Below, piece by piece: positions 1 through 64,000 of a stretch of DNA of 64,000 nt (position 1 is its first letter; each line of letters opens with the position of its first letter). The translations under genes were made by a program, and so were the position numbers. The notes below the pieces were generated by a model. It searched no databases. It was not told where the DNA came from and saw nothing but the letters and a program-made list of their open reading frames with translations. The DNA is from Thiocapsa rosea (GTDB lineage: Bacteria; Pseudomonadota; Gammaproteobacteria; Chromatiales; Chromatiaceae): NCBI RefSeq assembly GCF_003634315.1, contig NZ_RBXL01000001.1, positions 4,692,501-4,756,500 on the forward strand, read 5' to 3'.

Positions 1-1444
1 CAAGCGGCGCCGGTGCGGTCTCCGCGACGCTCGGGCGAGCCGGCTCCATCCACGGCGGCGGCTCGAACACACTCGGATTTCCGCGATTTTCCAGGAACTT
101 CAGGCCGACCTGCGGAAACAGCGCATAGGTCAGCACATCGTCCACGACATCCGAGGCAAGCGCGATGGTGCGCTCCTCGGCCAGGCGCTGGAGTTCCGTG
201 GTGAGGACATCGAGCTCAGGCATGAGATTGTCGGCAGGACGGCAGGTGATCGGCACCTCGCCCTCGCCCAAGACGCGCTGTTGGAGTTCGACATTGACCG
301 GAGCCGGAGTCGCACCGTACTCGCCCTTGAGGACGCCGGCGGTCTCGTTGGTGATGCTCTTGTAACGCTCGCCCATCAGGACGTTGAGCACGGCCTGGCT
401 GCCGACGATCTGGGAGGTCGGCGTCACCAGCGGGATGAACCCCAGTTCCTCGCGCACCCTGGGGATCTCGGCAAGCACTTCGTCGAGACGGTCGGTGGCC
501 CCCTGCTCGCGCAGCTGGTTCTCCATGTTGGTGAGCATGCCGCCGGGCACCTGAGCGACCAGGATGCGCGAGTCCACGCCCTTGAGCGCACCTTCGAACT
601 TGGCGTATTTCTTACGGACCTCGCGGAAATAGGCCGCGATTTCTTCGAGCAGGAGGAGATTCAATCCGGTCGAGCGGTCCGTGTCTTCCAAGATGGCGAC
701 CACCGATTCGGTCGGCGAGTGGCCATAGGTCATGCTCATCGAGGAGATGGAGGTATCGACCATGTCGATGCCCGCCTCGGCCGCCTTCAAGATCGTGCAG
801 GTGCTCATGCCGGTCGTGGCGTGGCTCTGCATGGCGATCGGGACGCTGCAGGTCGCCTTCAACCGGGTGACCAGGGCCTCGGCGACATAGGGCTTGAGCA
901 GACCCGCCATGTCCTTGATGCAGATCGAATGGCAACCCATGTCCTCGAGGCGGCGACCCATGTCGACCCAGTACTCCAGATCATGCACCGGGCTGACAGT
1001 ATAGGACATGGTGCCTTGAGCGTGCTTGCCGGTCGCCAAGGCGGCCTTCACCGAGGTCTCGAGGTTGCGCACGTCGTTCATGGCATCGAAGATGCGGAAG
1101 ACGTCGATCCCGTTGAGGGCGGCGCGCTCCACGAAGGTCTCGACCAGATCGTCGGCATAGTGACGGTAGCCGAGCAGGTTTTGACCGCGCAGCAGCATCT
1201 GCTGAGGCGTTTTCGGCATCGCCGCCTTCATCAGTCGCAGCCGCTCCCAGGGGTCTTCGCCGAGATAGCGGATACAGGCATCGAAGGTCGCCCCGCCCCA
1301 GCTCTCGAGCGACCAATAGCCGACCTCGTCCAGCTTGGGTGCGATGGGGAGCATGTCCTCGATGCGCAGACGGGTCGCGAGCAGTGACTGGTGAGCGTCG
1401 CGCAAGACGACATCGGTAATCGCAAGTCGGTTGGATGGCTTCAT
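1..1444 (-). CDS. oadA: Oxaloacetate decarboxylase alpha subunit (partial, runs off the left edge)
   Basis: Carboxyltransferase chain of the biotin-dependent, Na+-pumping oxaloacetate decarboxylase; it moves the carboxyl group from oxaloacetate to biotin in the cytoplasm. ATG at 1444 opens [20 protein letters not shown], with the DRE-TIM-barrel signature [12 protein letters not shown] at residues 14-25. Further on are the family stretches [16 protein letters not shown] and [16 protein letters not shown]. About 481 residues are visible. They end in the conserved [17 protein letters not shown] block and an Ala/Pro-rich linker, so the C-terminal biotinyl domain lies outside the window. The gamma subunit gene is just upstream (177 bp), which favours the decarboxylase over a pyruvate carboxylase B chain. 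A beta (membrane pump) gene is expected to the left but is not seen. Confidence 0.93.
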
Positions 1445-1621
1445 GCGGGACTCGATCTCGGGGTTGGGTGATACGCGATCAGCGAAGCGTGCGCCGATCG
1501 ACGCACCGGCGCGATGCCTGCGCGACGGGGAGGCCCGTCGCGCTCACGCAGGAGCCGAGCCGATCGGCAGGAAACGGGGAGCGAGCGCAAGGACGCGCGC
1601 ACGGCACGACAGGCATCGGTG

Positions 1622-1882
1622 TCAAGGACGATGACGTCGTCGATGCGCCTGGATCGCCGCGCCGATGACTGCGATCAGTCGCGCGTCATCCTTCGGGGGC
1701 GCGACCGCATGGACCCCGGCCGTCGTCGCCGGGAGCGTCTCCTCTGGGCCCCAGCGAGCAACCGCCTTCGACATCAGCACGAGCAGGCCGACCAGCGTCA
1801 CGAGGAAGGTAAAGACGATGCCCAGGCCGATGGCCATCAGCCAGAGGCCCTCGATCAAGAGATCCGCGACGGCAGTATCCAT
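1622..1882 (-). CDS. oadG: Oxaloacetate decarboxylase gamma subunit
   Basis: Small membrane subunit that ties the alpha and beta chains of the Na+-pumping oxaloacetate decarboxylase together. The 86-aa protein has one strong membrane segment (about residues 8-38), then a polar tail ending in a His/Arg-rich stretch, HRRRHRP. In the family such a tail binds metal and helps assembly. It starts 15 bp after the purA stop, so it is probably read from the hisZ-purA transcript. Small size limits sequence certainty, but length, topology and the adjacent oadA agree. Confidence 0.85.
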   Translation of the reverse strand: MDTAVADLLIEGLWLMAIGLGIVFTFLVTLVGLLVLMSKAVARWGPEETLPATTAGVHAVAPPKDDARLIAVIGAAIQAHRRRHRP

Positions 1883-1897
1883 AACATTAGGAAGGCA

Positions 1898-3199
<1,302 letters not shown>

Positions 3200-3203
3200 T
3201 CAT

Positions 3204-4388
3204 CTACTCCGCGAGGATATCGTCTAGTTCCCAACGCCCGTCACGCTCGACCAGCACCTGCCGGCAGCCCGGATCGCGCAGATCCTGCTCGAGTCCGGGG
3301 AGCGCATGGATCACGCGCCGTCCGGCGGCACGGAGCCGATCGACGGCTTCCTGCAATGCCGGCTCGGTCGACCAAGGCGCGTAGATCGCCGCGTCGCTCA
3401 TGTCGGCGTGTTGCCCGTGGCGCAGCAGCTCCTTCAAATCCGTACTGAACCCGACCGCGGGACGTGCTCGACCGAACACGCGTCCGATGTCGTCGTAACG
3501 ACCGCCGCGCGCGATCTCCAGACCCCAGCCGGGAACGAAGGCGGCAAAAACCGCCCCCGTCTTATACCGGTAACCGCGCAGCTCCGCCAGATCGTAATGG
3601 ATGGACACATCCGGGATCCAGCGACCGAGCTCGTCGGCGAGTCGACGCAGATAGTCGACTGCCTCGCGAACCGGGCGATCGGCCTCGCGCAGGATCGTCT
3701 CGGCGCGCGCGAGTGCATCGACCCCGTTGAGCTCCGCCAAGGCGGACAACATGCGTGCCGGTGCGCCGCCGATACCGAGCTCCGCGATCAGTGCCTCGAT
3801 CTCCGGAACGGCCTTACGCTGGAGTGCATCGAAGAGGGCGTGCTCGCCGGCCGGCGACAAGTCGGCCTGCCGGGCAAGCCCGCGGTAGATGCCGACGTGC
3901 CCCAGATCCAGATAGGTCTCCCGAATCCCGGCGGCACGTAAGGTCAACATGATCAGCCGCAGGATCTCGGTATCGCTCTCGATCCCCGAGTGCCCGTAGA
4001 TCTCGGCGCCGATCTGCAACGGACTGCGCGTGCCGGCGAATCCGTCGCTGCGGGTATGCAGGACGGTGCCGAGATAACACAGCCGTGTCGGGGCGTCGCG
4101 TCTGAGATGGTGTGCATCGATCCGAGCGACCTGCGGGGTCATATCGGCACGCACCCCGAGCATGCGCCCGCTGAGCTGGTCGGTCAGCTTGAAGGTCTGG
4201 AGGTCGAGATCCTGGCCGGTTCCCGTCAGAAGGGATTCCAGATAGTCGATGAAGGGCGGGATGACGAGCTCGTAGCCCCAGCTCGCGTAAAGATCCAACA
4301 GCTCGCGCCGCAGCGTCTCCATGACCCGCGCCTGCGCAGGCAGTACCTCGTCGATCCCGGCCGGCAGCAGCCAGCGTTCCTCGTTCAT
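3204..4388 (-). CDS. hisZ: ATP phosphoribosyltransferase regulatory subunit HisZ
   Basis: A histidyl-tRNA-synthetase-like protein that pairs with the short form of HisG to make the first enzyme of histidine biosynthesis; it carries regulation, not catalysis. About 394 aa. Class II synthetase-fold motifs are visible: DMTPQVARIDAHHLR, a YLGTVLHTR strand, RYKTGAVFAAFVPG and ARGGRYDDIGRVFG. The open frame extends 20 codons further to 4448, but those codons run into a dispersed repeat (4429-4515). The ATG at 4388 (MNEERWLLPAGIDEVLP) matches the usual family N-terminus, so it is chosen. No clear Shine-Dalgarno sequence is visible. hisZ followed by purA is a common proteobacterial arrangement. Confidence 0.93.
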   Translation of the reverse strand: MNEERWLLPAGIDEVLPAQARVMETLRRELLDLYASWGYELVIPPFIDYLESLLTGTGQDLDLQTFKLTDQLSGRMLGVRADMTPQVARIDAHHLRRDAPTRLCYLGTVLHTRSDGFAGTRSPLQIGAEIYGHSGIESDTEILRLIMLTLRAAGIRETYLDLGHVGIYRGLARQADLSPAGEHALFDALQRKAVPEIEALIAELGIGGAPARMLSALAELNGVDALARAETILREADRPVREAVDYLRRLADELGRWIPDVSIHYDLAELRGYRYKTGAVFAAFVPGWGLEIARGGRYDDIGRVFGRARPAVGFSTDLKELLRHGQHADMSDAAIYAPWSTEPALQEAVDRLRAAGRRVIHALPGLEQDLRDPGCRQVLVERDGRWELDDILAE

Positions 4389-4428
4389 GCGTTCAGTAGC
4401 CCCGGTTGTTCTGTCACGATCGACGCAC

Positions 4429-4515
4429 TTAAACCGCGCCGGCTCCAACGGTCGTCACGTCTGCCGGGGCCGACCCCATCCAAAAACATCAGCATACCTC
4501 GCTGGGCGCGATTTA
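4429..4515 (+). repeat. Type B inverted-end intergenic element, forward copy
   Basis: An 87-bp copy with ends TTAAACCGCGCC and GGGCGCGATTTA. The right end is slightly degraded. The interior reads GGCTCCAACGGTCGTC and later CATCAGCATACC, like the copies at 7287-7370 and (reversed) 32127-32213. It fills most of the space between the DUF2065 gene and hisZ. Confidence 0.85.
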
Positions 4516-4527
4516 TGGCGAAGGGCG

Positions 4528-4731
4528 TCAGTTGACCAAATACAGCAATCCGACGCCCGACAGCATGCTGGCCAAGCCGGCAATCCGCAGTGCCCGTTTG
4601 TCCTCGGCGGCGATCAGCAGGAGAACGCGTCGAAACCCGTCCGGATTCAGAAAAGGCCAAATGCCTTCGATAACCAGCACGAGCGCAACCGCCACCAAGA
4701 CATCATGCAGCAACACGTGACTCCGCAACAT
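4528..4731 (-). CDS. DUF2065 (YjeT-like) small membrane protein
   Basis: About 67 aa from the ATG at 4731. It has two hydrophobic stretches: LVAVALVLVIEGIWPFLNP at the N-terminal side and a C-terminal LASMLSGVGLLYLVN. This is the DUF2065 pattern of E. coli YjeT, whose function is unknown. Its place between hflC and purA/hisZ is the conserved one. The open frame reaches 4767, but the longer start adds a polar leader not typical of the family. A hairpin terminator separates it from hflC. Confidence 0.8.
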   Translation of the reverse strand: MLRSHVLLHDVLVAVALVLVIEGIWPFLNPDGFRRVLLLIAAEDKRALRIAGLASMLSGVGLLYLVN

Positions 4732-4891
4732 CCGATTCGGATCCGAGTGCGCAGTCGCCGTGCGCATCGGCCAAAGGCGGGCATCTTTTCAGACGACGGC
4801 GCATTTGTCCAACGCGAGTCGCGTGCCGGCGCCCCGCGCGGCGTCGCGCGCCGTCGTGCGGATCTGCAGGAAATCTTACAAGCGCACACAC

Positions 4892-4919
4892 AAAAACGCC
4901 TCGGAAATCCGAGGCGTTT
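4892..4919 (-). terminator. Rho-independent terminator after hflC
   Basis: Perfect 11-bp stem (AAACGCCTCGG at 4894-4904 with its complement at 4909-4919) and an AAAT loop. On the minus strand the stem is followed by TTTTT. It lies 40 bp past the hflC stop, so it should end or attenuate the hflX-hflK-hflC transcript before the DUF2065 gene. Confidence 0.85.
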
Positions 4920-4959
4920 GGTGTAGCCGAGACCTTCGGTCAGGCCCGAAAGGCCCGGA

Positions 4960-5829
4960 TCATTTTCCGGTCGGGTCGCGGAAGAATCGGAAAAAATCCG
5001 AGTCCGGCTCCAAAACCATGACGTCCCGCTCCTGCCCGAGGGAGGATCGATAGGCGCTCAAACTGCGGAAGAACGCGTAGAACTCGCGATCCTGGTTGAA
5101 GGCGTTGGCGAAGATCTGCGACGCTCGCGCGTCACCCTCGCCTCGTGTCTCCTCGGACTCGCGAAAGGCTTCGGCCACGATAACGGTCCGCTGACGATCC
5201 GCATCGGCGCGGATACGCTCGGCAGCCTCGCCGCCCTGCGCCCGCAGGTCCCTGGCGACCCGCTCACGCTCGGCACGCATCCGCGAGTAGACGGATTCGC
5301 TGACCTCCGGAGGCAAATCGATCTTCTTCACCCGCACGTCAACGACCTCGATCCCGAGATCTTGAGCGTTCTCGTTCACCTCTTTGGTCAACAACGCCAT
5401 CAGCGCAAGACGATCGTCCGAGACGACCTCCTGGATCGTGCGTTTGCCGAACTCGTTACGCAGGCTCGTATTGACACGTTCGGACAGGAGTCGTGAGGTT
5501 CGTGCCACGTTGCCGCCGGTCGAGCGGAAGAACTGCGCGGCGTTGGAGATGCGCCATTTGGTGTAGGAGTCGACGATCACGTCCTTTTTCTCGACCGTCA
5601 GGAAACGCTCAGGACGCGCATCCATGGTCTGAATGCGTCGATCGAACACCTTGATGTTGTTGAGGACCGGCACCTTGAAGTGCAGACCGGGCCGGTAGTC
5701 GTCGCCGACGATCTGACCGAGCCGCAGCTTGATCGCCACCTCGTACTGCTGCACGACGAAGGTGAAGGCGTAGATCGCGATCACGAGACCGGCCAGGCCC
5801 AGCGGCAGGAAGGTTTTCAACTTATTCAT
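4960..5829 (-). CDS. hflC: HflC, membrane modulator of FtsH protease
   Basis: Partner of HflK in the periplasm-facing SPFH complex that surrounds FtsH and limits its proteolysis of membrane proteins. The 289-aa protein has an N-terminal membrane anchor (about residues 8-27), then the band-7/SPFH domain including RPGLHFKVPVLNNIKVFDRRI. A long charged helix (RAERERVARDLRAQGGEAAE) follows, and then a C-terminal domain ending in DSDFFRFFRDPTGK. Its ATG overlaps the hflK stop by one base (TAATG), so translation is probably coupled. Confidence 0.97.
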   Translation of the reverse strand: MNKLKTFLPLGLAGLVIAIYAFTFVVQQYEVAIKLRLGQIVGDDYRPGLHFKVPVLNNIKVFDRRIQTMDARPERFLTVEKKDVIVDSYTKWRISNAAQFFRSTGGNVARTSRLLSERVNTSLRNEFGKRTIQEVVSDDRLALMALLTKEVNENAQDLGIEVVDVRVKKIDLPPEVSESVYSRMRAERERVARDLRAQGGEAAERIRADADRQRTVIVAEAFRESEETRGEGDARASQIFANAFNQDREFYAFFRSLSAYRSSLGQERDVMVLEPDSDFFRFFRDPTGK

Positions 5830-7001
5830 TACCGCACCCTCCGATCACGATCGACCGAGCGCTGCGGGCGATCCACCGCTTCCGATGCAACGGCGGGGGA
5901 CGACGCGTCGGGCTTTTCAAGGGCCGCCCCAGCCGGGCGCTGCTTCATGAGTTGGTCGAGCGGGAGGTAGAGGAGGCTGTTTCCGCCATCCTCCACGTCG
6001 ATGATGACCTTGTTGCTATCACCCAAGACCTGCTCCATCGTTTCCAAGTAAAGGCGCTGTCGCGTGACCTCCGGAGCCATGAGGTACTCGGTCAGGATCG
6101 CCGTAAAGCGCGCCGTCTCACCCTCGGACCTGGCAATGACCTGGTCACGATAGGCGCGCGCATCGGCGATGATTCGGGCCGCCTCGCCGCGTGCCTGCGG
6201 AAGGACTTCGTTCGCGTAAGCCTCGGCCTGATTCTCCAACCGCTCTTTGTCCTCGCGTGCCTTGATGGCGTCGTCGAAGGCAGCCTTGACTTGCTCCGGC
6301 GGTTTTGCCGGTTGCATGTTCACCGACGTGACCAGCAAGCCACTCTGGTATTGATCCATGAGCGCCTGAACGCGTTCTTGAATCGTGACGGCCACCGCGC
6401 CGCGACCTTCGGTCATGACGAAGTCGAGCTTGCTGCCGCCGACGGTGACGCGCACCACGGTGACGGTTGCGTCGCGTAGGGTCTGATCCGGATCCGAGAC
6501 CTGAAACAGGTAATCCGCCGCATCTTGGATACGCGATTGCACGGTCAGCTCCACATCGACGATGTTTTCGTCCTGAGTCAACATCGAGGCGGAATGGCTG
6601 AAGGTGGAAATCTCGTCGACATTGACCTTGACGACCCTCTCGAACGGCCGGGGGACATGCCAATGAGGGCCCGGGCCGGTGGTATCGACATAGGCACCGA
6701 AGCGCGTCACGACACCTCTTTCGGCAGGCTCGACGATGTAGATGCCGGTCGCCAGCCAGATGACCAGCAGGACACCTGCGATGATCCCGACGGCTCGCGA
6801 GCTGAAATCGCCGCCCGGCAGATTGAATCCACCGCCACCGCCGGAGGCGCCGCCACCCGAGGGTTTGTTGCCGCCGAACAGTCCGCCGAGTCGCTCCTGA
6901 AGCTTTCGCACGACCTCGTCGAGGTCGGGAGGACCCTGCTCGCCGCCGCCCTTGCCGCTCCAAGGGTCTTTGTTACCGCCACCTGGCTCGTTCCAGGCCA
7001 T
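5829..7001 (-). CDS. hflK: HflK, membrane modulator of FtsH protease
   Basis: SPFH/band-7 partner of HflC. About 390 aa from the ATG at 7001, chosen because GGAG lies just upstream and the product opens MAWNEPGGGNKDPWSG as in other HflK proteins. The open frame to 7166 adds 55 untypical residues. A Gly-rich cytoplasmic N-terminus (about 1-65) is followed by a membrane segment and the SPFH domain with AERGVVTRFGAYVDTTGPG. The HflK-typical QPAKPPEQVKAAFDDAIKAR comes later. The C-terminal tail (KQRPAGAALEKPDASSPAV) is Ala/Pro-rich. The gap to hflX contains an A-B repeat composite. Confidence 0.97.
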   Translation of the reverse strand: MAWNEPGGGNKDPWSGKGGGEQGPPDLDEVVRKLQERLGGLFGGNKPSGGGASGGGGGFNLPGGDFSSRAVGIIAGVLLVIWLATGIYIVEPAERGVVTRFGAYVDTTGPGPHWHVPRPFERVVKVNVDEISTFSHSASMLTQDENIVDVELTVQSRIQDAADYLFQVSDPDQTLRDATVTVVRVTVGGSKLDFVMTEGRGAVAVTIQERVQALMDQYQSGLLVTSVNMQPAKPPEQVKAAFDDAIKAREDKERLENQAEAYANEVLPQARGEAARIIADARAYRDQVIARSEGETARFTAILTEYLMAPEVTRQRLYLETMEQVLGDSNKVIIDVEDGGNSLLYLPLDQLMKQRPAGAALEKPDASSPAVASEAVDRPQRSVDRDRRVR

Positions 7002-7180
7002 AGCTTCTCCGTCTGTCGAATTCGACTGTTGATGTTGGGTTGAGAGGCGCTTCCGCACCGAATGTGCGGTTTGAGAGAAGGGCGCGCACGGTCGTCGCTG
7101 CACGTTCCGGACGCTCAAGCCCTCGGATGACCTCTTCAGAGTGCCGACGAAGCGCGAGGATATCAAGCAAAGATGCGACC

Positions 7181-7370
7181 TAAACCGCGTCCAAGGCGAG
7201 ATGTCGTCTTTAGAGTGAGTCCGGCGTTTGGTGCATACACGGCCCTTGGCGGGGACGCGGTTTAAAATACGATCGTTTCAAATCTCTTAAACCGCGCCGT
7301 CTCCAGCGGCCGTCGAGTCCGGGGCCGATCCCGTGCAAAAAACATCGCATCCCGCGCCGGGCGCGGTTTA
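7181..7370 (+). repeat. Composite A + AT-rich spacer + B inverted-end elements
   Basis: Type A copy at 7181-7264 (TAAACCGCGTCC...GACGCGGTTTA, 84 bp), then a 22-bp spacer, then a type B copy at 7287-7370 (TTAAACCGCGCC...GGCGCGGTTTA). It lies in the 567-bp gap between hflX and hflK. Nothing else convincing is seen in that gap: 7371-7568 holds no supported gene. Confidence 0.9.
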
Positions 7371-7568
7371 GTGTTGAACCACGCCGCACCGAGATCGAGG
7401 ACAGCTCCAAAGCCAAACGCAAAATGAAAATGACGCATTTCGCTCTGAGCGCGGTTGACGTCGATCGGCTACGCTCCCGATTTTAGGTGAACGACATGGC
7501 CAAGGGCAAACGACGCAGAGCGACCACGCGGGTCGAAACGGGCACCGCGGGTGTCTCCGATCTGTCCG

Positions 7569-8855
7569 TCAAACACCCTCTTTGTCCTCTGAAAAGCGAG
7601 CGTTCCTCGCCGCAAGACGCTCTCGATCCGGTCGCCCGATGATGAGATCCATCGACCATCCCCCCGCCGGTTTGGCCACGTCCGAGATGATCTGCGCATG
7701 CTCGAACAACCAAGCGCGCAGGCGCCCTTCCTCCGGCTCGAGATCCAGCGAGCAGCGAATCCGATCGCGCCCCAGCCACTCGGAGATCGCCTGCAACAGT
7801 AGATCGACCCCGGCGCCCGTGTGTGCGGACAACCAGACGCGGCTCGGCAAGCCGGCTGCATCCCGCTCGATTCGCGGCGACTCGTCGGGCAGCAGATCGA
7901 CCTTGTTGTAGACCTCCAGACGCGGGATCTCGTCGCTGCCGATCTCGGCGAGCACCTGCTCCACGTCAGCCGCGAGACGGGCCCGATGCGGTGCCGATGC
8001 CTCCACGACATGGAGCAACAGCGCCGCACTGCGCGTCTCCTCGAGCGTCGAGCGGAACGCCGCCACCAATTCATGCGGAAGCCGACCGACGAAGCCGACC
8101 GTATCGGCCACCAGCACCCGGCCGCCGTCCGGGAGGGTCAGACGACGCAGGGTCGGATCCAAGGTCGCGAAGAGTTGATCGGCCTGAAAGACGCCGGCCT
8201 CGGTCAGACGGTTGAAGAGTGTCGACTTGCCCGCGTTGGTATAGCCCACGAGCGAGAGCACCGGAAGCTCGGCTTTGTCGCGTGCCTTGCGCCCTTGAGC
8301 GCGTTGCACCTGGATGCGATCCAGACGCCGATCAAGTACGGTCATCCGCTTGGAGAGGAGCCGACGGTCAGTCTCGAGCTGGGTCTCGCCGGGTCCGCGC
8401 AAGCCGATACCGCCCTTTTGACGCTCCAAGTGGGTCCATCCGCGCACCAGTCGGGTCGACATGTGCTTGAGCTGTGCAAGCTCGACCTGCAGCTTGCCTT
8501 CGAACGAGCGCGCACGCTGCGCGAAGATGTCGAGAATCAGACCCGAGCGATCCACGACGCGGCATTTGACCAGGCGCTCGAGATTACGCTCCTGGCCGGG
8601 CGAGAGCGGATGATTGAAGATCACCAGCTCGGCTTCGGTGCCCGCGACCAGCGCGATCAGCTCGTCGCACTTGCCGGTTCCGATAAAGAGCTTCGGATCG
8701 GGTGTCGCGCGCGAACCGCCCAGGGTGCCGACGACCTCCGCGCCCGCAGCGACCGCCAGGCGCCGAAACTCCTCGCGCTCGTCGGGCTCGGCGGTCGAGC
8801 CGATGTCCAAGTGCACCAAAACAGCGCGCTCGCCGGCGCTCGGGCGCTCAAACAC
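7569..8855 (-). CDS. hflX: GTPase HflX, ribosome-associated
   Basis: GTP-binding protein that acts on ribosomes, known in E. coli as a heat-stress ribosome-splitting factor. 428 aa, family length. The HflX N-terminal domain ends in the Gly-rich QKGGIGLRGPGETQLETDRR (about 146-165). The G domain follows: G1 GYTNAGKST (204-212), G2 TLDPT, G3 DTVGFV, G4 NKVD. The start is GTG at 8855 with GGAGG a few bases upstream. It follows hfq by 59 bp, so hfq-hflX are probably co-transcribed. Confidence 0.97.
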   Translation of the reverse strand: MFERPSAGERAVLVHLDIGSTAEPDEREEFRRLAVAAGAEVVGTLGGSRATPDPKLFIGTGKCDELIALVAGTEAELVIFNHPLSPGQERNLERLVKCRVVDRSGLILDIFAQRARSFEGKLQVELAQLKHMSTRLVRGWTHLERQKGGIGLRGPGETQLETDRRLLSKRMTVLDRRLDRIQVQRAQGRKARDKAELPVLSLVGYTNAGKSTLFNRLTEAGVFQADQLFATLDPTLRRLTLPDGGRVLVADTVGFVGRLPHELVAAFRSTLEETRSAALLLHVVEASAPHRARLAADVEQVLAEIGSDEIPRLEVYNKVDLLPDESPRIERDAAGLPSRVWLSAHTGAGVDLLLQAISEWLGRDRIRCSLDLEPEEGRLRAWLFEHAQIISDVAKPAGGWSMDLIIGRPDRERLAARNARFSEDKEGV

Positions 8856-8914
8856 GGCAACCTCCTTCGCAGGGAGGAAGGTCCGCGCGCGGGCCGATTA
8901 CGGCCGTCTCCCGG

Positions 8915-9166
8915 TCATGTGTTGCCCGGCTCAGGCAGCACCCCTTCGGCCGGTGGGAGCTTGACGTTTCTCGCGGGCACGACGGTCGATATCGCATGCT
9001 TGTAAATCATCTGGCTGACGTTGTTTTTCAACAACACGACGAACTGATCGAAGGACTCGATCTGGCCCTGCAGTTTGATCCCGTTGACCAAAAAGATGGA
9101 CACGGGGACGCGTTCCTTTCTCAGGGCGTTCAGAAAAGGGTCTTGGAGGCTTTGGCCTTTAGACAT
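8915..9166 (-). CDS. hfq: RNA chaperone Hfq
   Basis: Sm-like hexameric RNA-binding protein that pairs small RNAs with mRNAs. 83 aa from the ATG at 9166, which has AAGGAG upstream. It opens [20 protein letters not shown] and contains the Sm1 core [19 protein letters not shown] and the Sm2 signature [10 protein letters not shown]. The C-terminal tail is short, as in Pseudomonas. The longer open frame to 9253 is not supported. It stands between miaA and hflX as in E. coli. Confidence 0.98.
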
Positions 9167-9318
9167 GGAGTGACTCCTTATTGTTGTGGTCGCCCGATTG
9201 TAGTGGTCGACAAGTGTTGCCCGGCAAAAAGCTCTGGCTGTGATCGCTGCCAATCAAGCCGGGGGGTGGAGCAGACGGGACAGCAGCCGGGACAGGCATA
9301 CCCGCCGAAAAAGCCTCG

Positions 9319-9406
9319 TTTAAACCGCGCCCGGAGCGGTATGCGTCATGTGCTGGACTGGTTTGGCCGTGCCGACTCCGACGACTGTTGGGGTTGGCGC
9401 GGTTTA
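9319..9406 (-). repeat. Type B inverted-end intergenic element, reverse copy
   Basis: An 88-bp copy between hfq and miaA. On the plus strand it reads TTAAACCGCGCCCGGAGCGG, with an interior GACTGTTGGGGTTGGCGCGG and the end GCGCGGTTTA. This is the reverse complement of the copies at 17728 and 24287. The rest of the 473-bp gap (9167-9639) shows no gene I can support. Confidence 0.88.
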
Positions 9407-9639
9407 GTGTCGTCGAAACGCGGCGCTTTGGCCATAGCGCAAGGCACCCGCCCGATCGGTGCCGAAACAACAAAGGCAATCGGTGTGGTCGCAGCAACAC
9501 ACGGGCTTCGTTAGAGGCAACACCTAGCAAATAGAATGCCACGCATCACGGGCCTGAGTCGGATCGCCGGACAAGAAGACACCGCAACGTGCCGCGCGTT
9601 CATGACGCTCGCACCGCAAAGACTCGGCCGGGTTGCGCC

Positions 9640-10641
9640 TCAGCACGGGTGCATCGACGTCGACCGGGCCACCCCGATCAGACGCAGCGCCGCGTCGAGC
9701 GGATCCGGCTCGTCCGCGAGCCAATGGGTCGCCGTCTCGGCACGCAGCCAGGTGAGCTGACGCTTGGCGAGTTGCCTGGATGCGACAATGCCTTTCAGAC
9801 ACATCTCCTCGGCATCGAGCGCGCCGTCGAGATAGCTCCAGACCTGACGATACCCGACCGAACGCATCGACGGCAGATCCGCGGTGAGATCGCCACGCGC
9901 CCGTAGGCGCGCGACCTCCTCCACCAAGCCCTGGTCCAGCATCGTGCGGAAGCGCCGGGCGATGCGCTCGCGCAGCGTTTGGCGATCCGCCGGGGCGCGC
10001 ACAAATTTAAGGAGACGATAGGGCAGATCGGCGCTCGCTTCGGCCGAGGCGATCAAGTCGCTCATCGACCGACCCGTCAGGGCATGAATCTCCAACGCAC
10101 GCTGAATGCGCTGCGGATCGTTCGGGTGGATCCGCGCCGCCGCCTGCGGGTCCAGTCGCTCCAGTCGCGCATGCATCGCGGACCAACCGATGACATCGGC
10201 CTCGTCGGACAAGGCTTGGCGGAGCAGCGGATCCGCGCTCGGCAGTCGGGCCAGGCCCTGTTGCAGCGCCTTGAAATAGAGCATGGTGCCGCCGACCAGA
10301 AGCGGGATCCGGCCCTGCGCGTCGATCTGCGCCATCGCCGCGAGTGCGTCTTCACGGAAGCGCGCGGTCGAGTAGGCCTCGGCGGGGTCCAGGATATCGA
10401 TCAAGCGATGCGGCGCACGGGCCAACACATCGGGTGTCGGCTTGGCCGTGCCGATGTCCATGCCGCGGTACACCATCGCCGAATCGACGCTGATGATCTC
10501 GCATGGCAGACGCGCCACCAGCTCGACGGCCAGATCCGTCTTGCCGGACGCGGTCGGCCCCATGAGCAGGATGGCGAGGGGACGTTGCCCGGACGCGTCG
10601 CTCGACTGCGCCTGCACGGGTTCTTCGCGTGAATCGGTCAC
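9640..10641 (-). CDS. miaA: tRNA dimethylallyltransferase
   Basis: Adds the isopentenyl group to A37 of tRNAs that read UNN codons. About 333 aa if started at GTG 10641, just after the mutL stop; the open frame to 10731 would overlap mutL by 76 bp. The P-loop is [11 protein letters not shown], followed by [18 protein letters not shown] and [10 protein letters not shown], all typical of Mia[21 protein letters not shown] and the later [12 protein letters not shown] also match. It is sandwiched between mutL and hfq as in E. coli. GTG is preceded by GGGA; the exact start is uncertain. Confidence 0.95.
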
Positions 10642-10655
10642 ATGGGTATCCCGAC

Positions 10656-12497
10656 TCAGCGCCCGCGCGAGAACCAGCGATCGAGCTCGTCGTAACCCAC
10701 GCGGATCCAGGTCGGTCGGCCGTGATTGCATTGATCGATCCGCTCGGCGCGCTCCATGTCGCGCAGCAATCCGTTCATCTCCTCGAGTGTCAGGCGTCGA
10801 TTGGCCCGCACGGCCCCATGACAGGCCATGGTGGAGAGGACCGCGTTGACGGCCTCGTCGAGTCGGGCGCTGCTGCCGTGGACGGCGAGATCCGAGAGGA
10901 GATCCCGCACCAACCCCTCGTGATCGGCCTGTCGCAGCAGTGCCGGGACCTCCCGCACCACCAGGGTGCCCGCATCGATGCGGTCGATGACCAGGCCCAG
11001 TGCGGCCAGGTCATCGGCCCGGGATGCGATCAACTCGGCCTCGCGCGGGGCCACCGAGACGGGTACCGGGACCAGCAGCGGTTGGCGAATCACGGCGCCG
11101 GAGCGCCAGCTCGTCTTCAGTCGCTCGTAGCCGATTCGCTCGTGGGCCGCATGGATGTCGACGATGATCAGGCCGTCGGGGGTTTGGGCCAAGAGATAGA
11201 CCCCGTTGATCTGTGCGACGGCGTATCCGAGCGGGTGCGCCTCGCCGTCCTCGTCGCCTGCGCGCTCGGCCGCGCCCTCGATCCCGGCCCCCGAAGGCGG
11301 CGGTTGCTGAAATGCCAGATCGGCACGCAAGCGCTCGGAATATCCACCGCGTCCGTCGCCGACGCCCAGCGGCAGATGCAGGGTGGATCCCGAAGCGCCC
11401 CCGAGACGGGCCACCGGCTCGTCCTCGGCGAGCGGCACCCGCCCCGGCACAAACGCGCTCGCCGTCTCGGCGCTTGGCTGCGTCTCGCCGAGCACCCCGG
11501 CCGAGAGACGCCGCTGAAGCACCCGAAAGATGAAGTCGTGGACCTGCCGACCTTCCCGGAAGCGCACCTCGTGCTTGGACGGATGAACATTGCAGTCAAC
11601 CGTTCGGGCGGGCAGCTCGAGGAACAACACATAGGCGGGGTGGCGCCCGTGATGGAGCAGGTCGCTGAAGGACTGACGCACCGCGTGACTCACCAACTTG
11701 TCGCGCACCATGCGGCCGTTGACGTAGAAGAACTGCTGATCGGCCTGACTGCGGGAGAACGCCGGACGCACCACCCAACCCCACAGACGCAGATCCACGG
11801 CCTCCTCGTCCAGGGTCAGCGCCTGCTCGGCGAAGGGCGTTCCGAGCAAGGTCTCCAAGCGGGCGCGCTGCCCCGCAGCGTCGGCCGCGGCCGGCAGGTC
11901 GTAGAGCGTCCTGCCGTCGTGACGCAACTGGAAGGCGATCTCCGGCCGCGCCAAGGCGATGCGCCGAACCACCTGCTCCAGATGGCCGAATTCGGTCTTC
12001 TCGGTGCGCAGGAACTTACGTCTCGCCGGGGTGTTGTAGAAGAGATCCTGGACATCGACGCTGGTCCCGGGTGGATGCGCCGCCGGACGCGGCTCTTCCA
12101 AGACACCGTCGCTGCCGACCGTGACCTCGAGGGCCGTCGGCGCGTCGCGACTGCGCGAGATCAGACGCAGCCGGCTCACCGAGGCGATGCTGGGCAGGGC
12201 CTCGCCGCGGAACCCGAGGGTGGCGACCGCCTCCAGATCGCTCAAATCGGCGACCTTGCTGGTGGCATGACGCGAGAGCGCCAACACCAGCTGATCGGGC
12301 GGGATGCCGCGCCCGTCGTCGCGCACGCGCAGCCGCTTGATGCCGCCGCGCTCCACGTCGATCTCCACACGCGTGCACTCGGCGTCGAGACTGTTCTCGA
12401 TCAACTCCTTGGCGACCGAGGCCGGACGCTCGACGACCTCGCCTGCGGCGATCTGATTGACGAGATGACTGGAGAGGATGCGGATCGGCTTGGACAT
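10656..12497 (-). CDS. mutL: DNA mismatch repair protein MutL
   Basis: GHKL-family ATPase that links MutS mismatch recognition to strand incision. 613 aa. The N-terminal ATPase motifs are clear: [10 protein letters not shown] (30-39), DDGRGIP (60-66), [13 protein letters not shown] (95-107). The C-terminal dimerisation domain contains [14 protein letters not shown] (about 447-460), which fits the metal-dependent nuclease pattern D-x-H-A-x2-E-x4-E, and also [12 protein letters not shown] and CNHGRPT. The pattern suggests MutL itself can nick DNA, unlike E. coli MutL, which relies on MutH. The upstream 322-bp gap holds two inverted heptamer arrays. Confidence 0.97.
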
Positions 12498-12538
12498 GCG
12501 CGGATGGAAACAGAAGCGCGGGGCGCGGGCAAGGGGAG

Positions 12539-12615
12539 CCTCCAGCCTCCAGCCTCCAGCCTCCAGCCCCCAGCCCCCAGCCGTTAGCCGTTAGCCGTTA
12601 GCCGTTAGCCGTTGG
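12539..12615. repeat. Heptanucleotide tandem array, left arm
   Basis: Eleven consecutive 7-bp units: four CCTCCAG, two CCCCCAG, four CCGTTAG and a final CCGTTGG. It lies upstream of mutL and is mirrored by the array at 12724-12807. Slipped-strand expansion would explain the runs of identical units. Confidence 0.95.
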
Positions 12616-12723
12616 TCTCGAGCTGCCGGCGACCATTGTGCCGCCCCTGTTCGGTATCCTGGAGATCGCTCTGCGATCCAAGAACGATCCGAACCCGACC
12701 CCGTGCGCGTTCGCGGCGATGTT

Positions 12724-12807
12724 GTGCTGACAGCTCACGGCTAACAGCTGGAGGCTGGAGGCTGGAGGCTGGAGGCTGGATGCTGGCGGCTGGATGCTGG
12801 CGGCTCG
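12724..12807. repeat. Heptanucleotide tandem array, right arm (inverted relative to the left arm)
   Basis: About eleven to twelve 7-bp units, including four AGGCTGG in a row, alternating ATGCTGG/CGGCTGG units and a leading CGGCTAA. CTGGAGG steps here are the reverse complement of the CCTCCAG units at 12539. The two arms could form a long imperfect stem around a 108-bp loop. The array ends 12 bp from the amiB stop. Confidence 0.93.
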
Positions 12808-12819
12808 GCGCAACGCGCC

Positions 12820-14190
12820 TCACGAATCCTCCGGAATCGCCAACACCTGCCCGACCCGGATCATGTCGTCGTTCAGGCCATTGCGGGCGCGCAGTGCGGA
12901 GATGCTCACGCTGTGCCGCTTGGCAATCCCGGAGAGGGTATCACCCGGACCAATCACGTATTCGCGCGCGCCTGCGGCTCCGGCGCCGCCCTGCGGCGAG
13001 GCATCGACGAGCATCCCGCGAGGCGGGTATTTGCGGAAGTACCCCAGAACACCGGCCAAGATTGCCTCGGCGAGATCGCGCTGATGGCCTGGATCGCGCA
13101 GACGCTTCTCGTCGTCGGGGTTACTGATGAAAGCGGTCTCGACCAGGATCGATGGCACGTCCGGTGCCTTGAGGACGGCGAACCCCGCACGCTGGACAAC
13201 GCCGCGATGGACCGCACCCAGCCGACCGAGATTGGCGAGGACCATGGTCGCGGCCTCAGTACTGTGCTCCATCGTCGCGCTTTGCGTCATGTCCATGAGC
13301 ACGTTCGCCAGAAGATCGTCGCCGGTCGAGAGATCCACACCGCCGATTTGATCCGCACTGTTCTCGCGATTCGCCAGCCATTTCGCCGCCTCGCTGCTCG
13401 CTCCGCCGTGAGACAGGGTGTAGACCGAGGAGCCCCTAGCCTTCGTGTTGGTAAAGGCGTCGGCATGGATCGAGACGAAAAGGTCGGCGCGACCCTCGCG
13501 CGCAATCGCGATACGTTCCTGGAGCCCGACATAGTAGTCGCCGTCGCGGATCATCAGTGCCTTGAGACCCGGCTCGCGGTTGATGAGCTTGGCGAGCTCG
13601 CGCGCGACCGCAAGGGTGACGTCCTTCTCCAGGGTTCCTCCCGCGCCGATGGCACCGGGATCCTCGCCGCCGTGACCGGCGTCGATGGCCACGATGATCG
13701 CAGGACCGCGACCGCGCCGCGTGTCCCCTTTGCGAACGGCCGAATTCGGGAACGAGGGAAGCGCGACACGCCGGACGCTCGAACCGTCCTTCGGCGTCAG
13801 ATCGATGACCAGCCGATGTCCGTAGCGCTCGTTCGGGCTCAGCGCGAAGCTCTTCGCTCGCACCGGTTGCTTGAGATCCAGGACGATACGCAGGTGCGAT
13901 CCGCCCCGCACCCCACCCCGTAGGCCGATCAGGACGGCATCCCCGAGATCGACCTTCGGCAGATTGCTCTGCATGGCAGCATCGTCGAGGTCGATGACGA
14001 GGCGATCGGGCTCGTCCAGCGGAAAGATCCGGTGTGTGACCGCCGAGGAGGTCTCGAAGACCAAACGGGTCTTTTCCGGATCGGTCCAGACCCGCGCGCC
14101 ATCCACCGATGCCTGCTCCGCGCAGACGGACTGCGCCGAAACCGCAAGCACGAGGAGAAGCAGCGGCGAGATCAGCCTATTCACGAGCAC
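12820..14190 (-). CDS. amiB: N-acetylmuramoyl-L-alanine amidase with AMIN and LysM domains
   Basis: Periplasmic zinc amidase that cuts the peptide from peptidoglycan during daughter-cell separation. 456 aa. A signal peptide (about 1-24, ending VCAEQ) is followed by an AMIN septum-targeting domain (about 28-130). The amidase_3 domain carries zinc ligands in AIDAGHGGEDPGA, the Glu of GTLEKDVTLAVA and the His of LFVSIHADAF; VETAFISNPDDEKRL follows. A C-terminal LysM module (EYVIGPGDTLSGIAKRHSVS) binds glycan. It sits between tsaE and mutL as in E. coli. amiC is the alternative name, but this position favours amiB. Confidence 0.95.
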   Translation of the reverse strand: MLVNRLISPLLLLVLAVSAQSVCAEQASVDGARVWTDPEKTRLVFETSSAVTHRIFPLDEPDRLVIDLDDAAMQSNLPKVDLGDAVLIGLRGGVRGGSHLRIVLDLKQPVRAKSFALSPNERYGHRLVIDLTPKDGSSVRRVALPSFPNSAVRKGDTRRGRGPAIIVAIDAGHGGEDPGAIGAGGTLEKDVTLAVARELAKLINREPGLKALMIRDGDYYVGLQERIAIAREGRADLFVSIHADAFTNTKARGSSVYTLSHGGASSEAAKWLANRENSADQIGGVDLSTGDDLLANVLMDMTQSATMEHSTEAATMVLANLGRLGAVHRGVVQRAGFAVLKAPDVPSILVETAFISNPDDEKRLRDPGHQRDLAEAILAGVLGYFRKYPPRGMLVDASPQGGAGAAGAREYVIGPGDTLSGIAKRHSVSISALRARNGLNDDMIRVGQVLAIPEDS

Positions 14191-14266
14191 GGCCTTCTGG
14201 TGGCTCCCGACCCGATCGATCGTGCGTTGAAAGATAGCATGCCGAGCGACGGCTTTCCATGTTGCA

Positions 14267-14779
14267 TCATTGGATTACATCCAACTTCTCAGGCGATGAG
14301 CAACGCACTGAATCCACGGATCCGAGCCCGGCCAGCGCCTCCAGGACTGACGCGCCCGACGCCGTTCGGGCCGAGAGACGCAGTCGCCGGCCATTGGGGA
14401 GGTAGTCGATCGCAATCACCAGATCCGGAGACGGCAACATCCCGACGCCGCGCTCGGGCCACTCCACCATCCAGACGGCGTCCTCGGCGAGCAGGTCACG
14501 CAAGCCCAGAAACTCGAGCTCCTGCGGATCCCCGAGGCGATAGAGATCCAGGTGATTGATGCGTCTGTCCGCCAGCTCGTAAGGTTCGAGCAAGGTATAG
14601 GTCGGACTGCGCGCGGCACCGCGATGGCCGAGCCCCGCGAGAACACCTCGGGTCAGGGTCGTTTTACCGGTCCCCAGGTCGCCCTCGAGATAGACGATCA
14701 GACGCGGCGGCAAAAGCGCCGCGAGCCGGCCTCCGAAGGCGAGCTGTGCTTCGGGATCGGGCAGCCATTGCTCGATCAT
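14267..14779 (-). CDS. tsaE: tRNA t6A biosynthesis ATPase TsaE
   Basis: ATPase partner of TsaB/TsaD in making N6-threonylcarbamoyl-adenosine at A37 of ANN-decoding tRNAs. 170 aa. P-loop GDLGTGKTTLTRGVL (about 34-48), then SPTYTLLEPYEL and HLDLYRLGDPQELEFLGL, all typical. The VWMVEWPERG strand carries the Walker-B-like region. Its ATG overlaps the nnr stop as ATGA, so translation is coupled. Confidence 0.96.
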   Translation of the reverse strand: MIEQWLPDPEAQLAFGGRLAALLPPRLIVYLEGDLGTGKTTLTRGVLAGLGHRGAARSPTYTLLEPYELADRRINHLDLYRLGDPQELEFLGLRDLLAEDAVWMVEWPERGVGMLPSPDLVIAIDYLPNGRRLRLSARTASGASVLEALAGLGSVDSVRCSSPEKLDVIQ

Positions 14780-16314
14780 GATTCCTCCTGCAGTGCATGC
14801 ACGCGATTGGCCAGCGGGCGAAGGGCGTCGATGATATCGCTCGCGATAAGCCCGCGCTCGCCCGTACGCGCGGCCCGATCGCCCGCCGCAGCGTGCAGAC
14901 AGACGCCGGCGCAGGCGGCCTCCTCCGCGTCGAGCCCCTGAGCACGCAAGGCGCCGATGATCCCGGTCAGCACGTCCCCGGAACCGGCGGTTGCCATTCC
15001 GGGGTTCCCGTCGCTGCAGACCGCAAGCGGGCGCACCGGATCACCCTGGATCAGTGTCCCGGCGCCCTTCAGGACGGCGACACCGCCGTAGCGCCCCTGC
15101 AGCGCATGCGCGCCCGCCGGGCGGTCCTGCTCGATCGCCGCAACATTGGTCCCGAGCAGGCGTGCCGCCTCGCCGGGGTGCGGCGTCAGTACCCAATCCG
15201 GCCCCGAGCGGGGTGCCTCGGCGAGGAGGTTCAGTGCGTCGGCATCGACGACCATCGGCATGCCGAGGCCAAGGAGCGACTGCCAGAGATCCCGGCCCCA
15301 CACCTCGCGACCCAACCCGGGGCCGATCGCCACGACATCGGCCCGCGCGATCAGGGGAGCCAGATCCGCCGAGGTCTCGACCGCCGACACCATCAGCTCG
15401 GGACGCGAGAGATTCAGCCAAGCGGCATGCGCCGGATGCGTGGCGATCGTGACCAATCCGGCACCGGCGCGCAGTGCGGCCTCGCCGGCGAGACGCACGG
15501 CACCGGACAGCCCGGGTGCGCCGCCGATCACCAACAGGTGCCCGAAGGTGCCCTTGTGTGCCGTGCGCGGACGTCGCCCGAATCGCGCCGACTGCTGATC
15601 CCAGTCGATGCGCCGCGCCGAGGCCACCTCGCTGGAATAGACCCGTGCCGGAATCGACAGCGCGCTGAAACGGATCTCGCCGCAGCACTCGGGTCCGGCG
15701 CCGATGAAGAGACCTTGTTTGAGTCCGATGAAGCTGACCGTGACATCCGCGCGCACCGCCACGCCCATGACCTGCCCGGTGTCGGCATGCAGGCCCGACG
15801 GGATGTCGACGGCAAGCACCGGCGAGCGCTGGTGGTCAAGTGCCTGAATCGCCTCGGCCCAAAGCCCCTCGACGGGGCGTTCCAACCCGGTCCCGAGAAG
15901 GGCATCGACCAGGACATCCGAGCGCCGCGGCAGTCCGCGATAAGGCGCGATCGTCCCACCCGCGTCGCACCAGGCGTCGCGACTGAGGGCCGCATCGCCC
16001 GACACGCGCTGCGGATCCCCAAGCTGCAGCACACGCACGGCGAGACCCTCGGCCCGTGCCAGGCGCGCGATCACATAGCCGTCCCCGCCGTTGTTTCCGG
16101 TCCCGACCAGCACCGTGAGATCGCGCGCATCCGGCCAACGCTCACGTAGGATCCGATAGGCGACCTCCCCGGCCCGGTTCATCAGCTCGATGCCAGGGAT
16201 GCCGTGATCATCGATGGCGCAGCGGTCGAGATTGCGCACCTGCGCGGCGCGATAGAGCGCATGCGGCAAGCGATCGCGGTCGGGCATCGGATTATTCCGC
16301 GGCGGGGATGACAT
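14776..16314 (-). CDS. nnr: Bifunctional NAD(P)H-hydrate epimerase / ADP-dependent dehydratase
   Basis: Repairs hydrated NADH and NADPH. The N-terminal YjeF_N domain epimerises the R and S hydrates, and the C-terminal ribokinase-like domain dehydrates the S form using ADP. About 512 aa from the ATG at 16314; 16359 and 16287 are alternative starts and no strong ribosome site decides. The epimerase shows LVGTGNNGGDGYVIARLARA and VDALLGTGLERP. The dehydratase shows GHLLVIGGAPGLSGAVRLAG, WVLTPHPGEAARLL and the nucleotide-binding GNPGMATAGSGDVLTGIIGA. The order nnr-tsaE-amiB is conserved with E. coli yjeF-yjeE-amiB. Confidence 0.96.
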   Translation of the reverse strand: MSSPPRNNPMPDRDRLPHALYRAAQVRNLDRCAIDDHGIPGIELMNRAGEVAYRILRERWPDARDLTVLVGTGNNGGDGYVIARLARAEGLAVRVLQLGDPQRVSGDAALSRDAWCDAGGTIAPYRGLPRRSDVLVDALLGTGLERPVEGLWAEAIQALDHQRSPVLAVDIPSGLHADTGQVMGVAVRADVTVSFIGLKQGLFIGAGPECCGEIRFSALSIPARVYSSEVASARRIDWDQQSARFGRRPRTAHKGTFGHLLVIGGAPGLSGAVRLAGEAALRAGAGLVTIATHPAHAAWLNLSRPELMVSAVETSADLAPLIARADVVAIGPGLGREVWGRDLWQSLLGLGMPMVVDADALNLLAEAPRSGPDWVLTPHPGEAARLLGTNVAAIEQDRPAGAHALQGRYGGVAVLKGAGTLIQGDPVRPLAVCSDGNPGMATAGSGDVLTGIIGALRAQGLDAEEAACAGVCLHAAAGDRAARTGERGLIASDIIDALRPLANRVHALQEES

Positions 16315-16439
16315 GTGAGGCTCTCGCACGGGGTCGATCGCGGGCGCCGCAAGGCACATGGCTCCGAAGGCGGATCGCGTCGATGACGCATGATGTCGTG
16401 AGGCGCTCGGCGTTCATGAATCCCGATGTGCTCGCTGGT

Positions 16440-16478
16440 TTTGATCGACAGGTTTGATCGAGAGGCTTGATCGATCGG
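16440..16478. repeat. Three 13-bp direct repeats between nnr and queG
   Basis: TTTGATCGACAGG (16440), TTTGATCGAGAGG (16453) and CTTGATCGATCGG (16466) follow one another without a gap. They lie in the divergent region between nnr (-) and queG (+), where a regulator-binding array would be expected. No binding protein can be named. Confidence 0.7.
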
Positions 16479-16577
16479 TTTGCTTGGAGGCGACGTCTCG
16501 AGACATCAGGTTCAAGTCGACCTCGCATGCGGTCTATTCTTCGGACATCCGAAGCCGCAAACCGAGACGCCACACGA

Positions 16578-17624
16578 GTGATACCGACAGGAGAGCTTGT
16601 CGCCCGCATCAAGCGCCGGGGTTCGGAACTCGGCTTCCAGCAGGTCGGGATCACCGACACCGACCTCGCGTCGGCCGAGTCACGTCTGCTGACCTGGCTC
16701 GCCGAGGGCCGTCACGGCACCATGGACTACATGGCCCGTCACGGGCTGAAGCGCTCGCGCCCGGCCGATCTGGTGCCCGGCACGGTTCGCGTGATCTCGG
16801 TGCGGATGGACTATCTGCCCGAGTCGCACCGGGCGATGCAGGCCGCGCTAGAGGATCCGCCGCGCGCCTTCATCTCGCGCTACGCACTGGGCCGCGACTA
16901 TCACAAGCTGCTCAGACGGCGCCTACAGCGCCTCGCCGAGCATATCCTCGCCGAAATCGGCCCCTTCGGCTACCGGGTCTTCGTCGACTCAGCACCCGTT
17001 CTGGAGAAACCGCTGGCCGCGAAGGCCGGGCTCGGCTGGATCGGCAAGCACACCAACCTCATCCACCCCCAGGCCGGCTCCTGGTTCTTTCTCGGCGAGA
17101 TCTACACGGATCTCGCACTGCCGATCGATACCCCGATTGCCGATCACTGCGGCCGCTGTCGGGCCTGCATCGAGGTCTGTCCGACCCGCGCGATCATCGC
17201 GCCCTACAGGTTGGATGCCCGCCTGTGCATCTCCTACCTGACGATCGAGCATGCAGGCAGCATCCCGCAGCCGCTGCGCCCCCTGATGGGCAACCGCATC
17301 TACGGCTGTGACGACTGCCAACTGGTCTGTCCCTGGAATCGCTTCGCGCAGCTCGCCGCCGAACCGGATTTTCAGGCACGTCACGGTCTGGATACGGCCT
17401 CGCTCGTCGAGGTCTTCGGCTGGGACGAGTCGACCTTTCTCGATCGAACGCAAGGCTCCGCGATTCGCCGCATTGGCCACCTCCGCTGGCTGCGAAACAT
17501 CGCCGTCGCGCTCGGCAACGCGCCCGCATCGGCCGAGGTGAAACAGGCCCTGAGCACCCGTGCGGACCATCCCGACGCCTTGATTCGCGAGCATGTCGGG
17601 TGGGCGCTCCGGCGGATCGGTTAA
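16578..17624 (+). CDS. queG: Epoxyqueuosine reductase
   Basis: Iron-sulfur and cobalamin enzyme for the last step of queuosine synthesis in tRNA, epoxyqueuosine to queuosine. About 348 aa from GTG 16578, chosen because the E. coli protein has a similarly short stretch before ELGFQQVGITDTDL; the open frame extends to 16467 and ATG 16527 is possible. Two ferredoxin-like 4Fe-4S clusters are visible: CGRCRACIEVCPTRAI and CDDCQLVCPWNRFAQ. RYALGRDYHKLLRRRL is also typical, and a HEAT-like C-terminus ends HVGWALRRIG. The TAA stop is the first three bases of a dispersed type A element. Confidence 0.96.
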   Translation: MIPTGELVARIKRRGSELGFQQVGITDTDLASAESRLLTWLAEGRHGTMDYMARHGLKRSRPADLVPGTVRVISVRMDYLPESHRAMQAALEDPPRAFISRYALGRDYHKLLRRRLQRLAEHILAEIGPFGYRVFVDSAPVLEKPLAAKAGLGWIGKHTNLIHPQAGSWFFLGEIYTDLALPIDTPIADHCGRCRACIEVCPTRAIIAPYRLDARLCISYLTIEHAGSIPQPLRPLMGNRIYGCDDCQLVCPWNRFAQLAAEPDFQARHGLDTASLVEVFGWDESTFLDRTQGSAIRRIGHLRWLRNIAVALGNAPASAEVKQALSTRADHPDALIREHVGWALRRIG

Positions 17625-17814
17625 CCCGCGTCCAGAGCGACATGCGTCGTTGTCATTGTGCGTTTGGCTTCGGAGATATCCTCGATCCCGGTGAGACGCG
17701 GTTTAGAATTCAATATTTTTGAATACTTTAAACCGCGCCGACTCCAACAGTCCTCGGAGCTGGCGCGGCCAAACCACTCCAACACATGACGCATACCGCA
17801 CCGGGCGCGGTTTA
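17622..17814 (+). repeat. Composite A + AT-rich spacer + B forming the whole queG-orn gap
   Basis: Type A at 17622-17705 (TAACCCGCGTCC...GACGCGGTTTA), AT-rich spacer with ATTCAATATTTTTGAAT, type B at 17728-17814 ending GGGCGCGGTTTA. The first three bases are the queG stop codon, and the last three, read on the minus strand, are the orn stop codon. There is no other sequence between the two convergent genes. Confidence 0.92.
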
Positions 17815-18360
17815 AAGCCCCCGCAAAAGATGCGTGCGATAATGTTTGAGTTCGTCGATGGACTCGCGGATATCGTCGAGGGCCAGGTGTCGCGACTCTT
17901 TCTTGAAGGCGCTCGCCACGTCGGGCGCCCAGCGTTGCGCGAGGATCTTCAAGGTGCTCACGTCCAGATTGCGATAGTGGCAGTAGGCCTCGAGCTTCGG
18001 CATCCAGAGCGCAAGGAAGCGTCGGTCCTGACAGATGCTGTTTCCGCACAAGGGCGAGGCGCCGGGCGGGACGAAATCCGCGAGAAAGCGCAGGGTCGTC
18101 GATTCGGCATCGGATACGCTCTGGGTGCTTGCGCGTACCCGATCGAGCAGGCCGGATCGGCCGTGATGGTCGCGATTCCACTCGTCCATGCCCGCAAGAA
18201 CGGCTTCGGGCTGATGGATCGCAACGACGGGACCCTCCGCCAGGATGCGAAGATCGCTGTCGGTGATCATGGTCGCGATCTCGAGGATTCGATCGCTCGC
18301 GGGGTCGAGCCCCGTCATCTCGAGATCGAGCCAGATCAGATGATTCTCGTTCTTGGTCAA
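17812..18360 (-). CDS. orn: Oligoribonuclease
   Basis: DEDDh-family 3'-5' exonuclease that degrades RNA dinucleotides and finishes RNA and pGpG turnover. About 182 aa from TTG 18360, which has AGGAG at good spacing; E. coli Orn has 181 residues. The longer frame to 18429 is not family-like. Catalytic blocks: [12 protein letters not shown] near the start, the Asp of [15 protein letters not shown], and the His/Asp of [18 protein letters not shown]. The stop codon TAA is contributed by the right end of a type B element. Confidence 0.96.
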
Positions 18361-18502
18361 ATGCCTGCTCTCCTGCAATACGCAATCGGGTGAGCCGACA
18401 GCCTGGTCTAACCCGGCGGTCGACACCATGATCGGCTAGGGTAGCGGCGTTTTCGCCTGCTGGCGACCTTGCTCATTCCAACAATCCTTCGGAGGCTCAT
18501 CC

Positions 18503-18796
18503 ATGAAGATCCAGTCCATTCTCCTCGGCGCGGGCACAGCCGTGCTTCTCGGCCTCGGTTCGGTCACGGCACAGGCGCAACCCAGCGAGAAGGCCGAGGA
18601 ACTCTACGAAACCAACTGCCTGAGCTGCCACGGCAGCGAGATCTACACGCGCGACGGACGCATGGTCACCTCGTTCGACGGACTCGAGCGGCAGGTCCAA
18701 CGCTGCGAGACCGCGCTCGGGCTGCGGTGGTTCGATGAAGACATCAAAGACGTCGCCAGCTATCTAAACCATCACTTCTACAGTTTCGAGCGCTGA
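18503..18796 (+). CDS. Small periplasmic mono-heme cytochrome c
   Basis: 97-aa precursor with a signal peptide (about 1-26, cut after TAQAQ) and one heme site, CLSCH (about residues 43-47). It has no second CxxCH. The distal ligand could be a Met in GRMVTSFD. The C-terminal DIKDVASYLNHHFYSFE is the usual last helix of class I cytochromes c. GGAG precedes the ATG. It lies 4 bp before rsgA, so they share a transcript. The partner redox system cannot be told from this window. Confidence 0.88.
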   Translation: MKIQSILLGAGTAVLLGLGSVTAQAQPSEKAEELYETNCLSCHGSEIYTRDGRMVTSFDGLERQVQRCETALGLRWFDEDIKDVASYLNHHFYSFER

Positions 18797-18800
18797 GCCG

Positions 18801-19814
18801 GTGACGAAACGGCGGCTGTCCGGACGCCAGATCGAGCGGATCCAAACCATCCAGGACCGCCGCCGCCAGCGCCTCGCCTCGCGCGTCGACAACGCCTTGT
18901 CGGAGATCGAAGGCGAGCCGTTGCCCGTGGAGGGGCGAGTCGTCGTCCGCCACGGGGCCAATCTGGCGGTCGAGGACGCCGAGGGCGACATCACCCATTG
19001 TCTGTCGCGTCAGAATATCGGGCATCCGGTCTGCGGGGATCGCGTGGTCTGGCAACGCACCGCGGACAATCAGGGTGTCGTCACGGCCATCCTGCCGCGG
19101 CAAACGCTGCTGAGCCGCCCCGACTTCGGCGGTCGCGACAAGCCGTTGGCGGCCAACCTGACGCGCCTGGTGATCCTGATCGCGCCGCGGCCCGAGCCGA
19201 GCGATTATTTGATCGATCAGTATCTGGTGGCGGCCGAGACCATGGGGGTGGAGGCCATCATCGTGGCCAACAAGATGGATCTGCTCGACCCCGACGATCG
19301 TGCAGCGTTTCAGGAACGTTTCGCCTATTACGGGGCCATCGGTTATTCACTCCTCTGGACCAGTCTGCGTGAGCCGGAGACCCTGGTCGACCTGATCCGT
19401 CATCTCGGCGGGCAAACGAGCATCCTGGTGGGCCAATCCGGCGTCGGAAAATCATCCTTGGTTAAGGTGCTGCTGCCGGATCGCGAGATCCAGATCGGCC
19501 GACTCTCCAAGGCCACCGGCCTCGGGCGCCATACCACCTCGGCGGCGACCTGCTATCGATTGGCCGAGGACGGCGCCTTGATCGACTCCCCGGGCGTGCG
19601 CAGCTTCCGCACGGGTCCGCTCGACCGCGACGCCTTACAGCAAGGGTTTCGCGAGCTGCGTCCCTATATCGGACACTGCCGGTTCGCAGACTGCCGACAT
19701 GATCAAGAGCCCGAGTGCGCCATCCGCGGCGCCGTCGCAGAGGGTCTCATCGCCCCGCAGAGGCTCGCCAATTTCAAACATCTGCTGGCCGAAGCGGAGC
19801 AGGCACGCACCTAA
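18801..19814 (+). CDS. rsgA: Ribosome small subunit-dependent GTPase A
   Basis: Circularly permuted GTPase that checks late 30S subunit maturation. 337 aa; GTG start. Order: OB-fold region with GDRVVWQR, then G4 NKMD, G1 GQSGVGKSSLVKVLL, G3 DSPGVRSFR, and a C-terminal zinc-binding domain HCRFADCRHDQEPECAI. This G4-before-G1 order is diagnostic. In E. coli rsgA neighbours orn in the same cluster. Its TAA stop codon is the first TAA of a repeat element. Confidence 0.97.
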   Translation: MTKRRLSGRQIERIQTIQDRRRQRLASRVDNALSEIEGEPLPVEGRVVVRHGANLAVEDAEGDITHCLSRQNIGHPVCGDRVVWQRTADNQGVVTAILPRQTLLSRPDFGGRDKPLAANLTRLVILIAPRPEPSDYLIDQYLVAAETMGVEAIIVANKMDLLDPDDRAAFQERFAYYGAIGYSLLWTSLREPETLVDLIRHLGGQTSILVGQSGVGKSSLVKVLLPDREIQIGRLSKATGLGRHTTSAATCYRLAEDGALIDSPGVRSFRTGPLDRDALQQGFRELRPYIGHCRFADCRHDQEPECAIRGAVAEGLIAPQRLANFKHLLAEAEQART

Positions 19815-19919
19815 ACCGCGCCCGGTGCGGTATGCGTCATGTGTTGGAGCTGGCGCGTTTTAGAGTATTGAACCGCGTCCAAAGCGACAAGCGACGCATA
19901 CCACGCCGGGCGCGGTTTA
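19812..19919. repeat. Deleted type B element followed by an A/B hybrid element
   Basis: 19812-19862 is a reverse type B whose middle is lost: both ends are kept (TAAACCGCGCCCGGTGCGG, GCTGGCGCGTTTTA) over 51 bp. 19868-19919 begins like type A (TTGAACCGCGTCCAAAGCGA) and ends like type B (CATACCACGCCGGGCGCGG). The first TAA is the rsgA stop codon. It fills most of the gap to the EVE-domain gene. Confidence 0.8.
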
Positions 19920-19956
19920 AGCCCCGTCACGCGATGCCGAATCAGGACACGACAGG

Positions 19957-20433
19957 ATGAACTACTGGCTGATGAAATCCGAGCCTGACGCCTTCGGTCT
20001 CGACGACCTGGCCGCGCGCCCCGACCGGACCGAGCCCTGGGACGGGGTACGCAACTACCAGGCCCGCAACATGCTGCGCGATGCGATGCGCCCGGGCGAC
20101 CAGATCCTTTTTTATCACTCCAACTGCACAGTGCCGGGCGTGGTCGGGATCGCCGAGGTCGCCAGCGACGCCTATCCCGACAGCACCGCCTTCGATCCCG
20201 AGGCGAAGTATTTCGATCCCAAGAGCGACCCGGAGAAACCCCGGTGGTATCTGGTGGAGGTGCGCTACGTGCGCCACCTGAAACGGACCCTCTCGCTCGC
20301 CGAGCTCAAGGCGCATGCCGACGGCGCCCTCGCCGGCTTCCCTCTCGTGCGCAACGGCAATCGGCTCTCCGTCATGCCGGTCACGCCCGAGCAATGGGAC
20401 TTTATCCTCGCCCTTGAGTCCGAAACCGATTGA
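19957..20433 (+). CDS. EVE-domain protein (thymocyte nuclear protein 1 family)
   Basis: 158 aa; opens MNYWLMKSEPDAFGLDDLAA, then WDGVRNYQARNMLRDAMRPG and FYHSNCTVPGVVGIAEVASD. These are the core of the EVE domain, a PUA-like fold believed to read modified bases in DNA or RNA. No restriction or methylation gene is adjacent, so it looks like a housekeeping member, not part of a defence island. It is single-domain and full length. Confidence 0.93.
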   Translation: MNYWLMKSEPDAFGLDDLAARPDRTEPWDGVRNYQARNMLRDAMRPGDQILFYHSNCTVPGVVGIAEVASDAYPDSTAFDPEAKYFDPKSDPEKPRWYLVEVRYVRHLKRTLSLAELKAHADGALAGFPLVRNGNRLSVMPVTPEQWDFILALESETD

Positions 20434-20497
20434 GTTGATTTCCGGGAACGGCTCTACCGGCAGAGCCGGAACCAAGAAAAGTGGTCGAAGGCTCTAC

Positions 20498-20542
20498 TCG
20501 TTGTCGTTGTCGCAATCGGATTCCGGACGACAACGACAACGA
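20498..20542. repeat. Hexanucleotide-arm hairpin, copy 1
   Basis: TCGTTGTCGTTGTCG (20498-20512) and its exact complement (20528-20542) around a 15-base loop. It is the short copy of a class also found at 22787-22854 and 34014-34077. It lies in the 263-bp gap upstream of the AAA/PD-(D/E)XK gene, where no other feature is seen. Confidence 0.9.
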
Positions 20543-20696
20543 AGATTTCCGGGACGGTTTGCTCGAGACCTGCGGCTTAATGGACTCGATGCCTTCCGGG
20601 CATGCGCAGACGGGATGCCAATGCTTGGAAATCACCTTAGGCGACGAGTAGAGTTCGGCGAAAAATCCAGTCACGTTCGCGCCGTCAAGGTCCGCC

Positions 20697-22244
20697 ATGC
20701 ACCGCCGTAAACTGCCGATCGGGATCCAGACCTTCGCCAAGATTCGGGAGGATGATTTTTACTATGTCGACAAAACCGGCTTTATCCGCCAGTTGGTCGA
20801 CGAGGGCAGCCAGTATTTCCTGTCGCGCCCGCGTCGTTTCGGCAAGTCGCTGCTGATCGATACCCTCGCGGAGCTTTTCGCGTGCAACGAGCCCCTGTTT
20901 CGAGGGCTCGCGATCCATCCGCATTGGGACTGGACGACCCCTTATCCGGTCATTCGGATCAGCTTCGGCGGGGGTGTGGTACGCGATCGCGCCGAGCTCG
21001 ATCGGCGCATCCTGGATCTCTTGTCCCGTAATCAACGCGCGCTCGGTCTCGTCTGTCGGGACACGACGGACATCGTGGGTTGTTTTGCCGAGTTGCTCGC
21101 GCTGGCCCATGCCGCCACCGGCCAACGGGCAGTGGTGCTGGTGGATGAATACGACAAGCCGATCCTCGACAACCTGAGCGACGCGAAGACCGCGCGGGAG
21201 CTCCGCGACGGACTGCGGAATCTCTATTCGGTCATCAAGGACAACGACGCCCACATCCGTTTTGCGTTTCTTGTCGGCGTGAGCAAGTTCAGCAAGGTCA
21301 GCATCTTTTCGGGACTCAACAGTCTGAAGGACATCACGGTCGATGTCCGTTACTCGGCGCTCTGCGGTTATACCGAGGCCGATGTCGACAGCGTCTTCGC
21401 CCCCGAGCTTGCGGGCCTGGAGCGCGAGCAGATCCGGCTCTGGTACAACGGCTACAACTGGACCGGCGAGGCAGTCTACAACCCCTTCGATCTCCTCTTG
21501 TTGTTCGATGCACGCGAGTTCCGCACCTGGTGGTTCGAGACGGGGACGCCGACCTTTCTGGTGGATCTGCTCACCGCACGCGGTTTCTTTACGCCAGATC
21601 TGGCCGGACTGCATGCCTCCGAGGCATTGATCTCGACCTTCGACGTGCACAACATGCCCTCGGAGGCATTGCTCTGGCAAAGCGGCTATCTGACCTTCAC
21701 CGGCTCCCGGCGCCTCGGCGCGCGGCTCGAATATGCCCTGGGCTATCCCAATCTGGAGGTCGAAATCGCGCTGAACGATGCGCTCCTGAAAGGGCTGATA
21801 GGCGACCCCATGCAGGCCGATCGGGCCGTGAGCCGGCTCTACGACGTGCTCGTCGCCGGTGACTTCACGGCATTGCGCGCGCATCTCGAAAGCCTCTTCG
21901 CGGCCATCCCCTATCCCTGGCACACCGGCAATCCGATCGCCCGTTTCGAGGGTTACTATGCGAGCGTCTTCTACAGCCATCTGGCCGCGCTGGGCTTGGA
22001 TCTGACCCCGGAGGAGACGAGCAACCAAGGCCGTATCGACCTGACTTTGAAGTTCAATGCCTGCATCTGGCTGTTTGAATTCAAGGTCGTCGAGCTGGCA
22101 CCGGAAGGGCGAGCGCTCCAACAGATCAAGGACCGCGGTTATGCCGACAAATACCGCGCCCTGGGTCAGCCGATCCACCAGATCGGGATCGAATTCAGTC
22201 GCGAGCGTCGCGCCTTGGTCGGCTTCGAGGTGGAAACGCTGTGA
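20697..22244 (+). CDS. AAA-ATPase-like / PD-(D/E)XK nuclease-superfamily protein
   Basis: 515 aa. The N-terminal half is an AAA-ATPase-like domain (PF09820 type): opening LPIGIQTFAKIREDDFYYVD, P-loop-like SRPRRFGKSLLIDTLA, Walker-B-like VVLVDEYDKPIL, then FLVGVSKFSKVSIFSGLN. The C-terminal part (from about 400) is a PDDEXK_9-type domain: YYASVFYSHLAALGLDL, GRIDLTLKFNACIWLFEFKV, where the Asp and the E-x-K of FEFKV would be the nuclease-like residues. Members are often in many copies per genome; their role is unknown. Hexanucleotide hairpins lie on both sides, which may point to past mobility. Confidence 0.9.
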   Translation: MHRRKLPIGIQTFAKIREDDFYYVDKTGFIRQLVDEGSQYFLSRPRRFGKSLLIDTLAELFACNEPLFRGLAIHPHWDWTTPYPVIRISFGGGVVRDRAELDRRILDLLSRNQRALGLVCRDTTDIVGCFAELLALAHAATGQRAVVLVDEYDKPILDNLSDAKTARELRDGLRNLYSVIKDNDAHIRFAFLVGVSKFSKVSIFSGLNSLKDITVDVRYSALCGYTEADVDSVFAPELAGLEREQIRLWYNGYNWTGEAVYNPFDLLLLFDAREFRTWWFETGTPTFLVDLLTARGFFTPDLAGLHASEALISTFDVHNMPSEALLWQSGYLTFTGSRRLGARLEYALGYPNLEVEIALNDALLKGLIGDPMQADRAVSRLYDVLVAGDFTALRAHLESLFAAIPYPWHTGNPIARFEGYYASVFYSHLAALGLDLTPEETSNQGRIDLTLKFNACIWLFEFKVVELAPEGRALQQIKDRGYADKYRALGQPIHQIGIEFSRERRALVGFEVETL

Positions 22245-22328
22245 GTCTCCGGCTACGGATGGACGCGTTTGCCGACGTATACTGGCGTGTGACCCACGCC
22301 GTGTGCCTGAATGACGACGGCGCCCGAA

Positions 22329-22685
22329 TCACATCTGTCGGACAACGGAGGCCTGCTGCAGCCCGAGCGCCTGCTGGCCCAGCTTCAGTGCCTGCTCGGC
22401 AAAGGCATCCAGATCGCCCCAGCGATCGTCCGTATCCACCACCTCGGACATAACCTCGCCGACGATACCGAGCCGGTAGGCCCCGTCGGCACGCTCGGCT
22501 GGAGGGCTTGGCTCGACACAGACATAGAAGACGGGCTCGCGCTGTCCGGTTTGCACGAACGCGAGGATGTACCGATAGGTACGGCTATCCCCGCTCTCGA
22601 TCTCGCCGAGCAGCGATGCCGAGTGATTGCCGACCTGATAGCGGCGTTTCGGGATAGCGGTCTTGATGATGGGGCGGTCTTGCAT
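22329..22685 (-). CDS. Hypothetical protein, 118 aa
   Basis: Starts at ATG 22685 with AGGAG 8 bases upstream; the open frame continues to 22865 only because the hexanucleotide repeat encodes an artificial Val/Asn-Asp stretch. The protein opens MQDRPIIKTAIPKRRYQVG and contains LLGEIESGDSRTYRYILAFV and REPVFYVCVEPS, a compact alpha/beta-looking sequence with no membrane segment. The C-terminal ALKLGQQALGLQQA is helical. No family is recognised. It follows bioA on the same strand, 195 bp apart. Confidence 0.72.
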   Translation of the reverse strand: MQDRPIIKTAIPKRRYQVGNHSASLLGEIESGDSRTYRYILAFVQTGQREPVFYVCVEPSPPAERADGAYRLGIVGEVMSEVVDTDDRWGDLDAFAEQALKLGQQALGLQQASVVRQM

Positions 22686-22786
22686 GGCACAGCTCCTGAG
22701 GCATGTCGAATCGGGGGGCGGTTTGATCCCTTTGTCCTCCATGTGGGGTCGTTCGCGCGGCAACGCAGGCCGAAGCAACACTCCTC

Positions 22787-22854
<68 letters not shown>

Positions 22855-22880
22855 AGTCTCGACACCTCTGCGGTGCGGCA

Positions 22881-24179
22881 CTATCCGGATGACTCCACCG
22901 CCATGTCGCCGAGGACTGAGACGACCGAAGCGCAGAGTGTCGCAAGCTCCTCGTCGCCGATGATGTAGGGCGGCATGAGATACACCAGTCGGCCGAACGG
23001 GCGCACCCAGACCCCGCGCGCGACAAAACGGCGCTGGATCTCGCGCATGGAGACAGGCGCGCACATCTCGACCACACCGATCGCGCCGAGCACGCGCACC
23101 TCGGCCACGCCCGGAACGTCTCGGCAGCCCGCCAGTCCGGCGGCCAGACCGCGCTCGATCCGAGCGATGTTGGCTCGCCAGTCGGAGGCCAGCAAAAGAT
23201 CGATGCTGGCATTGGCGATTGCGCAGGCAAGCGGATTGCCCATGAAGGTCGGGCCGTGCATGAAGACGCCGGGCTCGCCCGAGGAGATGGTACGGGCGAC
23301 TCGATCGGTCGCGAGCGTCGCCGCCAGGGTCAGATAGCCGCCTGTCAGGGCCTTGCCGAGCGTCATGATGTCGGGCGCAATGCCGGCATGCTCGCAAGCG
23401 AAGAGCGCGCCGGTGCGCCCGAAGCCGGTGGCGATTTCGTCGGCGATCAGGAGCACCTCGAAGCGGTCGCAGAGCCGGCGAGCCTCCGCCAAATACTCGG
23501 CGCTGTAAAAGCGCATTCCCCCCGCCCCCTGCACGATCGGCTCGAGGATGACCGCGGCCAGCTCCGCGTGATGCCGCTCGATCAAGGCAGTAAACTCGGC
23601 GATGTGCTCCGGCCGACAAGGCTCGCCGAATCGGCACGCGGGCGCCGGCGCAAAGACCTGCTCGGGCAGCACGCGGCTGAAGAGATGGTGCATCCCGGTC
23701 ACCGGATCACAGACCGACATGGCCCCTTGGGTGTCCCCGTGATAGCCCGAGCGGATCGTCATGAGGCGGTGCCGCTCGGGTCGTCCGGCGGCCTGCTGGT
23801 ACTGGATGGCCATCTTGATGGCAACCTCGACCGAAACCGAGCCGGAGTCGCAGAGAAAGACCTGCTGCAGCGGCTCCGGGGTCAGCTTCACCAGGGTCTC
23901 GATCAGGCGCACTGCCGGCTCGTGGGTCAGCCCGCCGAACATGATGTGCGACATGGCGTCGAGCTGATCTCGCGCCGCCTGATTGATGACCGGATGGTTG
24001 TAGCCGTGGATCGCGCACCACCAGGACGACATGCCGTCGATCAGCTCGCGGCCGTCCATAAGCCGGAACCGACAGCCCGACGCCGAGCGCACGGCATAGA
24101 CCGGATCGCGATCGATCGTAGAGGTGTAGGGATGCCAGGCGTGAGCCCGGTCGATCCCGAGCAGCTCGTCCTCTTTCAT
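22881..24179 (-). CDS. bioA: Adenosylmethionine-8-amino-7-oxononanoate aminotransferase
   Basis: PLP enzyme of biotin synthesis; transfers the amino group of S-adenosylmethionine to KAPA, giving DAPA. 432 aa, family length. Landmarks: [36 protein letters not shown], the [13 protein letters not shown] loop, [28 protein letters not shown] and the PLP lysine in [13 protein letters not shown]. No other bio gene is nearby. A type A element starts only 2 bp upstream of the ATG, so the 5' leader is made of repeat sequence (see findings). Confidence 0.97.
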
Positions 24180-24181
24180 CC

Positions 24182-24373
24182 TAAACCGCGTCCAGAGCGA
24201 TATGCGTCGTGTTCATGTTGTATCGGGCTCAAGGATCTTTCCGACCTTTGGAGTGACGCGGTTTAGAATTTAATTTTTTTAAGACGTTAAACCGTGCCAG
24301 CTCCGACAGTCGTCGGAGCTGGCGCGGCCAAGCCATTCCAGCAAACAACGCATACCGCACCGGGCGCGGTTTA
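24182..24373 (+). repeat. Composite A + AT-rich spacer + B upstream of bioA
   Basis: Type A at 24182-24264, a 22-bp spacer GAATTTAATTTTTTTAAGAC, type B at 24287-24373 with CTCCGACAGTCGTCGGAGC, itself a perfect palindrome, at its centre-left. It occupies nearly all of the gap between bioA and the GTPase gene. Confidence 0.92.
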
Positions 24374-24378
24374 AGCGA

Positions 24379-25812
24379 TTACAGATCCGCTCGACTGTCG
24401 ATCTCGCTCACTGCGAGCCCTTGCAGGATGCCTCTGATGATCGCGCGACACTCCTCCTCGCGCTCGGATTTGCCCTTCTTTGCCGCGTTGAAGAACCGCG
24501 CCAGATCACGTTGCTGCGCGGCGGGCAGCTCCTCCGTGAAACCGGCCCGGCGGATCTCCTTCTCGGGCATCTTGTCGGGCGCGTCCTCCTCCGCGGCTTG
24601 GCGACCGTGCGACCAGTTCATGGCCCGCGCACTGTAGAGCACGATGCGATCCAGGAGGACGAAGGGAAAACGCGGATTGTGAACCGGTCCGACCGTGAAA
24701 CGCTGCGTTCCCGAGGCGCGCTCGATGTTGAGTTTGGCCAGTGCCTTGCTTCCGACGAACCCCAAGACCCCGCCCGTCGCCGCACCGATCAACGCGCCTG
24801 CTCCGAAGGTATGCCCGGCCGTCGAGATGTCGATGGTCGCACCCGAGGCCGCACCCGCAGCCATGCCGACCAAAGCAAGCTGGCGCTTGGATAGACCGAG
24901 CGCCTGATTCACGTCCTCCGAGAGCAGATCCTTGCCGAGAATCGAATCCGGGGGCATATCCCAGACATGGTGCCGAAAATTCGCGCGGATCTGCTCCTGC
25001 GCCTTCCTTTCGAGCTGGCGCAGCCCGTCTTCGAACGCCGCCGTCACATCCTCCTTGACACGCTCGCGACCGCTCTCGAAGACCAGCTTGCTCTCCTTCA
25101 CCGTCTTGGACACCTTGAAGGTGAGCGCATCCTTGAGCAGATCAAGAATGGTGGTCACGGCCTGATCGGTACGCCGGTTCCAGTCATGCTCGAAGGCATG
25201 GATCGCTTCTTCGACGAGCGGCTCCCAGCGCTGATCGATGCTCTTGAGCGCCTGCATCAACCGCACGCGCTCCCCGTAGGTGGCGCGATGGGCATTGAAG
25301 TCGCGGATCGAGTTGAACGTCTTGCAGAGCGCATCGCGCCACTGGGCCATGTAACGCGTGTTGTTGGTCAGGTTGTTCAGGATCGCCATGCGCGGGCGGG
25401 CGGTCAGACGCAGCAGCTCGATCTCGACCCGGTCCTTTTCCTTGATGCGTTTGGAGCCGTCGACCACCAGGATGATGGCGGCGCCCTCGGCAACCGGCTC
25501 GAGAAGCTCGCAGTCGTGCGAAAAGAGGGGGTCTGCCCGATGCGCGGCAACGAACGCCCGCGCCAGCTCGCACTTGTCGCTTTGGGCCTGAAACCATTCC
25601 AGGATCGCGTTGGGATTCTGAAAGCCAGGGGTATCGATGAACTCGATCACCGGTCGCCCGTCGATGACGACGGGATAGACGTTCGCCTCGGTCGTGGTGC
25701 CCGCGCGTTTATCGATCTGGATCAGGTCGTTTTCGGTCAGTGTCGCGACCACGGAGGACTTGCCGGCATTCGGGTGCCCCATGATCGCCAGTCTTGGAAT
25801 CTTCCCGGACAT
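24379..25812 (-). CDS. GTPase with DUF3482 domain
   Basis: 477 aa. The N-terminal Era/TrmE-like G domain has G1 GHPNAGKSSVV (12-22), G3 DTPGFQNP and, in the G4 position, a non-standard NNLTNN instead of NKxD. The DUF3482 part follows, with long charged helices (about 210-310) and a Gly-rich hydrophobic stretch (GAASGATIDISTAGHTFGAG, about 330-370) that could sit in or on the membrane. Function is unknown. Its ATG overlaps the stop of the DUF2868 gene (TGATG), and these two families are regularly found together, so they probably act as a pair. Confidence 0.9.
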   Translation of the reverse strand: MSGKIPRLAIMGHPNAGKSSVVATLTENDLIQIDKRAGTTTEANVYPVVIDGRPVIEFIDTPGFQNPNAILEWFQAQSDKCELARAFVAAHRADPLFSHDCELLEPVAEGAAIILVVDGSKRIKEKDRVEIELLRLTARPRMAILNNLTNNTRYMAQWRDALCKTFNSIRDFNAHRATYGERVRLMQALKSIDQRWEPLVEEAIHAFEHDWNRRTDQAVTTILDLLKDALTFKVSKTVKESKLVFESGRERVKEDVTAAFEDGLRQLERKAQEQIRANFRHHVWDMPPDSILGKDLLSEDVNQALGLSKRQLALVGMAAGAASGATIDISTAGHTFGAGALIGAATGGVLGFVGSKALAKLNIERASGTQRFTVGPVHNPRFPFVLLDRIVLYSARAMNWSHGRQAAEEDAPDKMPEKEIRRAGFTEELPAAQQRDLARFFNAAKKGKSEREEECRAIIRGILQGLAVSEIDSRADL

Positions 25813-28136
25813 CAGTCGTCTCCATCCTCGTGTGGCGGCGCAAGCATTTCCAAGCGCAGATAGGGGTCGGCCATCTGATCGATCTTGCGCCGCCAGTCCG
25901 TGTAATCGAACGGGCGCATCGGCGGCAGACGGTCATCGTCGGTCGGATCACCCACAAGGGCGAGCATGATCTGGGCACGTGTCCCGGCCGCTGCGCGCAG
26001 CTCGCGCAGGAAGCGCAGGCTCTCCGTGATCGGGGGCTGAGAGCCGTCCTCCACCACCACGACCCGAGGCGGCGGTGCCTGCCAGTCGCCCCGCTCCAGG
26101 ACACCGAGTGCCTCGTCGGTCATCGCGGTGCCGGCACCGACGGTCGCCGTCGCCGCAACCCGCCATCCGGTGAGGTGCATCAGCATCTGCTCCAGGCGCG
26201 GGCGATCCTCGTCCTCGAGGACGTCGTCGATGTCGACGTGCAGCAGAAGCAAACAGGCGTCGGGGGCAAAGCGAGTGCCTTTCGCGGGTGTTGACGTCGG
26301 CGGTGTCGGAACGGCAACTGCGGCTGCCGGTGCCGGCTCGGGGGTCTGCTCGGGGTGAGGCGTCGGTGTCTCTGCAATCTGCGGCCGAGGCGAGGGTTGC
26401 TCAGGCGGTTTCGCCGGCGGCTTCTCGGCGCCCTTCGAATCCGCTCCCTTCGCAACGGCGGACTGTGCTTTCGCCTGCTTCGGCGCGGCTGGCTTTTTGG
26501 CGGGGGCGGAGGGCACCTCGACCGGCCCGGCTTCCGTCTTGGCAGGTCTTTGCTCGGACTCTTTCGACGTTGGCTCGGCCTCCGGCTCGGGGCTGACCCG
26601 TGCAGCAGGCGCGTCCGCAACAACGGGGATTGCGTCCTCGGGGACCGTCGAAGGCGCCTCGACCGCACGCGGCAACATCGGTTGCTGCGCGGGCTGCGCG
26701 GCAGGAACCCTTTTCGGGACATCGACAGGCGGCGCGACGACAGGCGGTGTCGCAGGCGCAGCTGCAAGCGGGGGTGGCGGAGTCGAGGTCGGCGCCTCGT
26801 CGCCCGGCTCGACACGGCGAACCAATGCATTTCGCCAAGGGCGCGCCGAGGTCGGCGCTTCCGCTGCGGTCGGACCGTCCGGTCCCGATGGACGCGGCTT
26901 GCGCGAGGTCGACGCGGCCGGGATCGGCATCTCGTTGCCCCTCTCGCCGCCCGAGCGTTCACCGCTCGGCGTCGTCTCGATGCGCGGCGAGAGCATGCGA
27001 GCATAGAGCGCCTGGGTGCGGCTGTGGGTGAAGGGCAAGCGCGCCAGAATCAGGCGTCGGGCCAGCACCGACCCGCCCCACAGCATCAACCTGGGCAGCA
27101 GCCCGTAAGTGATGACCGACATGACCAGGAACGAGCCCCAGGATCGCAGGTGCGCCGGATCCGGCTTGACGTTCGGCGTGACGCTCGCCCAGTGCTCGAG
27201 AAAGATGCGCGAGCCGGCCACCTGCTCCAGGCTCGGGTAGCCGATGCCTTCGCCGAGCAGCCAGCTCCAAGGCAGCGCGATCAAACGGGTCAAGTCGAAG
27301 ATCGTCTGCGGATGGACGTTGAGGGTCGAACCCCAACCGAAGGCCAGGTCGGTGAACCATTCCAGCGTCAGGGTCGTCAGGATGACGCCGATGTTGAAGG
27401 CGACCCCGAAGATCTGGGCCGGGATCAACAAGGGCAGGTAAGAGACCGGACCATAGACCGCGTATTGCGACTTGAGAAGTCCGTGCCGAGCGTGCGCTTG
27501 ATCCTGGATCTCGGCCGCGGCGTGGCCGATCCGCTGCCTCTGAAGCCAGCTCGCAGCCTTGGCAACGAGCGGACGCACCACATGCATCAAGATGCCGGGC
27601 GCCGTGTCCGCGCCGCGCCCGCGCGCCTTGCGCAGCCCCCAGGCCGTGACCAGCGACGCCACGAGGAGAAACTGCACGATGACCAGAAGAAAGAGATACC
27701 AGGAGACGCTGACCGGACGGGTACCGTCGTAGCTGAGCAGCGTGGAGGCCACCCCGATCCCGAAGATGAATCCGACAACCGCGAGCAGCAGGGTGACCAG
27801 CCGCTCGGCGCTCCCGAACGCAGCTCCCGGCAGGATCCCGCGCATCTCAGGAGGCTCCGCATTGCGGCGAGCCGCCAGCCATCGGCGCAGGCTGAAGCGC
27901 CGATGTGCCGGGGTATGCGGCGGCTGATCGCCGATCTCGGGCGCGATCGCGTCGAGGTAGAGCGAACGATCGCGCTCGGCAAAGGTCTTGCGCGCCGACG
28001 GATGCTCTCGCAGCTCGCTTTCGTCGGCATTCAAGTAGTACTCGAAGTCGATCAGATCGGCGACCGTCCAATCGCGCGCCTCATCGGGTACGGCGTGGAC
28101 TTTGGTCGAATCGGCCGGATGATGTCTAAAATCCAT
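25812..28136 (-). CDS. DUF2868 membrane protein with a long Ala/Pro-rich linker
   Basis: 774 aa. The N-terminal soluble part (1-108) opens WTVADLIDFEYYLNADE. Four or more membrane segments lie at about 110-135, 145-168, 228-262 and 335-365. A low-complexity Ala/Pro/Glu-rich stretch runs from about 395 to 620, and a folded C-terminal domain from 621 to 774 contains RFAPDACLLLLHVDIDDVLE and PPRVVVVEDGSQPPI. The linker makes it much longer than the DUF2868 core. The C-terminal region faces the partner GTPase encoded next in the operon. Function unknown. Confidence 0.85.
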   Translation of the reverse strand: MDFRHHPADSTKVHAVPDEARDWTVADLIDFEYYLNADESELREHPSARKTFAERDRSLYLDAIAPEIGDQPPHTPAHRRFSLRRWLAARRNAEPPEMRGILPGAAFGSAERLVTLLLAVVGFIFGIGVASTLLSYDGTRPVSVSWYLFLLVIVQFLLVASLVTAWGLRKARGRGADTAPGILMHVVRPLVAKAASWLQRQRIGHAAAEIQDQAHARHGLLKSQYAVYGPVSYLPLLIPAQIFGVAFNIGVILTTLTLEWFTDLAFGWGSTLNVHPQTIFDLTRLIALPWSWLLGEGIGYPSLEQVAGSRIFLEHWASVTPNVKPDPAHLRSWGSFLVMSVITYGLLPRLMLWGGSVLARRLILARLPFTHSRTQALYARMLSPRIETTPSGERSGGERGNEMPIPAASTSRKPRPSGPDGPTAAEAPTSARPWRNALVRRVEPGDEAPTSTPPPPLAAAPATPPVVAPPVDVPKRVPAAQPAQQPMLPRAVEAPSTVPEDAIPVVADAPAARVSPEPEAEPTSKESEQRPAKTEAGPVEVPSAPAKKPAAPKQAKAQSAVAKGADSKGAEKPPAKPPEQPSPRPQIAETPTPHPEQTPEPAPAAAVAVPTPPTSTPAKGTRFAPDACLLLLHVDIDDVLEDEDRPRLEQMLMHLTGWRVAATATVGAGTAMTDEALGVLERGDWQAPPPRVVVVEDGSQPPITESLRFLRELRAAAGTRAQIMLALVGDPTDDDRLPPMRPFDYTDWRRKIDQMADPYLRLEMLAPPHEDGDD

Positions 28137-28491
28137 AGGGATGCGTCAAGACTCCTCGATGCTGGTCAATCGCCCTTCGGTGTATGTCGTGGCGGCCTGT
28201 TGTCGGCGCCTGGAGCCGACGCACCGAGCTTAACCCAATGCTCGGACGCGGCCCGTCGGTTATTCTGATCCGTCGCCTCGACTCGGGTCGAGTGCAACGG
28301 CGGCCGATCATTGTTCGAAATATCCCACAGTCCGGCCTTCAATTCACGTTTACCCCTTCGACGCCCGAGCATACACCCTCGGCGCGGGCGAGCGGCGCTC
28401 TCGTCATCCCGTGCGATCCCGTGCAATCCGTGCAAACAGGTGCCCGAGCATGGCATCATCGGGGCTCGTCGGTGACTCACCGGAGCATGCC
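28137..28491. other. 355-bp intergenic region, no gene seen
   Basis: Divergent region between the DUF2868 gene and the small membrane-protein gene; both promoters should lie here. The only pattern noted is a short run of near repeats, ATCCCGTGCG / ATCCCGTGCA / ATCCGTGCA (about 28408-28435). Confidence 0.5.
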
Positions 28492-28863
28492 ATGACACGC
28501 GATTCGAGCCCCGCCATGCCGCGCCTCGCGGTCCTCGCCGCCGCACTCCTCGCCGGCGCGGCATTCCTGTACATGGTGAAGTTGATGCACGATATCTCCG
28601 CGAATGTCGCCCTGATGGCGGGCGAGATGGCATCCATGTCGGCCGACATGGGCCGGATGCGCCTGGATATGACCTCGCTCGCCCGAGACGTCTCCGCCAT
28701 GGGCCAACAGGTCGCCACCCTGCCTGCCATCGCCGAGGACATGGGCAGGATGCGCGTTGGAATGGAACGCCTCTCGGGGATCGTCGGCGGCAGCGACCAG
28801 ATGCCGGCAGTCAACCCGATGGGCGTGATTCAACAGATGATCCCCGGCAGCGATCGGCGCTAA
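28492..28863 (+). CDS. Small membrane-anchored coiled-coil protein, 123 aa
   Basis: From ATG 28492, with GGAG upstream: one membrane segment near the N-terminus (LAVLAAALLAGAAFLYMV), then a Met-rich helical region with heptad-like repeats (GEMASMSADMGRMRLDMTSL) and a short C-terminal tail. It resembles small unknown proteins with a membrane anchor and coiled coil; no family name can be given. The open frame reaches 28411 but has no better start. The TAA stop is the first three bases of a type A element. Confidence 0.75.
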   Translation: MTRDSSPAMPRLAVLAAALLAGAAFLYMVKLMHDISANVALMAGEMASMSADMGRMRLDMTSLARDVSAMGQQVATLPAIAEDMGRMRVGMERLSGIVGGSDQMPAVNPMGVIQQMIPGSDRR

Positions 28864-28944
28864 ACCGCGTCCAGTGCAAAATGCTCGCTTTCGAGTGAGC
28901 TCGGCGTTTGATGCAGCCACGGCCCTTCGCGGGGACGCGGTTTA
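28861..28944 (+). repeat. Type A inverted-end intergenic element
   Basis: 84 bp, TAAACCGCGTCCAGTGCAAA to GGGGACGCGGTTTA, close to the copies at 7181 and 38236. Its first TAA is the stop codon of the preceding gene, and it ends 60 bp before glgX. Confidence 0.92.
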
Positions 28945-29003
28945 GACACAGATCGGCGTCCCTTCGGGCGACGTCCGGATGGCCTCACGTCAGGAGAACG
29001 ACG

Positions 29004-31082
29004 ATGGCGAAGGCGAGATACTCGGTTCAACCCGGCAACTGGGACAACGCCGGGGCCAGAGCAACGGACAACGGGGTGAATTTCTGCATCTTCTCGCGCT
29101 ATGCGGAAGACATTCAGCTGCTGCTGTTCGAAACGTCAGCCAGTCCCGAGCCCTACGAGATCATCGCCCTGGATCCGCAGGTGAATCGAACCTTCTTCTT
29201 CTGGCACATCTTCGTCGAGGGCTTGGGCGAGGGAGTCTTCTACAACTGGCGCATCCGCGGCACCTGCGACACCCGCGAGATCGGGTGTCGGATGGACGGC
29301 GAGAAGGCGCTCCTCGACCCCTGGGCCGTCACGGTCGACGATCGGCTGTGGAACCGGGAGGTGGCCTGCCGCCCCGGCGACAATGTCGCCACCGCGATCC
29401 GCGCGCAGGTCGTACACGACCGTTACGATTGGGAAGGCGACACGCCCCTATATATCCCGCTGAACGCCGCAGTGATTTACGAGATGCACGCCGGCGGCTT
29501 TACGCGCCATCCCTCGTCCGGGGTTGCACACCCCGGTACCTTCGGTGCCGTGATCGAGAAAATACCCTATCTGCAGGACCTCGGGATCACCCATGTCGAG
29601 CTGATGCCGATCATGGCCTTCGATCCCCAAGACGTCCCGCCGAAGACCGCGGCCATGGGCCTCGAGAACTACTGGGGATACAGCACCCACAGTTTCTTCG
29701 CACCGCATCCCGGCTTCGCGCTGGATCCGTCGCGTGCCCGCGACGAGTTTCGCGATCTGGTCAAGGCCCTGCACCGTGCCGGCATCGGGGTGATCCTGGA
29801 TGTCGTCTTCAATCACACCGCAGAGGGCGGCAACAGCGGCCCGACGATCAGTTTCAAAGGGATCGGCAACGAGGTCTTCTATCATCTGGATTTCTCCGAT
29901 CGGCGCCTCTACCGCGACTACACCGGTTGCGGCAACACGGTGAACTGCAACCATCCGATCGTCACACGCTTCCTCATCGATGCCTTGCTCTACTGGGTGC
30001 GTCAGATGCATGTGGACGGATTTCGCTTCGATCTCGCCAGCGCCCTGGCGCGCGGCGAGGACGGCAACCCCCAGTATCACGCGCCGATCCTTTGGGCGAC
30101 CGAGCTGTCACCCGCGCTGGGCCGTTCACACATCATCGCAGAGGCTTGGGACGCGGCAGGGCTCTATCAGGTCGGCGACTTCCCCGGCTTTCGATGGGCC
30201 GAGTGGAACGGACGCTATCGCGATCTGATGCGCAGCTTCGTCAAAGGCGACACCGGCATGGTCGCCGAGGTGGCGACTCGGATGGCCGGCTCGAGCGACT
30301 TGTATCAGAGCCGCGGACGGCTTCCGAGCAATTCCATCAACTTCATCACCTGCCACGACGGCTTCACCCTCTGGGATCTAGTGAGCTACAACCGCAAGCA
30401 CAACGAGGCCAACGGCGAGGACAACCGCGACGGCCACAACGACAACCTGAGCTGGAACTGCGGTGTCGAAGGCCCGACCGATGATCCGGCGATCCTCGCG
30501 TTGCGGCGACGCCAGGCCCGCAACTTCATCGCCGTCCTCATGCTGAGCCAGGGCGTGCCCATGCTGCGATCCGGCGACGAGGTGCTGCAAAGCAAACAGG
30601 GCAACAACAACAGCTACTGCCAGAACAACGCCCTCTCTTGGTTCGACTGGACCCTGCTCGAGGACAACTGCGGGATGCACGACTTCGTCCGGGGTATGAT
30701 CGCCTTTCGTCAACGCCACCCGACCCTGCGTCGCAGCCGTTTTTTGACCGGCGAGCCCGCGAACGGCCAGACCTTGCCGGATATCACCTGGCACGGAGTG
30801 GGACTCGATTCCCCGGAATGGGACAACCCCGCAGCGCAATCCTTGGCCCTCACCCTCGCCGGGATCACCGCCGAGGAGCCGCCTCTTCACATCATGATCA
30901 ATATGGGAAAGGCTCCACTGGAGTTCGCGGTTCCACCGCTCGCCGGCCGGTCCTGGCATGTGGCGATCGACACCGACCGCGAACCGGCGATCTTGGAGCA
31001 TCCCGATCCGTGCCCAACGTCCGGGTCGCGTGTCCGGGTCGCCCAGCGTAGCCTGATGGTGCTCGAAGGCCGCGCCGTCTAA
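29004..31082 (+). CDS. glgX: Glycogen debranching enzyme GlgX (isoamylase type)
   Basis: Hydrolyses alpha-1,6 branches of glycogen or limit dextrin. 692 aa from ATG 29004 with AGGAG upstream; the frame further upstream overlaps a repeat. N-terminal CBM48-like domain (GVNFCIFSRYAEDIQLLLFE), then the GH13 barrel: DVVFNHTAEGG, the nucleophile Asp in GFRFDLASALAR, acid/base Glu in HIIAEAWDAAG and the third Asp in FITCHDGFTLWDLVSY. It begins a run glgX-gnd-zwf with short gaps, linking glycogen breakdown to the oxidative pentose-phosphate pathway. Confidence 0.96.
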   Translation: MAKARYSVQPGNWDNAGARATDNGVNFCIFSRYAEDIQLLLFETSASPEPYEIIALDPQVNRTFFFWHIFVEGLGEGVFYNWRIRGTCDTREIGCRMDGEKALLDPWAVTVDDRLWNREVACRPGDNVATAIRAQVVHDRYDWEGDTPLYIPLNAAVIYEMHAGGFTRHPSSGVAHPGTFGAVIEKIPYLQDLGITHVELMPIMAFDPQDVPPKTAAMGLENYWGYSTHSFFAPHPGFALDPSRARDEFRDLVKALHRAGIGVILDVVFNHTAEGGNSGPTISFKGIGNEVFYHLDFSDRRLYRDYTGCGNTVNCNHPIVTRFLIDALLYWVRQMHVDGFRFDLASALARGEDGNPQYHAPILWATELSPALGRSHIIAEAWDAAGLYQVGDFPGFRWAEWNGRYRDLMRSFVKGDTGMVAEVATRMAGSSDLYQSRGRLPSNSINFITCHDGFTLWDLVSYNRKHNEANGEDNRDGHNDNLSWNCGVEGPTDDPAILALRRRQARNFIAVLMLSQGVPMLRSGDEVLQSKQGNNNSYCQNNALSWFDWTLLEDNCGMHDFVRGMIAFRQRHPTLRRSRFLTGEPANGQTLPDITWHGVGLDSPEWDNPAAQSLALTLAGITAEEPPLHIMINMGKAPLEFAVPPLAGRSWHVAIDTDREPAILEHPDPCPTSGSRVRVAQRSLMVLEGRAV

Positions 31083-31113
31083 AACCTTTAGCCGCCAATA
31101 GGGGAAACGCCTC

Positions 31114-32130
31114 ATGCAACTCGCAATGATCGGTCTCGGTCGAATGGGCGCCAATATGGTGCTCCGGCTTATGCGCGCCGGACATCGGTGTGTCGTCTAT
31201 GATCGCGATCCCGCCGCAGTCGCGGCGCTGGTCGCCGAAGGCGCCGTCGGTGCGCAGGACATGGCCGATCTCTGCGCCAAGCTCGAAGCGCCGCGCAACA
31301 TCTGGATCATGGTTCCGGCGGCGGTCGTGGACCAGGTCATCGACGATCTGATCCCGCATCTGGAGACCGACGACACCCTCATCGACGGGGGCAACTCGAA
31401 CTACCGCGACGACATCGCCCATGCAAAGCGCCTCGCACCGAAGGGGATCCACTTCGTCGACTGCGGAACCAGCGGAGGCGTCTGGGGTCTGGAACGGGGC
31501 TACTGCCTGATGATCGGCGGGGAGGACGAGGCGGTCGAACGGCTTGATCCGGTCTTCGCCGCCCTCTCGCCCGGCCCGGGCGAGATCGAGCGCACGGCCG
31601 GACGCGACGGCGCCTTCAGCCGCTCCGAGCAAGGCTATCTGCACTGCGGCCCCAACGGTGCGGGCCATTTCGTGAAGATGGTCCACAACGGCATCGAGTA
31701 TGCGCTGATGGCCGCCTACGCCGAGGGCTTCAACATCCTCAAGCATGCCGGCGTCGGGCTCGATGAGCATGCGGTGGATGCCGAGACCGCGCCTCTGGCC
31801 AATCCCGAGCATTATCAATACCGCATCGACGTCGGCGAGGTCGCCGAGGTCTGGCGTCGCGGCAGCGTGGTGGCCTCCTGGCTGCTGGACCTGACGGCAA
31901 CGGCGCTGCGCGCGGACCCGCAGCTTGAAGGATTCAGCGGCCGCGTCTCGGACTCGGGCGAGGGCCGTTGGACCTGCCTCGCGGCGATCGAGACCGGTAC
32001 ACCGGCGCCCTTGCTCACCACCGCACTCTTCGAGCGCTTCAGCTCGCGCGGCGAGGCGGATTTCGCCAATCAGATCCTCTCGGCCATGCGCTATCAGTTC
32101 GGCGGCCATCACGAGAAGCCCGAACGTTAA
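31114..32130 (+). CDS. gnd: 6-phosphogluconate dehydrogenase, decarboxylating (short form)
   Basis: Oxidises 6-phosphogluconate to ribulose 5-phosphate and CO2. 338 aa, the length of the short (YqeC/GndA-like) class, not the 470-aa E. coli form. Dinucleotide fold GLGRMGANM at residues 7-15, [11 protein letters not shown], substrate region [20 protein letters not shown], catalytic [20 protein letters not shown]. The C-terminal helical part is typical. It lies 31 bp after glgX. The TAA stop overlaps the end of a reversed type B element. Confidence 0.95.
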
Positions 32131-32213
32131 GCCGCGCCCGGCCGGTTATGCGCTGTTTTCGGATGGGGTCAGCCCCGGAAGACTTGACGAGCGTTGGAGC
32201 TGGCGCGGTTTAA
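32127..32213 (-). repeat. Type B inverted-end element, reverse copy, between gnd and zwf
   Basis: 87 bp; ends TTAAGCCGCGCCCGG and GGCGCGGTTTA. The interior GGATGGGGTCAGCCCCGG resembles the copy at 4429 read backwards. It includes the gnd stop codon. Its presence inside a presumed operon may break or dampen the transcript. Confidence 0.88.
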
Positions 32214-32239
32214 GTTGACGAACAAAAAGGAGAGATCCC

Positions 32240-33784
32240 TTGCCCACACAGCGCTTGAGCGCCGAAACCACACCGCCCGCCCCGCCGAACGCCATGATCA
32301 TCTTCGGTGCCGCGGGCGATCTGACCAAGCGCAAGCTGATCCCCGCGCTCTTTCATCTGTGCCACGGAAACCTGCTCCCCGACACCTTCGCGGTCGTCGG
32401 GCTGGACCGATTGGAGATGGACGACACGGCTTTTCAGGCGATGATGGCCGAGGAGGTCCAACGTAACGTCGGAAGTGCATGGAATGCAGAGACTTGGGCG
32501 CGCCTGTGCGATCGGCTGCACTACATGCAGGGCAACATCACCGACCAGGCGACCTACATCGAACTCTGCGAGCGCCTTTCCGGGATCGATGCCGAGCGGG
32601 GAACCGACGGAAACTATCTCTTCTATCTTGCTGTTCCGCCATCGCTCTTCGGCGACATCACACGCTTGCTCGGTGCCGTCGGACTGACCGCAGAGTGCGA
32701 GAACGACTGGCGTCGCGTCATCATCGAAAAGCCGTTCGGCATCGATCTGGACAGCGCCAAGGCGCTTAACCGGATGCTCCACGAGACGCTGGACGAGGAC
32801 CAGATCTACCGTATCGACCACTATCTGGGCAAAGAGACGGTCCAGAACATTATGGTCTTTCGGTTTTCCAACGGCTTCATCGAGCCGCTCTGGAATCGTC
32901 AACACATCGATCATGTCCAGATCACGGTGGCCGAATCCGTCGGCGTGGAGCATCGCGGGCCCTACTACGATACGGCGGGCGCCTTGCGGGACATGATCCC
33001 GAACCACCTCTTGGTTCTGCTCGGGTTTCTCGGGATGGAGCCGCCGAACTCGTTCGACTCGCAAGCCGTGCGCGACGAGATCAACAAGGTCCTCGACGCC
33101 GTCCATCCCCTGACGCCGGAGCAGGTCCTCACAAACGCCGTGCGTGGCCAATACGGCGAAGGCGTGATGCCGAACGGAGAGAAGGTGCCCGCCTACCGAT
33201 CCTCCCCGGGAGTTGATCCCAACTCGCGCACCGAGACCTTCGCCGCGCTCAAGCTGACGATGGACAACTGGCGCTGGGCCGGGGTGCCCTTCTATCTGCG
33301 CACCGGCAAACGCTTGACGGCGCAATACACGGAGGTGGTCATCCAGTTCAAGCGGGCGCCCAAGATCATGTTCAAGGACGCCGACACCGCCCAGATGAAC
33401 CCGGACATGTTGGTGCTGCGCATCCAGCCGAACGAAGGCATCCAGATCAGCTTCGGGGCGAAGATCCCCGGGCCGCGGATGCGTGTGGGCACGGTCAACA
33501 TGGACTTTTGCTATGCCGACTACTTCGGCAATGCCCCCGCAACGGGTTACGAAACACTCATCTACGACTGCATGAACGGCGATGCCACGCTCTTCAAGCA
33601 CGCCGACACGGTCGAAAAAGGCTGGGAGATCGTCCAATCGGTCCAGGACGTCTGGTCCGCCCTGCCCGCCCGCGACTTTCCCAACTATGCCGCCGGCACC
33701 TGGGGCCCGGCCGCCGCGGGCGATCTGCTCAAGAACGACGGGCGCCTCTGGCGGCGGATTACGACTCCCGATGAACCCACTTGA
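32240..33784 (+). CDS. zwf: Glucose-6-phosphate 1-dehydrogenase
   Basis: First enzyme of the oxidative pentose-phosphate pathway. 514 aa; TTG start at 32240 with AAGGAGA upstream. NADP-binding IFGAAGDLTKRKLIPALFHL, active-site RIDHYLGKETVQNIMVFRF, later GPYYDTAGALRDMIPNHLL and TGKRLTAQYTEVVIQFK. Full length. It overlaps the following small gene by 14 bp. Confidence 0.98.
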   Translation: MPTQRLSAETTPPAPPNAMIIFGAAGDLTKRKLIPALFHLCHGNLLPDTFAVVGLDRLEMDDTAFQAMMAEEVQRNVGSAWNAETWARLCDRLHYMQGNITDQATYIELCERLSGIDAERGTDGNYLFYLAVPPSLFGDITRLLGAVGLTAECENDWRRVIIEKPFGIDLDSAKALNRMLHETLDEDQIYRIDHYLGKETVQNIMVFRFSNGFIEPLWNRQHIDHVQITVAESVGVEHRGPYYDTAGALRDMIPNHLLVLLGFLGMEPPNSFDSQAVRDEINKVLDAVHPLTPEQVLTNAVRGQYGEGVMPNGEKVPAYRSSPGVDPNSRTETFAALKLTMDNWRWAGVPFYLRTGKRLTAQYTEVVIQFKRAPKIMFKDADTAQMNPDMLVLRIQPNEGIQISFGAKIPGPRMRVGTVNMDFCYADYFGNAPATGYETLIYDCMNGDATLFKHADTVEKGWEIVQSVQDVWSALPARDFPNYAAGTWGPAAAGDLLKNDGRLWRRITTPDEPT

Positions 33785-33968
33785 GACCCGCGATGCGCGT
33801 TGTCCCTGGTGCGACGCTCCGATCGAGCTGACGATCGACGTCAGCGCCGTTCCGCAGACCTACATCGAAGACTGCCAGGTCTGTTGCGCCCCGATCGTCG
33901 TCCGCGTCGCCATGGATCCGGACCTGGAAGACGACCTGGTCATCACCTTGGAGCGTGACGGCGATTGA
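33771..33968 (+). CDS. CPXCG-type cysteine-rich small protein
   Basis: 65 aa, starting inside the end of zwf. Two Cys pairs, CPWC near residue 11 and CQVCC near residue 34, look like a zinc ribbon. The tail AMDPDLEDDLVITLERDGD is acidic. This matches the CPXCG-motif cysteine-rich family of unknown function. The 14-bp overlap suggests coupled translation with zwf. Confidence 0.88.
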   Translation: MNPLETRDARCPWCDAPIELTIDVSAVPQTYIEDCQVCCAPIVVRVAMDPDLEDDLVITLERDGD

Positions 33969-34013
33969 CGCCTTGCTCACGCAGGACAGGAACTGTAGCG
34001 AGACCCTTCGAGA

Positions 34014-34077
34014 TCGTTGTCGTTGTCGTTGTCGTTGTCGGATCGATCATCGATTACGACAACGACAACGACAACGA
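34014..34077. repeat. Hexanucleotide-arm hairpin, copy 3
   Basis: Four CGTTGT units (34015-34038) on the left; the right arm 34056-34077 is the exact complement of 22 bases. The loop contains GATCGATCATCGAT. The outer flanks CGAGACC (about 34000) and GGTCTCG (34080) also pair. It lies in the 391-bp gap after the CPXCG gene. The remainder of that gap holds a type A element and no gene. Confidence 0.92.
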
Positions 34078-34262
34078 ACGGTCTCGACAGGTCTTGCATC
34101 CCAAGCCCGCCTCGGGTGAAATTCGCGCCCGAGCAGCGTCTGAGGCCCGACAGACGCCCAACCGCGCCAAGGTCCAATACGCCGAGGTTTTCCCGAAACC
34201 GGACTCGGCGGTCCCGAATCGCTCGATCCTCGACGCGGTTTCCATTCCCAACAAACAAGTCC

Positions 34263-34347
34263 TGAACCGCGTCCGCTCCGACGCGCCCGGGATCGCCGAG
34301 ATCCGATCCCGCGCGATGCCGGCCCAAAGTGCACACGACGCGGTTCA
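34263..34347 (+). repeat. Type A element variant with TGAACC ends
   Basis: 85 bp with ends TGAACCGCGTCC and GACGCGGTTCA; both ends carry the same A-to-G change, so the inverted match is kept. The same change is seen in the copy at 49373-49456. It ends 12 bp before the ABC ATPase start. Confidence 0.82.
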
Positions 34348-34359
34348 GCAGGAGACATC

Positions 34360-35298
34360 ATGATCGAGGTTCGCGAGCTGAGTCGCAGCTATGGCGATCT
34401 CAAGGCGGTGCAAGCGGTGTCGTTCGACATCGGCCGCGGCGAGATCGTCGGACTGCTCGGCCACAACGGGGCCGGCAAGACCACCATCATGAAGATGATG
34501 ACGGGTTATCTGGAGCCGAGCAGCGGCTCGATCCGGATCGACGGTCTGGACATCGCCGAGCAGCGGCGCGAGGCGCAACGGCGCATCGGCTATCTGCCCG
34601 AGAACTGCCCGCTCTACCCCGAGATGCGTGTAATCGACTACCTGGACTACCAGGCAGCATTGCACGGGATGGCCGACAGCCGCCGACCCGCGGCCATCCG
34701 CCGGGCGATCGAGCGCACGGATCTCGGCCCCAAGGCGACCGCGACCATCGCCACCCTCTCGCGAGGCTATCGGCAGCGCGTCGGCGTGGCCCAGGCGATC
34801 CTGCACGAGCCGGCCATCCTCATCCTGGACGAGCCGACCAACGGCCTGGACCCGTCCCAGATCCAGCACATGCGAAGCCTGGTGCGCGAGCTGGCCGAGG
34901 ACGCGACCCTGATCATCTCCACCCATGTCCTCCAAGAGGTCGAGGCGGTGTGCAGCCGGGTGCTCATCATGCGCGGCGGCCAACTGGCGCTCGACAGCGC
35001 GCTGGATGCCATCGGGCGACCCAAGCGGCTGCTCGTCACACTCGACTGCTCGCCCGAGGAGGCCCGTCCGGTGCTCGCGCAGATCGAGGGAGTCACGGGG
35101 GTGGAGGCGTGGGACGGCGACGCCGGTCTGCAGCATTTCGCCCTGAGCGCGGAGGATCCTCAGGCGCTCGCGCCGCGGGTCGCCAAGGCGCTCGGCGGAC
35201 AACCTTGGAGCCTCTATGAGCTCGCGCCCGAGCGGCGTGACCTCGAAGACCTCTTCGGAGCCGTGACCCTGGAGCAGATGGAGGTGGCTCATGTCTGA
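34360..35298 (+). CDS. ABC transporter ATP-binding protein, GldA-like
   Basis: Cytoplasmic ATPase subunit of an ABC-2-type transporter. 312 aa. Walker A GHNGAGKTTIMKMM, Q-loop area GYLPENCPLYPEM, signature LSRGYRQRVGVAQA, Walker B ILILDEPTNGLDP, H-loop IISTHVLQEVEAV. A C-terminal extension (about 220-312) is typical of the DrrA/GldA group. It overlaps the next gene by 8 bp. The GldA-GldFG arrangement is named after gliding motility genes but is widespread in non-gliding bacteria, where the substrate is unknown. Confidence 0.93.
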   Translation: MIEVRELSRSYGDLKAVQAVSFDIGRGEIVGLLGHNGAGKTTIMKMMTGYLEPSSGSIRIDGLDIAEQRREAQRRIGYLPENCPLYPEMRVIDYLDYQAALHGMADSRRPAAIRRAIERTDLGPKATATIATLSRGYRQRVGVAQAILHEPAILILDEPTNGLDPSQIQHMRSLVRELAEDATLIISTHVLQEVEAVCSRVLIMRGGQLALDSALDAIGRPKRLLVTLDCSPEEARPVLAQIEGVTGVEAWDGDAGLQHFALSAEDPQALAPRVAKALGGQPWSLYELAPERRDLEDLFGAVTLEQMEVAHV

Positions 35299-38227
35299 CA
35301 TCCTGCGCGTGGCACGCCGCGAGCTCGGCGCCTTCTTCGGCTCGCCCGTCGCCTATCTCTTCATCGGCGCCTTCCTGGCGGTCTCGCTCTTCGTCTTCTT
35401 CTGGGTCGATGCCTTCTTTGCGCGCAACATCGCCGATGCTCGCCCATTGTTCGTCTGGATGCCGGTACTGCTGATCTTTCTCTGCGCCGCCCTGACCATG
35501 CGGCTGTGGAGCGAGGAGCGACGCGCCGGGACGCTCGAAACACTCATGACCCTGCCGGTGCCGACCCTGCATCTGGTCTTGGGTAAGTTCCTTGCCGGCC
35601 TTGCCCTGGTCGCGATCGCTTTGGCCCTGACGCTGCCGATCCCGCTGACCGTCTCTTTCCTGGGTCCGATGGACTGGGGCCCGGTGATCGGTGCCTATCT
35701 GGCGACCCTGCTGCTGGCCTCGGCCTACCTGGCGATCGGACTCTTCGTCTCCTCGCGCACCGACAACCCCATCGTCGCCCTGATCGGGACCACCTTGGTC
35801 GGCGCCCTCCTCTACCTGATCGGCACCCCGGCCCTGACCAGCCTGGTCGGGCATGGCGGCGGCGAGCTGCTTCGACTCATCGGCAGCGGCTCGCGTTTCG
35901 AGTCCATCACCCGCGGCGTAATCGATCTGCGCGATCTCTTCTACTACTTGACCATCGTCGGCGCCTTCCTCGCCCTCACCCTCTACAGCCTGGAGCGGCT
36001 GCGCTGGGCCGAGTCGGACGCCAACCGGCGGCACCATCGACGCTGGAGCCTTGTCACCGGGCTTGCGGTCGCCAACCTCCTGGCCGCGAACCTCTGGCTC
36101 GGCGCCATCGGCAATGCCCGCGTGGATCTCACCGAGGGTCGGGTCTACTCGATCTCGGAGGCGACCCGAACCTATCTTGGTCAGTTGCAGGAGCCGCTCC
36201 TGATCCGCGGCTATTTCAGCGCGGACACACACCCCTTGCTGGCCCCGTTGGTTCCCCAGATCCGCGATCTGCTGCGTGAATATCAGATCGCCGGCGCCGG
36301 CCGAGTCCAGGTCGAATTCGTCGACCCTCAGCGCTCGCCCGAGCTCGAGCGCGAGGCCGGCGAGCAATACGGGATCCGCCCCGTCGCCTTCCAGACCGCG
36401 ACCAAGTATCAGGCCTCCGTGGTCAATTCCTATTTCGACATCCTGATCAAGTACGGCGATCAGTTCGAGACGCTCGGCTTCCAGGACCTCATCGACGTGA
36501 AGGTCCAAGGCGAAACCGATCTGGACGTGCGTCTGCGCAACCCCGAGTACGACCTCACCCGCGTGATCCGCAAGGTCCTCTACGGCTACCAAGGTGCCGG
36601 CGATCTCTTCGCCAATCTGACCGAACCGGTGCGTTTCCGCGGCTTCATCTCGCCGGCCGATCGCCTGCCCGAGCCCTTGCCCGGCCTGCGGGCCGATGTG
36701 GAGTCGATATTGACCGAGCTTGCCGCGAACGGCGGCGAGCGTTTCAGCTTCGAGATCCAGGATCCGGCAGCTGGCGACGGTACACTGGCCCGGACGATTG
36801 CCGAGCAGTTCGGCTTCGAGCCGCTGGTGGTCAGCCTGCTCGATCCCACGCCCTTCTATTTCTACATGGTGCTCGAATCCGGCGATCAGGCCGTTCCGGT
36901 ACCGCTGCCCGAATCGCTCGATCGGGCGGGTTTGGCACGCGCCATCGAGGCCGGCATCAAGCGGTTCGCACCGGGCGTGCTGCGCACCATCGCGCTCTAC
37001 ACGCCACCGTCGATGCCCGGGATGTTCGGCGAGCCGAGCCCCGGGCCCGGCTACGCACTCTTGCAGGAGACCCTGCGCAGCGGATTCAATCTGCGCGAGA
37101 CGGATCTCACCTCCGGTCAGGTCGCCGAGGATACCGATCTGCTCCTGGTGGTCGGGCCAGAGGCGATGGACGAGCGCCAGCAGTTCGCCATCGACCAGTT
37201 CCTGATGCAGGGCGGGACCGTCATCCTGGCTGCATCCAGTTTCGATCTGGACCTGGCCGGGGGCTCCATTGCGGCGCAAGCCGCCCCGACCGGGTTGGAG
37301 GACTGGCTCGCGCATCAGGGGCTGACACTCGAGCCGAGCCTGGTGCTCGACCCCAAGAACACGCCCTTCCCGATCCCGGTGCAGCGCGATCTGGGCGGCT
37401 TCGTGGTCGAGGAGATCCAAACGCTCGACTATCCCTATTTTCCGGATGTCCGCAGCGACGGGCTCGCGCAGGACTCCGGAATCACCTCCGCGGTTGGCCA
37501 GATCACCATGAACTGGTCTTCGCCGATTCAGGTCGATGGCGAGAAGAATGCCGGTCGGCGGGTGATCGAGCTGATCCGCAGCTCCTCCGGGTCCTGGACC
37601 AGCGAATCGGAGAACATGCAACCCGACTTCGAGACGTACGGCAGTCTCGGTTTCCCGCGCGGCGAGGATCGCGGCAGCCGAGTGCTGGCCGTCGCGGTCG
37701 AGGGACGCTTCGGCTCGGCCTTCGCGGGGCGTCCTTCGCCGCTCCTGGAGGACTCGCGCGGAGATACAGCGTCGGCAGACAACGAGCCGGACGACACCGA
37801 CCCGCAAGCGATCGACCCCGACACGGGCGAACCCATCGAGGACAAGGCCCCGGTCATCTCGGGTGTGGTGGAGACATCGCCTGCTTCGGCACGACTGATC
37901 CTGATCGGCTCCTCGACCTTCCTCTCGGATACCGCCATCAGCCTCGCAAGCGAGGCGACGCAGAGCCGCTATCTGGCTCCGCTCGAGCTGGTCCAGAACG
38001 CCGTCGACTGGTCGCTGGAGGACCGGGGCCTGCTCACCCTGCGCGGACGCGGCCAGTTCAACCGGCTGCTCGAGCCGGTGGGTCGCGAGGGTCGCATCTT
38101 CTGGGAGACCCTGAACTATGTCCTGGCCCTCGCCGGACTGGCCTTGGTGTATTGGCTGTACCGACGCGCCCGGGCACGACGCGAGCGGGCCGACGACGCA
38201 ATTCTGGGCGATCTTCCGCGTGCTTGA
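35291..38227 (+). CDS. GldF-GldG fusion: ABC-2 permease plus large auxiliary domain
   Basis: 978 aa. Residues about 1-240 are a six-segment ABC-2 permease (opening LRVARRELGAFFGSPVAYLF). From about 250 a GldG-type domain follows: membrane segment LVTGLAVANLLAANLWLG, then DLTEGRVYSISEATRTYLGQ, VQVEFVDPQRSPELE, DLTRVIRKVLYGYQG. The last membrane helix, FWETLNYVLALAGLALVYWL, precedes a basic tail. Family members are often two separate genes; here they are one. It forms an operon-like set with the ATPase before it and the DUF4340 gene after it, separated from the latter by a repeat composite. Confidence 0.9.
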   Translation: MSDILRVARRELGAFFGSPVAYLFIGAFLAVSLFVFFWVDAFFARNIADARPLFVWMPVLLIFLCAALTMRLWSEERRAGTLETLMTLPVPTLHLVLGKFLAGLALVAIALALTLPIPLTVSFLGPMDWGPVIGAYLATLLLASAYLAIGLFVSSRTDNPIVALIGTTLVGALLYLIGTPALTSLVGHGGGELLRLIGSGSRFESITRGVIDLRDLFYYLTIVGAFLALTLYSLERLRWAESDANRRHHRRWSLVTGLAVANLLAANLWLGAIGNARVDLTEGRVYSISEATRTYLGQLQEPLLIRGYFSADTHPLLAPLVPQIRDLLREYQIAGAGRVQVEFVDPQRSPELEREAGEQYGIRPVAFQTATKYQASVVNSYFDILIKYGDQFETLGFQDLIDVKVQGETDLDVRLRNPEYDLTRVIRKVLYGYQGAGDLFANLTEPVRFRGFISPADRLPEPLPGLRADVESILTELAANGGERFSFEIQDPAAGDGTLARTIAEQFGFEPLVVSLLDPTPFYFYMVLESGDQAVPVPLPESLDRAGLARAIEAGIKRFAPGVLRTIALYTPPSMPGMFGEPSPGPGYALLQETLRSGFNLRETDLTSGQVAEDTDLLLVVGPEAMDERQQFAIDQFLMQGGTVILAASSFDLDLAGGSIAAQAAPTGLEDWLAHQGLTLEPSLVLDPKNTPFPIPVQRDLGGFVVEEIQTLDYPYFPDVRSDGLAQDSGITSAVGQITMNWSSPIQVDGEKNAGRRVIELIRSSSGSWTSESENMQPDFETYGSLGFPRGEDRGSRVLAVAVEGRFGSAFAGRPSPLLEDSRGDTASADNEPDDTDPQAIDPDTGEPIEDKAPVISGVVETSPASARLILIGSSTFLSDTAISLASEATQSRYLAPLELVQNAVDWSLEDRGLLTLRGRGQFNRLLEPVGREGRIFWETLNYVLALAGLALVYWLYRRARARRERADDAILGDLPRA

Positions 38228-38235
38228 TCCAAGGC

Positions 38236-38429
38236 TAAACCGCGTCCAGAGCGAAATGCTGACTTTCGAGTCGGTTCGACGTTTGGCGTATCCACAGCCC
38301 TTAGCAGGGACGCGGTTTAAAAAGAATTTATTTTTTAACACTTTAAACCGCGCCTGCTCCAACAGTTGTCGGAGCCGGCGCGGCCAAGTCAATCCAACAA
38401 ACTACGCAAATCGCGTTGGGCGCGGTTTA
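38236..38429 (+). repeat. Composite A + AT-rich spacer + B between gldFG and the DUF4340 gene
   Basis: Type A at 38236-38319, spacer AAAGAATTTATTTTTTAACA, type B at 38342-38429. It starts 8 bp after the gldFG stop and ends 8 bp before the DUF4340 start, so it is essentially the whole gap. Confidence 0.92.
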
Positions 38430-38437
38430 AAACGAGA

Positions 38438-39502
38438 ATGACCGACATGACTGTTCAATCCGACACCGGCTGGCGCCCGGACCTGCGCGCGCCGATCGTC
38501 ATGGGGCTGGCCGGGTTGCTGGTCCTGCAGATTCTGCTCGCGCTCGGCCTGAACCTCGGCAGCGGTCGCGCACTTTCACCGAGCGCAACCGAGACACCTC
38601 TGCTCGGGATTACGCCCGATCAGGTCCAGGGCCTGGGCATCCAGAGCGGCGACGGAACCGAGTCCGTGACCCTTGTGCGCCGTGACGACACCTGGGTCGA
38701 CGCGGATCTGGACGGCCTCCCGGTTCAAAGCGCCAAGGTCGAGCAATTCCTCGCCGATCTCGCTGCGCTGAAGCGACCCCTTCCGATCGCCACCAGCGAA
38801 GAGGCCCGCGAGCGCTTCAAGGTCGCCGATGACGCCTTCGAGCGGCGCCTGACGCTCGATGGAGCGACGGGACCGATCGCCGGGCTCCTGATCGGTGACT
38901 CGCCCGGCTTCCGGCGCGTCTTCGCGCGTCTTCCGGGTGAACCGGGCGTCCACGAGCTCCGGCTTGCCTTGTCCGACGTCTCCGCACGTCGCGACGACTG
39001 GATCGAGGTCGGACTCCTGCGCTTGGAGGGCGAGCAGATCAACCGCATCGCCATGCGCGATTGGATCCTGAGCAAGGACGAGACAGGTGTCTGGGCGCTC
39101 GCCGACAGCGATCGGCCTCTCGACCAGGAGACAGTCTCGGCCCTGATACTGCGCCTCGCCAATCTGGGTTACCGCGGCGTGCTCGGCGTCGCGGATGATC
39201 CTGCCTACAATCAGCAGGATCCGCTGATCGCGCTCGAGATCGGGCTCGCCGACGGCTCGACGCGGCACTATCGGATCTCAAAAGCCAAGGACAGCGAGGA
39301 CTATGTCCTCAAAGACCCCGAACGGCCCTGGTACTTCAAGCTCTCCGAATTCGATCTGGGAGAGCTGCTCGACATCCAGAGCGAGGATCTTCTCTCGGCC
39401 GACGAAGCGGCCGATCCATCCGCGGGTGTCGAACCCTCGAGCCCGTCGGAGATACCGCCGATGCCGGAGGAGATCAGCGAGGAGCCGCCGTCTGTGGAGT
39501 GA
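38438..39502 (+). CDS. DUF4340 domain protein
   Basis: 354 aa from ATG 38438, or 351 from ATG 38447, which has better spacing to GAGAA. The open frame to 38366 is repeat-derived. One N-terminal membrane anchor (VMGLAGLLVLQILLALGLNL), then repeated beta-rich DUF4340 units: GIQSGDGTESVTLVRRDDTW, DGLPVQSAKVEQFLADLAAL, YVLKDPERPWYFKLSEFDLG. The C-terminus is acidic and Pro/Glu/Ser-rich. DUF4340 genes regularly follow GldA/GldFG transporter genes, so a joint envelope role is likely; the role itself is unknown. Confidence 0.88.
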   Translation: MTDMTVQSDTGWRPDLRAPIVMGLAGLLVLQILLALGLNLGSGRALSPSATETPLLGITPDQVQGLGIQSGDGTESVTLVRRDDTWVDADLDGLPVQSAKVEQFLADLAALKRPLPIATSEEARERFKVADDAFERRLTLDGATGPIAGLLIGDSPGFRRVFARLPGEPGVHELRLALSDVSARRDDWIEVGLLRLEGEQINRIAMRDWILSKDETGVWALADSDRPLDQETVSALILRLANLGYRGVLGVADDPAYNQQDPLIALEIGLADGSTRHYRISKAKDSEDYVLKDPERPWYFKLSEFDLGELLDIQSEDLLSADEAADPSAGVEPSSPSEIPPMPEEISEEPPSVE

Positions 39503-39612
39503 GACATCGCGCGTTCGCGTCCGACTCGGGAGCCAATCCGCACGCCGCTGGCTCGACGTCTGTGCCCCCACAATGATTGGATTCGGTGCTCAACTTATTT
39601 CTGACACGTCAC

Positions 39613-39632
39613 CTAAACCGCGTCCGGGCGGT
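39613..39632 (+). repeat. Left half of a type A element
   Basis: TAAACCGCGTCCGGGCGG without a matching right end. It sits in the 195-bp gap before the spermidine-synthase-like gene, which holds nothing else recognised. Confidence 0.55.
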
Positions 39633-39697
39633 CCTCTGGTCGAGGCTCCCGCCCTTCGCTATTCTTGCGGACCGATCGTCCACTGCCGGAGTCCATC

Positions 39698-41221
39698 GTG
39701 TCCGACCGTCTGCGTATCACCTGGTACGGCGTCACCATCTTTCTCAGCTCGGCGTTCCTTCTGGTCCTGGAGATCCTGGCAGGTCGATTGATCGCCCCGT
39801 ACGTCGGCGTCTCGCTCTACACCTGGACCGCCATCATCGGCGTGATCCTCGCAGGGTTGTCGCTCGGGAACTGGCTCGGCGGGATCTGGGCCGATCGCGG
39901 AGGCAACGAGCTGGCGGCCGGCATCACGCTGGCGCTGGCCGGGCTCTTCAGCCTCGGCATCCTCTTGCTCTTGACGCTGGTCGCGCCGCTCATCGAGGCG
40001 CGTGAGATGACCCTGCTGGGTGCGAGCTTCTTCTACGTCCTCGCGCTCTTTTTCATGCCGGCCGTCTTGCTCGGCGTGGTGACGCCGCTCCTGACGACCT
40101 TGGCACTGGGGCTGGATCGACGCACCGGCCATATCGTCGGTCGGATGCACGCACTGGCGGCGCTGGGCAGCATCCTGGGCACCTTCATCACGGGCTATGT
40201 GCTGATTCAATATCTCGGCACGCGCGGCATCGTCATCGGCACCGCGCTCGGGCTCTTTCTGTTGGCACTGCCGTTTTTCAAGGGGCGCTCACGCGTGGCA
40301 CCTGTCGCTGCGCTTGCCGCAGCGGTCGGCCTGATCCTGGTGACGGACGCGCGCAACGGCTTCTCCAATCCTTGTGATCGGGAGAGCAACTACTTCTGCA
40401 TCCGGGTCGTCGACGACTCCGAACGTGCGCCATTCGGCGTCGCGCGCAGCCTGGTGCTGGACCATCTGATCCACGGCATCAATCACGACAGCGAGCCCGG
40501 CATGCTGATCTCGCCTTACGTGCAGTTGATGGACGAGCTCGCACTCGAGCACTTCGGCGACGACAAGGCCGAGACGCTGCGCTGGTTTTTCGCGGGCGGC
40601 GGCGCCTACACCCTACCCCGTTCGGTCCGGACGCGGACCCCGAACGCAACCGTCACCGTCGCCGAGCTGGACCCGTTGGTCACCCGCACGGCCGAAGAGC
40701 GGATGTTCCTCGACACCGAGGGGATGCGGATCGTCCACGAGGACGCACGGGTCGTCCTCACCCGTGAGCCCTCGGAGCGCTACGACGTGATCGTCTCCGA
40801 TGCCTTCCACGACATCTCCATCCCCTACCACCTCGTGACCCGCGAATACGCGGAGCTTGCAAAGTCCCGCCTGAACCCGGATGGGATCTATCTGCTCAAC
40901 GTCCTGGACGCCTTTCCGGATCCACGCCTGGTCAAGAGCATGATGAAGACCTTGTCCGAGTCGTTCGAGCATGTGCATGTCTGGATGGACATGGTCCCGC
41001 CCGAGGCGGAGCGCATGACCTTCGTCATCTCCGCGAGCGATGCCCGCGAGCCGCCCGAGACGCTCGTCGCCCGACGCGGTTTCGATCACCGTTGGCTGCG
41101 CACGACCGATCCCATGATGCGAACGGGGACGGCCTTCGACGCGCTGCCGCTCTTGACCGATGACTATGTCCCCGTCGAGCGGTTGGTCTCGGAATTCTAT
41201 TTCAAGGATCTGGGGCGGTGA
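39698..41221 (+). CDS. Membrane-embedded spermidine-synthase-like protein
   Basis: About 507 aa from GTG 39698, which has GGAG 8 bases upstream; TTG 39665 extends the frame. The N-terminal third has about seven membrane helices (SSAFLLVLEILAGRLIAPYV, IIGVILAGLSLGNWLGGIWA and further ones). The C-terminal part is a SpeE/methyltransferase-like Rossmann fold: FFAGGGAYTLPRSV, VTVAELDPLVTRTAEERM, RIVHEDARVVL, YDVIVSDAFHDISIPYHLV. Such fused proteins are annotated as spermidine synthases, but the real reaction is generally unproven. Confidence 0.88.
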   Translation: MSDRLRITWYGVTIFLSSAFLLVLEILAGRLIAPYVGVSLYTWTAIIGVILAGLSLGNWLGGIWADRGGNELAAGITLALAGLFSLGILLLLTLVAPLIEAREMTLLGASFFYVLALFFMPAVLLGVVTPLLTTLALGLDRRTGHIVGRMHALAALGSILGTFITGYVLIQYLGTRGIVIGTALGLFLLALPFFKGRSRVAPVAALAAAVGLILVTDARNGFSNPCDRESNYFCIRVVDDSERAPFGVARSLVLDHLIHGINHDSEPGMLISPYVQLMDELALEHFGDDKAETLRWFFAGGGAYTLPRSVRTRTPNATVTVAELDPLVTRTAEERMFLDTEGMRIVHEDARVVLTREPSERYDVIVSDAFHDISIPYHLVTREYAELAKSRLNPDGIYLLNVLDAFPDPRLVKSMMKTLSESFEHVHVWMDMVPPEAERMTFVISASDAREPPETLVARRGFDHRWLRTTDPMMRTGTAFDALPLLTDDYVPVERLVSEFYFKDLGR

Positions 41222-41321
41222 ACAAGAGCACCTCTGTAGCGGTCGAATCGGGCCGTAGGATGCCGAACCTTGCCGGGCGTCGTGCCGAACTGGGCAGCCT
41301 GCGGCTGACCTCTGCCGAGAC

Positions 41322-41357
41322 TGATCCAAAACATCGCATACCGCGCCAGGCGGTTTA
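41322..41357 (+). repeat. Right half of a type B element
   Basis: GATCCAAAACATCGCATACC followed by GCGCCAGGCGGTTTA, without a left end. It lies in the 183-bp gap before the coiled-coil gene. Confidence 0.65.
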
Positions 41358-41404
41358 GGTTAGATTAATACGCATCTCCGGACGGAGCGCGACGGGAGGG
41401 ACAC

Positions 41405-41902
41405 ATGGCCCTGGCACGGGAAGACATCGAATTCATCAAGGCCCATCTGGGCGAATGGCTGGCCGAGCAGTCATTCGCCAAGCCCCCGGCTGTCTACGAG
41501 ATCGAGCTGCGCGAGCGCATGGTCCGCGTGGAGGAGGAACTCAGGCACCAGCGCGAGCTGATCAAGACCATCCTGGTGCAGATGGACAAACGCTTCGACG
41601 CGGTGGAGAAGCGTTTCGAGCAGATGCAGCTGAACATGGACAAGCGCTTCGAGGCCGTCGATAAGCGCTTCGAGCAAATGCAGCTGAACATGGATCAGCG
41701 CTTCGAGGCCGTCGATAAGCGCTTCGAGCAAATGCAGCGGAACATGGATCAGCGCTTCGATGCCGTCGAAAAACGCTTCGAAGCCATGGACAAGCGATTC
41801 GAAGAGCTGACCCGGCGGCTCGACCGTTTTATGTTCTGGTCATTCGGTCTGACGGTTAGCGTCGGCGCACTCGTCGTTGCCGCGATCCGCCTTTGGCCTT
41901 AA
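41405..41902 (+). CDS. Coiled-coil membrane protein built from 18-residue tandem repeats
   Basis: 165 aa. The N-terminal part (1-60) includes REDIEFIKAHLGEWLAEQ. Then come three 18-residue units of the form DKRFEAVDKRFEQMQLNM (61-78, 79-96, 97-114) and a partial fourth (115-128), with alternating 7/11 spacing typical of a coiled-coil rod. A C-terminal membrane helix (about 143-163, FWSFGLTVSVGALVVAAIRL) anchors it. The DNA repeat unit is 54 bp. It resembles DUF1640-like coiled coils only in pattern. Its TAA stop lies in a repeat element. Confidence 0.85.
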   Translation: MALAREDIEFIKAHLGEWLAEQSFAKPPAVYEIELRERMVRVEEELRHQRELIKTILVQMDKRFDAVEKRFEQMQLNMDKRFEAVDKRFEQMQLNMDQRFEAVDKRFEQMQRNMDQRFDAVEKRFEAMDKRFEELTRRLDRFMFWSFGLTVSVGALVVAAIRLWP

Positions 41903-41942
41903 ACCGCGCCCAGCGCGGTATTCGATTTTGGACGCGGTTTAA
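41899..41942. repeat. Short hybrid B/A element
   Basis: 44 bp: left end of reversed B (TTAAACCGCGCCCAGCGCGG) joined to a right end of A (GGACGCGGTTTAA). The first TAA is the stop codon of the preceding gene. It lies between two convergent genes (coiled-coil and hom). Confidence 0.75.
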
Positions 41943-41995
41943 TCCGTGTCGCGTGACGCACAGAGTCGCGGAGCAGAGGCGCTCCGCGCACGGTT

Positions 41996-43312
41996 TTAGC
42001 CCGACAAGGTCTCCATCCGAATACGGGTAACCTCGCCCTGTACCGAGTCCAACGCCTCGATCCGGGCAATTGCCTCGTTCATCTGACGCTCGATCACGCG
42101 ATGGGTCAGCATCACCAGCGGCACATGTGTCTGGCCCTCCTCCGGCTCCTTCTGCTTGATCGCCTCGATACTGATGCCCTGCTCGCCCAGGATGCTCGCG
42201 ATGCGGGCCATGACGCCGGGCTGATCGAGCGCGGCGAGGCGCAGATAATAGGCGGTCTGCACCGCCTCCATCGGCATCACCGGGGTGTCGGCCAACTCGT
42301 CGGGTTGGAAAGCCAGATGCGGCACCCGGTTGTTGGGATCCGTCGTCAGGGCACGCACCACATCCACCAGGTCCGCGACCACTGCCGAGGCGGTCGGCAG
42401 AGCGCCCGCCCCGGCGCCGTAATAGAGTGTCGGCCCGACCGCATCGCCCTTGACCAACACGGCGTTCATCACACCGTCGACGTTCGCGATCAGACGGCGC
42501 TCCGGGATCAGCGTCGGGTGCACGCGCAGCTCGATCCCGTCTTCGCTGCGACGGGTGATGCCGAGGTGTTTGATGCGATAGCCCAACTCGGCGGCATAGG
42601 CGACGTCCAGTGCGCCGACCTTCGAGATGCCCTCGGTGAAACACCGCTCGAACTGAAGCGGAACCCCGAAGGCGAGCGAGCTGAGAATCGTCAGCTTGTG
42701 CGCAGCGTCGATGCCCTCGACGTCGAAGGTCGGGTCGGCCTCCGCGTAGCCCAACGCCTGGGCCTCGGCGAGGACATCGGCGAAATCGCGACCTTTGTCG
42801 CGCATCTCGGTCAGGATGAAGTTGCCGGTGCCGTTGATGATGCCGGCGATCCACTCGATGTGGTTTGCCGCCAAGCCTTCGCGCAGGGCCTTGATGATGG
42901 GAATGCCGCCGGCGACGGCCGCCTCGAAGCCCACCATGACACCGCGCTCGCGCGCCGCGGCGAAGATCTCGTTGCCATGCCGCGCGATCAACGCCTTGTT
43001 GGCCGTGACCACGTGCTTGCCGTTCTCGATCGCCTTGAGCACCAGCTCAAGCGCAGGCGAGTACCCGCCAATCAGCTCGACGACGATCCGGACGTCCGGA
43101 TCCTCGACCACGGCGAAGGCGTCCGAGCCGATCCGCCCGATCGCCTCCAGACCTTGAATGCGCTCCGGATCATAGTCCCGAGCCGCTGCGTGCGAGATCT
43201 CGATCCCGCGACCGGCGCGCCGCGCGATCTCCGCGGCGTTGCGCGCCAAGACCGTCACGGTGCCGCCGCCGACCGTACCCAAACCCAGAAGTCCGACCTT
43301 AACCGGTTCCAT
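41996..43312 (-). CDS. hom: Homoserine dehydrogenase
   Basis: NAD(P)-dependent reduction of aspartate semialdehyde to homoserine, branch to threonine and methionine. 438 aa, monofunctional type. GLLGLGTVGGGTVTVL at the N-terminus, KHVVTANKALIARHG, AGIINGTGNFILTEM, EADPTFDVEGIDAAHKL with the catalytic lysine. The C-terminal ACT domain (AALDQPGVMARIASILGEQG) would give threonine feedback. It follows alaC by 73 bp. A thrC gene, often next, is absent here. Confidence 0.97.
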   Translation of the reverse strand: MEPVKVGLLGLGTVGGGTVTVLARNAAEIARRAGRGIEISHAAARDYDPERIQGLEAIGRIGSDAFAVVEDPDVRIVVELIGGYSPALELVLKAIENGKHVVTANKALIARHGNEIFAAARERGVMVGFEAAVAGGIPIIKALREGLAANHIEWIAGIINGTGNFILTEMRDKGRDFADVLAEAQALGYAEADPTFDVEGIDAAHKLTILSSLAFGVPLQFERCFTEGISKVGALDVAYAAELGYRIKHLGITRRSEDGIELRVHPTLIPERRLIANVDGVMNAVLVKGDAVGPTLYYGAGAGALPTASAVVADLVDVVRALTTDPNNRVPHLAFQPDELADTPVMPMEAVQTAYYLRLAALDQPGVMARIASILGEQGISIEAIKQKEPEEGQTHVPLVMLTHRVIERQMNEAIARIEALDSVQGEVTRIRMETLSG

Positions 43313-43385
43313 TCATGCACCCCTTGTTCGCAAATCGGTGTTCGCAAATCGGTTCGCCGACGCGTACCTCAACCTGTTCGAAAGC

Positions 43386-44588
43386 TCAGCTCCCGGCACG
43401 CGACTCGCGGCGGAACATCTCTTTGATCCCGCGGATCGCCTGGCGAGTACGGTGCTCGTTCTCGATCAGCCCGAAACGCACGTGGCCGTCGCCGTATTCG
43501 CCGAATCCGATCCCGGGCGAGACCGCGACCTTCGCCTCCTGCAGGAGCTTCTTGGAAAACTCGAGCGAGCCGAGTGACCGATAGGGCTCGGGGATCGGCG
43601 CCCAGACAAACATCGTCGCCTTCGGCGGCTCGATCGGCCAGCCCGCGGCGTTCAGACCGCCGCATAGAACATCGCGCCGGCTCTCGTAGGTGTCGCTGAT
43701 CTCGCGCACGCAATCCTGCGGCCCCTCCAGCGCGGCGATGGCCGCGACCTGGATCGGCGTGAAGGTCCCGTAGTCGAGATAGGATTTGATGCGCGCAAGC
43801 GCAGCGACCAGCGTGCGGTTGCCGCACATGAAGCCGACGCGCCAGCCCGGCATGTTGTAGCTCTTGGACATCGAGAAGAACTCGACAGCGATATCCTTCG
43901 CTCCGGGGATTTGCAGGATCGAGGGGGCACGATAGCCATCGAAGGCGATATCGGCGTAGGCGATATCGTGGACCACCCAGATCCCGTGCTCGGAGGCGAT
44001 GTCGATGACCTTTTGGAAGAAATCCAACTCGACGCACTGCGTGGTCGGATTTCCCGGAAAATTCAGAACCAGCATCTTGGGTTTCGGCCAAGAGTCCTGG
44101 ATGGCGCGCTGCAGCTCCTCGAAGAAGTCCACGTCCGGCGTGAGGCGCACATGACGCACGTCCGCACCGGCGATGATGAATCCGTAGGGATGGATCGGGT
44201 AGGCCGGATTCGGCACCAGGACCGAATCACCGGCTCCCATCGTGGCGAGCGCCAGATGGGCAAGTCCTTCTTTGGAGCCGATGGTCACGATCGCCTCGCT
44301 GTCCGGATCCAGATGGACATCGAAGCGATCGCGATACCAATGACAGATAGCGCGGCGCAGTCGCGGGATCCCGCGCGAGACCGAATAGCGATGCGTGTCC
44401 TTGCGGACCGACGCCTCGACCAGCTTATCGACGATGTGCTGCGGGGTCGGCTGGTCGGGATTCCCCATCCCGAAGTCGATGATGTCCTCGCCCCGGGCTC
44501 GCGCTTCGGCCTTCAACTCGTTGACGATGTTGAAGACATAGGGCGGCAACCGCTTGATGCGGTGAAATTCGGGCTCGGGGGCGACCAC
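43386..44588 (-). CDS. alaC: Alanine-synthesising aminotransferase (AlaC type)
   Basis: PLP aminotransferase making alanine from pyruvate and glutamate. 400 aa; GTG start at 44588 with AGAGG upstream. [57 protein letters not shown] lysine in [15 protein letters not shown]. The AlaC-hom order is common in proteobacteria, where the enzyme is sometimes loosely called an aspartate aminotransferase. Confidence 0.93.
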
Positions 44589-44665
44589 TGGACAACCTCT
44601 TGACGCTGGGGGTGGGGAAAACGCTGAAGTCTACAGTCCCGCCCGCCAGATTCAAAGCCGACGCA

Positions 44666-45286
44666 TCAGTACTTCACCGAGCACCCGTAGGGCCGAGTCA
44701 CCGGGGTGGTCACCGGGTTGCCTGCCGCCAGATCGGCCATGGCGAGACGCACGTAGTTGCTCGCACCCGCGATATCAGCCTGATTGCTCGTCGGCTTATC
44801 GTCGATGCCGCCCATGTACACCAGGTTCCCTTCGGAATCGATGACGTACATATGCGGCGTGGTCTTGGCATCGTAAGCGCGACCCATGGCCCCGGAGGTA
44901 TCGAGCAGGACAGCAGTCGGCGCAGCACCGCGGCTGTCGGTCAGGTCATCGGCCTCCGCCGGGCTCACATGCCCCTGCTTGCCCGAGGCCGAGGAGATCA
45001 CCGACAGCCAGACATAACCCGCTTCGGTCGCCTCCTTCTGCAGGGCCTGCATGTTGCCCGAGGCGTAGTGTTTGACTACGAACGGGCAATCGTGATTCGT
45101 CCACTCCAGGATGACCTTCTTGCCCACAAGACCGCCGAGGGTCCAGGTCTCGCCTGCAGTGTCCACGACGCTGAAATCCGGTGCCGGAGCGTCGATCTTC
45201 GGGGCCGCGACAGCGACGCCGAAGCCCAGTGTTGCGGCCAAGGCGACAACGCCTACGACGAGGGTGTTCCGAAAAGCGTGCTTCAT
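44666..45286 (-). CDS. Exported thioredoxin-fold redoxin
   Basis: 206 aa with a signal peptide (1-28, ending GVAVAAP). Redoxin/AhpC-like fold: PAPDFSVVDTAGETWTL, then EWTNHDCPFVVKHYASGNMQ with one Cys in the peroxiredoxin-like position, and HMYVIDSEGNLVYMGGIDD. A second Cys occurs only near the C-terminus (YGCSVKY). There is no CxxC, so it is not a classical thioredoxin. It lies 78 bp after dsbD on the same strand, so DsbD might supply electrons to it; that link is inference. Confidence 0.85.
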   Translation of the reverse strand: MKHAFRNTLVVGVVALAATLGFGVAVAAPKIDAPAPDFSVVDTAGETWTLGGLVGKKVILEWTNHDCPFVVKHYASGNMQALQKEATEAGYVWLSVISSASGKQGHVSPAEADDLTDSRGAAPTAVLLDTSGAMGRAYDAKTTPHMYVIDSEGNLVYMGGIDDKPTSNQADIAGASNYVRLAMADLAAGNPVTTPVTRPYGCSVKY

Positions 45287-45364
45287 GGTTCTCTCCTTCT
45301 CTCTGGTGGGTGATCAATCATCCGTCTGCACGGGATCACGCAGACGCGACGCCTCGGGCTCGAC

Positions 45365-47554
45365 TCATCCATCGCGCCCGGACGACCCCGGTGCCGACGT
45401 GCGAATCGCGCGCAGCACCATGTCCTCGGTCAAGATCTGCGGAAGGACCTGCGGATCCCCGTCGGCCGGATAGAAGACATAGAGCGGGACGCCGTTGCGC
45501 CCGTGATCGGCAAGATAGGCGGTGATCGCAGGGTCGCGGTTGGTCCAATCGCCCTTGAGATACAGCACACCGGCATCCGTGAAGCTGCGCGCGACGTCCG
45601 ACGCGCTCAAGGCGACGCGCTCGTTCACCAAACAGGTGATGCACCATGCAGCCGTCATGTTGACGAAGACCGGTCGGCGCGCATCAATCGCCGCAGCGAG
45701 ACGCTCCGGCGAATAGGGCTCGCTCGCGAGACCGCTCGCGGACACCTCGCCCTCCGACAGCGTCGGTGCCGTCAGTCGATCGGTTGCCACCCCAAGATAC
45801 AAGGCGCAGATCAGCGCCGCCGAGGTCCCGGCGAGACCCCAGCGCCGCCGCACCGAGGGCAGCCCTCGCGTGCGCTCGCGTAACCAGAGCGCGAAGGCCA
45901 ATAGAACGAGACCGCCCAGTACCAGCGCGACCCCCGCCGATCCCGTCTGCACGCTCAGGACCCAGACCAACCAGGCCGCGGCCGCAAACATCGGAAAGGC
46001 GAGCGCCTGCTTGAGGGTCTCCATCCAGGCTCCCGGCTTGGGCAGCAGACGGGCCAACTGCGGGACCAGCGACAACAAAAGGAACGGGAGCGCCAAGCCG
46101 AACCCCAGGGTCAGCATGATCGCCAACGCGAGCGGCCAGCTCAAGGTGACGGCATAGCCCAAGGCGGCGCCCATAAAGGGCGCGGTGCAGGGTGCGGCGA
46201 CCAAGGCCGCCAAGGCGCCGGTGCCGAAGGCACCCGCGGTGCCCGATCCCGTTCGGGCGCCACCCAAGCTCATCAGCCGCGCGCCGAGGGTGACCGCGCC
46301 CGAGAGGCTCAGCCCGATCACGAAAAAGACGTAGGCCATGAAGACGACGAAGGGCGGGTACTGGAGCTGAAAACCCCAACCGACGGCGGCACCACCGGCG
46401 CGCAGGGCCAACAGGAGGACCGCAAGGCCGGCAAAGAACAGGAGCACCCCCGTCGTATAGGCCACGCCGTGGAGAACCCGCTCGCGTGCCGCCTCCGGAC
46501 CTTGCCCGGACAGGCCATTGACCAGACTCAATGCCTTCATCGCCAGGATCGGAAAGACGCACGGCATCAGGTTCAGGATCAGGCCGCCGAGCAGGGCGAA
46601 GGCGAATGCCAGCGGCAACCCGATCGGTCGATCCCGAGCAACCTCCTCGGGGAGCGGTCCACGCACCGCCGCGACCTCGTAGGAGCGTACCTCTCCGAGC
46701 GCGTCCGCAACCACCAGCAACCCATCGGGCGCGGCTTGGTCCGACAAGGCACCGGGCAACAGATCGATCCGCAGGTGGCCGTCGAGCAGTCGCCAGGGCT
46801 GCTCCGCGGCGTGCTCGATCAGGCCCCATTCGCCGGCGAAGAACCAGGCCCCGTCGATCTCCTCGGAAAGCTCATCCAACGGGATGACGAGACCAAGCCC
46901 CGCGCCCGCGACACCGAGCGCGGCACCTTCGATTCGCCCGTTCGGCAATCCCACGCGGGCGGCGGCAAAGAACTCCGCCTGCGCCGGATCGATCGGACCC
47001 GGTCTGGCCCCGGCTCCGGCTCCGGTCGGAAGCGTCAGATCGAAGCGGCCCGACTCCGGGATACAGTGCTCCTCGCACACCAGCCAGTCGGCATCCGCGC
47101 GGATACGCACGGGCTCGCCGATCGGCCAATCAGCCGGCACGGAGAGGGCGATCAGGTGAACGACGCGCTCGGAGTACCCGTAATTGGCCAAAGGCCCGAC
47201 CGGGATCACCTCGGGTCGCGGCCAACTCAACGGACCGGCTTCAACCCCCTCCGGCAGCGTCCATTCAACACGCGGCGGATCGCCCGAGTCGCCCGGATTG
47301 CGCCAATAGGTGTGCCAGCCCGGTCGGATCTCGAACACCAGGGCCAGATCGACCGTCTCGCCCGGCGCAATCTCGCTCCGCTCCGCGACCAAGCGGGCCG
47401 TCACATTCTCGGTCGTAACGAGGTTTGCCGAGATCGAACCCGGCCAGACGAGTAACAGAACCAGGAGGGCGAGGCCCGTTTGGCAGAGCCGGCGACACAC
47501 CGAGAGGCGACAAGCGATAGACGACGACGGCTTTGTGGACTTGGCCGTCATCAT
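45365..47554 (-). CDS. dsbD: Thiol:disulfide interchange protein DsbD
   Basis: Carries electrons from cytoplasmic thioredoxin to periplasmic proteins. About 729 aa from ATG 47554. N-terminal signal/anchor (LCQTGLALLVLLLVWPGSIS), periplasmic domain with CEEHC (DADWLVCEEHCIPESG), about eight membrane helices including NLMPCVFPILAMKALSLVNG and ALVAAPCTAPFMGAALGYA with paired cysteines, and a C-terminal thioredoxin domain with MTAAWCITCLVNERVALSA. The long open frame to 47827 overlaps the next gene; the start is set by the 4-bp ATGA overlap with the 74-aa gene. Confidence 0.95.
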   Translation of the reverse strand: MMTAKSTKPSSSIACRLSVCRRLCQTGLALLVLLLVWPGSISANLVTTENVTARLVAERSEIAPGETVDLALVFEIRPGWHTYWRNPGDSGDPPRVEWTLPEGVEAGPLSWPRPEVIPVGPLANYGYSERVVHLIALSVPADWPIGEPVRIRADADWLVCEEHCIPESGRFDLTLPTGAGAGARPGPIDPAQAEFFAAARVGLPNGRIEGAALGVAGAGLGLVIPLDELSEEIDGAWFFAGEWGLIEHAAEQPWRLLDGHLRIDLLPGALSDQAAPDGLLVVADALGEVRSYEVAAVRGPLPEEVARDRPIGLPLAFAFALLGGLILNLMPCVFPILAMKALSLVNGLSGQGPEAARERVLHGVAYTTGVLLFFAGLAVLLLALRAGGAAVGWGFQLQYPPFVVFMAYVFFVIGLSLSGAVTLGARLMSLGGARTGSGTAGAFGTGALAALVAAPCTAPFMGAALGYAVTLSWPLALAIMLTLGFGLALPFLLLSLVPQLARLLPKPGAWMETLKQALAFPMFAAAAWLVWVLSVQTGSAGVALVLGGLVLLAFALWLRERTRGLPSVRRRWGLAGTSAALICALYLGVATDRLTAPTLSEGEVSASGLASEPYSPERLAAAIDARRPVFVNMTAAWCITCLVNERVALSASDVARSFTDAGVLYLKGDWTNRDPAITAYLADHGRNGVPLYVFYPADGDPQVLPQILTEDMVLRAIRTSAPGSSGRDG

Positions 47555-47775
47555 CGACGACGCCCCGCGCGCCGTTCCAGCTTGAAGGCCGTCATATCGT
47601 CGACCATCGCCGCATAGGGGATGCGATCGGCCCCGCCGAAGTGCGCGGACGCGCGTATTGTCAGATCGGCAATATCGGACAGGCGTCCATCTGCATCGGA
47701 CTCCCCGAGCAGACGCTGCAGGCCGATCAGTCCTCCGGACTGGATCTTGAACGGAGCGGCGAATGGGCATCTCAT
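47551..47775 (-). CDS. Small conserved-looking protein, 74 aa, between MOSC and dsbD
   Basis: From ATG 47775 with AAGGAG about 11 bases upstream; opens MRCPFAAPFKIQSGGLIGLQ, contains ADLTIRASAHFGGADRIPYA and ends FKLERRAGRRR. No signal peptide or membrane helix. Both ends overlap their neighbours by 4 bp (ATGA), an arrangement that is strong evidence of translation. No family is recognised. The ORF is extended upstream (to 47943) only through the MOSC gene. Confidence 0.7.
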   Translation of the reverse strand: MRCPFAAPFKIQSGGLIGLQRLLGESDADGRLSDIADLTIRASAHFGGADRIPYAAMVDDMTAFKLERRAGRRR

Positions 47776-48284
47776 CGCGGAAAAATCTCCTTTCGGTCGA
47801 TCTCGGCAAGGCATGGAACCACGGCATCTCCGAGCCGGATGATCCCGCCCGTGATCACCCGTGCGTTCAGGCCGGCGTGACCACGCATGGCGTTGTAGCC
47901 TCCGGGACCCAATGCGTCCTCCATGCGCGAGCAGGGCGGGCACGGACCCGTTCCTTCGAGCACCGCCGTCCCGATGCGAAATCGTTGGCCTTTCAGTGCC
48001 AGGAGGTTGACACCAAAGATGACCAAATTACGCCGCAGCAATGCGGGGTCGATCGGATTCCGGCGCAAGAGCGCACCCAAGACCGCGAGGTGCTCGGCCT
48101 GCAGAAGGGTCACACCGCGCGAACCCGATCGGCCTGCGTAATGATCGCCCTCGAGGCCGCGCCCGGCCAACACCGTCACCTCGGTGCAGTGGATCATCTC
48201 CGCCCGTCGTGCCGGCCGTCGGCCGATCCACGCCACCTCGCCCGAATGCGGAAATCGGACGAGCAGATCCGAAAGAGAATCCAT
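47772..48284 (-). CDS. MOSC domain protein
   Basis: 170 aa from ATG 48284. MOSC domains carry a conserved Cys and bind molybdenum cofactor sulfur. Landmarks: GRGLEGDHYAGRSGSRGVTL, LLRRNLVIFGVNLLALKGQR, GTGPCPPCSRMEDALGPGGY with the likely catalytic Cys, and GHAGLNARVITGGIIRLGD. It is a stand-alone MOSC of the YiiM-like kind. No molybdenum genes are adjacent. It is the first gene of the MOSC-74 aa-dsbD unit. Confidence 0.92.
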   Translation of the reverse strand: MDSLSDLLVRFPHSGEVAWIGRRPARRAEMIHCTEVTVLAGRGLEGDHYAGRSGSRGVTLLQAEHLAVLGALLRRNPIDPALLRRNLVIFGVNLLALKGQRFRIGTAVLEGTGPCPPCSRMEDALGPGGYNAMRGHAGLNARVITGGIIRLGDAVVPCLAEIDRKEIFPR

Positions 48285-48482
48285 GCGATGCGCCTGCGTC
48301 TCGAAACGTGTGTGTCCCGCCAAGGTCGGGGCAACGCGCATCAGGACAAGACGCACACCTCGCCGGCGGGATCCATTCGGCCTCGGCGCCGTCCAACCGC
48401 GGACAGCATCTGCGCGGGCTGCTAAGGTTCACGTCTGCGCTGTCTTTCGACCCAAATCAACCTCAATCAGACGACACTCGAT

Positions 48483-49364
48483 ATGCCCCGAATCTTTCTC
48501 CCGATCCGCCTCGCCGCGGCCCTCGTCGCGATCGCCCTCACGCTCGCGGGATGCAGCCGTATCGGCATCGCCTACAACACCGGCGATTTTCTCGTGAAGA
48601 CCTATGCCAAAGACTACCTGGACCTGGAGCAGGCTCAGCTCAAGCGCTGGGAGCCCCTTCTCGGCGCCGAGCTGACCCGTCATCGCGCCGAGGAGTTGCC
48701 CTATCTCGCGGCCTATTTCGATCACATCCTCGCGGCCAGCGAGGCGGGTTTCGACGCGAGCAACATGGCCTGCCTCACCGGCGAATTTCGAGATCTCTAC
48801 AGGCGCCAGGCGCGTTTCGCCGTGAACCTCGCCGCACCGCTTCTGGCCGAGCTGACCCCTGCACAGATCGAGCGCCTGGACGAGCGCTTCCGCAAAGAAG
48901 CGGCCGAGGATCGCGCCGAGATTGCGGAGCGCAGCACCACGCGCGAGAAAGAGAAACGCGCCCGACGCTACGTCAAATCCATCGAGGACTGGACCGGCCG
49001 GCTGAATGCGGAGCAACAGGCGATCGTCATGGACGTGACCGGACGCATGCCCGACACCCAGGCAAGCCTGGTCGAGTATCGCACCGCCAAACGAGAGCGC
49101 TTGATGGCGCTGATCCGGGGCAAGGCCCCAGAGCCCGAGATCAAGCGCTTCCTCACAGATTGGCTCGTCGACTTCAGCGATCTGCCGCCGGATCTCGAGC
49201 AAGGGGGACAAGTCCTGGGCGAGCGGATCGGCGAGCTCTTCGTCAGCCTCGGCAAGACCCTCGACGCCAGCCAACAGGATCGCTTGAACAAGCGTTTACG
49301 CAGCCTTCGCGATGATTTCATGAAGCTGCAGAGACAACCGAGGATGGCACAGATGACCTGTTGA
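48483..49364 (+). CDS. DUF6279-type lipoprotein
   Basis: 293 aa with a lipoprotein signal (LALTLAGC-like lipobox, ALTLAGCSR, Cys about residue 24). The mature part is helical and charged: YNTGDFLVKTYAKDYLDLEQ, ELTPAQIERLDERFRKEAAE, ASQQDRLNKRLRSLRDDFMK. This is the pattern of DUF6279 proteins, of unknown function. It is divergent from the MOSC gene across about 200 bp. Confidence 0.88.
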   Translation: MPRIFLPIRLAAALVAIALTLAGCSRIGIAYNTGDFLVKTYAKDYLDLEQAQLKRWEPLLGAELTRHRAEELPYLAAYFDHILAASEAGFDASNMACLTGEFRDLYRRQARFAVNLAAPLLAELTPAQIERLDERFRKEAAEDRAEIAERSTTREKEKRARRYVKSIEDWTGRLNAEQQAIVMDVTGRMPDTQASLVEYRTAKRERLMALIRGKAPEPEIKRFLTDWLVDFSDLPPDLEQGGQVLGERIGELFVSLGKTLDASQQDRLNKRLRSLRDDFMKLQRQPRMAQMTC

Positions 49365-49372
49365 ACCGGCAC

Positions 49373-49456
49373 TGAACCGCGTCTGGAGCGATGTGCTTGG
49401 GTGACATGAACTCCGGCCGTCTCGGATCCAACAACCTCGGCGGTTGACGCGGTTCA
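49373..49456 (+). repeat. Type A element variant with TGAACC / GGTTCA ends
   Basis: 84 bp; TGAACCGCGTCTGGAGCGAT to TTGACGCGGTTCA. It is followed by AGAATCAAAAGATTC, an AT-rich small hairpin like the spacer of the A-B composites, but no B copy follows. It starts 8 bp past the lipoprotein stop. Confidence 0.85.
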
Positions 49457-49487
49457 AGAATCAAAAGATTCAAAAACCGAAACACGA

Positions 49488-49611
49488 GGATGGGTAGAGC
49501 GCAGCGAAACCCACCCTCCCAAGCTGATCATTCGGTCGGGTGGACGAGCGAGAGCGAAGTCCACCAAAGCCCGCGGCGGCGCTGGTGGACTGCGCTGCGC
49601 TTGTCCACCCT
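49488..49611. repeat. Cluster of three REP-like hairpins
   Basis: GGATGGGTAGAGCGCAGCG with AAACCCACCC (49488-49517); GGTGGACGAGCGAGAGCG with AAGTCCACC (49539-49564); GTGGACTGCGCTGCGCTTGT with CCACCC (49585-49611). The first matches the sequences next to the RAYT gene at 57547, likely its targets. The rest of the 396-bp gap is taken up by the two type A copies. Confidence 0.85.
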
Positions 49612-49672
49612 ACTGCGCTTACCCTACGGCGCGTGCGGAGGCAGTTCGTGAATTTGTATTTCTTTCATCTTC

Positions 49673-49757
49673 TAAACCGCGTCCAGATCCAACCTCTTGA
49701 ATTCCAAAACCGTTGAGGTCCACACCAAACATCGAATATGGTTCGGGACGCGGTTTA
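49673..49757 (+). repeat. Type A inverted-end element next to the mrcA stop
   Basis: 85 bp, TAAACCGCGTCCAGATCCAA to GGGACGCGGTTTA, ending 3 bp before the mrcA stop codon. It is the last copy of this family seen in the window. Confidence 0.88.
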
Positions 49758-49760
49758 GGC

Positions 49761-52343
49761 TTAGAACAGGTCGTCCATCACCCGGGGCGCGGATCGGCGC
49801 ACGGAGGTATCGGCCGGTCTGGTCGGGCCGGCGATCCTGACCGGCTCGGGGCCGAGCAGGGCCTTGCTGAATTCCTCGTTCACCATCTCGAGAATACCGC
49901 TCTTGGCCTTGGTTTCGGTCCCGCGGGTCGGGTCGACACGCACCTGCACCATGCCGGGAGGCGGATCCAGCTTCGCGATCGGGAGATCCTCGAGTGCGGC
50001 GCCCATGAAATCGACCCACATCCCGAGCGCCGCCCGGCCGCCCTCCTCGCCTCGGCCGAGCTTCTCGAAGTCGTCGAAGCCCATCCAGGCAACGGTGACG
50101 AAGTCGGCTTGATAGCCTGCAAACCAAGAGTCGCGCACGTCGTTCGTCGTGCCCGTCTTGCCGACGATATCCTTGCGATTCATGTTTTTAGCACGTGTTC
50201 CCGTGCCCGTCTCGATCACCTCGCGCAGCAACGACGTCATCTGATAGGCGATCCGCGGGTCGATCACCTGCGAGGCCGCAGGACCGGCCTCCAGGCCCTG
50301 CACCCGTGCGGACGCATCGCCGTAGCGGTACCAACAGTCCGAGCAGGATCGCGGTGCGCGCGACTCGAACAGGACCTGCCCGTCGCCGCTCTCGATGCGC
50401 TGGATGAAATAAGGTGTCACGTGGAAACCGCCGTTGGCGAACACGGCATAGCCTTCGGCGAGTTTCATCGGCGACATCTCGCCGGTCCCCAGCGCCATCG
50501 AAAGACCCAAGGGCATGGCATCCAGATCGAATCCGAATGCCCGGATGTAGGTCTGGGCATCCTCCAAACCGACACTCTGCAGCAGATTGATGGCGGCCAG
50601 GTTGCGCGAGAGCGCCAAGGCACGCCGCATCCGGATCGGCCCCAACTCCTTGCGATCGGAGTTGCGCGGGTTCCAGTCCTGCCGACCGGTCAGCTGCACC
50701 GCCTCGTCCTTGATCAGACTCGCCGGTGTCCAGCCCTCGTGAAGCGCCGCGGCGAAGACGAAGGGCTTAAAGCTCGACCCCGGCTGACGGCGCATGTCGA
50801 CCGCTCGGTTGAACTTGCTCGCATTGAAGGAATAGCCCCCCACCAAGGCACGCACCGCACCGTCCTGCGGCGCGATCGAGACCAAGGCCCCGGAGACGCC
50901 CGGCGTCTGCCCGAGCTCCCAAAGTCCCTCGCCGTCCTGCCCCGTCCCGTCCTGCCTCGTCCCGTCTTGCCCTGCCCCGTCATTCAGGAGTCGAACGAGA
51001 TCGCCGACCGCGAGGACATCCGTCACCCGTCTCGGCCGGGGGCCGCGCCAATTCGCGTTGCGGAACTCCTGTGCCCAGGCCATCTGTTTGAGGCCCAGCG
51101 CGACGCGACGCCCGGACCCGATGTAGATCTCCGCCTCGCCGCTGGAGGCGCGCGTCACCAACCCGGGCGTGAGGTCCGGGATCCGCGTGACGGTCTCGAG
51201 ATAGGCGTCCATGTCGGCATCCGTCGCGCCGTCGAGGTCGATCTTGGCCTCGGCGCCGCGATAGCCGTGGCGTCGGTCGTAATCGCGCAACGCCCGGCGC
51301 ACCGCTGCCTGCGCGGCACGCTGCAACCGCGCATCGACCGTGGTCGTCACCCGAAAGCCTTGGCTGAGGGCCTCCTCGCCGTAATGCTGAACAACCGTCT
51401 GTCGGGCCATCTCCGCGACGTAACCTGCATCGAGATCCGGCTGGCGGCGATGCAATCGGGCCATATCGGGCGTCAAGACCGCGATCTCGTACTCCTCCCG
51501 GTCGATCTGACCGAGCTCGAGCATGCGCGAGAGGATGTAGTCGCGTCGCTCCAGAGCGCGCTCGGGATTGGTGACGGGGTTATTGCTGGACGGCGCCTTC
51601 GGGATGCCCGCCAACATGGCCGCCTCGGCAGGGGTGAGCTCGTCAAGCTCTTTGTCGTAATAGAGCGCGGCCGCGGCTGAGATGCCGTAGGCGCGATGGC
51701 CGAAAAAGATCTGATTCAGATAGAGATCCAGGATCTGATCCTTCGTCAAGGTCCGCTCGACCTGCAGCGTGAGCAAGACCTCGGCGAGCTTGCGCTGAAA
51801 GGTCTTCTCCGAGCTGAGTAGGAAGTTGCGGGTCACCTGCATGGTGATGGTGCTGCCGCCTTGGGCCTTGGTGCCGGTGGAGGCGAAGCTCAGCAAGGCG
51901 CGGCCGATGCCGATCGCATCCACCCCGCCGTGCTCGAAGAAGCGCGCATCCTCGGTCGCGAGAAAGGCGTTGACCACGAGCGGCGGGATGTCTTCGTAGG
52001 CCACCGGCCGGCGGCGCTCGATGCCGAACTCGGCGATCAGCCCCCCGTCGCTGCTGAAAACCCGCAGCGGCTCTTCGAACTTGACCTGGCGGAGACTCTC
52101 CACACTCGGAAGCTCCGGGGCATGGACCGACACGAAGATACCGGCGCCGAGCAGACCCAATGCAAGCAGTTGCAGGGGCGCGCCCAAGACGCCGAGAAAT
52201 CCGAAAAACCAACCGAAAACGGAGCGGCTGCGCCGTGACGAACGCCGATCGCCGCGATGCTTGTTGCGTGCGACACGCGCCGAGGGCCTTCGGACCGTCG
52301 AGCGGTTCCCGGGCTGCACAACACCTCCGCCGGATCCCGGCAT
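49761..52343 (-). CDS. mrcA: Penicillin-binding protein 1A
   Basis: Bifunctional peptidoglycan glycosyltransferase/transpeptidase anchored in the inner membrane. About 860 aa from ATG 52343; the frame runs to 52421. Basic cytoplasmic tail, membrane helix (about 45-70), GT51 domain with EDARFFEHGGVD and GGSTITMQVTRNFLLSSEKT, then an OB-like insert and the transpeptidase with SxxK in PGSSFKPFVFAA, SRN in ALSRNLAAINLL, and KTGTTNDVRDSW. Inside the OB region, a 15-bp tandem repeat encodes GAGQDGTRQDGTGQDGEG, not usual for the family. The C-terminal tail ends RSAPRVMDDLF. Confidence 0.96.
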   Translation of the reverse strand: MPGSGGGVVQPGNRSTVRRPSARVARNKHRGDRRSSRRSRSVFGWFFGFLGVLGAPLQLLALGLLGAGIFVSVHAPELPSVESLRQVKFEEPLRVFSSDGGLIAEFGIERRRPVAYEDIPPLVVNAFLATEDARFFEHGGVDAIGIGRALLSFASTGTKAQGGSTITMQVTRNFLLSSEKTFQRKLAEVLLTLQVERTLTKDQILDLYLNQIFFGHRAYGISAAAALYYDKELDELTPAEAAMLAGIPKAPSSNNPVTNPERALERRDYILSRMLELGQIDREEYEIAVLTPDMARLHRRQPDLDAGYVAEMARQTVVQHYGEEALSQGFRVTTTVDARLQRAAQAAVRRALRDYDRRHGYRGAEAKIDLDGATDADMDAYLETVTRIPDLTPGLVTRASSGEAEIYIGSGRRVALGLKQMAWAQEFRNANWRGPRPRRVTDVLAVGDLVRLLNDGAGQDGTRQDGTGQDGEGLWELGQTPGVSGALVSIAPQDGAVRALVGGYSFNASKFNRAVDMRRQPGSSFKPFVFAAALHEGWTPASLIKDEAVQLTGRQDWNPRNSDRKELGPIRMRRALALSRNLAAINLLQSVGLEDAQTYIRAFGFDLDAMPLGLSMALGTGEMSPMKLAEGYAVFANGGFHVTPYFIQRIESGDGQVLFESRAPRSCSDCWYRYGDASARVQGLEAGPAASQVIDPRIAYQMTSLLREVIETGTGTRAKNMNRKDIVGKTGTTNDVRDSWFAGYQADFVTVAWMGFDDFEKLGRGEEGGRAALGMWVDFMGAALEDLPIAKLDPPPGMVQVRVDPTRGTETKAKSGILEMVNEEFSKALLGPEPVRIAGPTRPADTSVRRSAPRVMDDLF

Positions 52344-52773
52344 CGCGCTATCGGACTTTCGGTTCAAGTGCCCCTCCGCCCGCCTCGCCCGGTCGACGCG
52401 GATGTCTCCCGGGCGCTGCAAGTCTCTTCATCATTGTTGTCGAACGCGATTGTATACCGTGCGCCCGTGAGTTTTTCGGAAAGCAGGGTGAGTTCCGCGC
52501 GGATCGGGGCCAAGACCCACCGACGAGGCGTAGCCCATCCTCGGCGAGGTGGCGCAACGCAGGCCCGGCGTGCGCGGGGCCTGCGATGCGGCGAAAAACC
52601 CACGTGCGCTCGGTATACACTAGGGCTCTCCGAGCCTGCCGCGCTCGACCGGGCGCTGCACCCGATCCGCTCATCAGAGCGTCGTCGGCGAGTCCGATGG
52701 CGTCGGGGCATTGGCCTCGATCATCGTTTCGGCCACATCGGCAGTGTTCAGCTCGACGCCCGCGGCTGCCCGG

Positions 52774-52908
52774 GTACGCCGGATTCATCCGGCTCCCGGG
52801 GACGGGCGACTTCAGTCGCCCGAGCGCGCCACCGCGGCGGACTGAAGTCCGCCCCCTGGGTGCCGACTCAAGTCGGCGTACCCTGGGTGCCGACTGAAGT
52901 CGGCGTAC
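52774..52908. repeat. Five short palindromes with GACT-N-AAGTC-like cores
   Basis: GCCGGATTCATCCGGC (about 52778), GGGCGACTTCAGTCGCCC (52804), GGCGGACTGAAGTCCGCC (52836), TGCCGACTCAAGTCGGCG (52861) and TGCCGACTGAAGTCGGCG (52889). The last two are direct repeats 28 bp apart with shared flanks CCTGGG/GTACC. Confidence 0.88.
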
Positions 52909-53014
52909 CTGGGCGTGCGGCCGGAGTTTCGCGTCTGGTTGGGGAACCCGAGAGGGCAAACAGGGGCTGGAGGGCCTCGTTATTTCGACCGGCCACCCAA
53001 AACCTAGCAAAAGC

Positions 53015-53042
53015 GCGTGACACCCGCTCCGCGGTGTCACGC
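53015..53042. terminator. Hairpin upstream of the RND adaptor gene
   Basis: Perfect 10-bp stem GCGTGACACC / GGTGTCACGC with an 8-base loop. On the minus strand it is followed by GCTTTTG, a weak T-run. It could be a terminator remnant or a protein-binding site; the role is open. Confidence 0.45.
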
Positions 53043-53197
53043 ATGCCCCGCGGCGCTCTGCGCCACATTCCGTTTTATGGCCGCAGTGACGAACACGGCA
53101 GGAGAGAGTTTGTGAAGCGCGAACCGGATTCGACCCCCCGCGGTGCCCTTTCGGGCCGGGGGCCGACGCGATACTGTCTGCGGAAATCGCACGTCTC

Positions 53198-54220
53198 ATG
53201 AGCGTTCGTCGACTCGCCGCGTCCGCGGCTTTTCTGTTGATGGCCGCACTCGAGGGTGTCGCCGCCGACATCTCCGAGCCGACCCTGGTCACCGCGGTCC
53301 CCGCGATGCGCGAGATCGCACTCGTGGGATTCACCCGCGCCCTCGCCGAAGCACCCTTAGTCGCGGAAACGGACGGACGGGTCCAAGTGCTCTTCGCCGA
53401 TGTCGGCGACCGGATCGACGACAGCGGCCGCTTCGCTCAACTGGACACCACGTTCCTGCAGCTCGATCTCGAAGAGATCGCCGTCCAAGAGGAGCGTCTG
53501 CGCTCGCAGGTCGACTACGATCAACGCGAGGTCACCCGTTTTCGGGAGCTGGTGCGTCAAAACAGCGCTTCGGCCTCCCAATTGGATACGCTCGAGCAGT
53601 CCCTGCGCGACAACAGCCATGCCTCGCGAGCGCTGGACGTCAAACGGCGCATGCTCCAAGAGCGGCTCGTGCGCGCGACCATCTCGGCCCCCGTCGGCTG
53701 GTCGGTCACCGCTCGCAATGTCGAGCTCGGACAATGGGTGCGCGGCGGCGAAACGGTCGGACGTGCCGCGGATTTTTCGACCCTCTTAGTCCCCTTTGCG
53801 CTGACCCCGGAGCAATTCGTTGCCCTTGAGCAGACGCGCTCGGATCTCGCCCTCGAGGCCATCGATGTCGGCAACACAGCCGATCGTGCCATCCCGGCGC
53901 GGATCCACCGCGTCAACCCCGGTTTCGACCCCGAGACCCGCAAGATCGCCGTGGAGCTCGCCCTGACCGATAGGGTCGAACTTGCCCGCGGCGGACTGCG
54001 CATGCGTCTGCGCCTGCGCCTGCCCGAGGCCACGGGCGCCGTCAGTCTCCCGCCCTCCGCGATCGACTCCAGCTACGAGGAATCCTGGATCATTCGCGAG
54101 AGCGGGGAGCGGGTCTCGGCGCTGCCGCTCGGACCCGACGCGCTGAACCCGGATCTAGTCAGGGTCACGGCCCGGGGGCTGAAGCCCGGCGATCGGGTTC
54201 GCATGGTCGGGAGTCGCTGA
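53198..54220 (+). CDS. RND efflux periplasmic adaptor (HlyD/MFP family)
   Basis: 340 aa with a signal peptide (1-23). It bridges an RND pump to an outer-membrane channel. Lipoyl-like half EAPLVAETDGRVQVLFADVG, coiled-coil hairpin LDLEEIAVQEERLRSQVDYD to ALDVKRRMLQERLVRATISA, second half PVGWSVTARNVELGQWVRGG, then beta-barrel and membrane-proximal parts. The gene ends 3 bp before the pump gene. No outer-membrane partner gene is nearby. Confidence 0.93.
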   Translation: MSVRRLAASAAFLLMAALEGVAADISEPTLVTAVPAMREIALVGFTRALAEAPLVAETDGRVQVLFADVGDRIDDSGRFAQLDTTFLQLDLEEIAVQEERLRSQVDYDQREVTRFRELVRQNSASASQLDTLEQSLRDNSHASRALDVKRRMLQERLVRATISAPVGWSVTARNVELGQWVRGGETVGRAADFSTLLVPFALTPEQFVALEQTRSDLALEAIDVGNTADRAIPARIHRVNPGFDPETRKIAVELALTDRVELARGGLRMRLRLRLPEATGAVSLPPSAIDSSYEESWIIRESGERVSALPLGPDALNPDLVRVTARGLKPGDRVRMVGSR

Positions 54221-54223
54221 GCC

Positions 54224-57200
54224 GTGCGCGCCGTCGTTCGCTTCACCCTACGGCAGCGGGTTCTCTTCAACCTGCTGTTCGTCTTCATGATCGTCGCGGG
54301 CGTCTTCGCGCTCGATGCCCTGCCCACCGAGCGTTATCCCGAGGTCAACTTCGGCAAGGTCATCATCACCACGGTCTATCCGGGTGCCTCCCCGCGCGAT
54401 GTCGAAGCCTTGGTGACACGTGAGATCGAGCTGGCGCTCGACGGGCTGGAGCATGTCGAGTTCATCCGCGCCAACTCGGTTCGCGAGCGCTCGACCCTGG
54501 TCGTGAAGTTTCGCGACGATACCGATTACGGCGCGCTCTACGACGAGCTGCGCTTTCGGGTCCTCAGCATCCTCGAACGTTTTCCCGAGGGCGTCGATCC
54601 GCCGCGCTTCGACCTGATCCGCACCTCCTTCTGGCTCCCGGTCGTCGCGGTCAACCTGGTAGGCGATCGCTCCAACCGCGCCCTGTCGCTGATCGCCAAA
54701 GAGCTGCAGATCCGCATGGCCCAGATCCCCGGGGTCACCGAGGTGAAGCTCGACGGGGAGCAGCGTCGCGAGTTCCACCTCTTTCTCGATCCCTGGAAGC
54801 TCAAATCACACGGCGTGAGCCTGGATCAGGTCGCCGCGGCCCTGCAGGACGCCAACGTCACCCTCCCGGCCGGCGACTTCAGCGACGGCACCGGCGAGTA
54901 CATGGTGCGTGTGGACGAGCGCTTCCGCACGCGTGATCAGGTCGTGTCCACCGTGGTGCGCAGCGACGCCGACGGCTCCTTCGTCACCGTCGACGACCTG
55001 ATCTCGGACGCCGCCCTCGGCTATCGCACCCCGGGCGTCATCACCTCCGCCGACGGCAAGGACGGTGTCGCCCTGCGTCTGCTCAAGGCCAAGGGCGGCA
55101 ACGCCATGGAGATCTACGCCGCGGCCGAGGCGATCCTCGAAGAGGTCGCGCCCCTTTTGGAGCAGGAAGGGATCGAGGTCGTCCTCACCCAGGATTCAAC
55201 GACCTACATCAAGGAGTCGATCCAGACCCTCGGCTGGAACATGATCATCGGGATCCTGCTGGTCAGTTTGATCCTTTGGTACTTCATGGGGATACGCAAC
55301 GCCGGCCTGGTCACCGTCGGGATTCCCTTCTCCTTCATGGTCACCGCCGTTCTGATGCAGTTGACCGGCAACTCGCTCAACGAGATCACCCTCTTCAGCT
55401 TCGTGCTGGTCTCCGGGATCATCGTCGACGACGCCATCGTGGTCGTGGAGAACATCTACCGGCATGTCCAGGACGGCGAACCCATCGAGCAAGCGATCAT
55501 CGAGGGCACCGCGGAGGTCGCCTGGCCGGTGATCTCCGCGACCGCAACGACCGTTGCGGCCTTCCTGCCGATGCTCATCATGACCGGCTCCACCGGCGAG
55601 TTCTTCGCGCTCATCCCCAAGGCCGTAAGCTTCGCCATCGTCGCTTCGCTGTTCGAGTGTTTGTTGATCCTACCCCTGCATTACCTTGATTTCGGACCGC
55701 GTCCGAAGGCACATGCAGCCGGTCAAAGCGCGAAACAGATCGAGCGGGAGAACCGCTTGATGCGCCTTCTGCGGCGCATGACCGAGCGCCTGATCGGGGT
55801 CACCATGCGCTTTCGGGTGCTGAGCCTCTCCGTGGTGCTCGTAGCCTTCATCACAGCCATCGCCGTCCTCGGCGTCTCGATCGCCGGCATTGCACCCCTG
55901 GTGCGGATTCAGTTCTTCCCGGACGACTACACCACCTACTACGCCTTCGTCGAAGGCCCGCCCGAGACACCGATCGCGCAGACCCACGAGCGCGTCAAGG
56001 CGATCGCCAGCTTCATCATGGCCGACGGCCCCGGCTACGCACGCTCAGCCGCAGGCTTCGCCGGCTTCACCGTCAGCGAGGACTACGAGGACGAGCCCGG
56101 CCGTCATCTGGGCACCGTCATGGTCGCGCTGCCGAGCAAGTCCGATCAAGCCTTCGACGACCCGCTCGCGCATCTCGACCGGATGCGCGAACGCCTGATC
56201 GAGCAGTTCGCCGAGCCCGGGGTCAAGATCCGGGTCCGCGCCGAGAAGGACGGCCCGCCGACCGGCAAGGACGTCAACATCCAGATCGCAGGATCGAGCG
56301 AAACGTCCGTGCGGGGCCTGAGTGCGGACCTGTTGCAGCGTCTGCGCGATCATCCCGAATTCGGCCCCGATCTGGTCGATCTTCAGGACGATCGCGGCGT
56401 CCCCTCGCGTGTCTTTCGGCTTGCCGTCGACGAGTCGCGTGCGCGTGAGCTCGGCCTCACTGCGGGTGATGCGGCACGCATGGCCGCGTCGGTCCTGGAC
56501 GGGCGCTACATCGGCAAGTACCGTCTGAGCGACGAAGAGGTCGACCTCAAACTCCGCGTCGACCCCGCCTACCTGGATGCACCCGAAGCCGCGCTCGATA
56601 TCCCGGTCCTCGAGCACCCCTCCGGACCGGTCCTGCTGCGCGACATCGTCCAGCCCATCGCCGAGGTCCAGCCCGGCGAGCTCAAACGCTATCAACGCCA
56701 ACGCAGCCTCACCGTCACGGCCAATATCCGTTCCGGCGCAGCCATCTCCTCCGCTCAGGTCACCGCCTGGGTGCGTGCTCAGTATCCGGAGCTGCGCGCC
56801 CTTTACCCCGGGGCTACACTGGTGTTCGGCGGCGAATTCGAAGAAACACAACGCTCCTTCGACAGTCTCGCGCGCGCCTTCGGCCTCGCCGTCTTGCTGA
56901 TCTACCTCATCCTCGCAACCCAGTTCAAGTCATACACCCAGCCGCTGATCATCCTCTCAGCGGTCATGTTCTCCATCATCGGAATCGTCTTCGGCAAGGT
57001 CGTCACCCAATCGCTCTTCACCATCAACAGCTTCATCGCCATCGTCGGCGTCACCGGCGTGGTCGTCAACGACTCGCTGGTCCTGCTCGCCTTCATCAAC
57101 CAACGCTACCGCGACGGACTCGACCGCCACGCCGCCATTCGAGAAGGCGTGCGCCTGCGCCTGCGCCCCATCGTCCTCACCACCCTGACCACGACATTGG

Positions 57201-57376
57201 GGCTCATGCCGATGGCACTCGGCATCCCCAGCTACTCCGTCATCTGGGGCTCCATGGCATCCACCTTCGTCACCGGCCTCGCCACCGCAACCTTCCTCAC
57301 CCTCTTCATCGTCCCCGTCGCCTGGGACCTCCTCACCGAATGGGACGAAAAACGCGCCGCCAAACGCGCCCAATAA
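54224..57376 (+). CDS. RND family efflux permease
   Basis: 1050 aa, GTG start. Proton-driven inner-membrane pump with twelve helices and two periplasmic loops. LRQRVLFNLLFVFMIVAGVF at the start, TVYPGASPRDVEALVTREIE, central helix block WNMIIGILLVSLILWYFMGI, GIIVDDAIVVVENIYRHV with the paired Asp of the proton relay, and the second half QFKSYTQPLIILSAVMFSII, GVVVNDSLVLLAFINQRY. Substrate unknown; the sequence is of the AcrB/CzcA-related, poorly characterised class. Confidence 0.95.
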   Translation: MRAVVRFTLRQRVLFNLLFVFMIVAGVFALDALPTERYPEVNFGKVIITTVYPGASPRDVEALVTREIELALDGLEHVEFIRANSVRERSTLVVKFRDDTDYGALYDELRFRVLSILERFPEGVDPPRFDLIRTSFWLPVVAVNLVGDRSNRALSLIAKELQIRMAQIPGVTEVKLDGEQRREFHLFLDPWKLKSHGVSLDQVAAALQDANVTLPAGDFSDGTGEYMVRVDERFRTRDQVVSTVVRSDADGSFVTVDDLISDAALGYRTPGVITSADGKDGVALRLLKAKGGNAMEIYAAAEAILEEVAPLLEQEGIEVVLTQDSTTYIKESIQTLGWNMIIGILLVSLILWYFMGIRNAGLVTVGIPFSFMVTAVLMQLTGNSLNEITLFSFVLVSGIIVDDAIVVVENIYRHVQDGEPIEQAIIEGTAEVAWPVISATATTVAAFLPMLIMTGSTGEFFALIPKAVSFAIVASLFECLLILPLHYLDFGPRPKAHAAGQSAKQIERENRLMRLLRRMTERLIGVTMRFRVLSLSVVLVAFITAIAVLGVSIAGIAPLVRIQFFPDDYTTYYAFVEGPPETPIAQTHERVKAIASFIMADGPGYARSAAGFAGFTVSEDYEDEPGRHLGTVMVALPSKSDQAFDDPLAHLDRMRERLIEQFAEPGVKIRVRAEKDGPPTGKDVNIQIAGSSETSVRGLSADLLQRLRDHPEFGPDLVDLQDDRGVPSRVFRLAVDESRARELGLTAGDAARMAASVLDGRYIGKYRLSDEEVDLKLRVDPAYLDAPEAALDIPVLEHPSGPVLLRDIVQPIAEVQPGELKRYQRQRSLTVTANIRSGAAISSAQVTAWVRAQYPELRALYPGATLVFGGEFEETQRSFDSLARAFGLAVLLIYLILATQFKSYTQPLIILSAVMFSIIGIVFGKVVTQSLFTINSFIAIVGVTGVVVNDSLVLLAFINQRYRDGLDRHAAIREGVRLRLRPIVLTTLTTTLGLMPMALGIPSYSVIWGSMASTFVTGLATATFLTLFIVPVAWDLLTEWDEKRAAKRAQ

Positions 57377-57390
57377 CAACACAAACCGTA

Positions 57391-57419
57391 GGATGGGTAG
57401 AGCGAAGCGAAACCCATCC
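57391..57419. repeat. REP sequence upstream of the RAYT gene
   Basis: GGATGGGT and its complement ACCCATCC around AGAGCGAAGCGAA. It is the same sequence family as 49488-49517 and 58214-58250. The rest of the gap to the transposase is AT-richer and holds no gene. Confidence 0.9.
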
Positions 57420-57546
57420 TCCCCGCGCCAACGCACAAACAACTAAAACACAGCGAAACCCAGCAACCCCACCACAAAAAACACCACCTCGTGTATACTT
57501 ACCCAACCCCAGCACTCCCCGCCCCGCTCAACACGAAACACCCCGA

Positions 57547-58077
57547 ATGACCAACTATCGCCGCTGCCGAGTCCCCGGAGTCGTCTACTTCTTCACCCTC
57601 CGCCTCGCAGATCACGCAGGAACCCTCCTCACCGATCACATCGACCCTCTACGCTCCGCCTTTCGCACTGTCCGCACCCGCCACCCATTCGAGATCGATG
57701 CGATCGTGATCCTGCCCTCGCATCTCCATTGTCTCTGGTCCCTGCCGGAAGGAGACAGCGATTACAGTCTCCGTTGGCGACAGATCAAATCAGCCTTTTC
57801 AACGGCAATTCCGGCAGATGAAATAATCACCGCGAGCCGGCGCAGAAAGAACGAGCGAGGCGTTTGGCAAAGACGTTTCTGGGAGCATACGGTCCGCGAC
57901 GATCGAGGTTATGCCACAAGGTTTGACTATATTCATTACAATCCGGTGAAACACGGTTTTGTCGACAGGGTTAAGGATTGGCCTTATTCGTCGTTCCATC
58001 GTTGTGTTCGGTTGGGCGTGTATTCGGAGGATTGGGGCGGTGGTGATCTGGAGGATCTGGATTTGGAGGAGAGTTGA
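57547..58077 (+). CDS. REP-associated tyrosine transposase (RAYT)
   Basis: 176 aa, IS200-related Y1 single-strand transposase domain. GVVYFFTLRLADHAGTLL, metal-binding HxH in ILPSHLHCLWSLPEGD, SLRWRQIKSAFSTAI, VWQRRFWEHTVRDD, and DYIHYNPVKHGFVDRV, whose Tyr is the likely nucleophile. REP sequences stand on both sides, as usual for RAYTs, which act on such hairpins. It is a single intact gene and not a full insertion sequence. The start at ATG 57547 gives the family N-terminus. Confidence 0.94.
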   Translation: MTNYRRCRVPGVVYFFTLRLADHAGTLLTDHIDPLRSAFRTVRTRHPFEIDAIVILPSHLHCLWSLPEGDSDYSLRWRQIKSAFSTAIPADEIITASRRRKNERGVWQRRFWEHTVRDDRGYATRFDYIHYNPVKHGFVDRVKDWPYSSFHRCVRLGVYSEDWGGGDLEDLDLEES

Positions 58078-58108
58078 GCCTGAGCGGATTCGATCCGGTG
58101 GGCTGCGC

Positions 58109-58250
58109 GGGTTGGGTTTCGCTGCGCTCTACCGATTCCTGTCCGGCGATGTTGGAGTTTGTAAGGATGGGTTTCGCTGAGCTCTAGCGATTCCTGACCG
58201 GCAATGTTGGAGCTTGAAGGATGGGTTTCGCTTCGCTCTACCCATCCTAC
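58109..58250. repeat. 54-bp tandem repeats ending in a REP hairpin downstream of the RAYT gene
   Basis: Three units of the pattern GGATGGGTTTCGCT...GCTCTA...GATTCCTG...GGCGATGTTGGAG start at about 58109, 58163 and 58217. The last ends in CTACCCATCC, completing the hairpin GGATGGGT/ACCCATCC (58218-58250). The first copies have lost the second arm. Confidence 0.82.
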
Positions 58251-58262
58251 GTTTCGGGGTGC

Positions 58263-61200
58263 TTAGCGATCGACGTCGCTGCTCCAGAAGAGGCGGGTGC
58301 GTTTGTGTGTGATGGCGGGCTTGATCTCCTGGGGGCTGATGGGTGTGCCGGTGGAGCCGTCTCGTGGGGGCGCGCCGATGACGACCATGGTGGGTTTGCC
58401 GTCGATCGGCACGGTTGCGAGCACGGGTGCCGGGGGCAGGCCGCCGCCGACCAGTTCGCGAGAGCGCGTCCCGCCGCAGGTCTCGGCCACCCCGATTGCG
58501 CCTGAACCGTTGAAGAGGTTCACCCAGTAGCCGGCGGCGATGCCAATCGGCCGTGCGCAGACCCCGACAGCCGCTCCGCCGGGTCGGGAGGTGCTGAAGG
58601 TCGCCATGCCGGCAACGATGATCGCATTCGTCACCGTCTGCTCACCGCGGTTCGGGAAATCCATGAACCAGCCCCGTTGCACCGTATCCGTAACCACGCC
58701 GGCCGCGTCGCATCCGGGATTCACCGTTTGATTGAGCATGAGGTTCACGTCATCCAGATTGAACGGATAGGTTCCCGTTGCCACATCGGCCGGATCCTCC
58801 CTTGGCCTGTCGAGAAACACGTAAAAGCGATCCTGAACACGAGACGTATAGGGGTAATTGGTCTCCAACGGCCGCTCTCGGTTACCCGATCCCAAGGCCA
58901 GATAGACCATGTTGCGATACGCCATGACCGCAGGTCCGTAGAGAAACTTTCGCGAGCCGCCTTGAGTCCGTGCCACCTTGAGGATCTGCCAAGCGTCCGG
59001 CGCCAGCGCGCCGCCCGTGACCGGGTCGATAAAGTTGATGCGATACAGGTTGCCGCCCGTGTCCGCGGCATAGGCGACATCCATAAAGCCGTCGTAATCC
59101 AGGTCCACTAGACTGACATCCGCGGGAACGGGCCGCTCGGTGGGGAAGGTCGCCAACACCCCTCCGGTCTCGGCATCCAGGATAAAGACGGCGCGCCCCT
59201 TGCTGCTGGCGCAGCTCGGGGTCGTCACGTCCGCATCTTCACACGCATCGTAACCGCCGCCCATCACCAGCACCGGTTTCGCGCCGCCGGCATACCCCTC
59301 AACAAAGCCGGCGTTCGGGATCGACCACGTCTGACCGATACCGGTCAAGCTGCCCGCACAATCCTTATCGTCGCCGACATTCGGACACCCGGCACGCCAC
59401 ATCAGGGACGGCGCGTCCGGCGTGGTGACGTTGAACGCATAGACCATCCGCCCACCGCGTCGCATCGTCGGAAAGATCCAAGCCCTGTCGAGAAGATCCG
59501 CGTCGTCGTAATGCACGACCTGTCCGATCGAGCCGTCAAAGAAATAATCCTTCGGCAAAGGATTGGCCGCTTGGTCCTGGTTCGGGTAAGCCACGATCGG
59601 TGCATTCGCCCGCAGACGCGCCAGTTTGTCGAAATGCTCGGGCGCGATGAACGACCAGCGTTCAGCGCCGTTCTCTGCACCGACAGCCCGCAGCATCCCG
59701 TCGTTCGTTCCGTAATAGACCACGACACCGGCGCTGCCGCCGTAATTGATCGGCAACGGCCGCGCATGCACGATATCGCCGTGGATCGTCGGGCGCGGAT
59801 CCGTCTGCTTGTTGGTCTTATCCATCAGATCGACATCCATGCCGCGGGAATAGTCGACAAGATCCGGCTCAAGCCCGCTGTTCGAGGCATTGAAGGCGAC
59901 CAGCGCCGAGCCCGATAGGGTCAGCACCTTGCGATTCGCGATATTGGAGCGGCGCAGCATCTGCCCGGCGGCACCCTTCTCGACAAAGGGTCCATCCGGT
60001 CGATCCGAATAAGGACCGCCCGCCGTTGCGCACTGCCCCCTTGGATCCGGGACAACGCCCAAGTCTGCCCAATAGTCGACCGATTCCGTCGTCCAAAAGC
60101 TCGACGCACACTCGGCGACGAACCCGGAGAGCAAATTCACCGCACGCTTTTTATCGACGTCGGCAAGGTCGATCCCCGTGTCGAAACGCGCCAGTTGATA
60201 ACGCTTGACATTGCCGTACCAGCGCGGCTTCGCATAAGGCTCGGGGCGAAACATTCCGATAAAGACCTGGTTCTCGTTCTGTGCTCGGTTGGTCGCGCTG
60301 ATCGGCAAGGATGCCGACGCGAAGGTCGAGTTGACCGAAATGATTTCGGAGATAATAGTCTCCAGTACCGCCTCGAGCGTATCCTGGTTACGCGCGAAGA
60401 AATAGCCTCCGCCGCCGACCTTCGCTGCGCTCATCAAAAGCCCGGTATGATCGTTGTTCTGTTTCTTGTTGAAGACATCAATCGTATAGGTAATGATGCG
60501 GGCGCGCGGATCGGACTCCGCCGCACCCGGAATAGGCACACCCTGCGTATAGAAAAACTTGGACCAATCATCCAGGTTCCAAGCCGCGCCCTTGATCGTA
60601 TCAAAGTCCCCGGTCGGCACCATGGTCTCGTTGAGGATCGTACCCTGGACCATGTATTGGTCTTGGTTGCCGCACTTCACATCCGACGGTACTTTCTTTT
60701 CCGAAAGACAGACGCAGCTCGAATATCCCGCGTTCAAACAATCACTGCCGGCCGCACTCACTGCGGATGTGCAGCTATTCTGGTTATTGTAACAGGCTTC
60801 ACTAAAACCCAGGCTCTCAAGCTCCGTTTGGCTGTTGAGCGTGAATTTCGGGATCGGAAGCGGTGTTCCGCTGCCGGAGCCGGCCAAACGGTCCGGCGTT
60901 CCACCCGCGGCGGTCACCAGCGCGGACAACGCATTTGAATTACTTGAATCGTCGGTAGACGGACCACTACTCTGCGGATTCCCGATAAAGACCAGATAGG
61001 TGTCGGTACAGAGGTCCGCGGTCGTGAGCGGGGAGCGAAACCGCGAGTACGCGGTTTGGTATCCACTGGGGTCGGCGAAGTCGACGCCAGTCGGAGTCCC
61101 AACTCCGTTGTCGAGAGCCCTTTCCCCCGCGAGGTAATTGTAAACGTCATGCATCATATAGCCATACTTCGGGCCCGATTGCCGCCTTTCCTCCTTGGTT

Positions 61201-61601
61201 AGAATATTGTCGTCGATATGGATTAGCTTGGAATTCAGAACACCCTGGTTCGTGGAGTTCAACTCTTTGATGGCATGCCGCACATAGGCATTGTCATTCG
61301 CGCTTCCCAGTGTCGCGTACATCATGAGCCCGACGTTCACTTTTCCGGTCAGTCCGCCGAGCGCTTTTTTGATCGCGCGTACTTCGGCCTGTCCCTGCTT
61401 TGTCCCTTTCGGCAACCAGTGCTGATCGTTGCGGCTCCAGTTGGCCGAGTTATCCAAAACAAACAGGATATTCGGCTTGGCCGTCTGGGCCCCCGTCCCG
61501 CCGACGAAGATATCGATATCCTCTGCAAAGATCGCTGGACACGCCAGAAGCATGGCGATCGCGAGTCCTGTGACATGACCTAAACGCACGGAATTAAACA
61601 T
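58263..61601 (-). CDS. pilY1: Type IV pilus tip/assembly protein PilY1
   Basis: 1112 aa with a signal peptide (about 1-26). N-terminal von Willebrand-like region (KPNILFVLDNSANWSRNDQH, with a partial MIDAS) and a C-terminal PilC/PilY1 beta-propeller: FIAPEHFDKLARLRANAPIV, VDLDYDGFMDVAYAADTGGN with a Ca2+-binding DxDxD loop, KFLYGPAVMAYRNMVYLALG. Several Cys pairs suggest disulfides. It is the last gene of a minor-pilin operon. A REP region separates it from the RAYT gene. Confidence 0.95.
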   Translation of the reverse strand: MFNSVRLGHVTGLAIAMLLACPAIFAEDIDIFVGGTGAQTAKPNILFVLDNSANWSRNDQHWLPKGTKQGQAEVRAIKKALGGLTGKVNVGLMMYATLGSANDNAYVRHAIKELNSTNQGVLNSKLIHIDDNILTKEERRQSGPKYGYMMHDVYNYLAGERALDNGVGTPTGVDFADPSGYQTAYSRFRSPLTTADLCTDTYLVFIGNPQSSGPSTDDSSNSNALSALVTAAGGTPDRLAGSGSGTPLPIPKFTLNSQTELESLGFSEACYNNQNSCTSAVSAAGSDCLNAGYSSCVCLSEKKVPSDVKCGNQDQYMVQGTILNETMVPTGDFDTIKGAAWNLDDWSKFFYTQGVPIPGAAESDPRARIITYTIDVFNKKQNNDHTGLLMSAAKVGGGGYFFARNQDTLEAVLETIISEIISVNSTFASASLPISATNRAQNENQVFIGMFRPEPYAKPRWYGNVKRYQLARFDTGIDLADVDKKRAVNLLSGFVAECASSFWTTESVDYWADLGVVPDPRGQCATAGGPYSDRPDGPFVEKGAAGQMLRRSNIANRKVLTLSGSALVAFNASNSGLEPDLVDYSRGMDVDLMDKTNKQTDPRPTIHGDIVHARPLPINYGGSAGVVVYYGTNDGMLRAVGAENGAERWSFIAPEHFDKLARLRANAPIVAYPNQDQAANPLPKDYFFDGSIGQVVHYDDADLLDRAWIFPTMRRGGRMVYAFNVTTPDAPSLMWRAGCPNVGDDKDCAGSLTGIGQTWSIPNAGFVEGYAGGAKPVLVMGGGYDACEDADVTTPSCASSKGRAVFILDAETGGVLATFPTERPVPADVSLVDLDYDGFMDVAYAADTGGNLYRINFIDPVTGGALAPDAWQILKVARTQGGSRKFLYGPAVMAYRNMVYLALGSGNRERPLETNYPYTSRVQDRFYVFLDRPREDPADVATGTYPFNLDDVNLMLNQTVNPGCDAAGVVTDTVQRGWFMDFPNRGEQTVTNAIIVAGMATFSTSRPGGAAVGVCARPIGIAAGYWVNLFNGSGAIGVAETCGGTRSRELVGGGLPPAPVLATVPIDGKPTMVVIGAPPRDGSTGTPISPQEIKPAITHKRTRLFWSSDVDR

Positions 61602-61622
61602 GGTTAATCTCCACGACAGCCA

Positions 61623-62219
61623 TCATGGACACGCGGTGGCAATATCGTTGTTCGAGACGCGGATACTGATGCCCTGCCGGATACGGGCCTGCGCGCCGGA
61701 TGAGAGGTCGATCGCGCGTGCCCTCAGATCCCAAACAGACCCGGAGCACAACGACTGACCGCCTGACCCCGAACCGCCCACCACACCGACCTGCTGTGTA
61801 CCGATGAAGCACCCCTGGTCATTGATGTCCGTCGCGTCGAGTTGGTTGTTCGTGATGGGCGTCATCCCGATACAGCTCGGTACGGGATTCGCGAGATCGA
61901 CCTCGATATCGTCGGAGCCGTCCCCGTTGATATCGAAGCATTTGTGATTCTTCTTGCCCTCGCAGAAGAAGACGGCCTTTGGGCTTTCGGGCGAGAGACT
62001 TTCGATCAGGAGCGGCAAGTCGTTGACGGCCTCCTCCAGGGTCGCCTCGGCAGCCTTCTCGACCTGTCGCTTGTTCTCGAGATTGGAGACCACGGCAAGA
62101 TTGCTGCTGCCCATATCGAAGACGGAGACGGCGATCAGGGTCGTCAGCAGGAGCATGATCAACGCGATCACCAGAACCGCGCCGCGCTGTTGACCGACAA
62201 ACACGGAATGAGCATTCAT
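61623..62219 (-). CDS. pilX: Type IV pilus minor pilin PilX
   Basis: 198 aa. QQRGAVLVIALIMLLLTTLI gives a prepilin-like N-terminus with cleavage after G and a hydrophobic helix; the +5 Glu is lacking, as often in PilX. The remainder has Cys residues and an Asp-rich DINGDGSDDIEVD stretch, perhaps calcium-binding. Its ATG overlaps the pilW stop (ATGA). Confidence 0.93.
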   Translation of the reverse strand: MNAHSVFVGQQRGAVLVIALIMLLLTTLIAVSVFDMGSSNLAVVSNLENKRQVEKAAEATLEEAVNDLPLLIESLSPESPKAVFFCEGKKNHKCFDINGDGSDDIEVDLANPVPSCIGMTPITNNQLDATDINDQGCFIGTQQVGVVGGSGSGGQSLCSGSVWDLRARAIDLSSGAQARIRQGISIRVSNNDIATACP

Positions 62220-63325
62220 CGCACGTCCTCCCGTCTGCCCGCAATATTGTTCAAGCGAACGGTGGTGCTATAGGCTTGGCGCTTATAGGCATCGCCCGGC
62301 GCCTCGATGACCTCGTCACCGAGGTGATAGATCCGATCGTCCAGGTGCCCGTGCGTCGGCGATGCATTGCGCGCCAAGAGATGCACCCTGACGGCCACCA
62401 CGTCCTGCCAGTCGCCCGCATCGACGATGCCGTCCAGATATTCGTCCGGCTCGCCGTTGTCGTCCCTGTCGATTCCGTACTCGAAATGCAAATGCTCGAT
62501 CCCTTCCGCAATCGGGGTGACGGCATAGCCGTTCGCCGTCAGGTCGGCCCGTTTCAGCGTCGGAATACCGTCGTTCGGCCGGTTGCTCGGCGCCAGATAA
62601 TAGAGCCGGCTGTAGAGTCGGTAGATCGGGGCATAAGCGCCTGCCGTGCAGGAACGTACTCGGGCTGTCAGTGCCGCCTGGGTGGTTCTGATCCAGGGAG
62701 AACAATGAGGCGGATCCAAACAGTCGGCCGAGCACGCCGGCTGCTGAAGATGCGGCAGACCGTCCACAAAGGCGTCGCAATCGAGGTCGCCGACGGCACA
62801 GGTGCTGGTGCGTCGCACCGCGACCAGATCGTTGCCGGTCAAGACCACGCCGATGTCGGCACAGGCCTGCGGCAGCCCGGCGATGTTGTCCGCACCTTGA
62901 ACCGGATAAGCACGCGCCGCGTCGAGATTCGCCGCCGTCGGACAGAGGCTCGGCAGCGCCGCGCCTGCGGGTATGAGCGCTTCGCCATAGAACCCCGCGT
63001 TGCTTATATCGTCCGTGATCATCTGCATCGCGTGGCGCGCGTTCTGGATCTGGCCGATGGATTTCTCGATCTCGTAACGGGTTCGACTGTTGTTGGAGAG
63101 CACCAAGGCGAGCGTACCGAGCAGGAATACACCGATCGTCATCGCGATCATCAGCTCGATCAGGGTGAACCCAGGCGAGCCCGTTCCGCGCCTACGATAC
63201 TCGCCATCGTGGGATCGAGAAGATCGGCGCGCACGGATCGGCATTCCGGCAGGTTTCAACCCGGGGTGGTCGGGAACGCCGATTCGGCGCTTGATCTCGT
63301 CTCGACGGCTTGGCGTGGCGGACAT
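62216..63325 (-). CDS. pilW: Type IV pilus minor pilin PilW
   Basis: About 369 aa from ATG 63325, with GAGG upstream. The cleavage site G^FTLIELMIAMTIG follows an unusually long basic leader of about 54 residues; ATG 63244 would give 27. PilW features: SIGQIQNARHAMQMITDDIS, GIEHLHFEYGIDRDDNGEPD, WQDVVAVRVHLLARN. It starts 11 bp past the pilV stop. Confidence 0.93.
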   Translation of the reverse strand: MSATPSRRDEIKRRIGVPDHPGLKPAGMPIRARRSSRSHDGEYRRRGTGSPGFTLIELMIAMTIGVFLLGTLALVLSNNSRTRYEIEKSIGQIQNARHAMQMITDDISNAGFYGEALIPAGAALPSLCPTAANLDAARAYPVQGADNIAGLPQACADIGVVLTGNDLVAVRRTSTCAVGDLDCDAFVDGLPHLQQPACSADCLDPPHCSPWIRTTQAALTARVRSCTAGAYAPIYRLYSRLYYLAPSNRPNDGIPTLKRADLTANGYAVTPIAEGIEHLHFEYGIDRDDNGEPDEYLDGIVDAGDWQDVVAVRVHLLARNASPTHGHLDDRIYHLGDEVIEAPGDAYKRQAYSTTVRLNNIAGRREDVR

Positions 63326-63336
63326 GTCTACCGGCC

Positions 63337-63912
63337 TCAGTTTAGATCGGCCAAGGTGACCAGCACCGCAAGCACCCGACGCCTGCCCGCGGACCCATAG
63401 TCGGCGCCTTGCCCGCAGGTCAGTTTCGGGGCGAGCGTGTCGCTCAGACCCTGCCAGGCGACGCTCACGCGGAAGGTCACCGGGTCGTCCGGGAGCCGTT
63501 CGATACACCCGCGGGCGCCGATCATGGCGCCGAGAAACGCCTCGGAGTCGTCGGTCGTTCCCGCACCCTTGAGCGCACGGCTCCACTCACAGAGATCACG
63601 CGCGGTCAGATCAACCTGCTCGCACCCTTGCGCCGGATCAAACCCGTCGCCCGAGCCCACGACCGTCATCGTCCCCAAGGCCGCATAGCCCCCCTTCTTG
63701 GCAGCGCTGCGCCGACTGTTGATCCGCGCCGCCATGTCCTCGAGCAGGACCAAGGCATGCGCACGCTGATAGGCTTCCATCTGGGTTGCGGCCATCTTCG
63801 CCTGAAGTCCCGCGAGGCCGAGCAAACCGACCGCGATGATCACCGCCGTCACCAAGACCTCGAGCAAGGTAAATCCGCATTCCGCGCCGCCGATGTGCCG
63901 CACCCCGCGCAT
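63337..63912 (-). CDS. pilV: Type IV pilus minor pilin PilV
   Basis: 191 aa from ATG 63912, with GGAGG 9 bases upstream; a TTG at 63918 is too close to that site. Short leader, then CGFTLLEVLVTAVIIAVGLL with prepilin cleavage after G and the +5 Glu, then LAGLQAKMAATQMEAYQRAH, the usual PilV helix. Three Cys occur in the C-terminal half. Confidence 0.93.
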   Translation of the reverse strand: MRGVRHIGGAECGFTLLEVLVTAVIIAVGLLGLAGLQAKMAATQMEAYQRAHALVLLEDMAARINSRRSAAKKGGYAALGTMTVVGSGDGFDPAQGCEQVDLTARDLCEWSRALKGAGTTDDSEAFLGAMIGARGCIERLPDDPVTFRVSVAWQGLSDTLAPKLTCGQGADYGSAGRRRVLAVLVTLADLN

Positions 63913-63914
63913 GG

Positions 63915-64000
63915 TCAACAGCCTCCGTCCCTGATCGTCGGCTGACCGCTCGGCTCGATCCGAACACAGCGCTTCTTCGCCCCGGCGTCGCTCTTGGACG
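63915..64000 (-). CDS. Pseudopilin of the GspH/FimT type (C-terminal fragment)
   Basis: Only the last 28 codons are in the window: KKRCVRIEPSGQPTIRDGGC followed by TGA at 63917-63915. The C-terminal Cys pair spaced around an Arg-Ile-x-Pro-x-Gly turn is characteristic of FimT/GspH proteins, which head such minor-pilin operons. It stops 2 bp before pilV. Confidence 0.7.
   Translation of the reverse strand, partial: SKSDAGAKKRCVRIEPSGQPTIRDGGC

What the first reader, a model, noticed from the sequence alone, without database searches (positions are those of the whole stretch)
4429..49757. Dispersed 84-88 bp intergenic family with TAAACCGCG...CGCGGTTTA ends
About 20 copies or fragments are present. 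Full copies: type A at 7181, 17622, 24182, 28861, 34263, 38236, 49373, 49673; type B at 4429, 7287, 9319 (reverse), 17728, 24287, 32127 (reverse), 38342. The ends are 11-12 bp inverted repeats while the interiors fall in two unrelated types. All full copies lie between genes, touching coding sequence only at a stop codon. End changes are mirrored (TGAACC with GGTTCA at 34263 and 49373), so the ends are kept complementary. Such a family could be a small non-autonomous mobile element or a structured RNA/terminator element. I do not recognise it as a named family.
Basis: partly seen in the sequence, partly recalled or inferred. Interest (0 to 1): 0.75.

Follow-up and report, generated by a model that had tools for sequence, protein, structure and literature searches.

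The report
Stop-codon-landing mobile repeat with guarded ends
Purple sulfur bacteria of the genus Thiocapsa carry hundreds of copies of a tiny hairpin-ended DNA element that jumps into TA sites, often exactly into stop codons without harming the gene, and in the old copies examined the two short ends stay conserved while everything between them drifts, which suggests that the cell came to use them.

Summary
In detail: all 15 full copies are confirmed within 0-2 bases. The host genome has 594 copies with exact 11-bp ends, 578 of them 82-88 bp by subtraction. Among 56 genomes searched, own included, eight Thiocapsa have 145-594 copies, one other Chromatiaceae genus has 53, two genomes have 1.
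It is a mobile, TA-targeting, MITE-like element: congeners have one TA where filled sites have TA...TA. A likely mobile unit is a ~193-bp composite: arm A, ~23-bp AT-rich linker, arm B, tail to tail. The target is YTAR, so TAA and TAG stops are natural targets and the element's end restores the stop. 62 of 218 such stop sites are occupied against 71 of 1132 other intergenic YTARs.
Old copies do not simply decay. In four old loci stems differ 2.3%, loops 22%, linkers 15%, flanks 8%. End changes are mirrored in 41 of 43 two-sided departures. This argues against junk decay or template-switch repair as the only cause and for selection on the ends. An RNA role is not supported. No autonomous transposon or binding protein was found; the trans-acting factor is unknown.

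The parts
4430..4515 (-). single arm, B type (one end mutated)
   Evidence: no arm in the orthologous gap of 8 congeners
7181..7264 (+). composite 1, arm A
7265..7287 (.). composite 1, 23-bp AT-rich linker
7288..7370 (-). composite 1, arm B
9321..9406 (+). single arm, B type; clean empty site in G004 (CTCGTTTAGTGTCG) gives the TA duplication
17622..17705 (+). composite 2, arm A; bases 17622-17624 are the TAA stop of the queG-like gene 16578-17624
17706..17728 (.). composite 2, AT-rich linker
17729..17814 (-). composite 2, arm B; its outer end is the TAA stop of the minus-strand exonuclease (orn-like) gene 17812-18360
   Evidence: G001 and G009 empty (one TA), G003 and G005 one arm, G002 and G004 two arms (one end mutated in G004)
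19812..19862 (+). shrunken 51-bp arm; first 3 bases are the stop of gene 18801-19814
19869..19919 (.). shrunken 51-bp arm beside the previous one; G001, G002 and G005 have two full arms here
24182..24265 (+). composite 3, arm A
24288..24373 (-). composite 3, arm B
28861..28944 (+). single arm, A type; supplies the TAA stop of gene 28492-28863; G009 has CTAG and no element
32128..32212 (+). single arm, B type; supplies the TAA stop of gene 31114-32130
34158..34242 (.). decayed partner arm of the next one (ends no longer complementary)
34263..34347 (.). old arm with diverged loop, TGA...TCA ends, at the same place in 7 Thiocapsa genomes
38236..38319 (+). composite 4, arm A
38344..38429 (-). composite 4, arm B
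41900..41941 (+). 42-bp chimera of a B end and an A end; first bases are the stop of gene 41405-41902
49373..49456 (+). arm with TGA...TCA ends, interior unlike A or B
49673..49757 (.). arm with TAA...TTA ends, interior unlike A or B

Best explanation
A TA-targeting MITE-like element whose old copies became retained pairs of end sites spread over the genome. Shown: each arm is 84-86 bp with 12 complementary end positions YTRAACCGCGYC...GRCGCGGTTYAR. Arms often stand as arm A, a ~23-bp AT-rich linker, arm B, tail to tail. Insertion is at YTAR with duplication of TA. Because the inserted DNA starts with AACC, a TAA or TAG stop hit at its TA becomes TA+A, so the protein is unchanged, on either strand. 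In four old loci the stems are kept while the loops drift. Inferred: the composite is the usual mobile unit, spread by a TA-specific transposase in trans (identity unknown), and single arms arise largely by deletion between repeated ends. After landing, the two ends of an arm and their spacing are kept by host-level selection because a protein, either the domesticated transposase or a nucleoid-type protein, binds the two ends as a pair. The mirrored changes come from pairing of the ends as a DNA hairpin or cruciform, or from template-switch repair between the ends, acting on top of that selection.
For: Copy number and narrow length. Distribution. TA duplication at empty/filled sites: window 9321 (G004 empty), queG/orn gap (G001 and G009 empty), the gap orthologous to window 41222-41404 (G001 and G002 empty, composite in G005 and G008), one arm nested in another arm's terminal TA in G005, plus two sites consistent with it. 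Left flank base Y in 98%, right flank base R in 95% of 134 units. Stop codon equals the first 3 bases at 68 of 153 element ends that face a gene 3' end: TAA 52, TGA 16, against TGA 665, TAA 213, TAG 165 over all called stops. Occupancy 62/218 stop YTARs, 71/1132 other intergenic, 1/584 coding. Constraint: stems 2.3%, loops 22% pairwise difference; 11 of 163 stem columns variable against 219 of 440 loop columns, Fisher p = 2e-25; own genome left out, 53/2143 against 1255/5814. Where the flanks match, the old composites are missing in G006, G007 and G010. Mirrored changes: 41 of 43 two-sided departures identical, 3.8 two-sided expected (arms with more than 2 stem mismatches were not taken, which favours matched ends somewhat). 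In-place mirrored changes: own 3625 against its G004 orthologue, two positions; TAGACC...GGTCTA in G005 at the site of window 32128. Deletion to a single arm: G008 at locus s2.
Against: No autonomous element with these ends in the 2.66 Mb held, overlaps included, at 7 IS630-type loci or at 9 Y1-transposase loci. No binding protein identified. Host function is inferred from rates in four loci that I chose from own copies with intact ends (relatives were not selected). Some old arms decay: the partner arm 34158-34242 has non-complementary ends in own and relatives. At locus s1 the TAA..TTA / TGA..TCA difference between genomes is not a clean pair change, because the left end is tandemly duplicated in six of the eight genomes, and G009 has TAG..TTA there. 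Length is not absolute: 13 of 594 own copies are 89-102 bp, and end duplications or large inserts sit inside old copies in G001, G004 and G005. Complementary ends are not expected if a protein merely reads duplex DNA, and a fixed loop length is not expected of a hairpin, so the bound form is uncertain. 83 of 134 units are single arms.
Confidence: 0.6

Rival explanations
1. An ordinary bacterial TA-MITE (ERIC, RUP or Correia type) with no host role: copies insert, then decay neutrally; the excess at stop codons only reflects where insertion is harmless.
For: Mobility and TA duplication; coding YTARs almost empty, 1 of 584; many young similar A and B copies and visible decay products.
Against: Stems about 10 times slower than loops in four old loci. 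26 of 187 arms (taken at 80-90 bp) have interiors that cluster with no other at 70% identity and are still 82-86 bp long. In convergent gaps, which hold no promoters, non-stop YTARs are filled in 11 of 134 cases (8%), against 62 of 218 (28%) for stops overall.
Confidence: 0.2
2. Neutral MITE whose ends are kept identical purely by template-switch repair between the two arms of the quasi-palindrome.
For: Mirrored double changes; template switching is reported to create compensatory changes (PMC8794818, passages read) and to homogenise inverted-repeat arms (PMC8604942, start of abstract in a search listing).
Against: Repair keeps the ends alike but should let them drift together at about the loop rate. 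In 118 flank-defined orthologous pairs, 15 of 1364 pair positions changed on both sides, 9 of them to another complementary pair (0.7%), while cores differ by 16%. In the old loci stems barely change. No convincing loop inversion: 2 of 208 pairs, weak and related to each other.
Confidence: 0.1
3. Transcribed 3'-UTR hairpin (terminator, mRNA protector or processing signal), selected as RNA.
For: Position at gene 3' ends and stop codons; REP elements at gene 3' ends are thought to act as RNA (PMC3733652, passages); single-strand folds (DNA parameters) pair the ends in 6 of 6 arms tested, in one only in part, 5 of 6 with z of -2.46 or lower. The first wobble count without the flank base was 27 G-U to 14 A-C.
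Against: The larger count is 48:36, p = 0.23. No T-tract, no terminator-like hit on an arm in the stretch scanned. No Rfam match. A loop of fixed length but free sequence is odd for RNA. Copies also lie upstream of genes, such as 34263 just before a likely ribosome-binding site.
Confidence: 0.1
4. A REPIN/BIME-like family moved by a Y1 (RAYT) transposase.
For: High copy number, inverted pairs, gene 3' location; Y1 genes exist in all 15 genomes searched.
Against: None of 9 own Y1 loci is flanked on both sides by element ends; one has an arm about 1.3 kb away and one a lone exact end about 0.6 kb away, no more than the density predicts. Y1 genes are as common in element-poor genomes: 14 in G006, 4 each in G007 and G010. 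TA duplication and the long loop do not fit REPs.
Confidence: 0.07

Closest known systems
TA-type bacterial MITEs: ERIC/IRU, RUP, Correia/NEMIS (table in PMC2229807, passages read)
   Same: under 200 bp, no gene known, terminal inverted repeats, TA at the ends, TA duplication, many intergenic copies, hairpin-capable
   Different: arms not AT-rich (40% AT); two-arm composite with AT-rich linker; frequent insertion into stop codons with the stop restored; stems conserved in old copies while loops drift; end sequence not among those I read
REP/BIME/REPIN elements (PMC3733652, passages; PMC3116915, search listing only)
   Same: hundreds of copies, inverted pairs with spacer, near gene 3' ends; GTAG REP ends are reported to supply TAG stops often
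   Different: loop about 62 nt against 2-20 nt; TA duplication; no linked Y1 transposase found; no GTAG or CGTC tag at the foot
Integron attC sites (recalled, no call)
   Same: hairpin with conserved complementary ends, variable middle, next to stop codons
   Different: ends are YTRAAC, not RYYYAAC; dispersed insertions at TA, not cassette arrays; nearly fixed length

Membership tests
Bacterial MITE, TA type | short, terminal inverted repeats | tested here: met
   84-86 bp arms, ~193 bp composite, 12 complementary end positions
Bacterial MITE, TA type | target-site duplication, TA | tested here: met
   empty against filled sites
Bacterial MITE, TA type | presence/absence between close relatives | tested here: met
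   orthologous gaps in up to 10 congeners
Bacterial MITE, TA type | autonomous transposon with matching ends | tested here: inconclusive
   none in 2.66 Mb held, 7 IS630-type and 9 Y1 loci; most of the genomes was not read. Also not known for most bacterial MITEs in the 2007 review
Bacterial MITE, TA type | AT-rich (typical, not defining) | tested here: not met
   arms 40% AT, intergenic 40% AT; only the linker is AT-rich, 80%
REP/REPIN | short palindrome with small loop and GTAG or CGTC tag at the foot | tested here: not met
   12-pair stem, about 62-nt loop, foot is YTR (feature table from PMC3733652)
REP/REPIN | linked RAYT (Y1) gene | tested here: not met
   0 of 9 own Y1 loci flanked; presence does not follow the element
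Rfam RNA family | covariance-model match | tested here: not met
   0 matches at gathering score over 64 kb
Integron attC | RYYYAAC/GTTRRRY core boxes (recalled) | tested here: not met
   the base before AAC is a purine in the consensus
Integron attC | IntI integrase and cassette array | not tested
   no integrase search made; copies are dispersed among other genes

The most novel reading that the evidence does not exclude
A mobile element that spreads by landing in stop codons has been turned into a genome-wide scaffold: several hundred paired 12-bp sites at a nearly fixed distance, often doubled around an AT-rich hinge, bound by a single dedicated protein (a tamed transposase or a new nucleoid protein) in Thiocapsa.
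Probability: 0.3. Interest if true: 0.8.

Novelty: new variant of a known kind. Interest (0 to 1): 0.6.

Why it matters
Bacterial MITEs are mostly treated as parasites whose copies decay. Here hundreds of copies per genome can be placed in time by comparing congeners, and the old copies examined show conserved ends with freely drifting interiors. That makes domestication of a repeat family measurable site by site. The stop-codon trick (TAR at the target, AACC at the edge of the inserted DNA) shows simply how an element can fill the safe sites of a GC-rich genome: about 28% of suitable stops in the stretches examined are occupied.

Tried and rejected
RNA family: no Rfam match. RAYT/REPIN origin: own Y1 loci not flanked and no matching distribution. 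IS630-type partner: 7 loci; only scattered ends with 1-2 mismatches, none exact, no flanking pair. Autonomous copy in held sequence: one weak chance pair in 2.66 Mb. Viral origin: 31 viral contigs match a pattern with 9-bp ends; lengths are even over 76-82 and 0 of 31 have TR..YA, so chance. Plasmid and phage collections: no match to one 193-bp composite. Helical-turn steps in arm length: a hint of +10 in a sample dissolved genome-wide; most of the 94-101 bp copies look like end duplications or chimeras by eye. RNA wobble bias: 36:30 (27:14 without the flank base), 48:36 in the larger set (flank base there 17:30). First rate test on orthologous arms (ends 4.7%, core 11.3%) was set aside because the choice of intact ends on one side could explain much of it; I then used flank-defined places and relatives-only counts. 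Loop inversion: 2 of 208 pairs, weak. Literature: no paper found that describes this repeat; searches were (open-licence PMC only; listings are capped, for example 20 of 25 papers). Passages read in PMC2759123, PMC3049150 and PMC10969869 did not describe it either.

Rows left out before counting. G007 and G010 (no element) in s1; G007, G010 (no element) and G008 (one arm deleted) in s2; G007 (no element), G001, G004 and G005 (large inserts) in s3; G006 (no element) in s4; 32 of 150 distinct pairs left out as not alignable. In one search the middle of the printed list was cut; the list of 26 unclustered arms was whole.

None of these moves the odds: the rate difference and the 41 of 43 do not depend on them.
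Full report
OBSERVATION. The window lies in a 6.1-Mb genome. Exact ends are far above chance: 32 in the window, 0.26 expected. Genome-wide there are 594 copies with exact 11-bp ends and total length 76-102, and 0 for the reversed control. Of these 13 are 89-102 bp and 3 are 81 bp, leaving 578 of 82-88 bp by subtraction. Of 56 genomes searched, own included, 11 have a match: own 594; congeners G001-G005 489, 294, 352, 220, 315; G008 185; G009 145; G006 1; two genomes of other genera of the family, 53 (G028) and 1 (G031). Congeners G007 and G010 have none. A pattern for the A arm, scanned over one genome for each of 84,980 species, gave 38 stretches: Thiocapsa, one Chromatiaceae MAG, and one contig filed as Nanopelagicales. 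The end pattern itself was not scanned beyond the 56 genomes and the viral contigs.

ANATOMY. Each arm has 12 paired end positions, YTRAACCGCGYC...GRCGCGGTTYAR. Watson-Crick pairing is 0.76 at the outermost pair and 0.89-0.99 at the next eleven, then falls to 0.22. Two positions vary but in step: position 2 is A/A in 145, G/G in 35 and other in 7 of 187 arms; position 10 is T/T 102, C/C 63, G/G 1 and unmatched 21. The base outside the TRA is also paired within an arm: T..A 78, C..G 62, C..A 21, T..G 18, other 8. Arms come in two young types. A (mostly 84 bp, CGTC ends) and B (mostly 85-86 bp, CGCC ends) largely share about 25 bp at one end when B is reversed. Of 134 units, 83 are single arms, 49 pairs and 2 triples. 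Of 53 junctions between neighbouring arms 39 are tail to tail, 1 head to head, 2 in the same direction, and 11 have an arm that I could not orient (counted from the list). The 52 linkers are 19-30 bp, 23 bp in 26, on average 80% AT against 40% for intergenic DNA. I infer that the A-linker-B composite of ~193 bp is the usual mobile unit and that single arms come largely from it by deletion between repeated ends. In the queG/orn gap there are 2 bp between the last codons in G001 and G009, 86 bp with one arm in G003 and G005, and two arms in own, G002 and G004. At locus s2 G008 has lost exactly one arm and the linker.

MOBILITY. I compared each window gap with up to 10 congeners. The number of arms varies between genomes with conserved gene order. 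Empty sites give the duplication: CCTCGTT-TA-GTGTCG in G004 against CCTCGTT-TA[AACC...GGTT]TA-GTGTCG here; GGT-TA-AAGC in G001 against GGT-TA[AACC...GGTT]TA-AAGC in G005; AAAC-TA-G in G001 and G002 against a composite in G005 and G008; and an arm inserted in another arm's terminal TA in G005. The left flank base is Y in 98% and the right one R in 95% of units. The target is thus YTAR with a 2-bp TA duplication.

STOP CODONS. At 68 of 153 element ends that face a gene 3' end, the gene's stop is the first three bases of the element. Few genes run into an arm in another frame: 4 stops lie 16-55 bp inside, and 5 of 193 arms overlap a called gene. Those stops are TAA 52 and TGA 16, close to the element's own ratio, while all called stops are TGA 665, TAA 213, TAG 165. 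The target explains it: a TAA or TAG stop after a pyrimidine, with a purine in place, is YTAR, and insertion after TA puts A next, so TAA is restored; the same holds for a gene on the other strand. Of 218 YTAR stops 62 are occupied, of 1132 other intergenic YTARs 71, of 584 coding YTARs 1 (own 800 kb, window and 400 kb of G004; my own gene caller). In convergent gaps, which hold no promoters, non-stop YTARs are filled in 11 of 134 cases, so tolerance alone does not explain the 28% at stops. That GTAG REPs often supply TAG stops is already in print (PMC3733652, passage read), so stop supply as such is not new in kind.

RETENTION. 26 of 187 arms (taken at 80-90 bp, ends within 1 mismatch) have interiors that cluster with no other at 70% identity, yet are 82-86 bp long. 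A scan for any 11-bp perfect inverted repeat, blind to sequence, finds the same family dominating total lengths around 82-88, with variants such as TAAAACGCG, TGAATCGCG, TAAACTGCG and TAAGCCGCG on both ends. I then took four loci with diverged interiors: three searched in 10 congeners with their flanks, and the window arm 34263. Where flanks match in G006, G007 or G010 the composite is missing, with the flanks close together or unrelated sequence between; in the element-rich genomes it is shared. Pairwise difference over 4-8 genomes per locus: stems 2.3%, loops 22%, linkers 15%, 150-bp flanks 8%; variable columns 11/163 stem, 219/440 loop. Leaving out the own genome, on which the loci were chosen, gives 53/2143 against 1255/5814. 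In 118 flank-defined orthologous pairs of young and old arms the stems differ 5.5% and cores 16% (pairs are not independent, and one arm of each pair was chosen for good ends).

WHY THE ENDS MATCH. Among 309 distinct arms (ends within 2 mismatches, at most 2 stem mismatches), 43 positions depart from consensus on both sides, 41 identically, and 119 on one side; 3.8 two-sided would be expected if independent. Two cases happened in place: own 3625 against G004, two mirrored positions, and TAGACC...GGTCTA in G005 at the site of window 32128. Locus s1 is less clean: ends match in G002 and G008 (TGA..TCA) and in five others (TAA..TTA), but the left end is tandemly duplicated in six genomes and G009 has TAG..TTA. 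Template-switch repair can mirror changes without selection (PMC8794818, passages), but alone it would let both ends drift together at about the loop rate. I see 9 complementary pair changes in 1364 pair positions against 16% in cores. So I infer selection on the end sequence plus either hairpin or cruciform recognition or repair. An RNA role is not supported: G-U 48, A-C 36 on the sense strand.

MECHANISM. Most likely a TA-specific transposase spread the element; for RUP, which also targets TA, an IS630-type transposase is proposed (PMC2229807, passage). None with these ends was found here. After landing, a protein that holds the two ends of an arm at near-fixed spacing makes the copy worth keeping. 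The first half is supported by empty sites, the second is inference from rates in four loci. Results against it: the decayed partner arm 34158-34242, inserts inside old copies, and the lack of any identified factor.

NOVELTY. It works like a TA-type MITE in its mobility, and like REP/BIME DNA in its position. It meets the MITE tests for size, inverted repeats, TA duplication and polymorphism; it fails REP tests for loop, tag and linked RAYT. No paper found describes it (searches listed under Tried and rejected). I rate it a new variant of a known kind.

Noticed in passing
window 19812-19919 and 41900-41941: Shrunken copies: two neighbouring 51-bp arms where G001, G002 and G005 have two full arms, and a 42-bp chimera of a B end and an A end.
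   Followed up: partly
own genome C1 around 724276-724370 (L083) and window around 34030-34080: GTTGTC/GACAAC tandem tracts form inverted repeats in intergenic DNA of several Thiocapsa genomes, unrelated to this family.
   Followed up: no
G004: orthologue of window gap 24179-24379 (in L174) and the s3 locus (L277): Similar inserts with CTCTCCCCAACCCCTC text sit beside or inside element copies at two places, perhaps another repeat.
   Followed up: no
L202: A contig filed as a Candidatus Nanopelagicales MAG carries an A-type arm; perhaps a misbinned contig.
   Followed up: no
window 34263-34347: The old arm shared by 7 genomes ends 12 bp before the start of gene 34360-35298, next to a likely ribosome-binding site (AGGAG).
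   Followed up: partly
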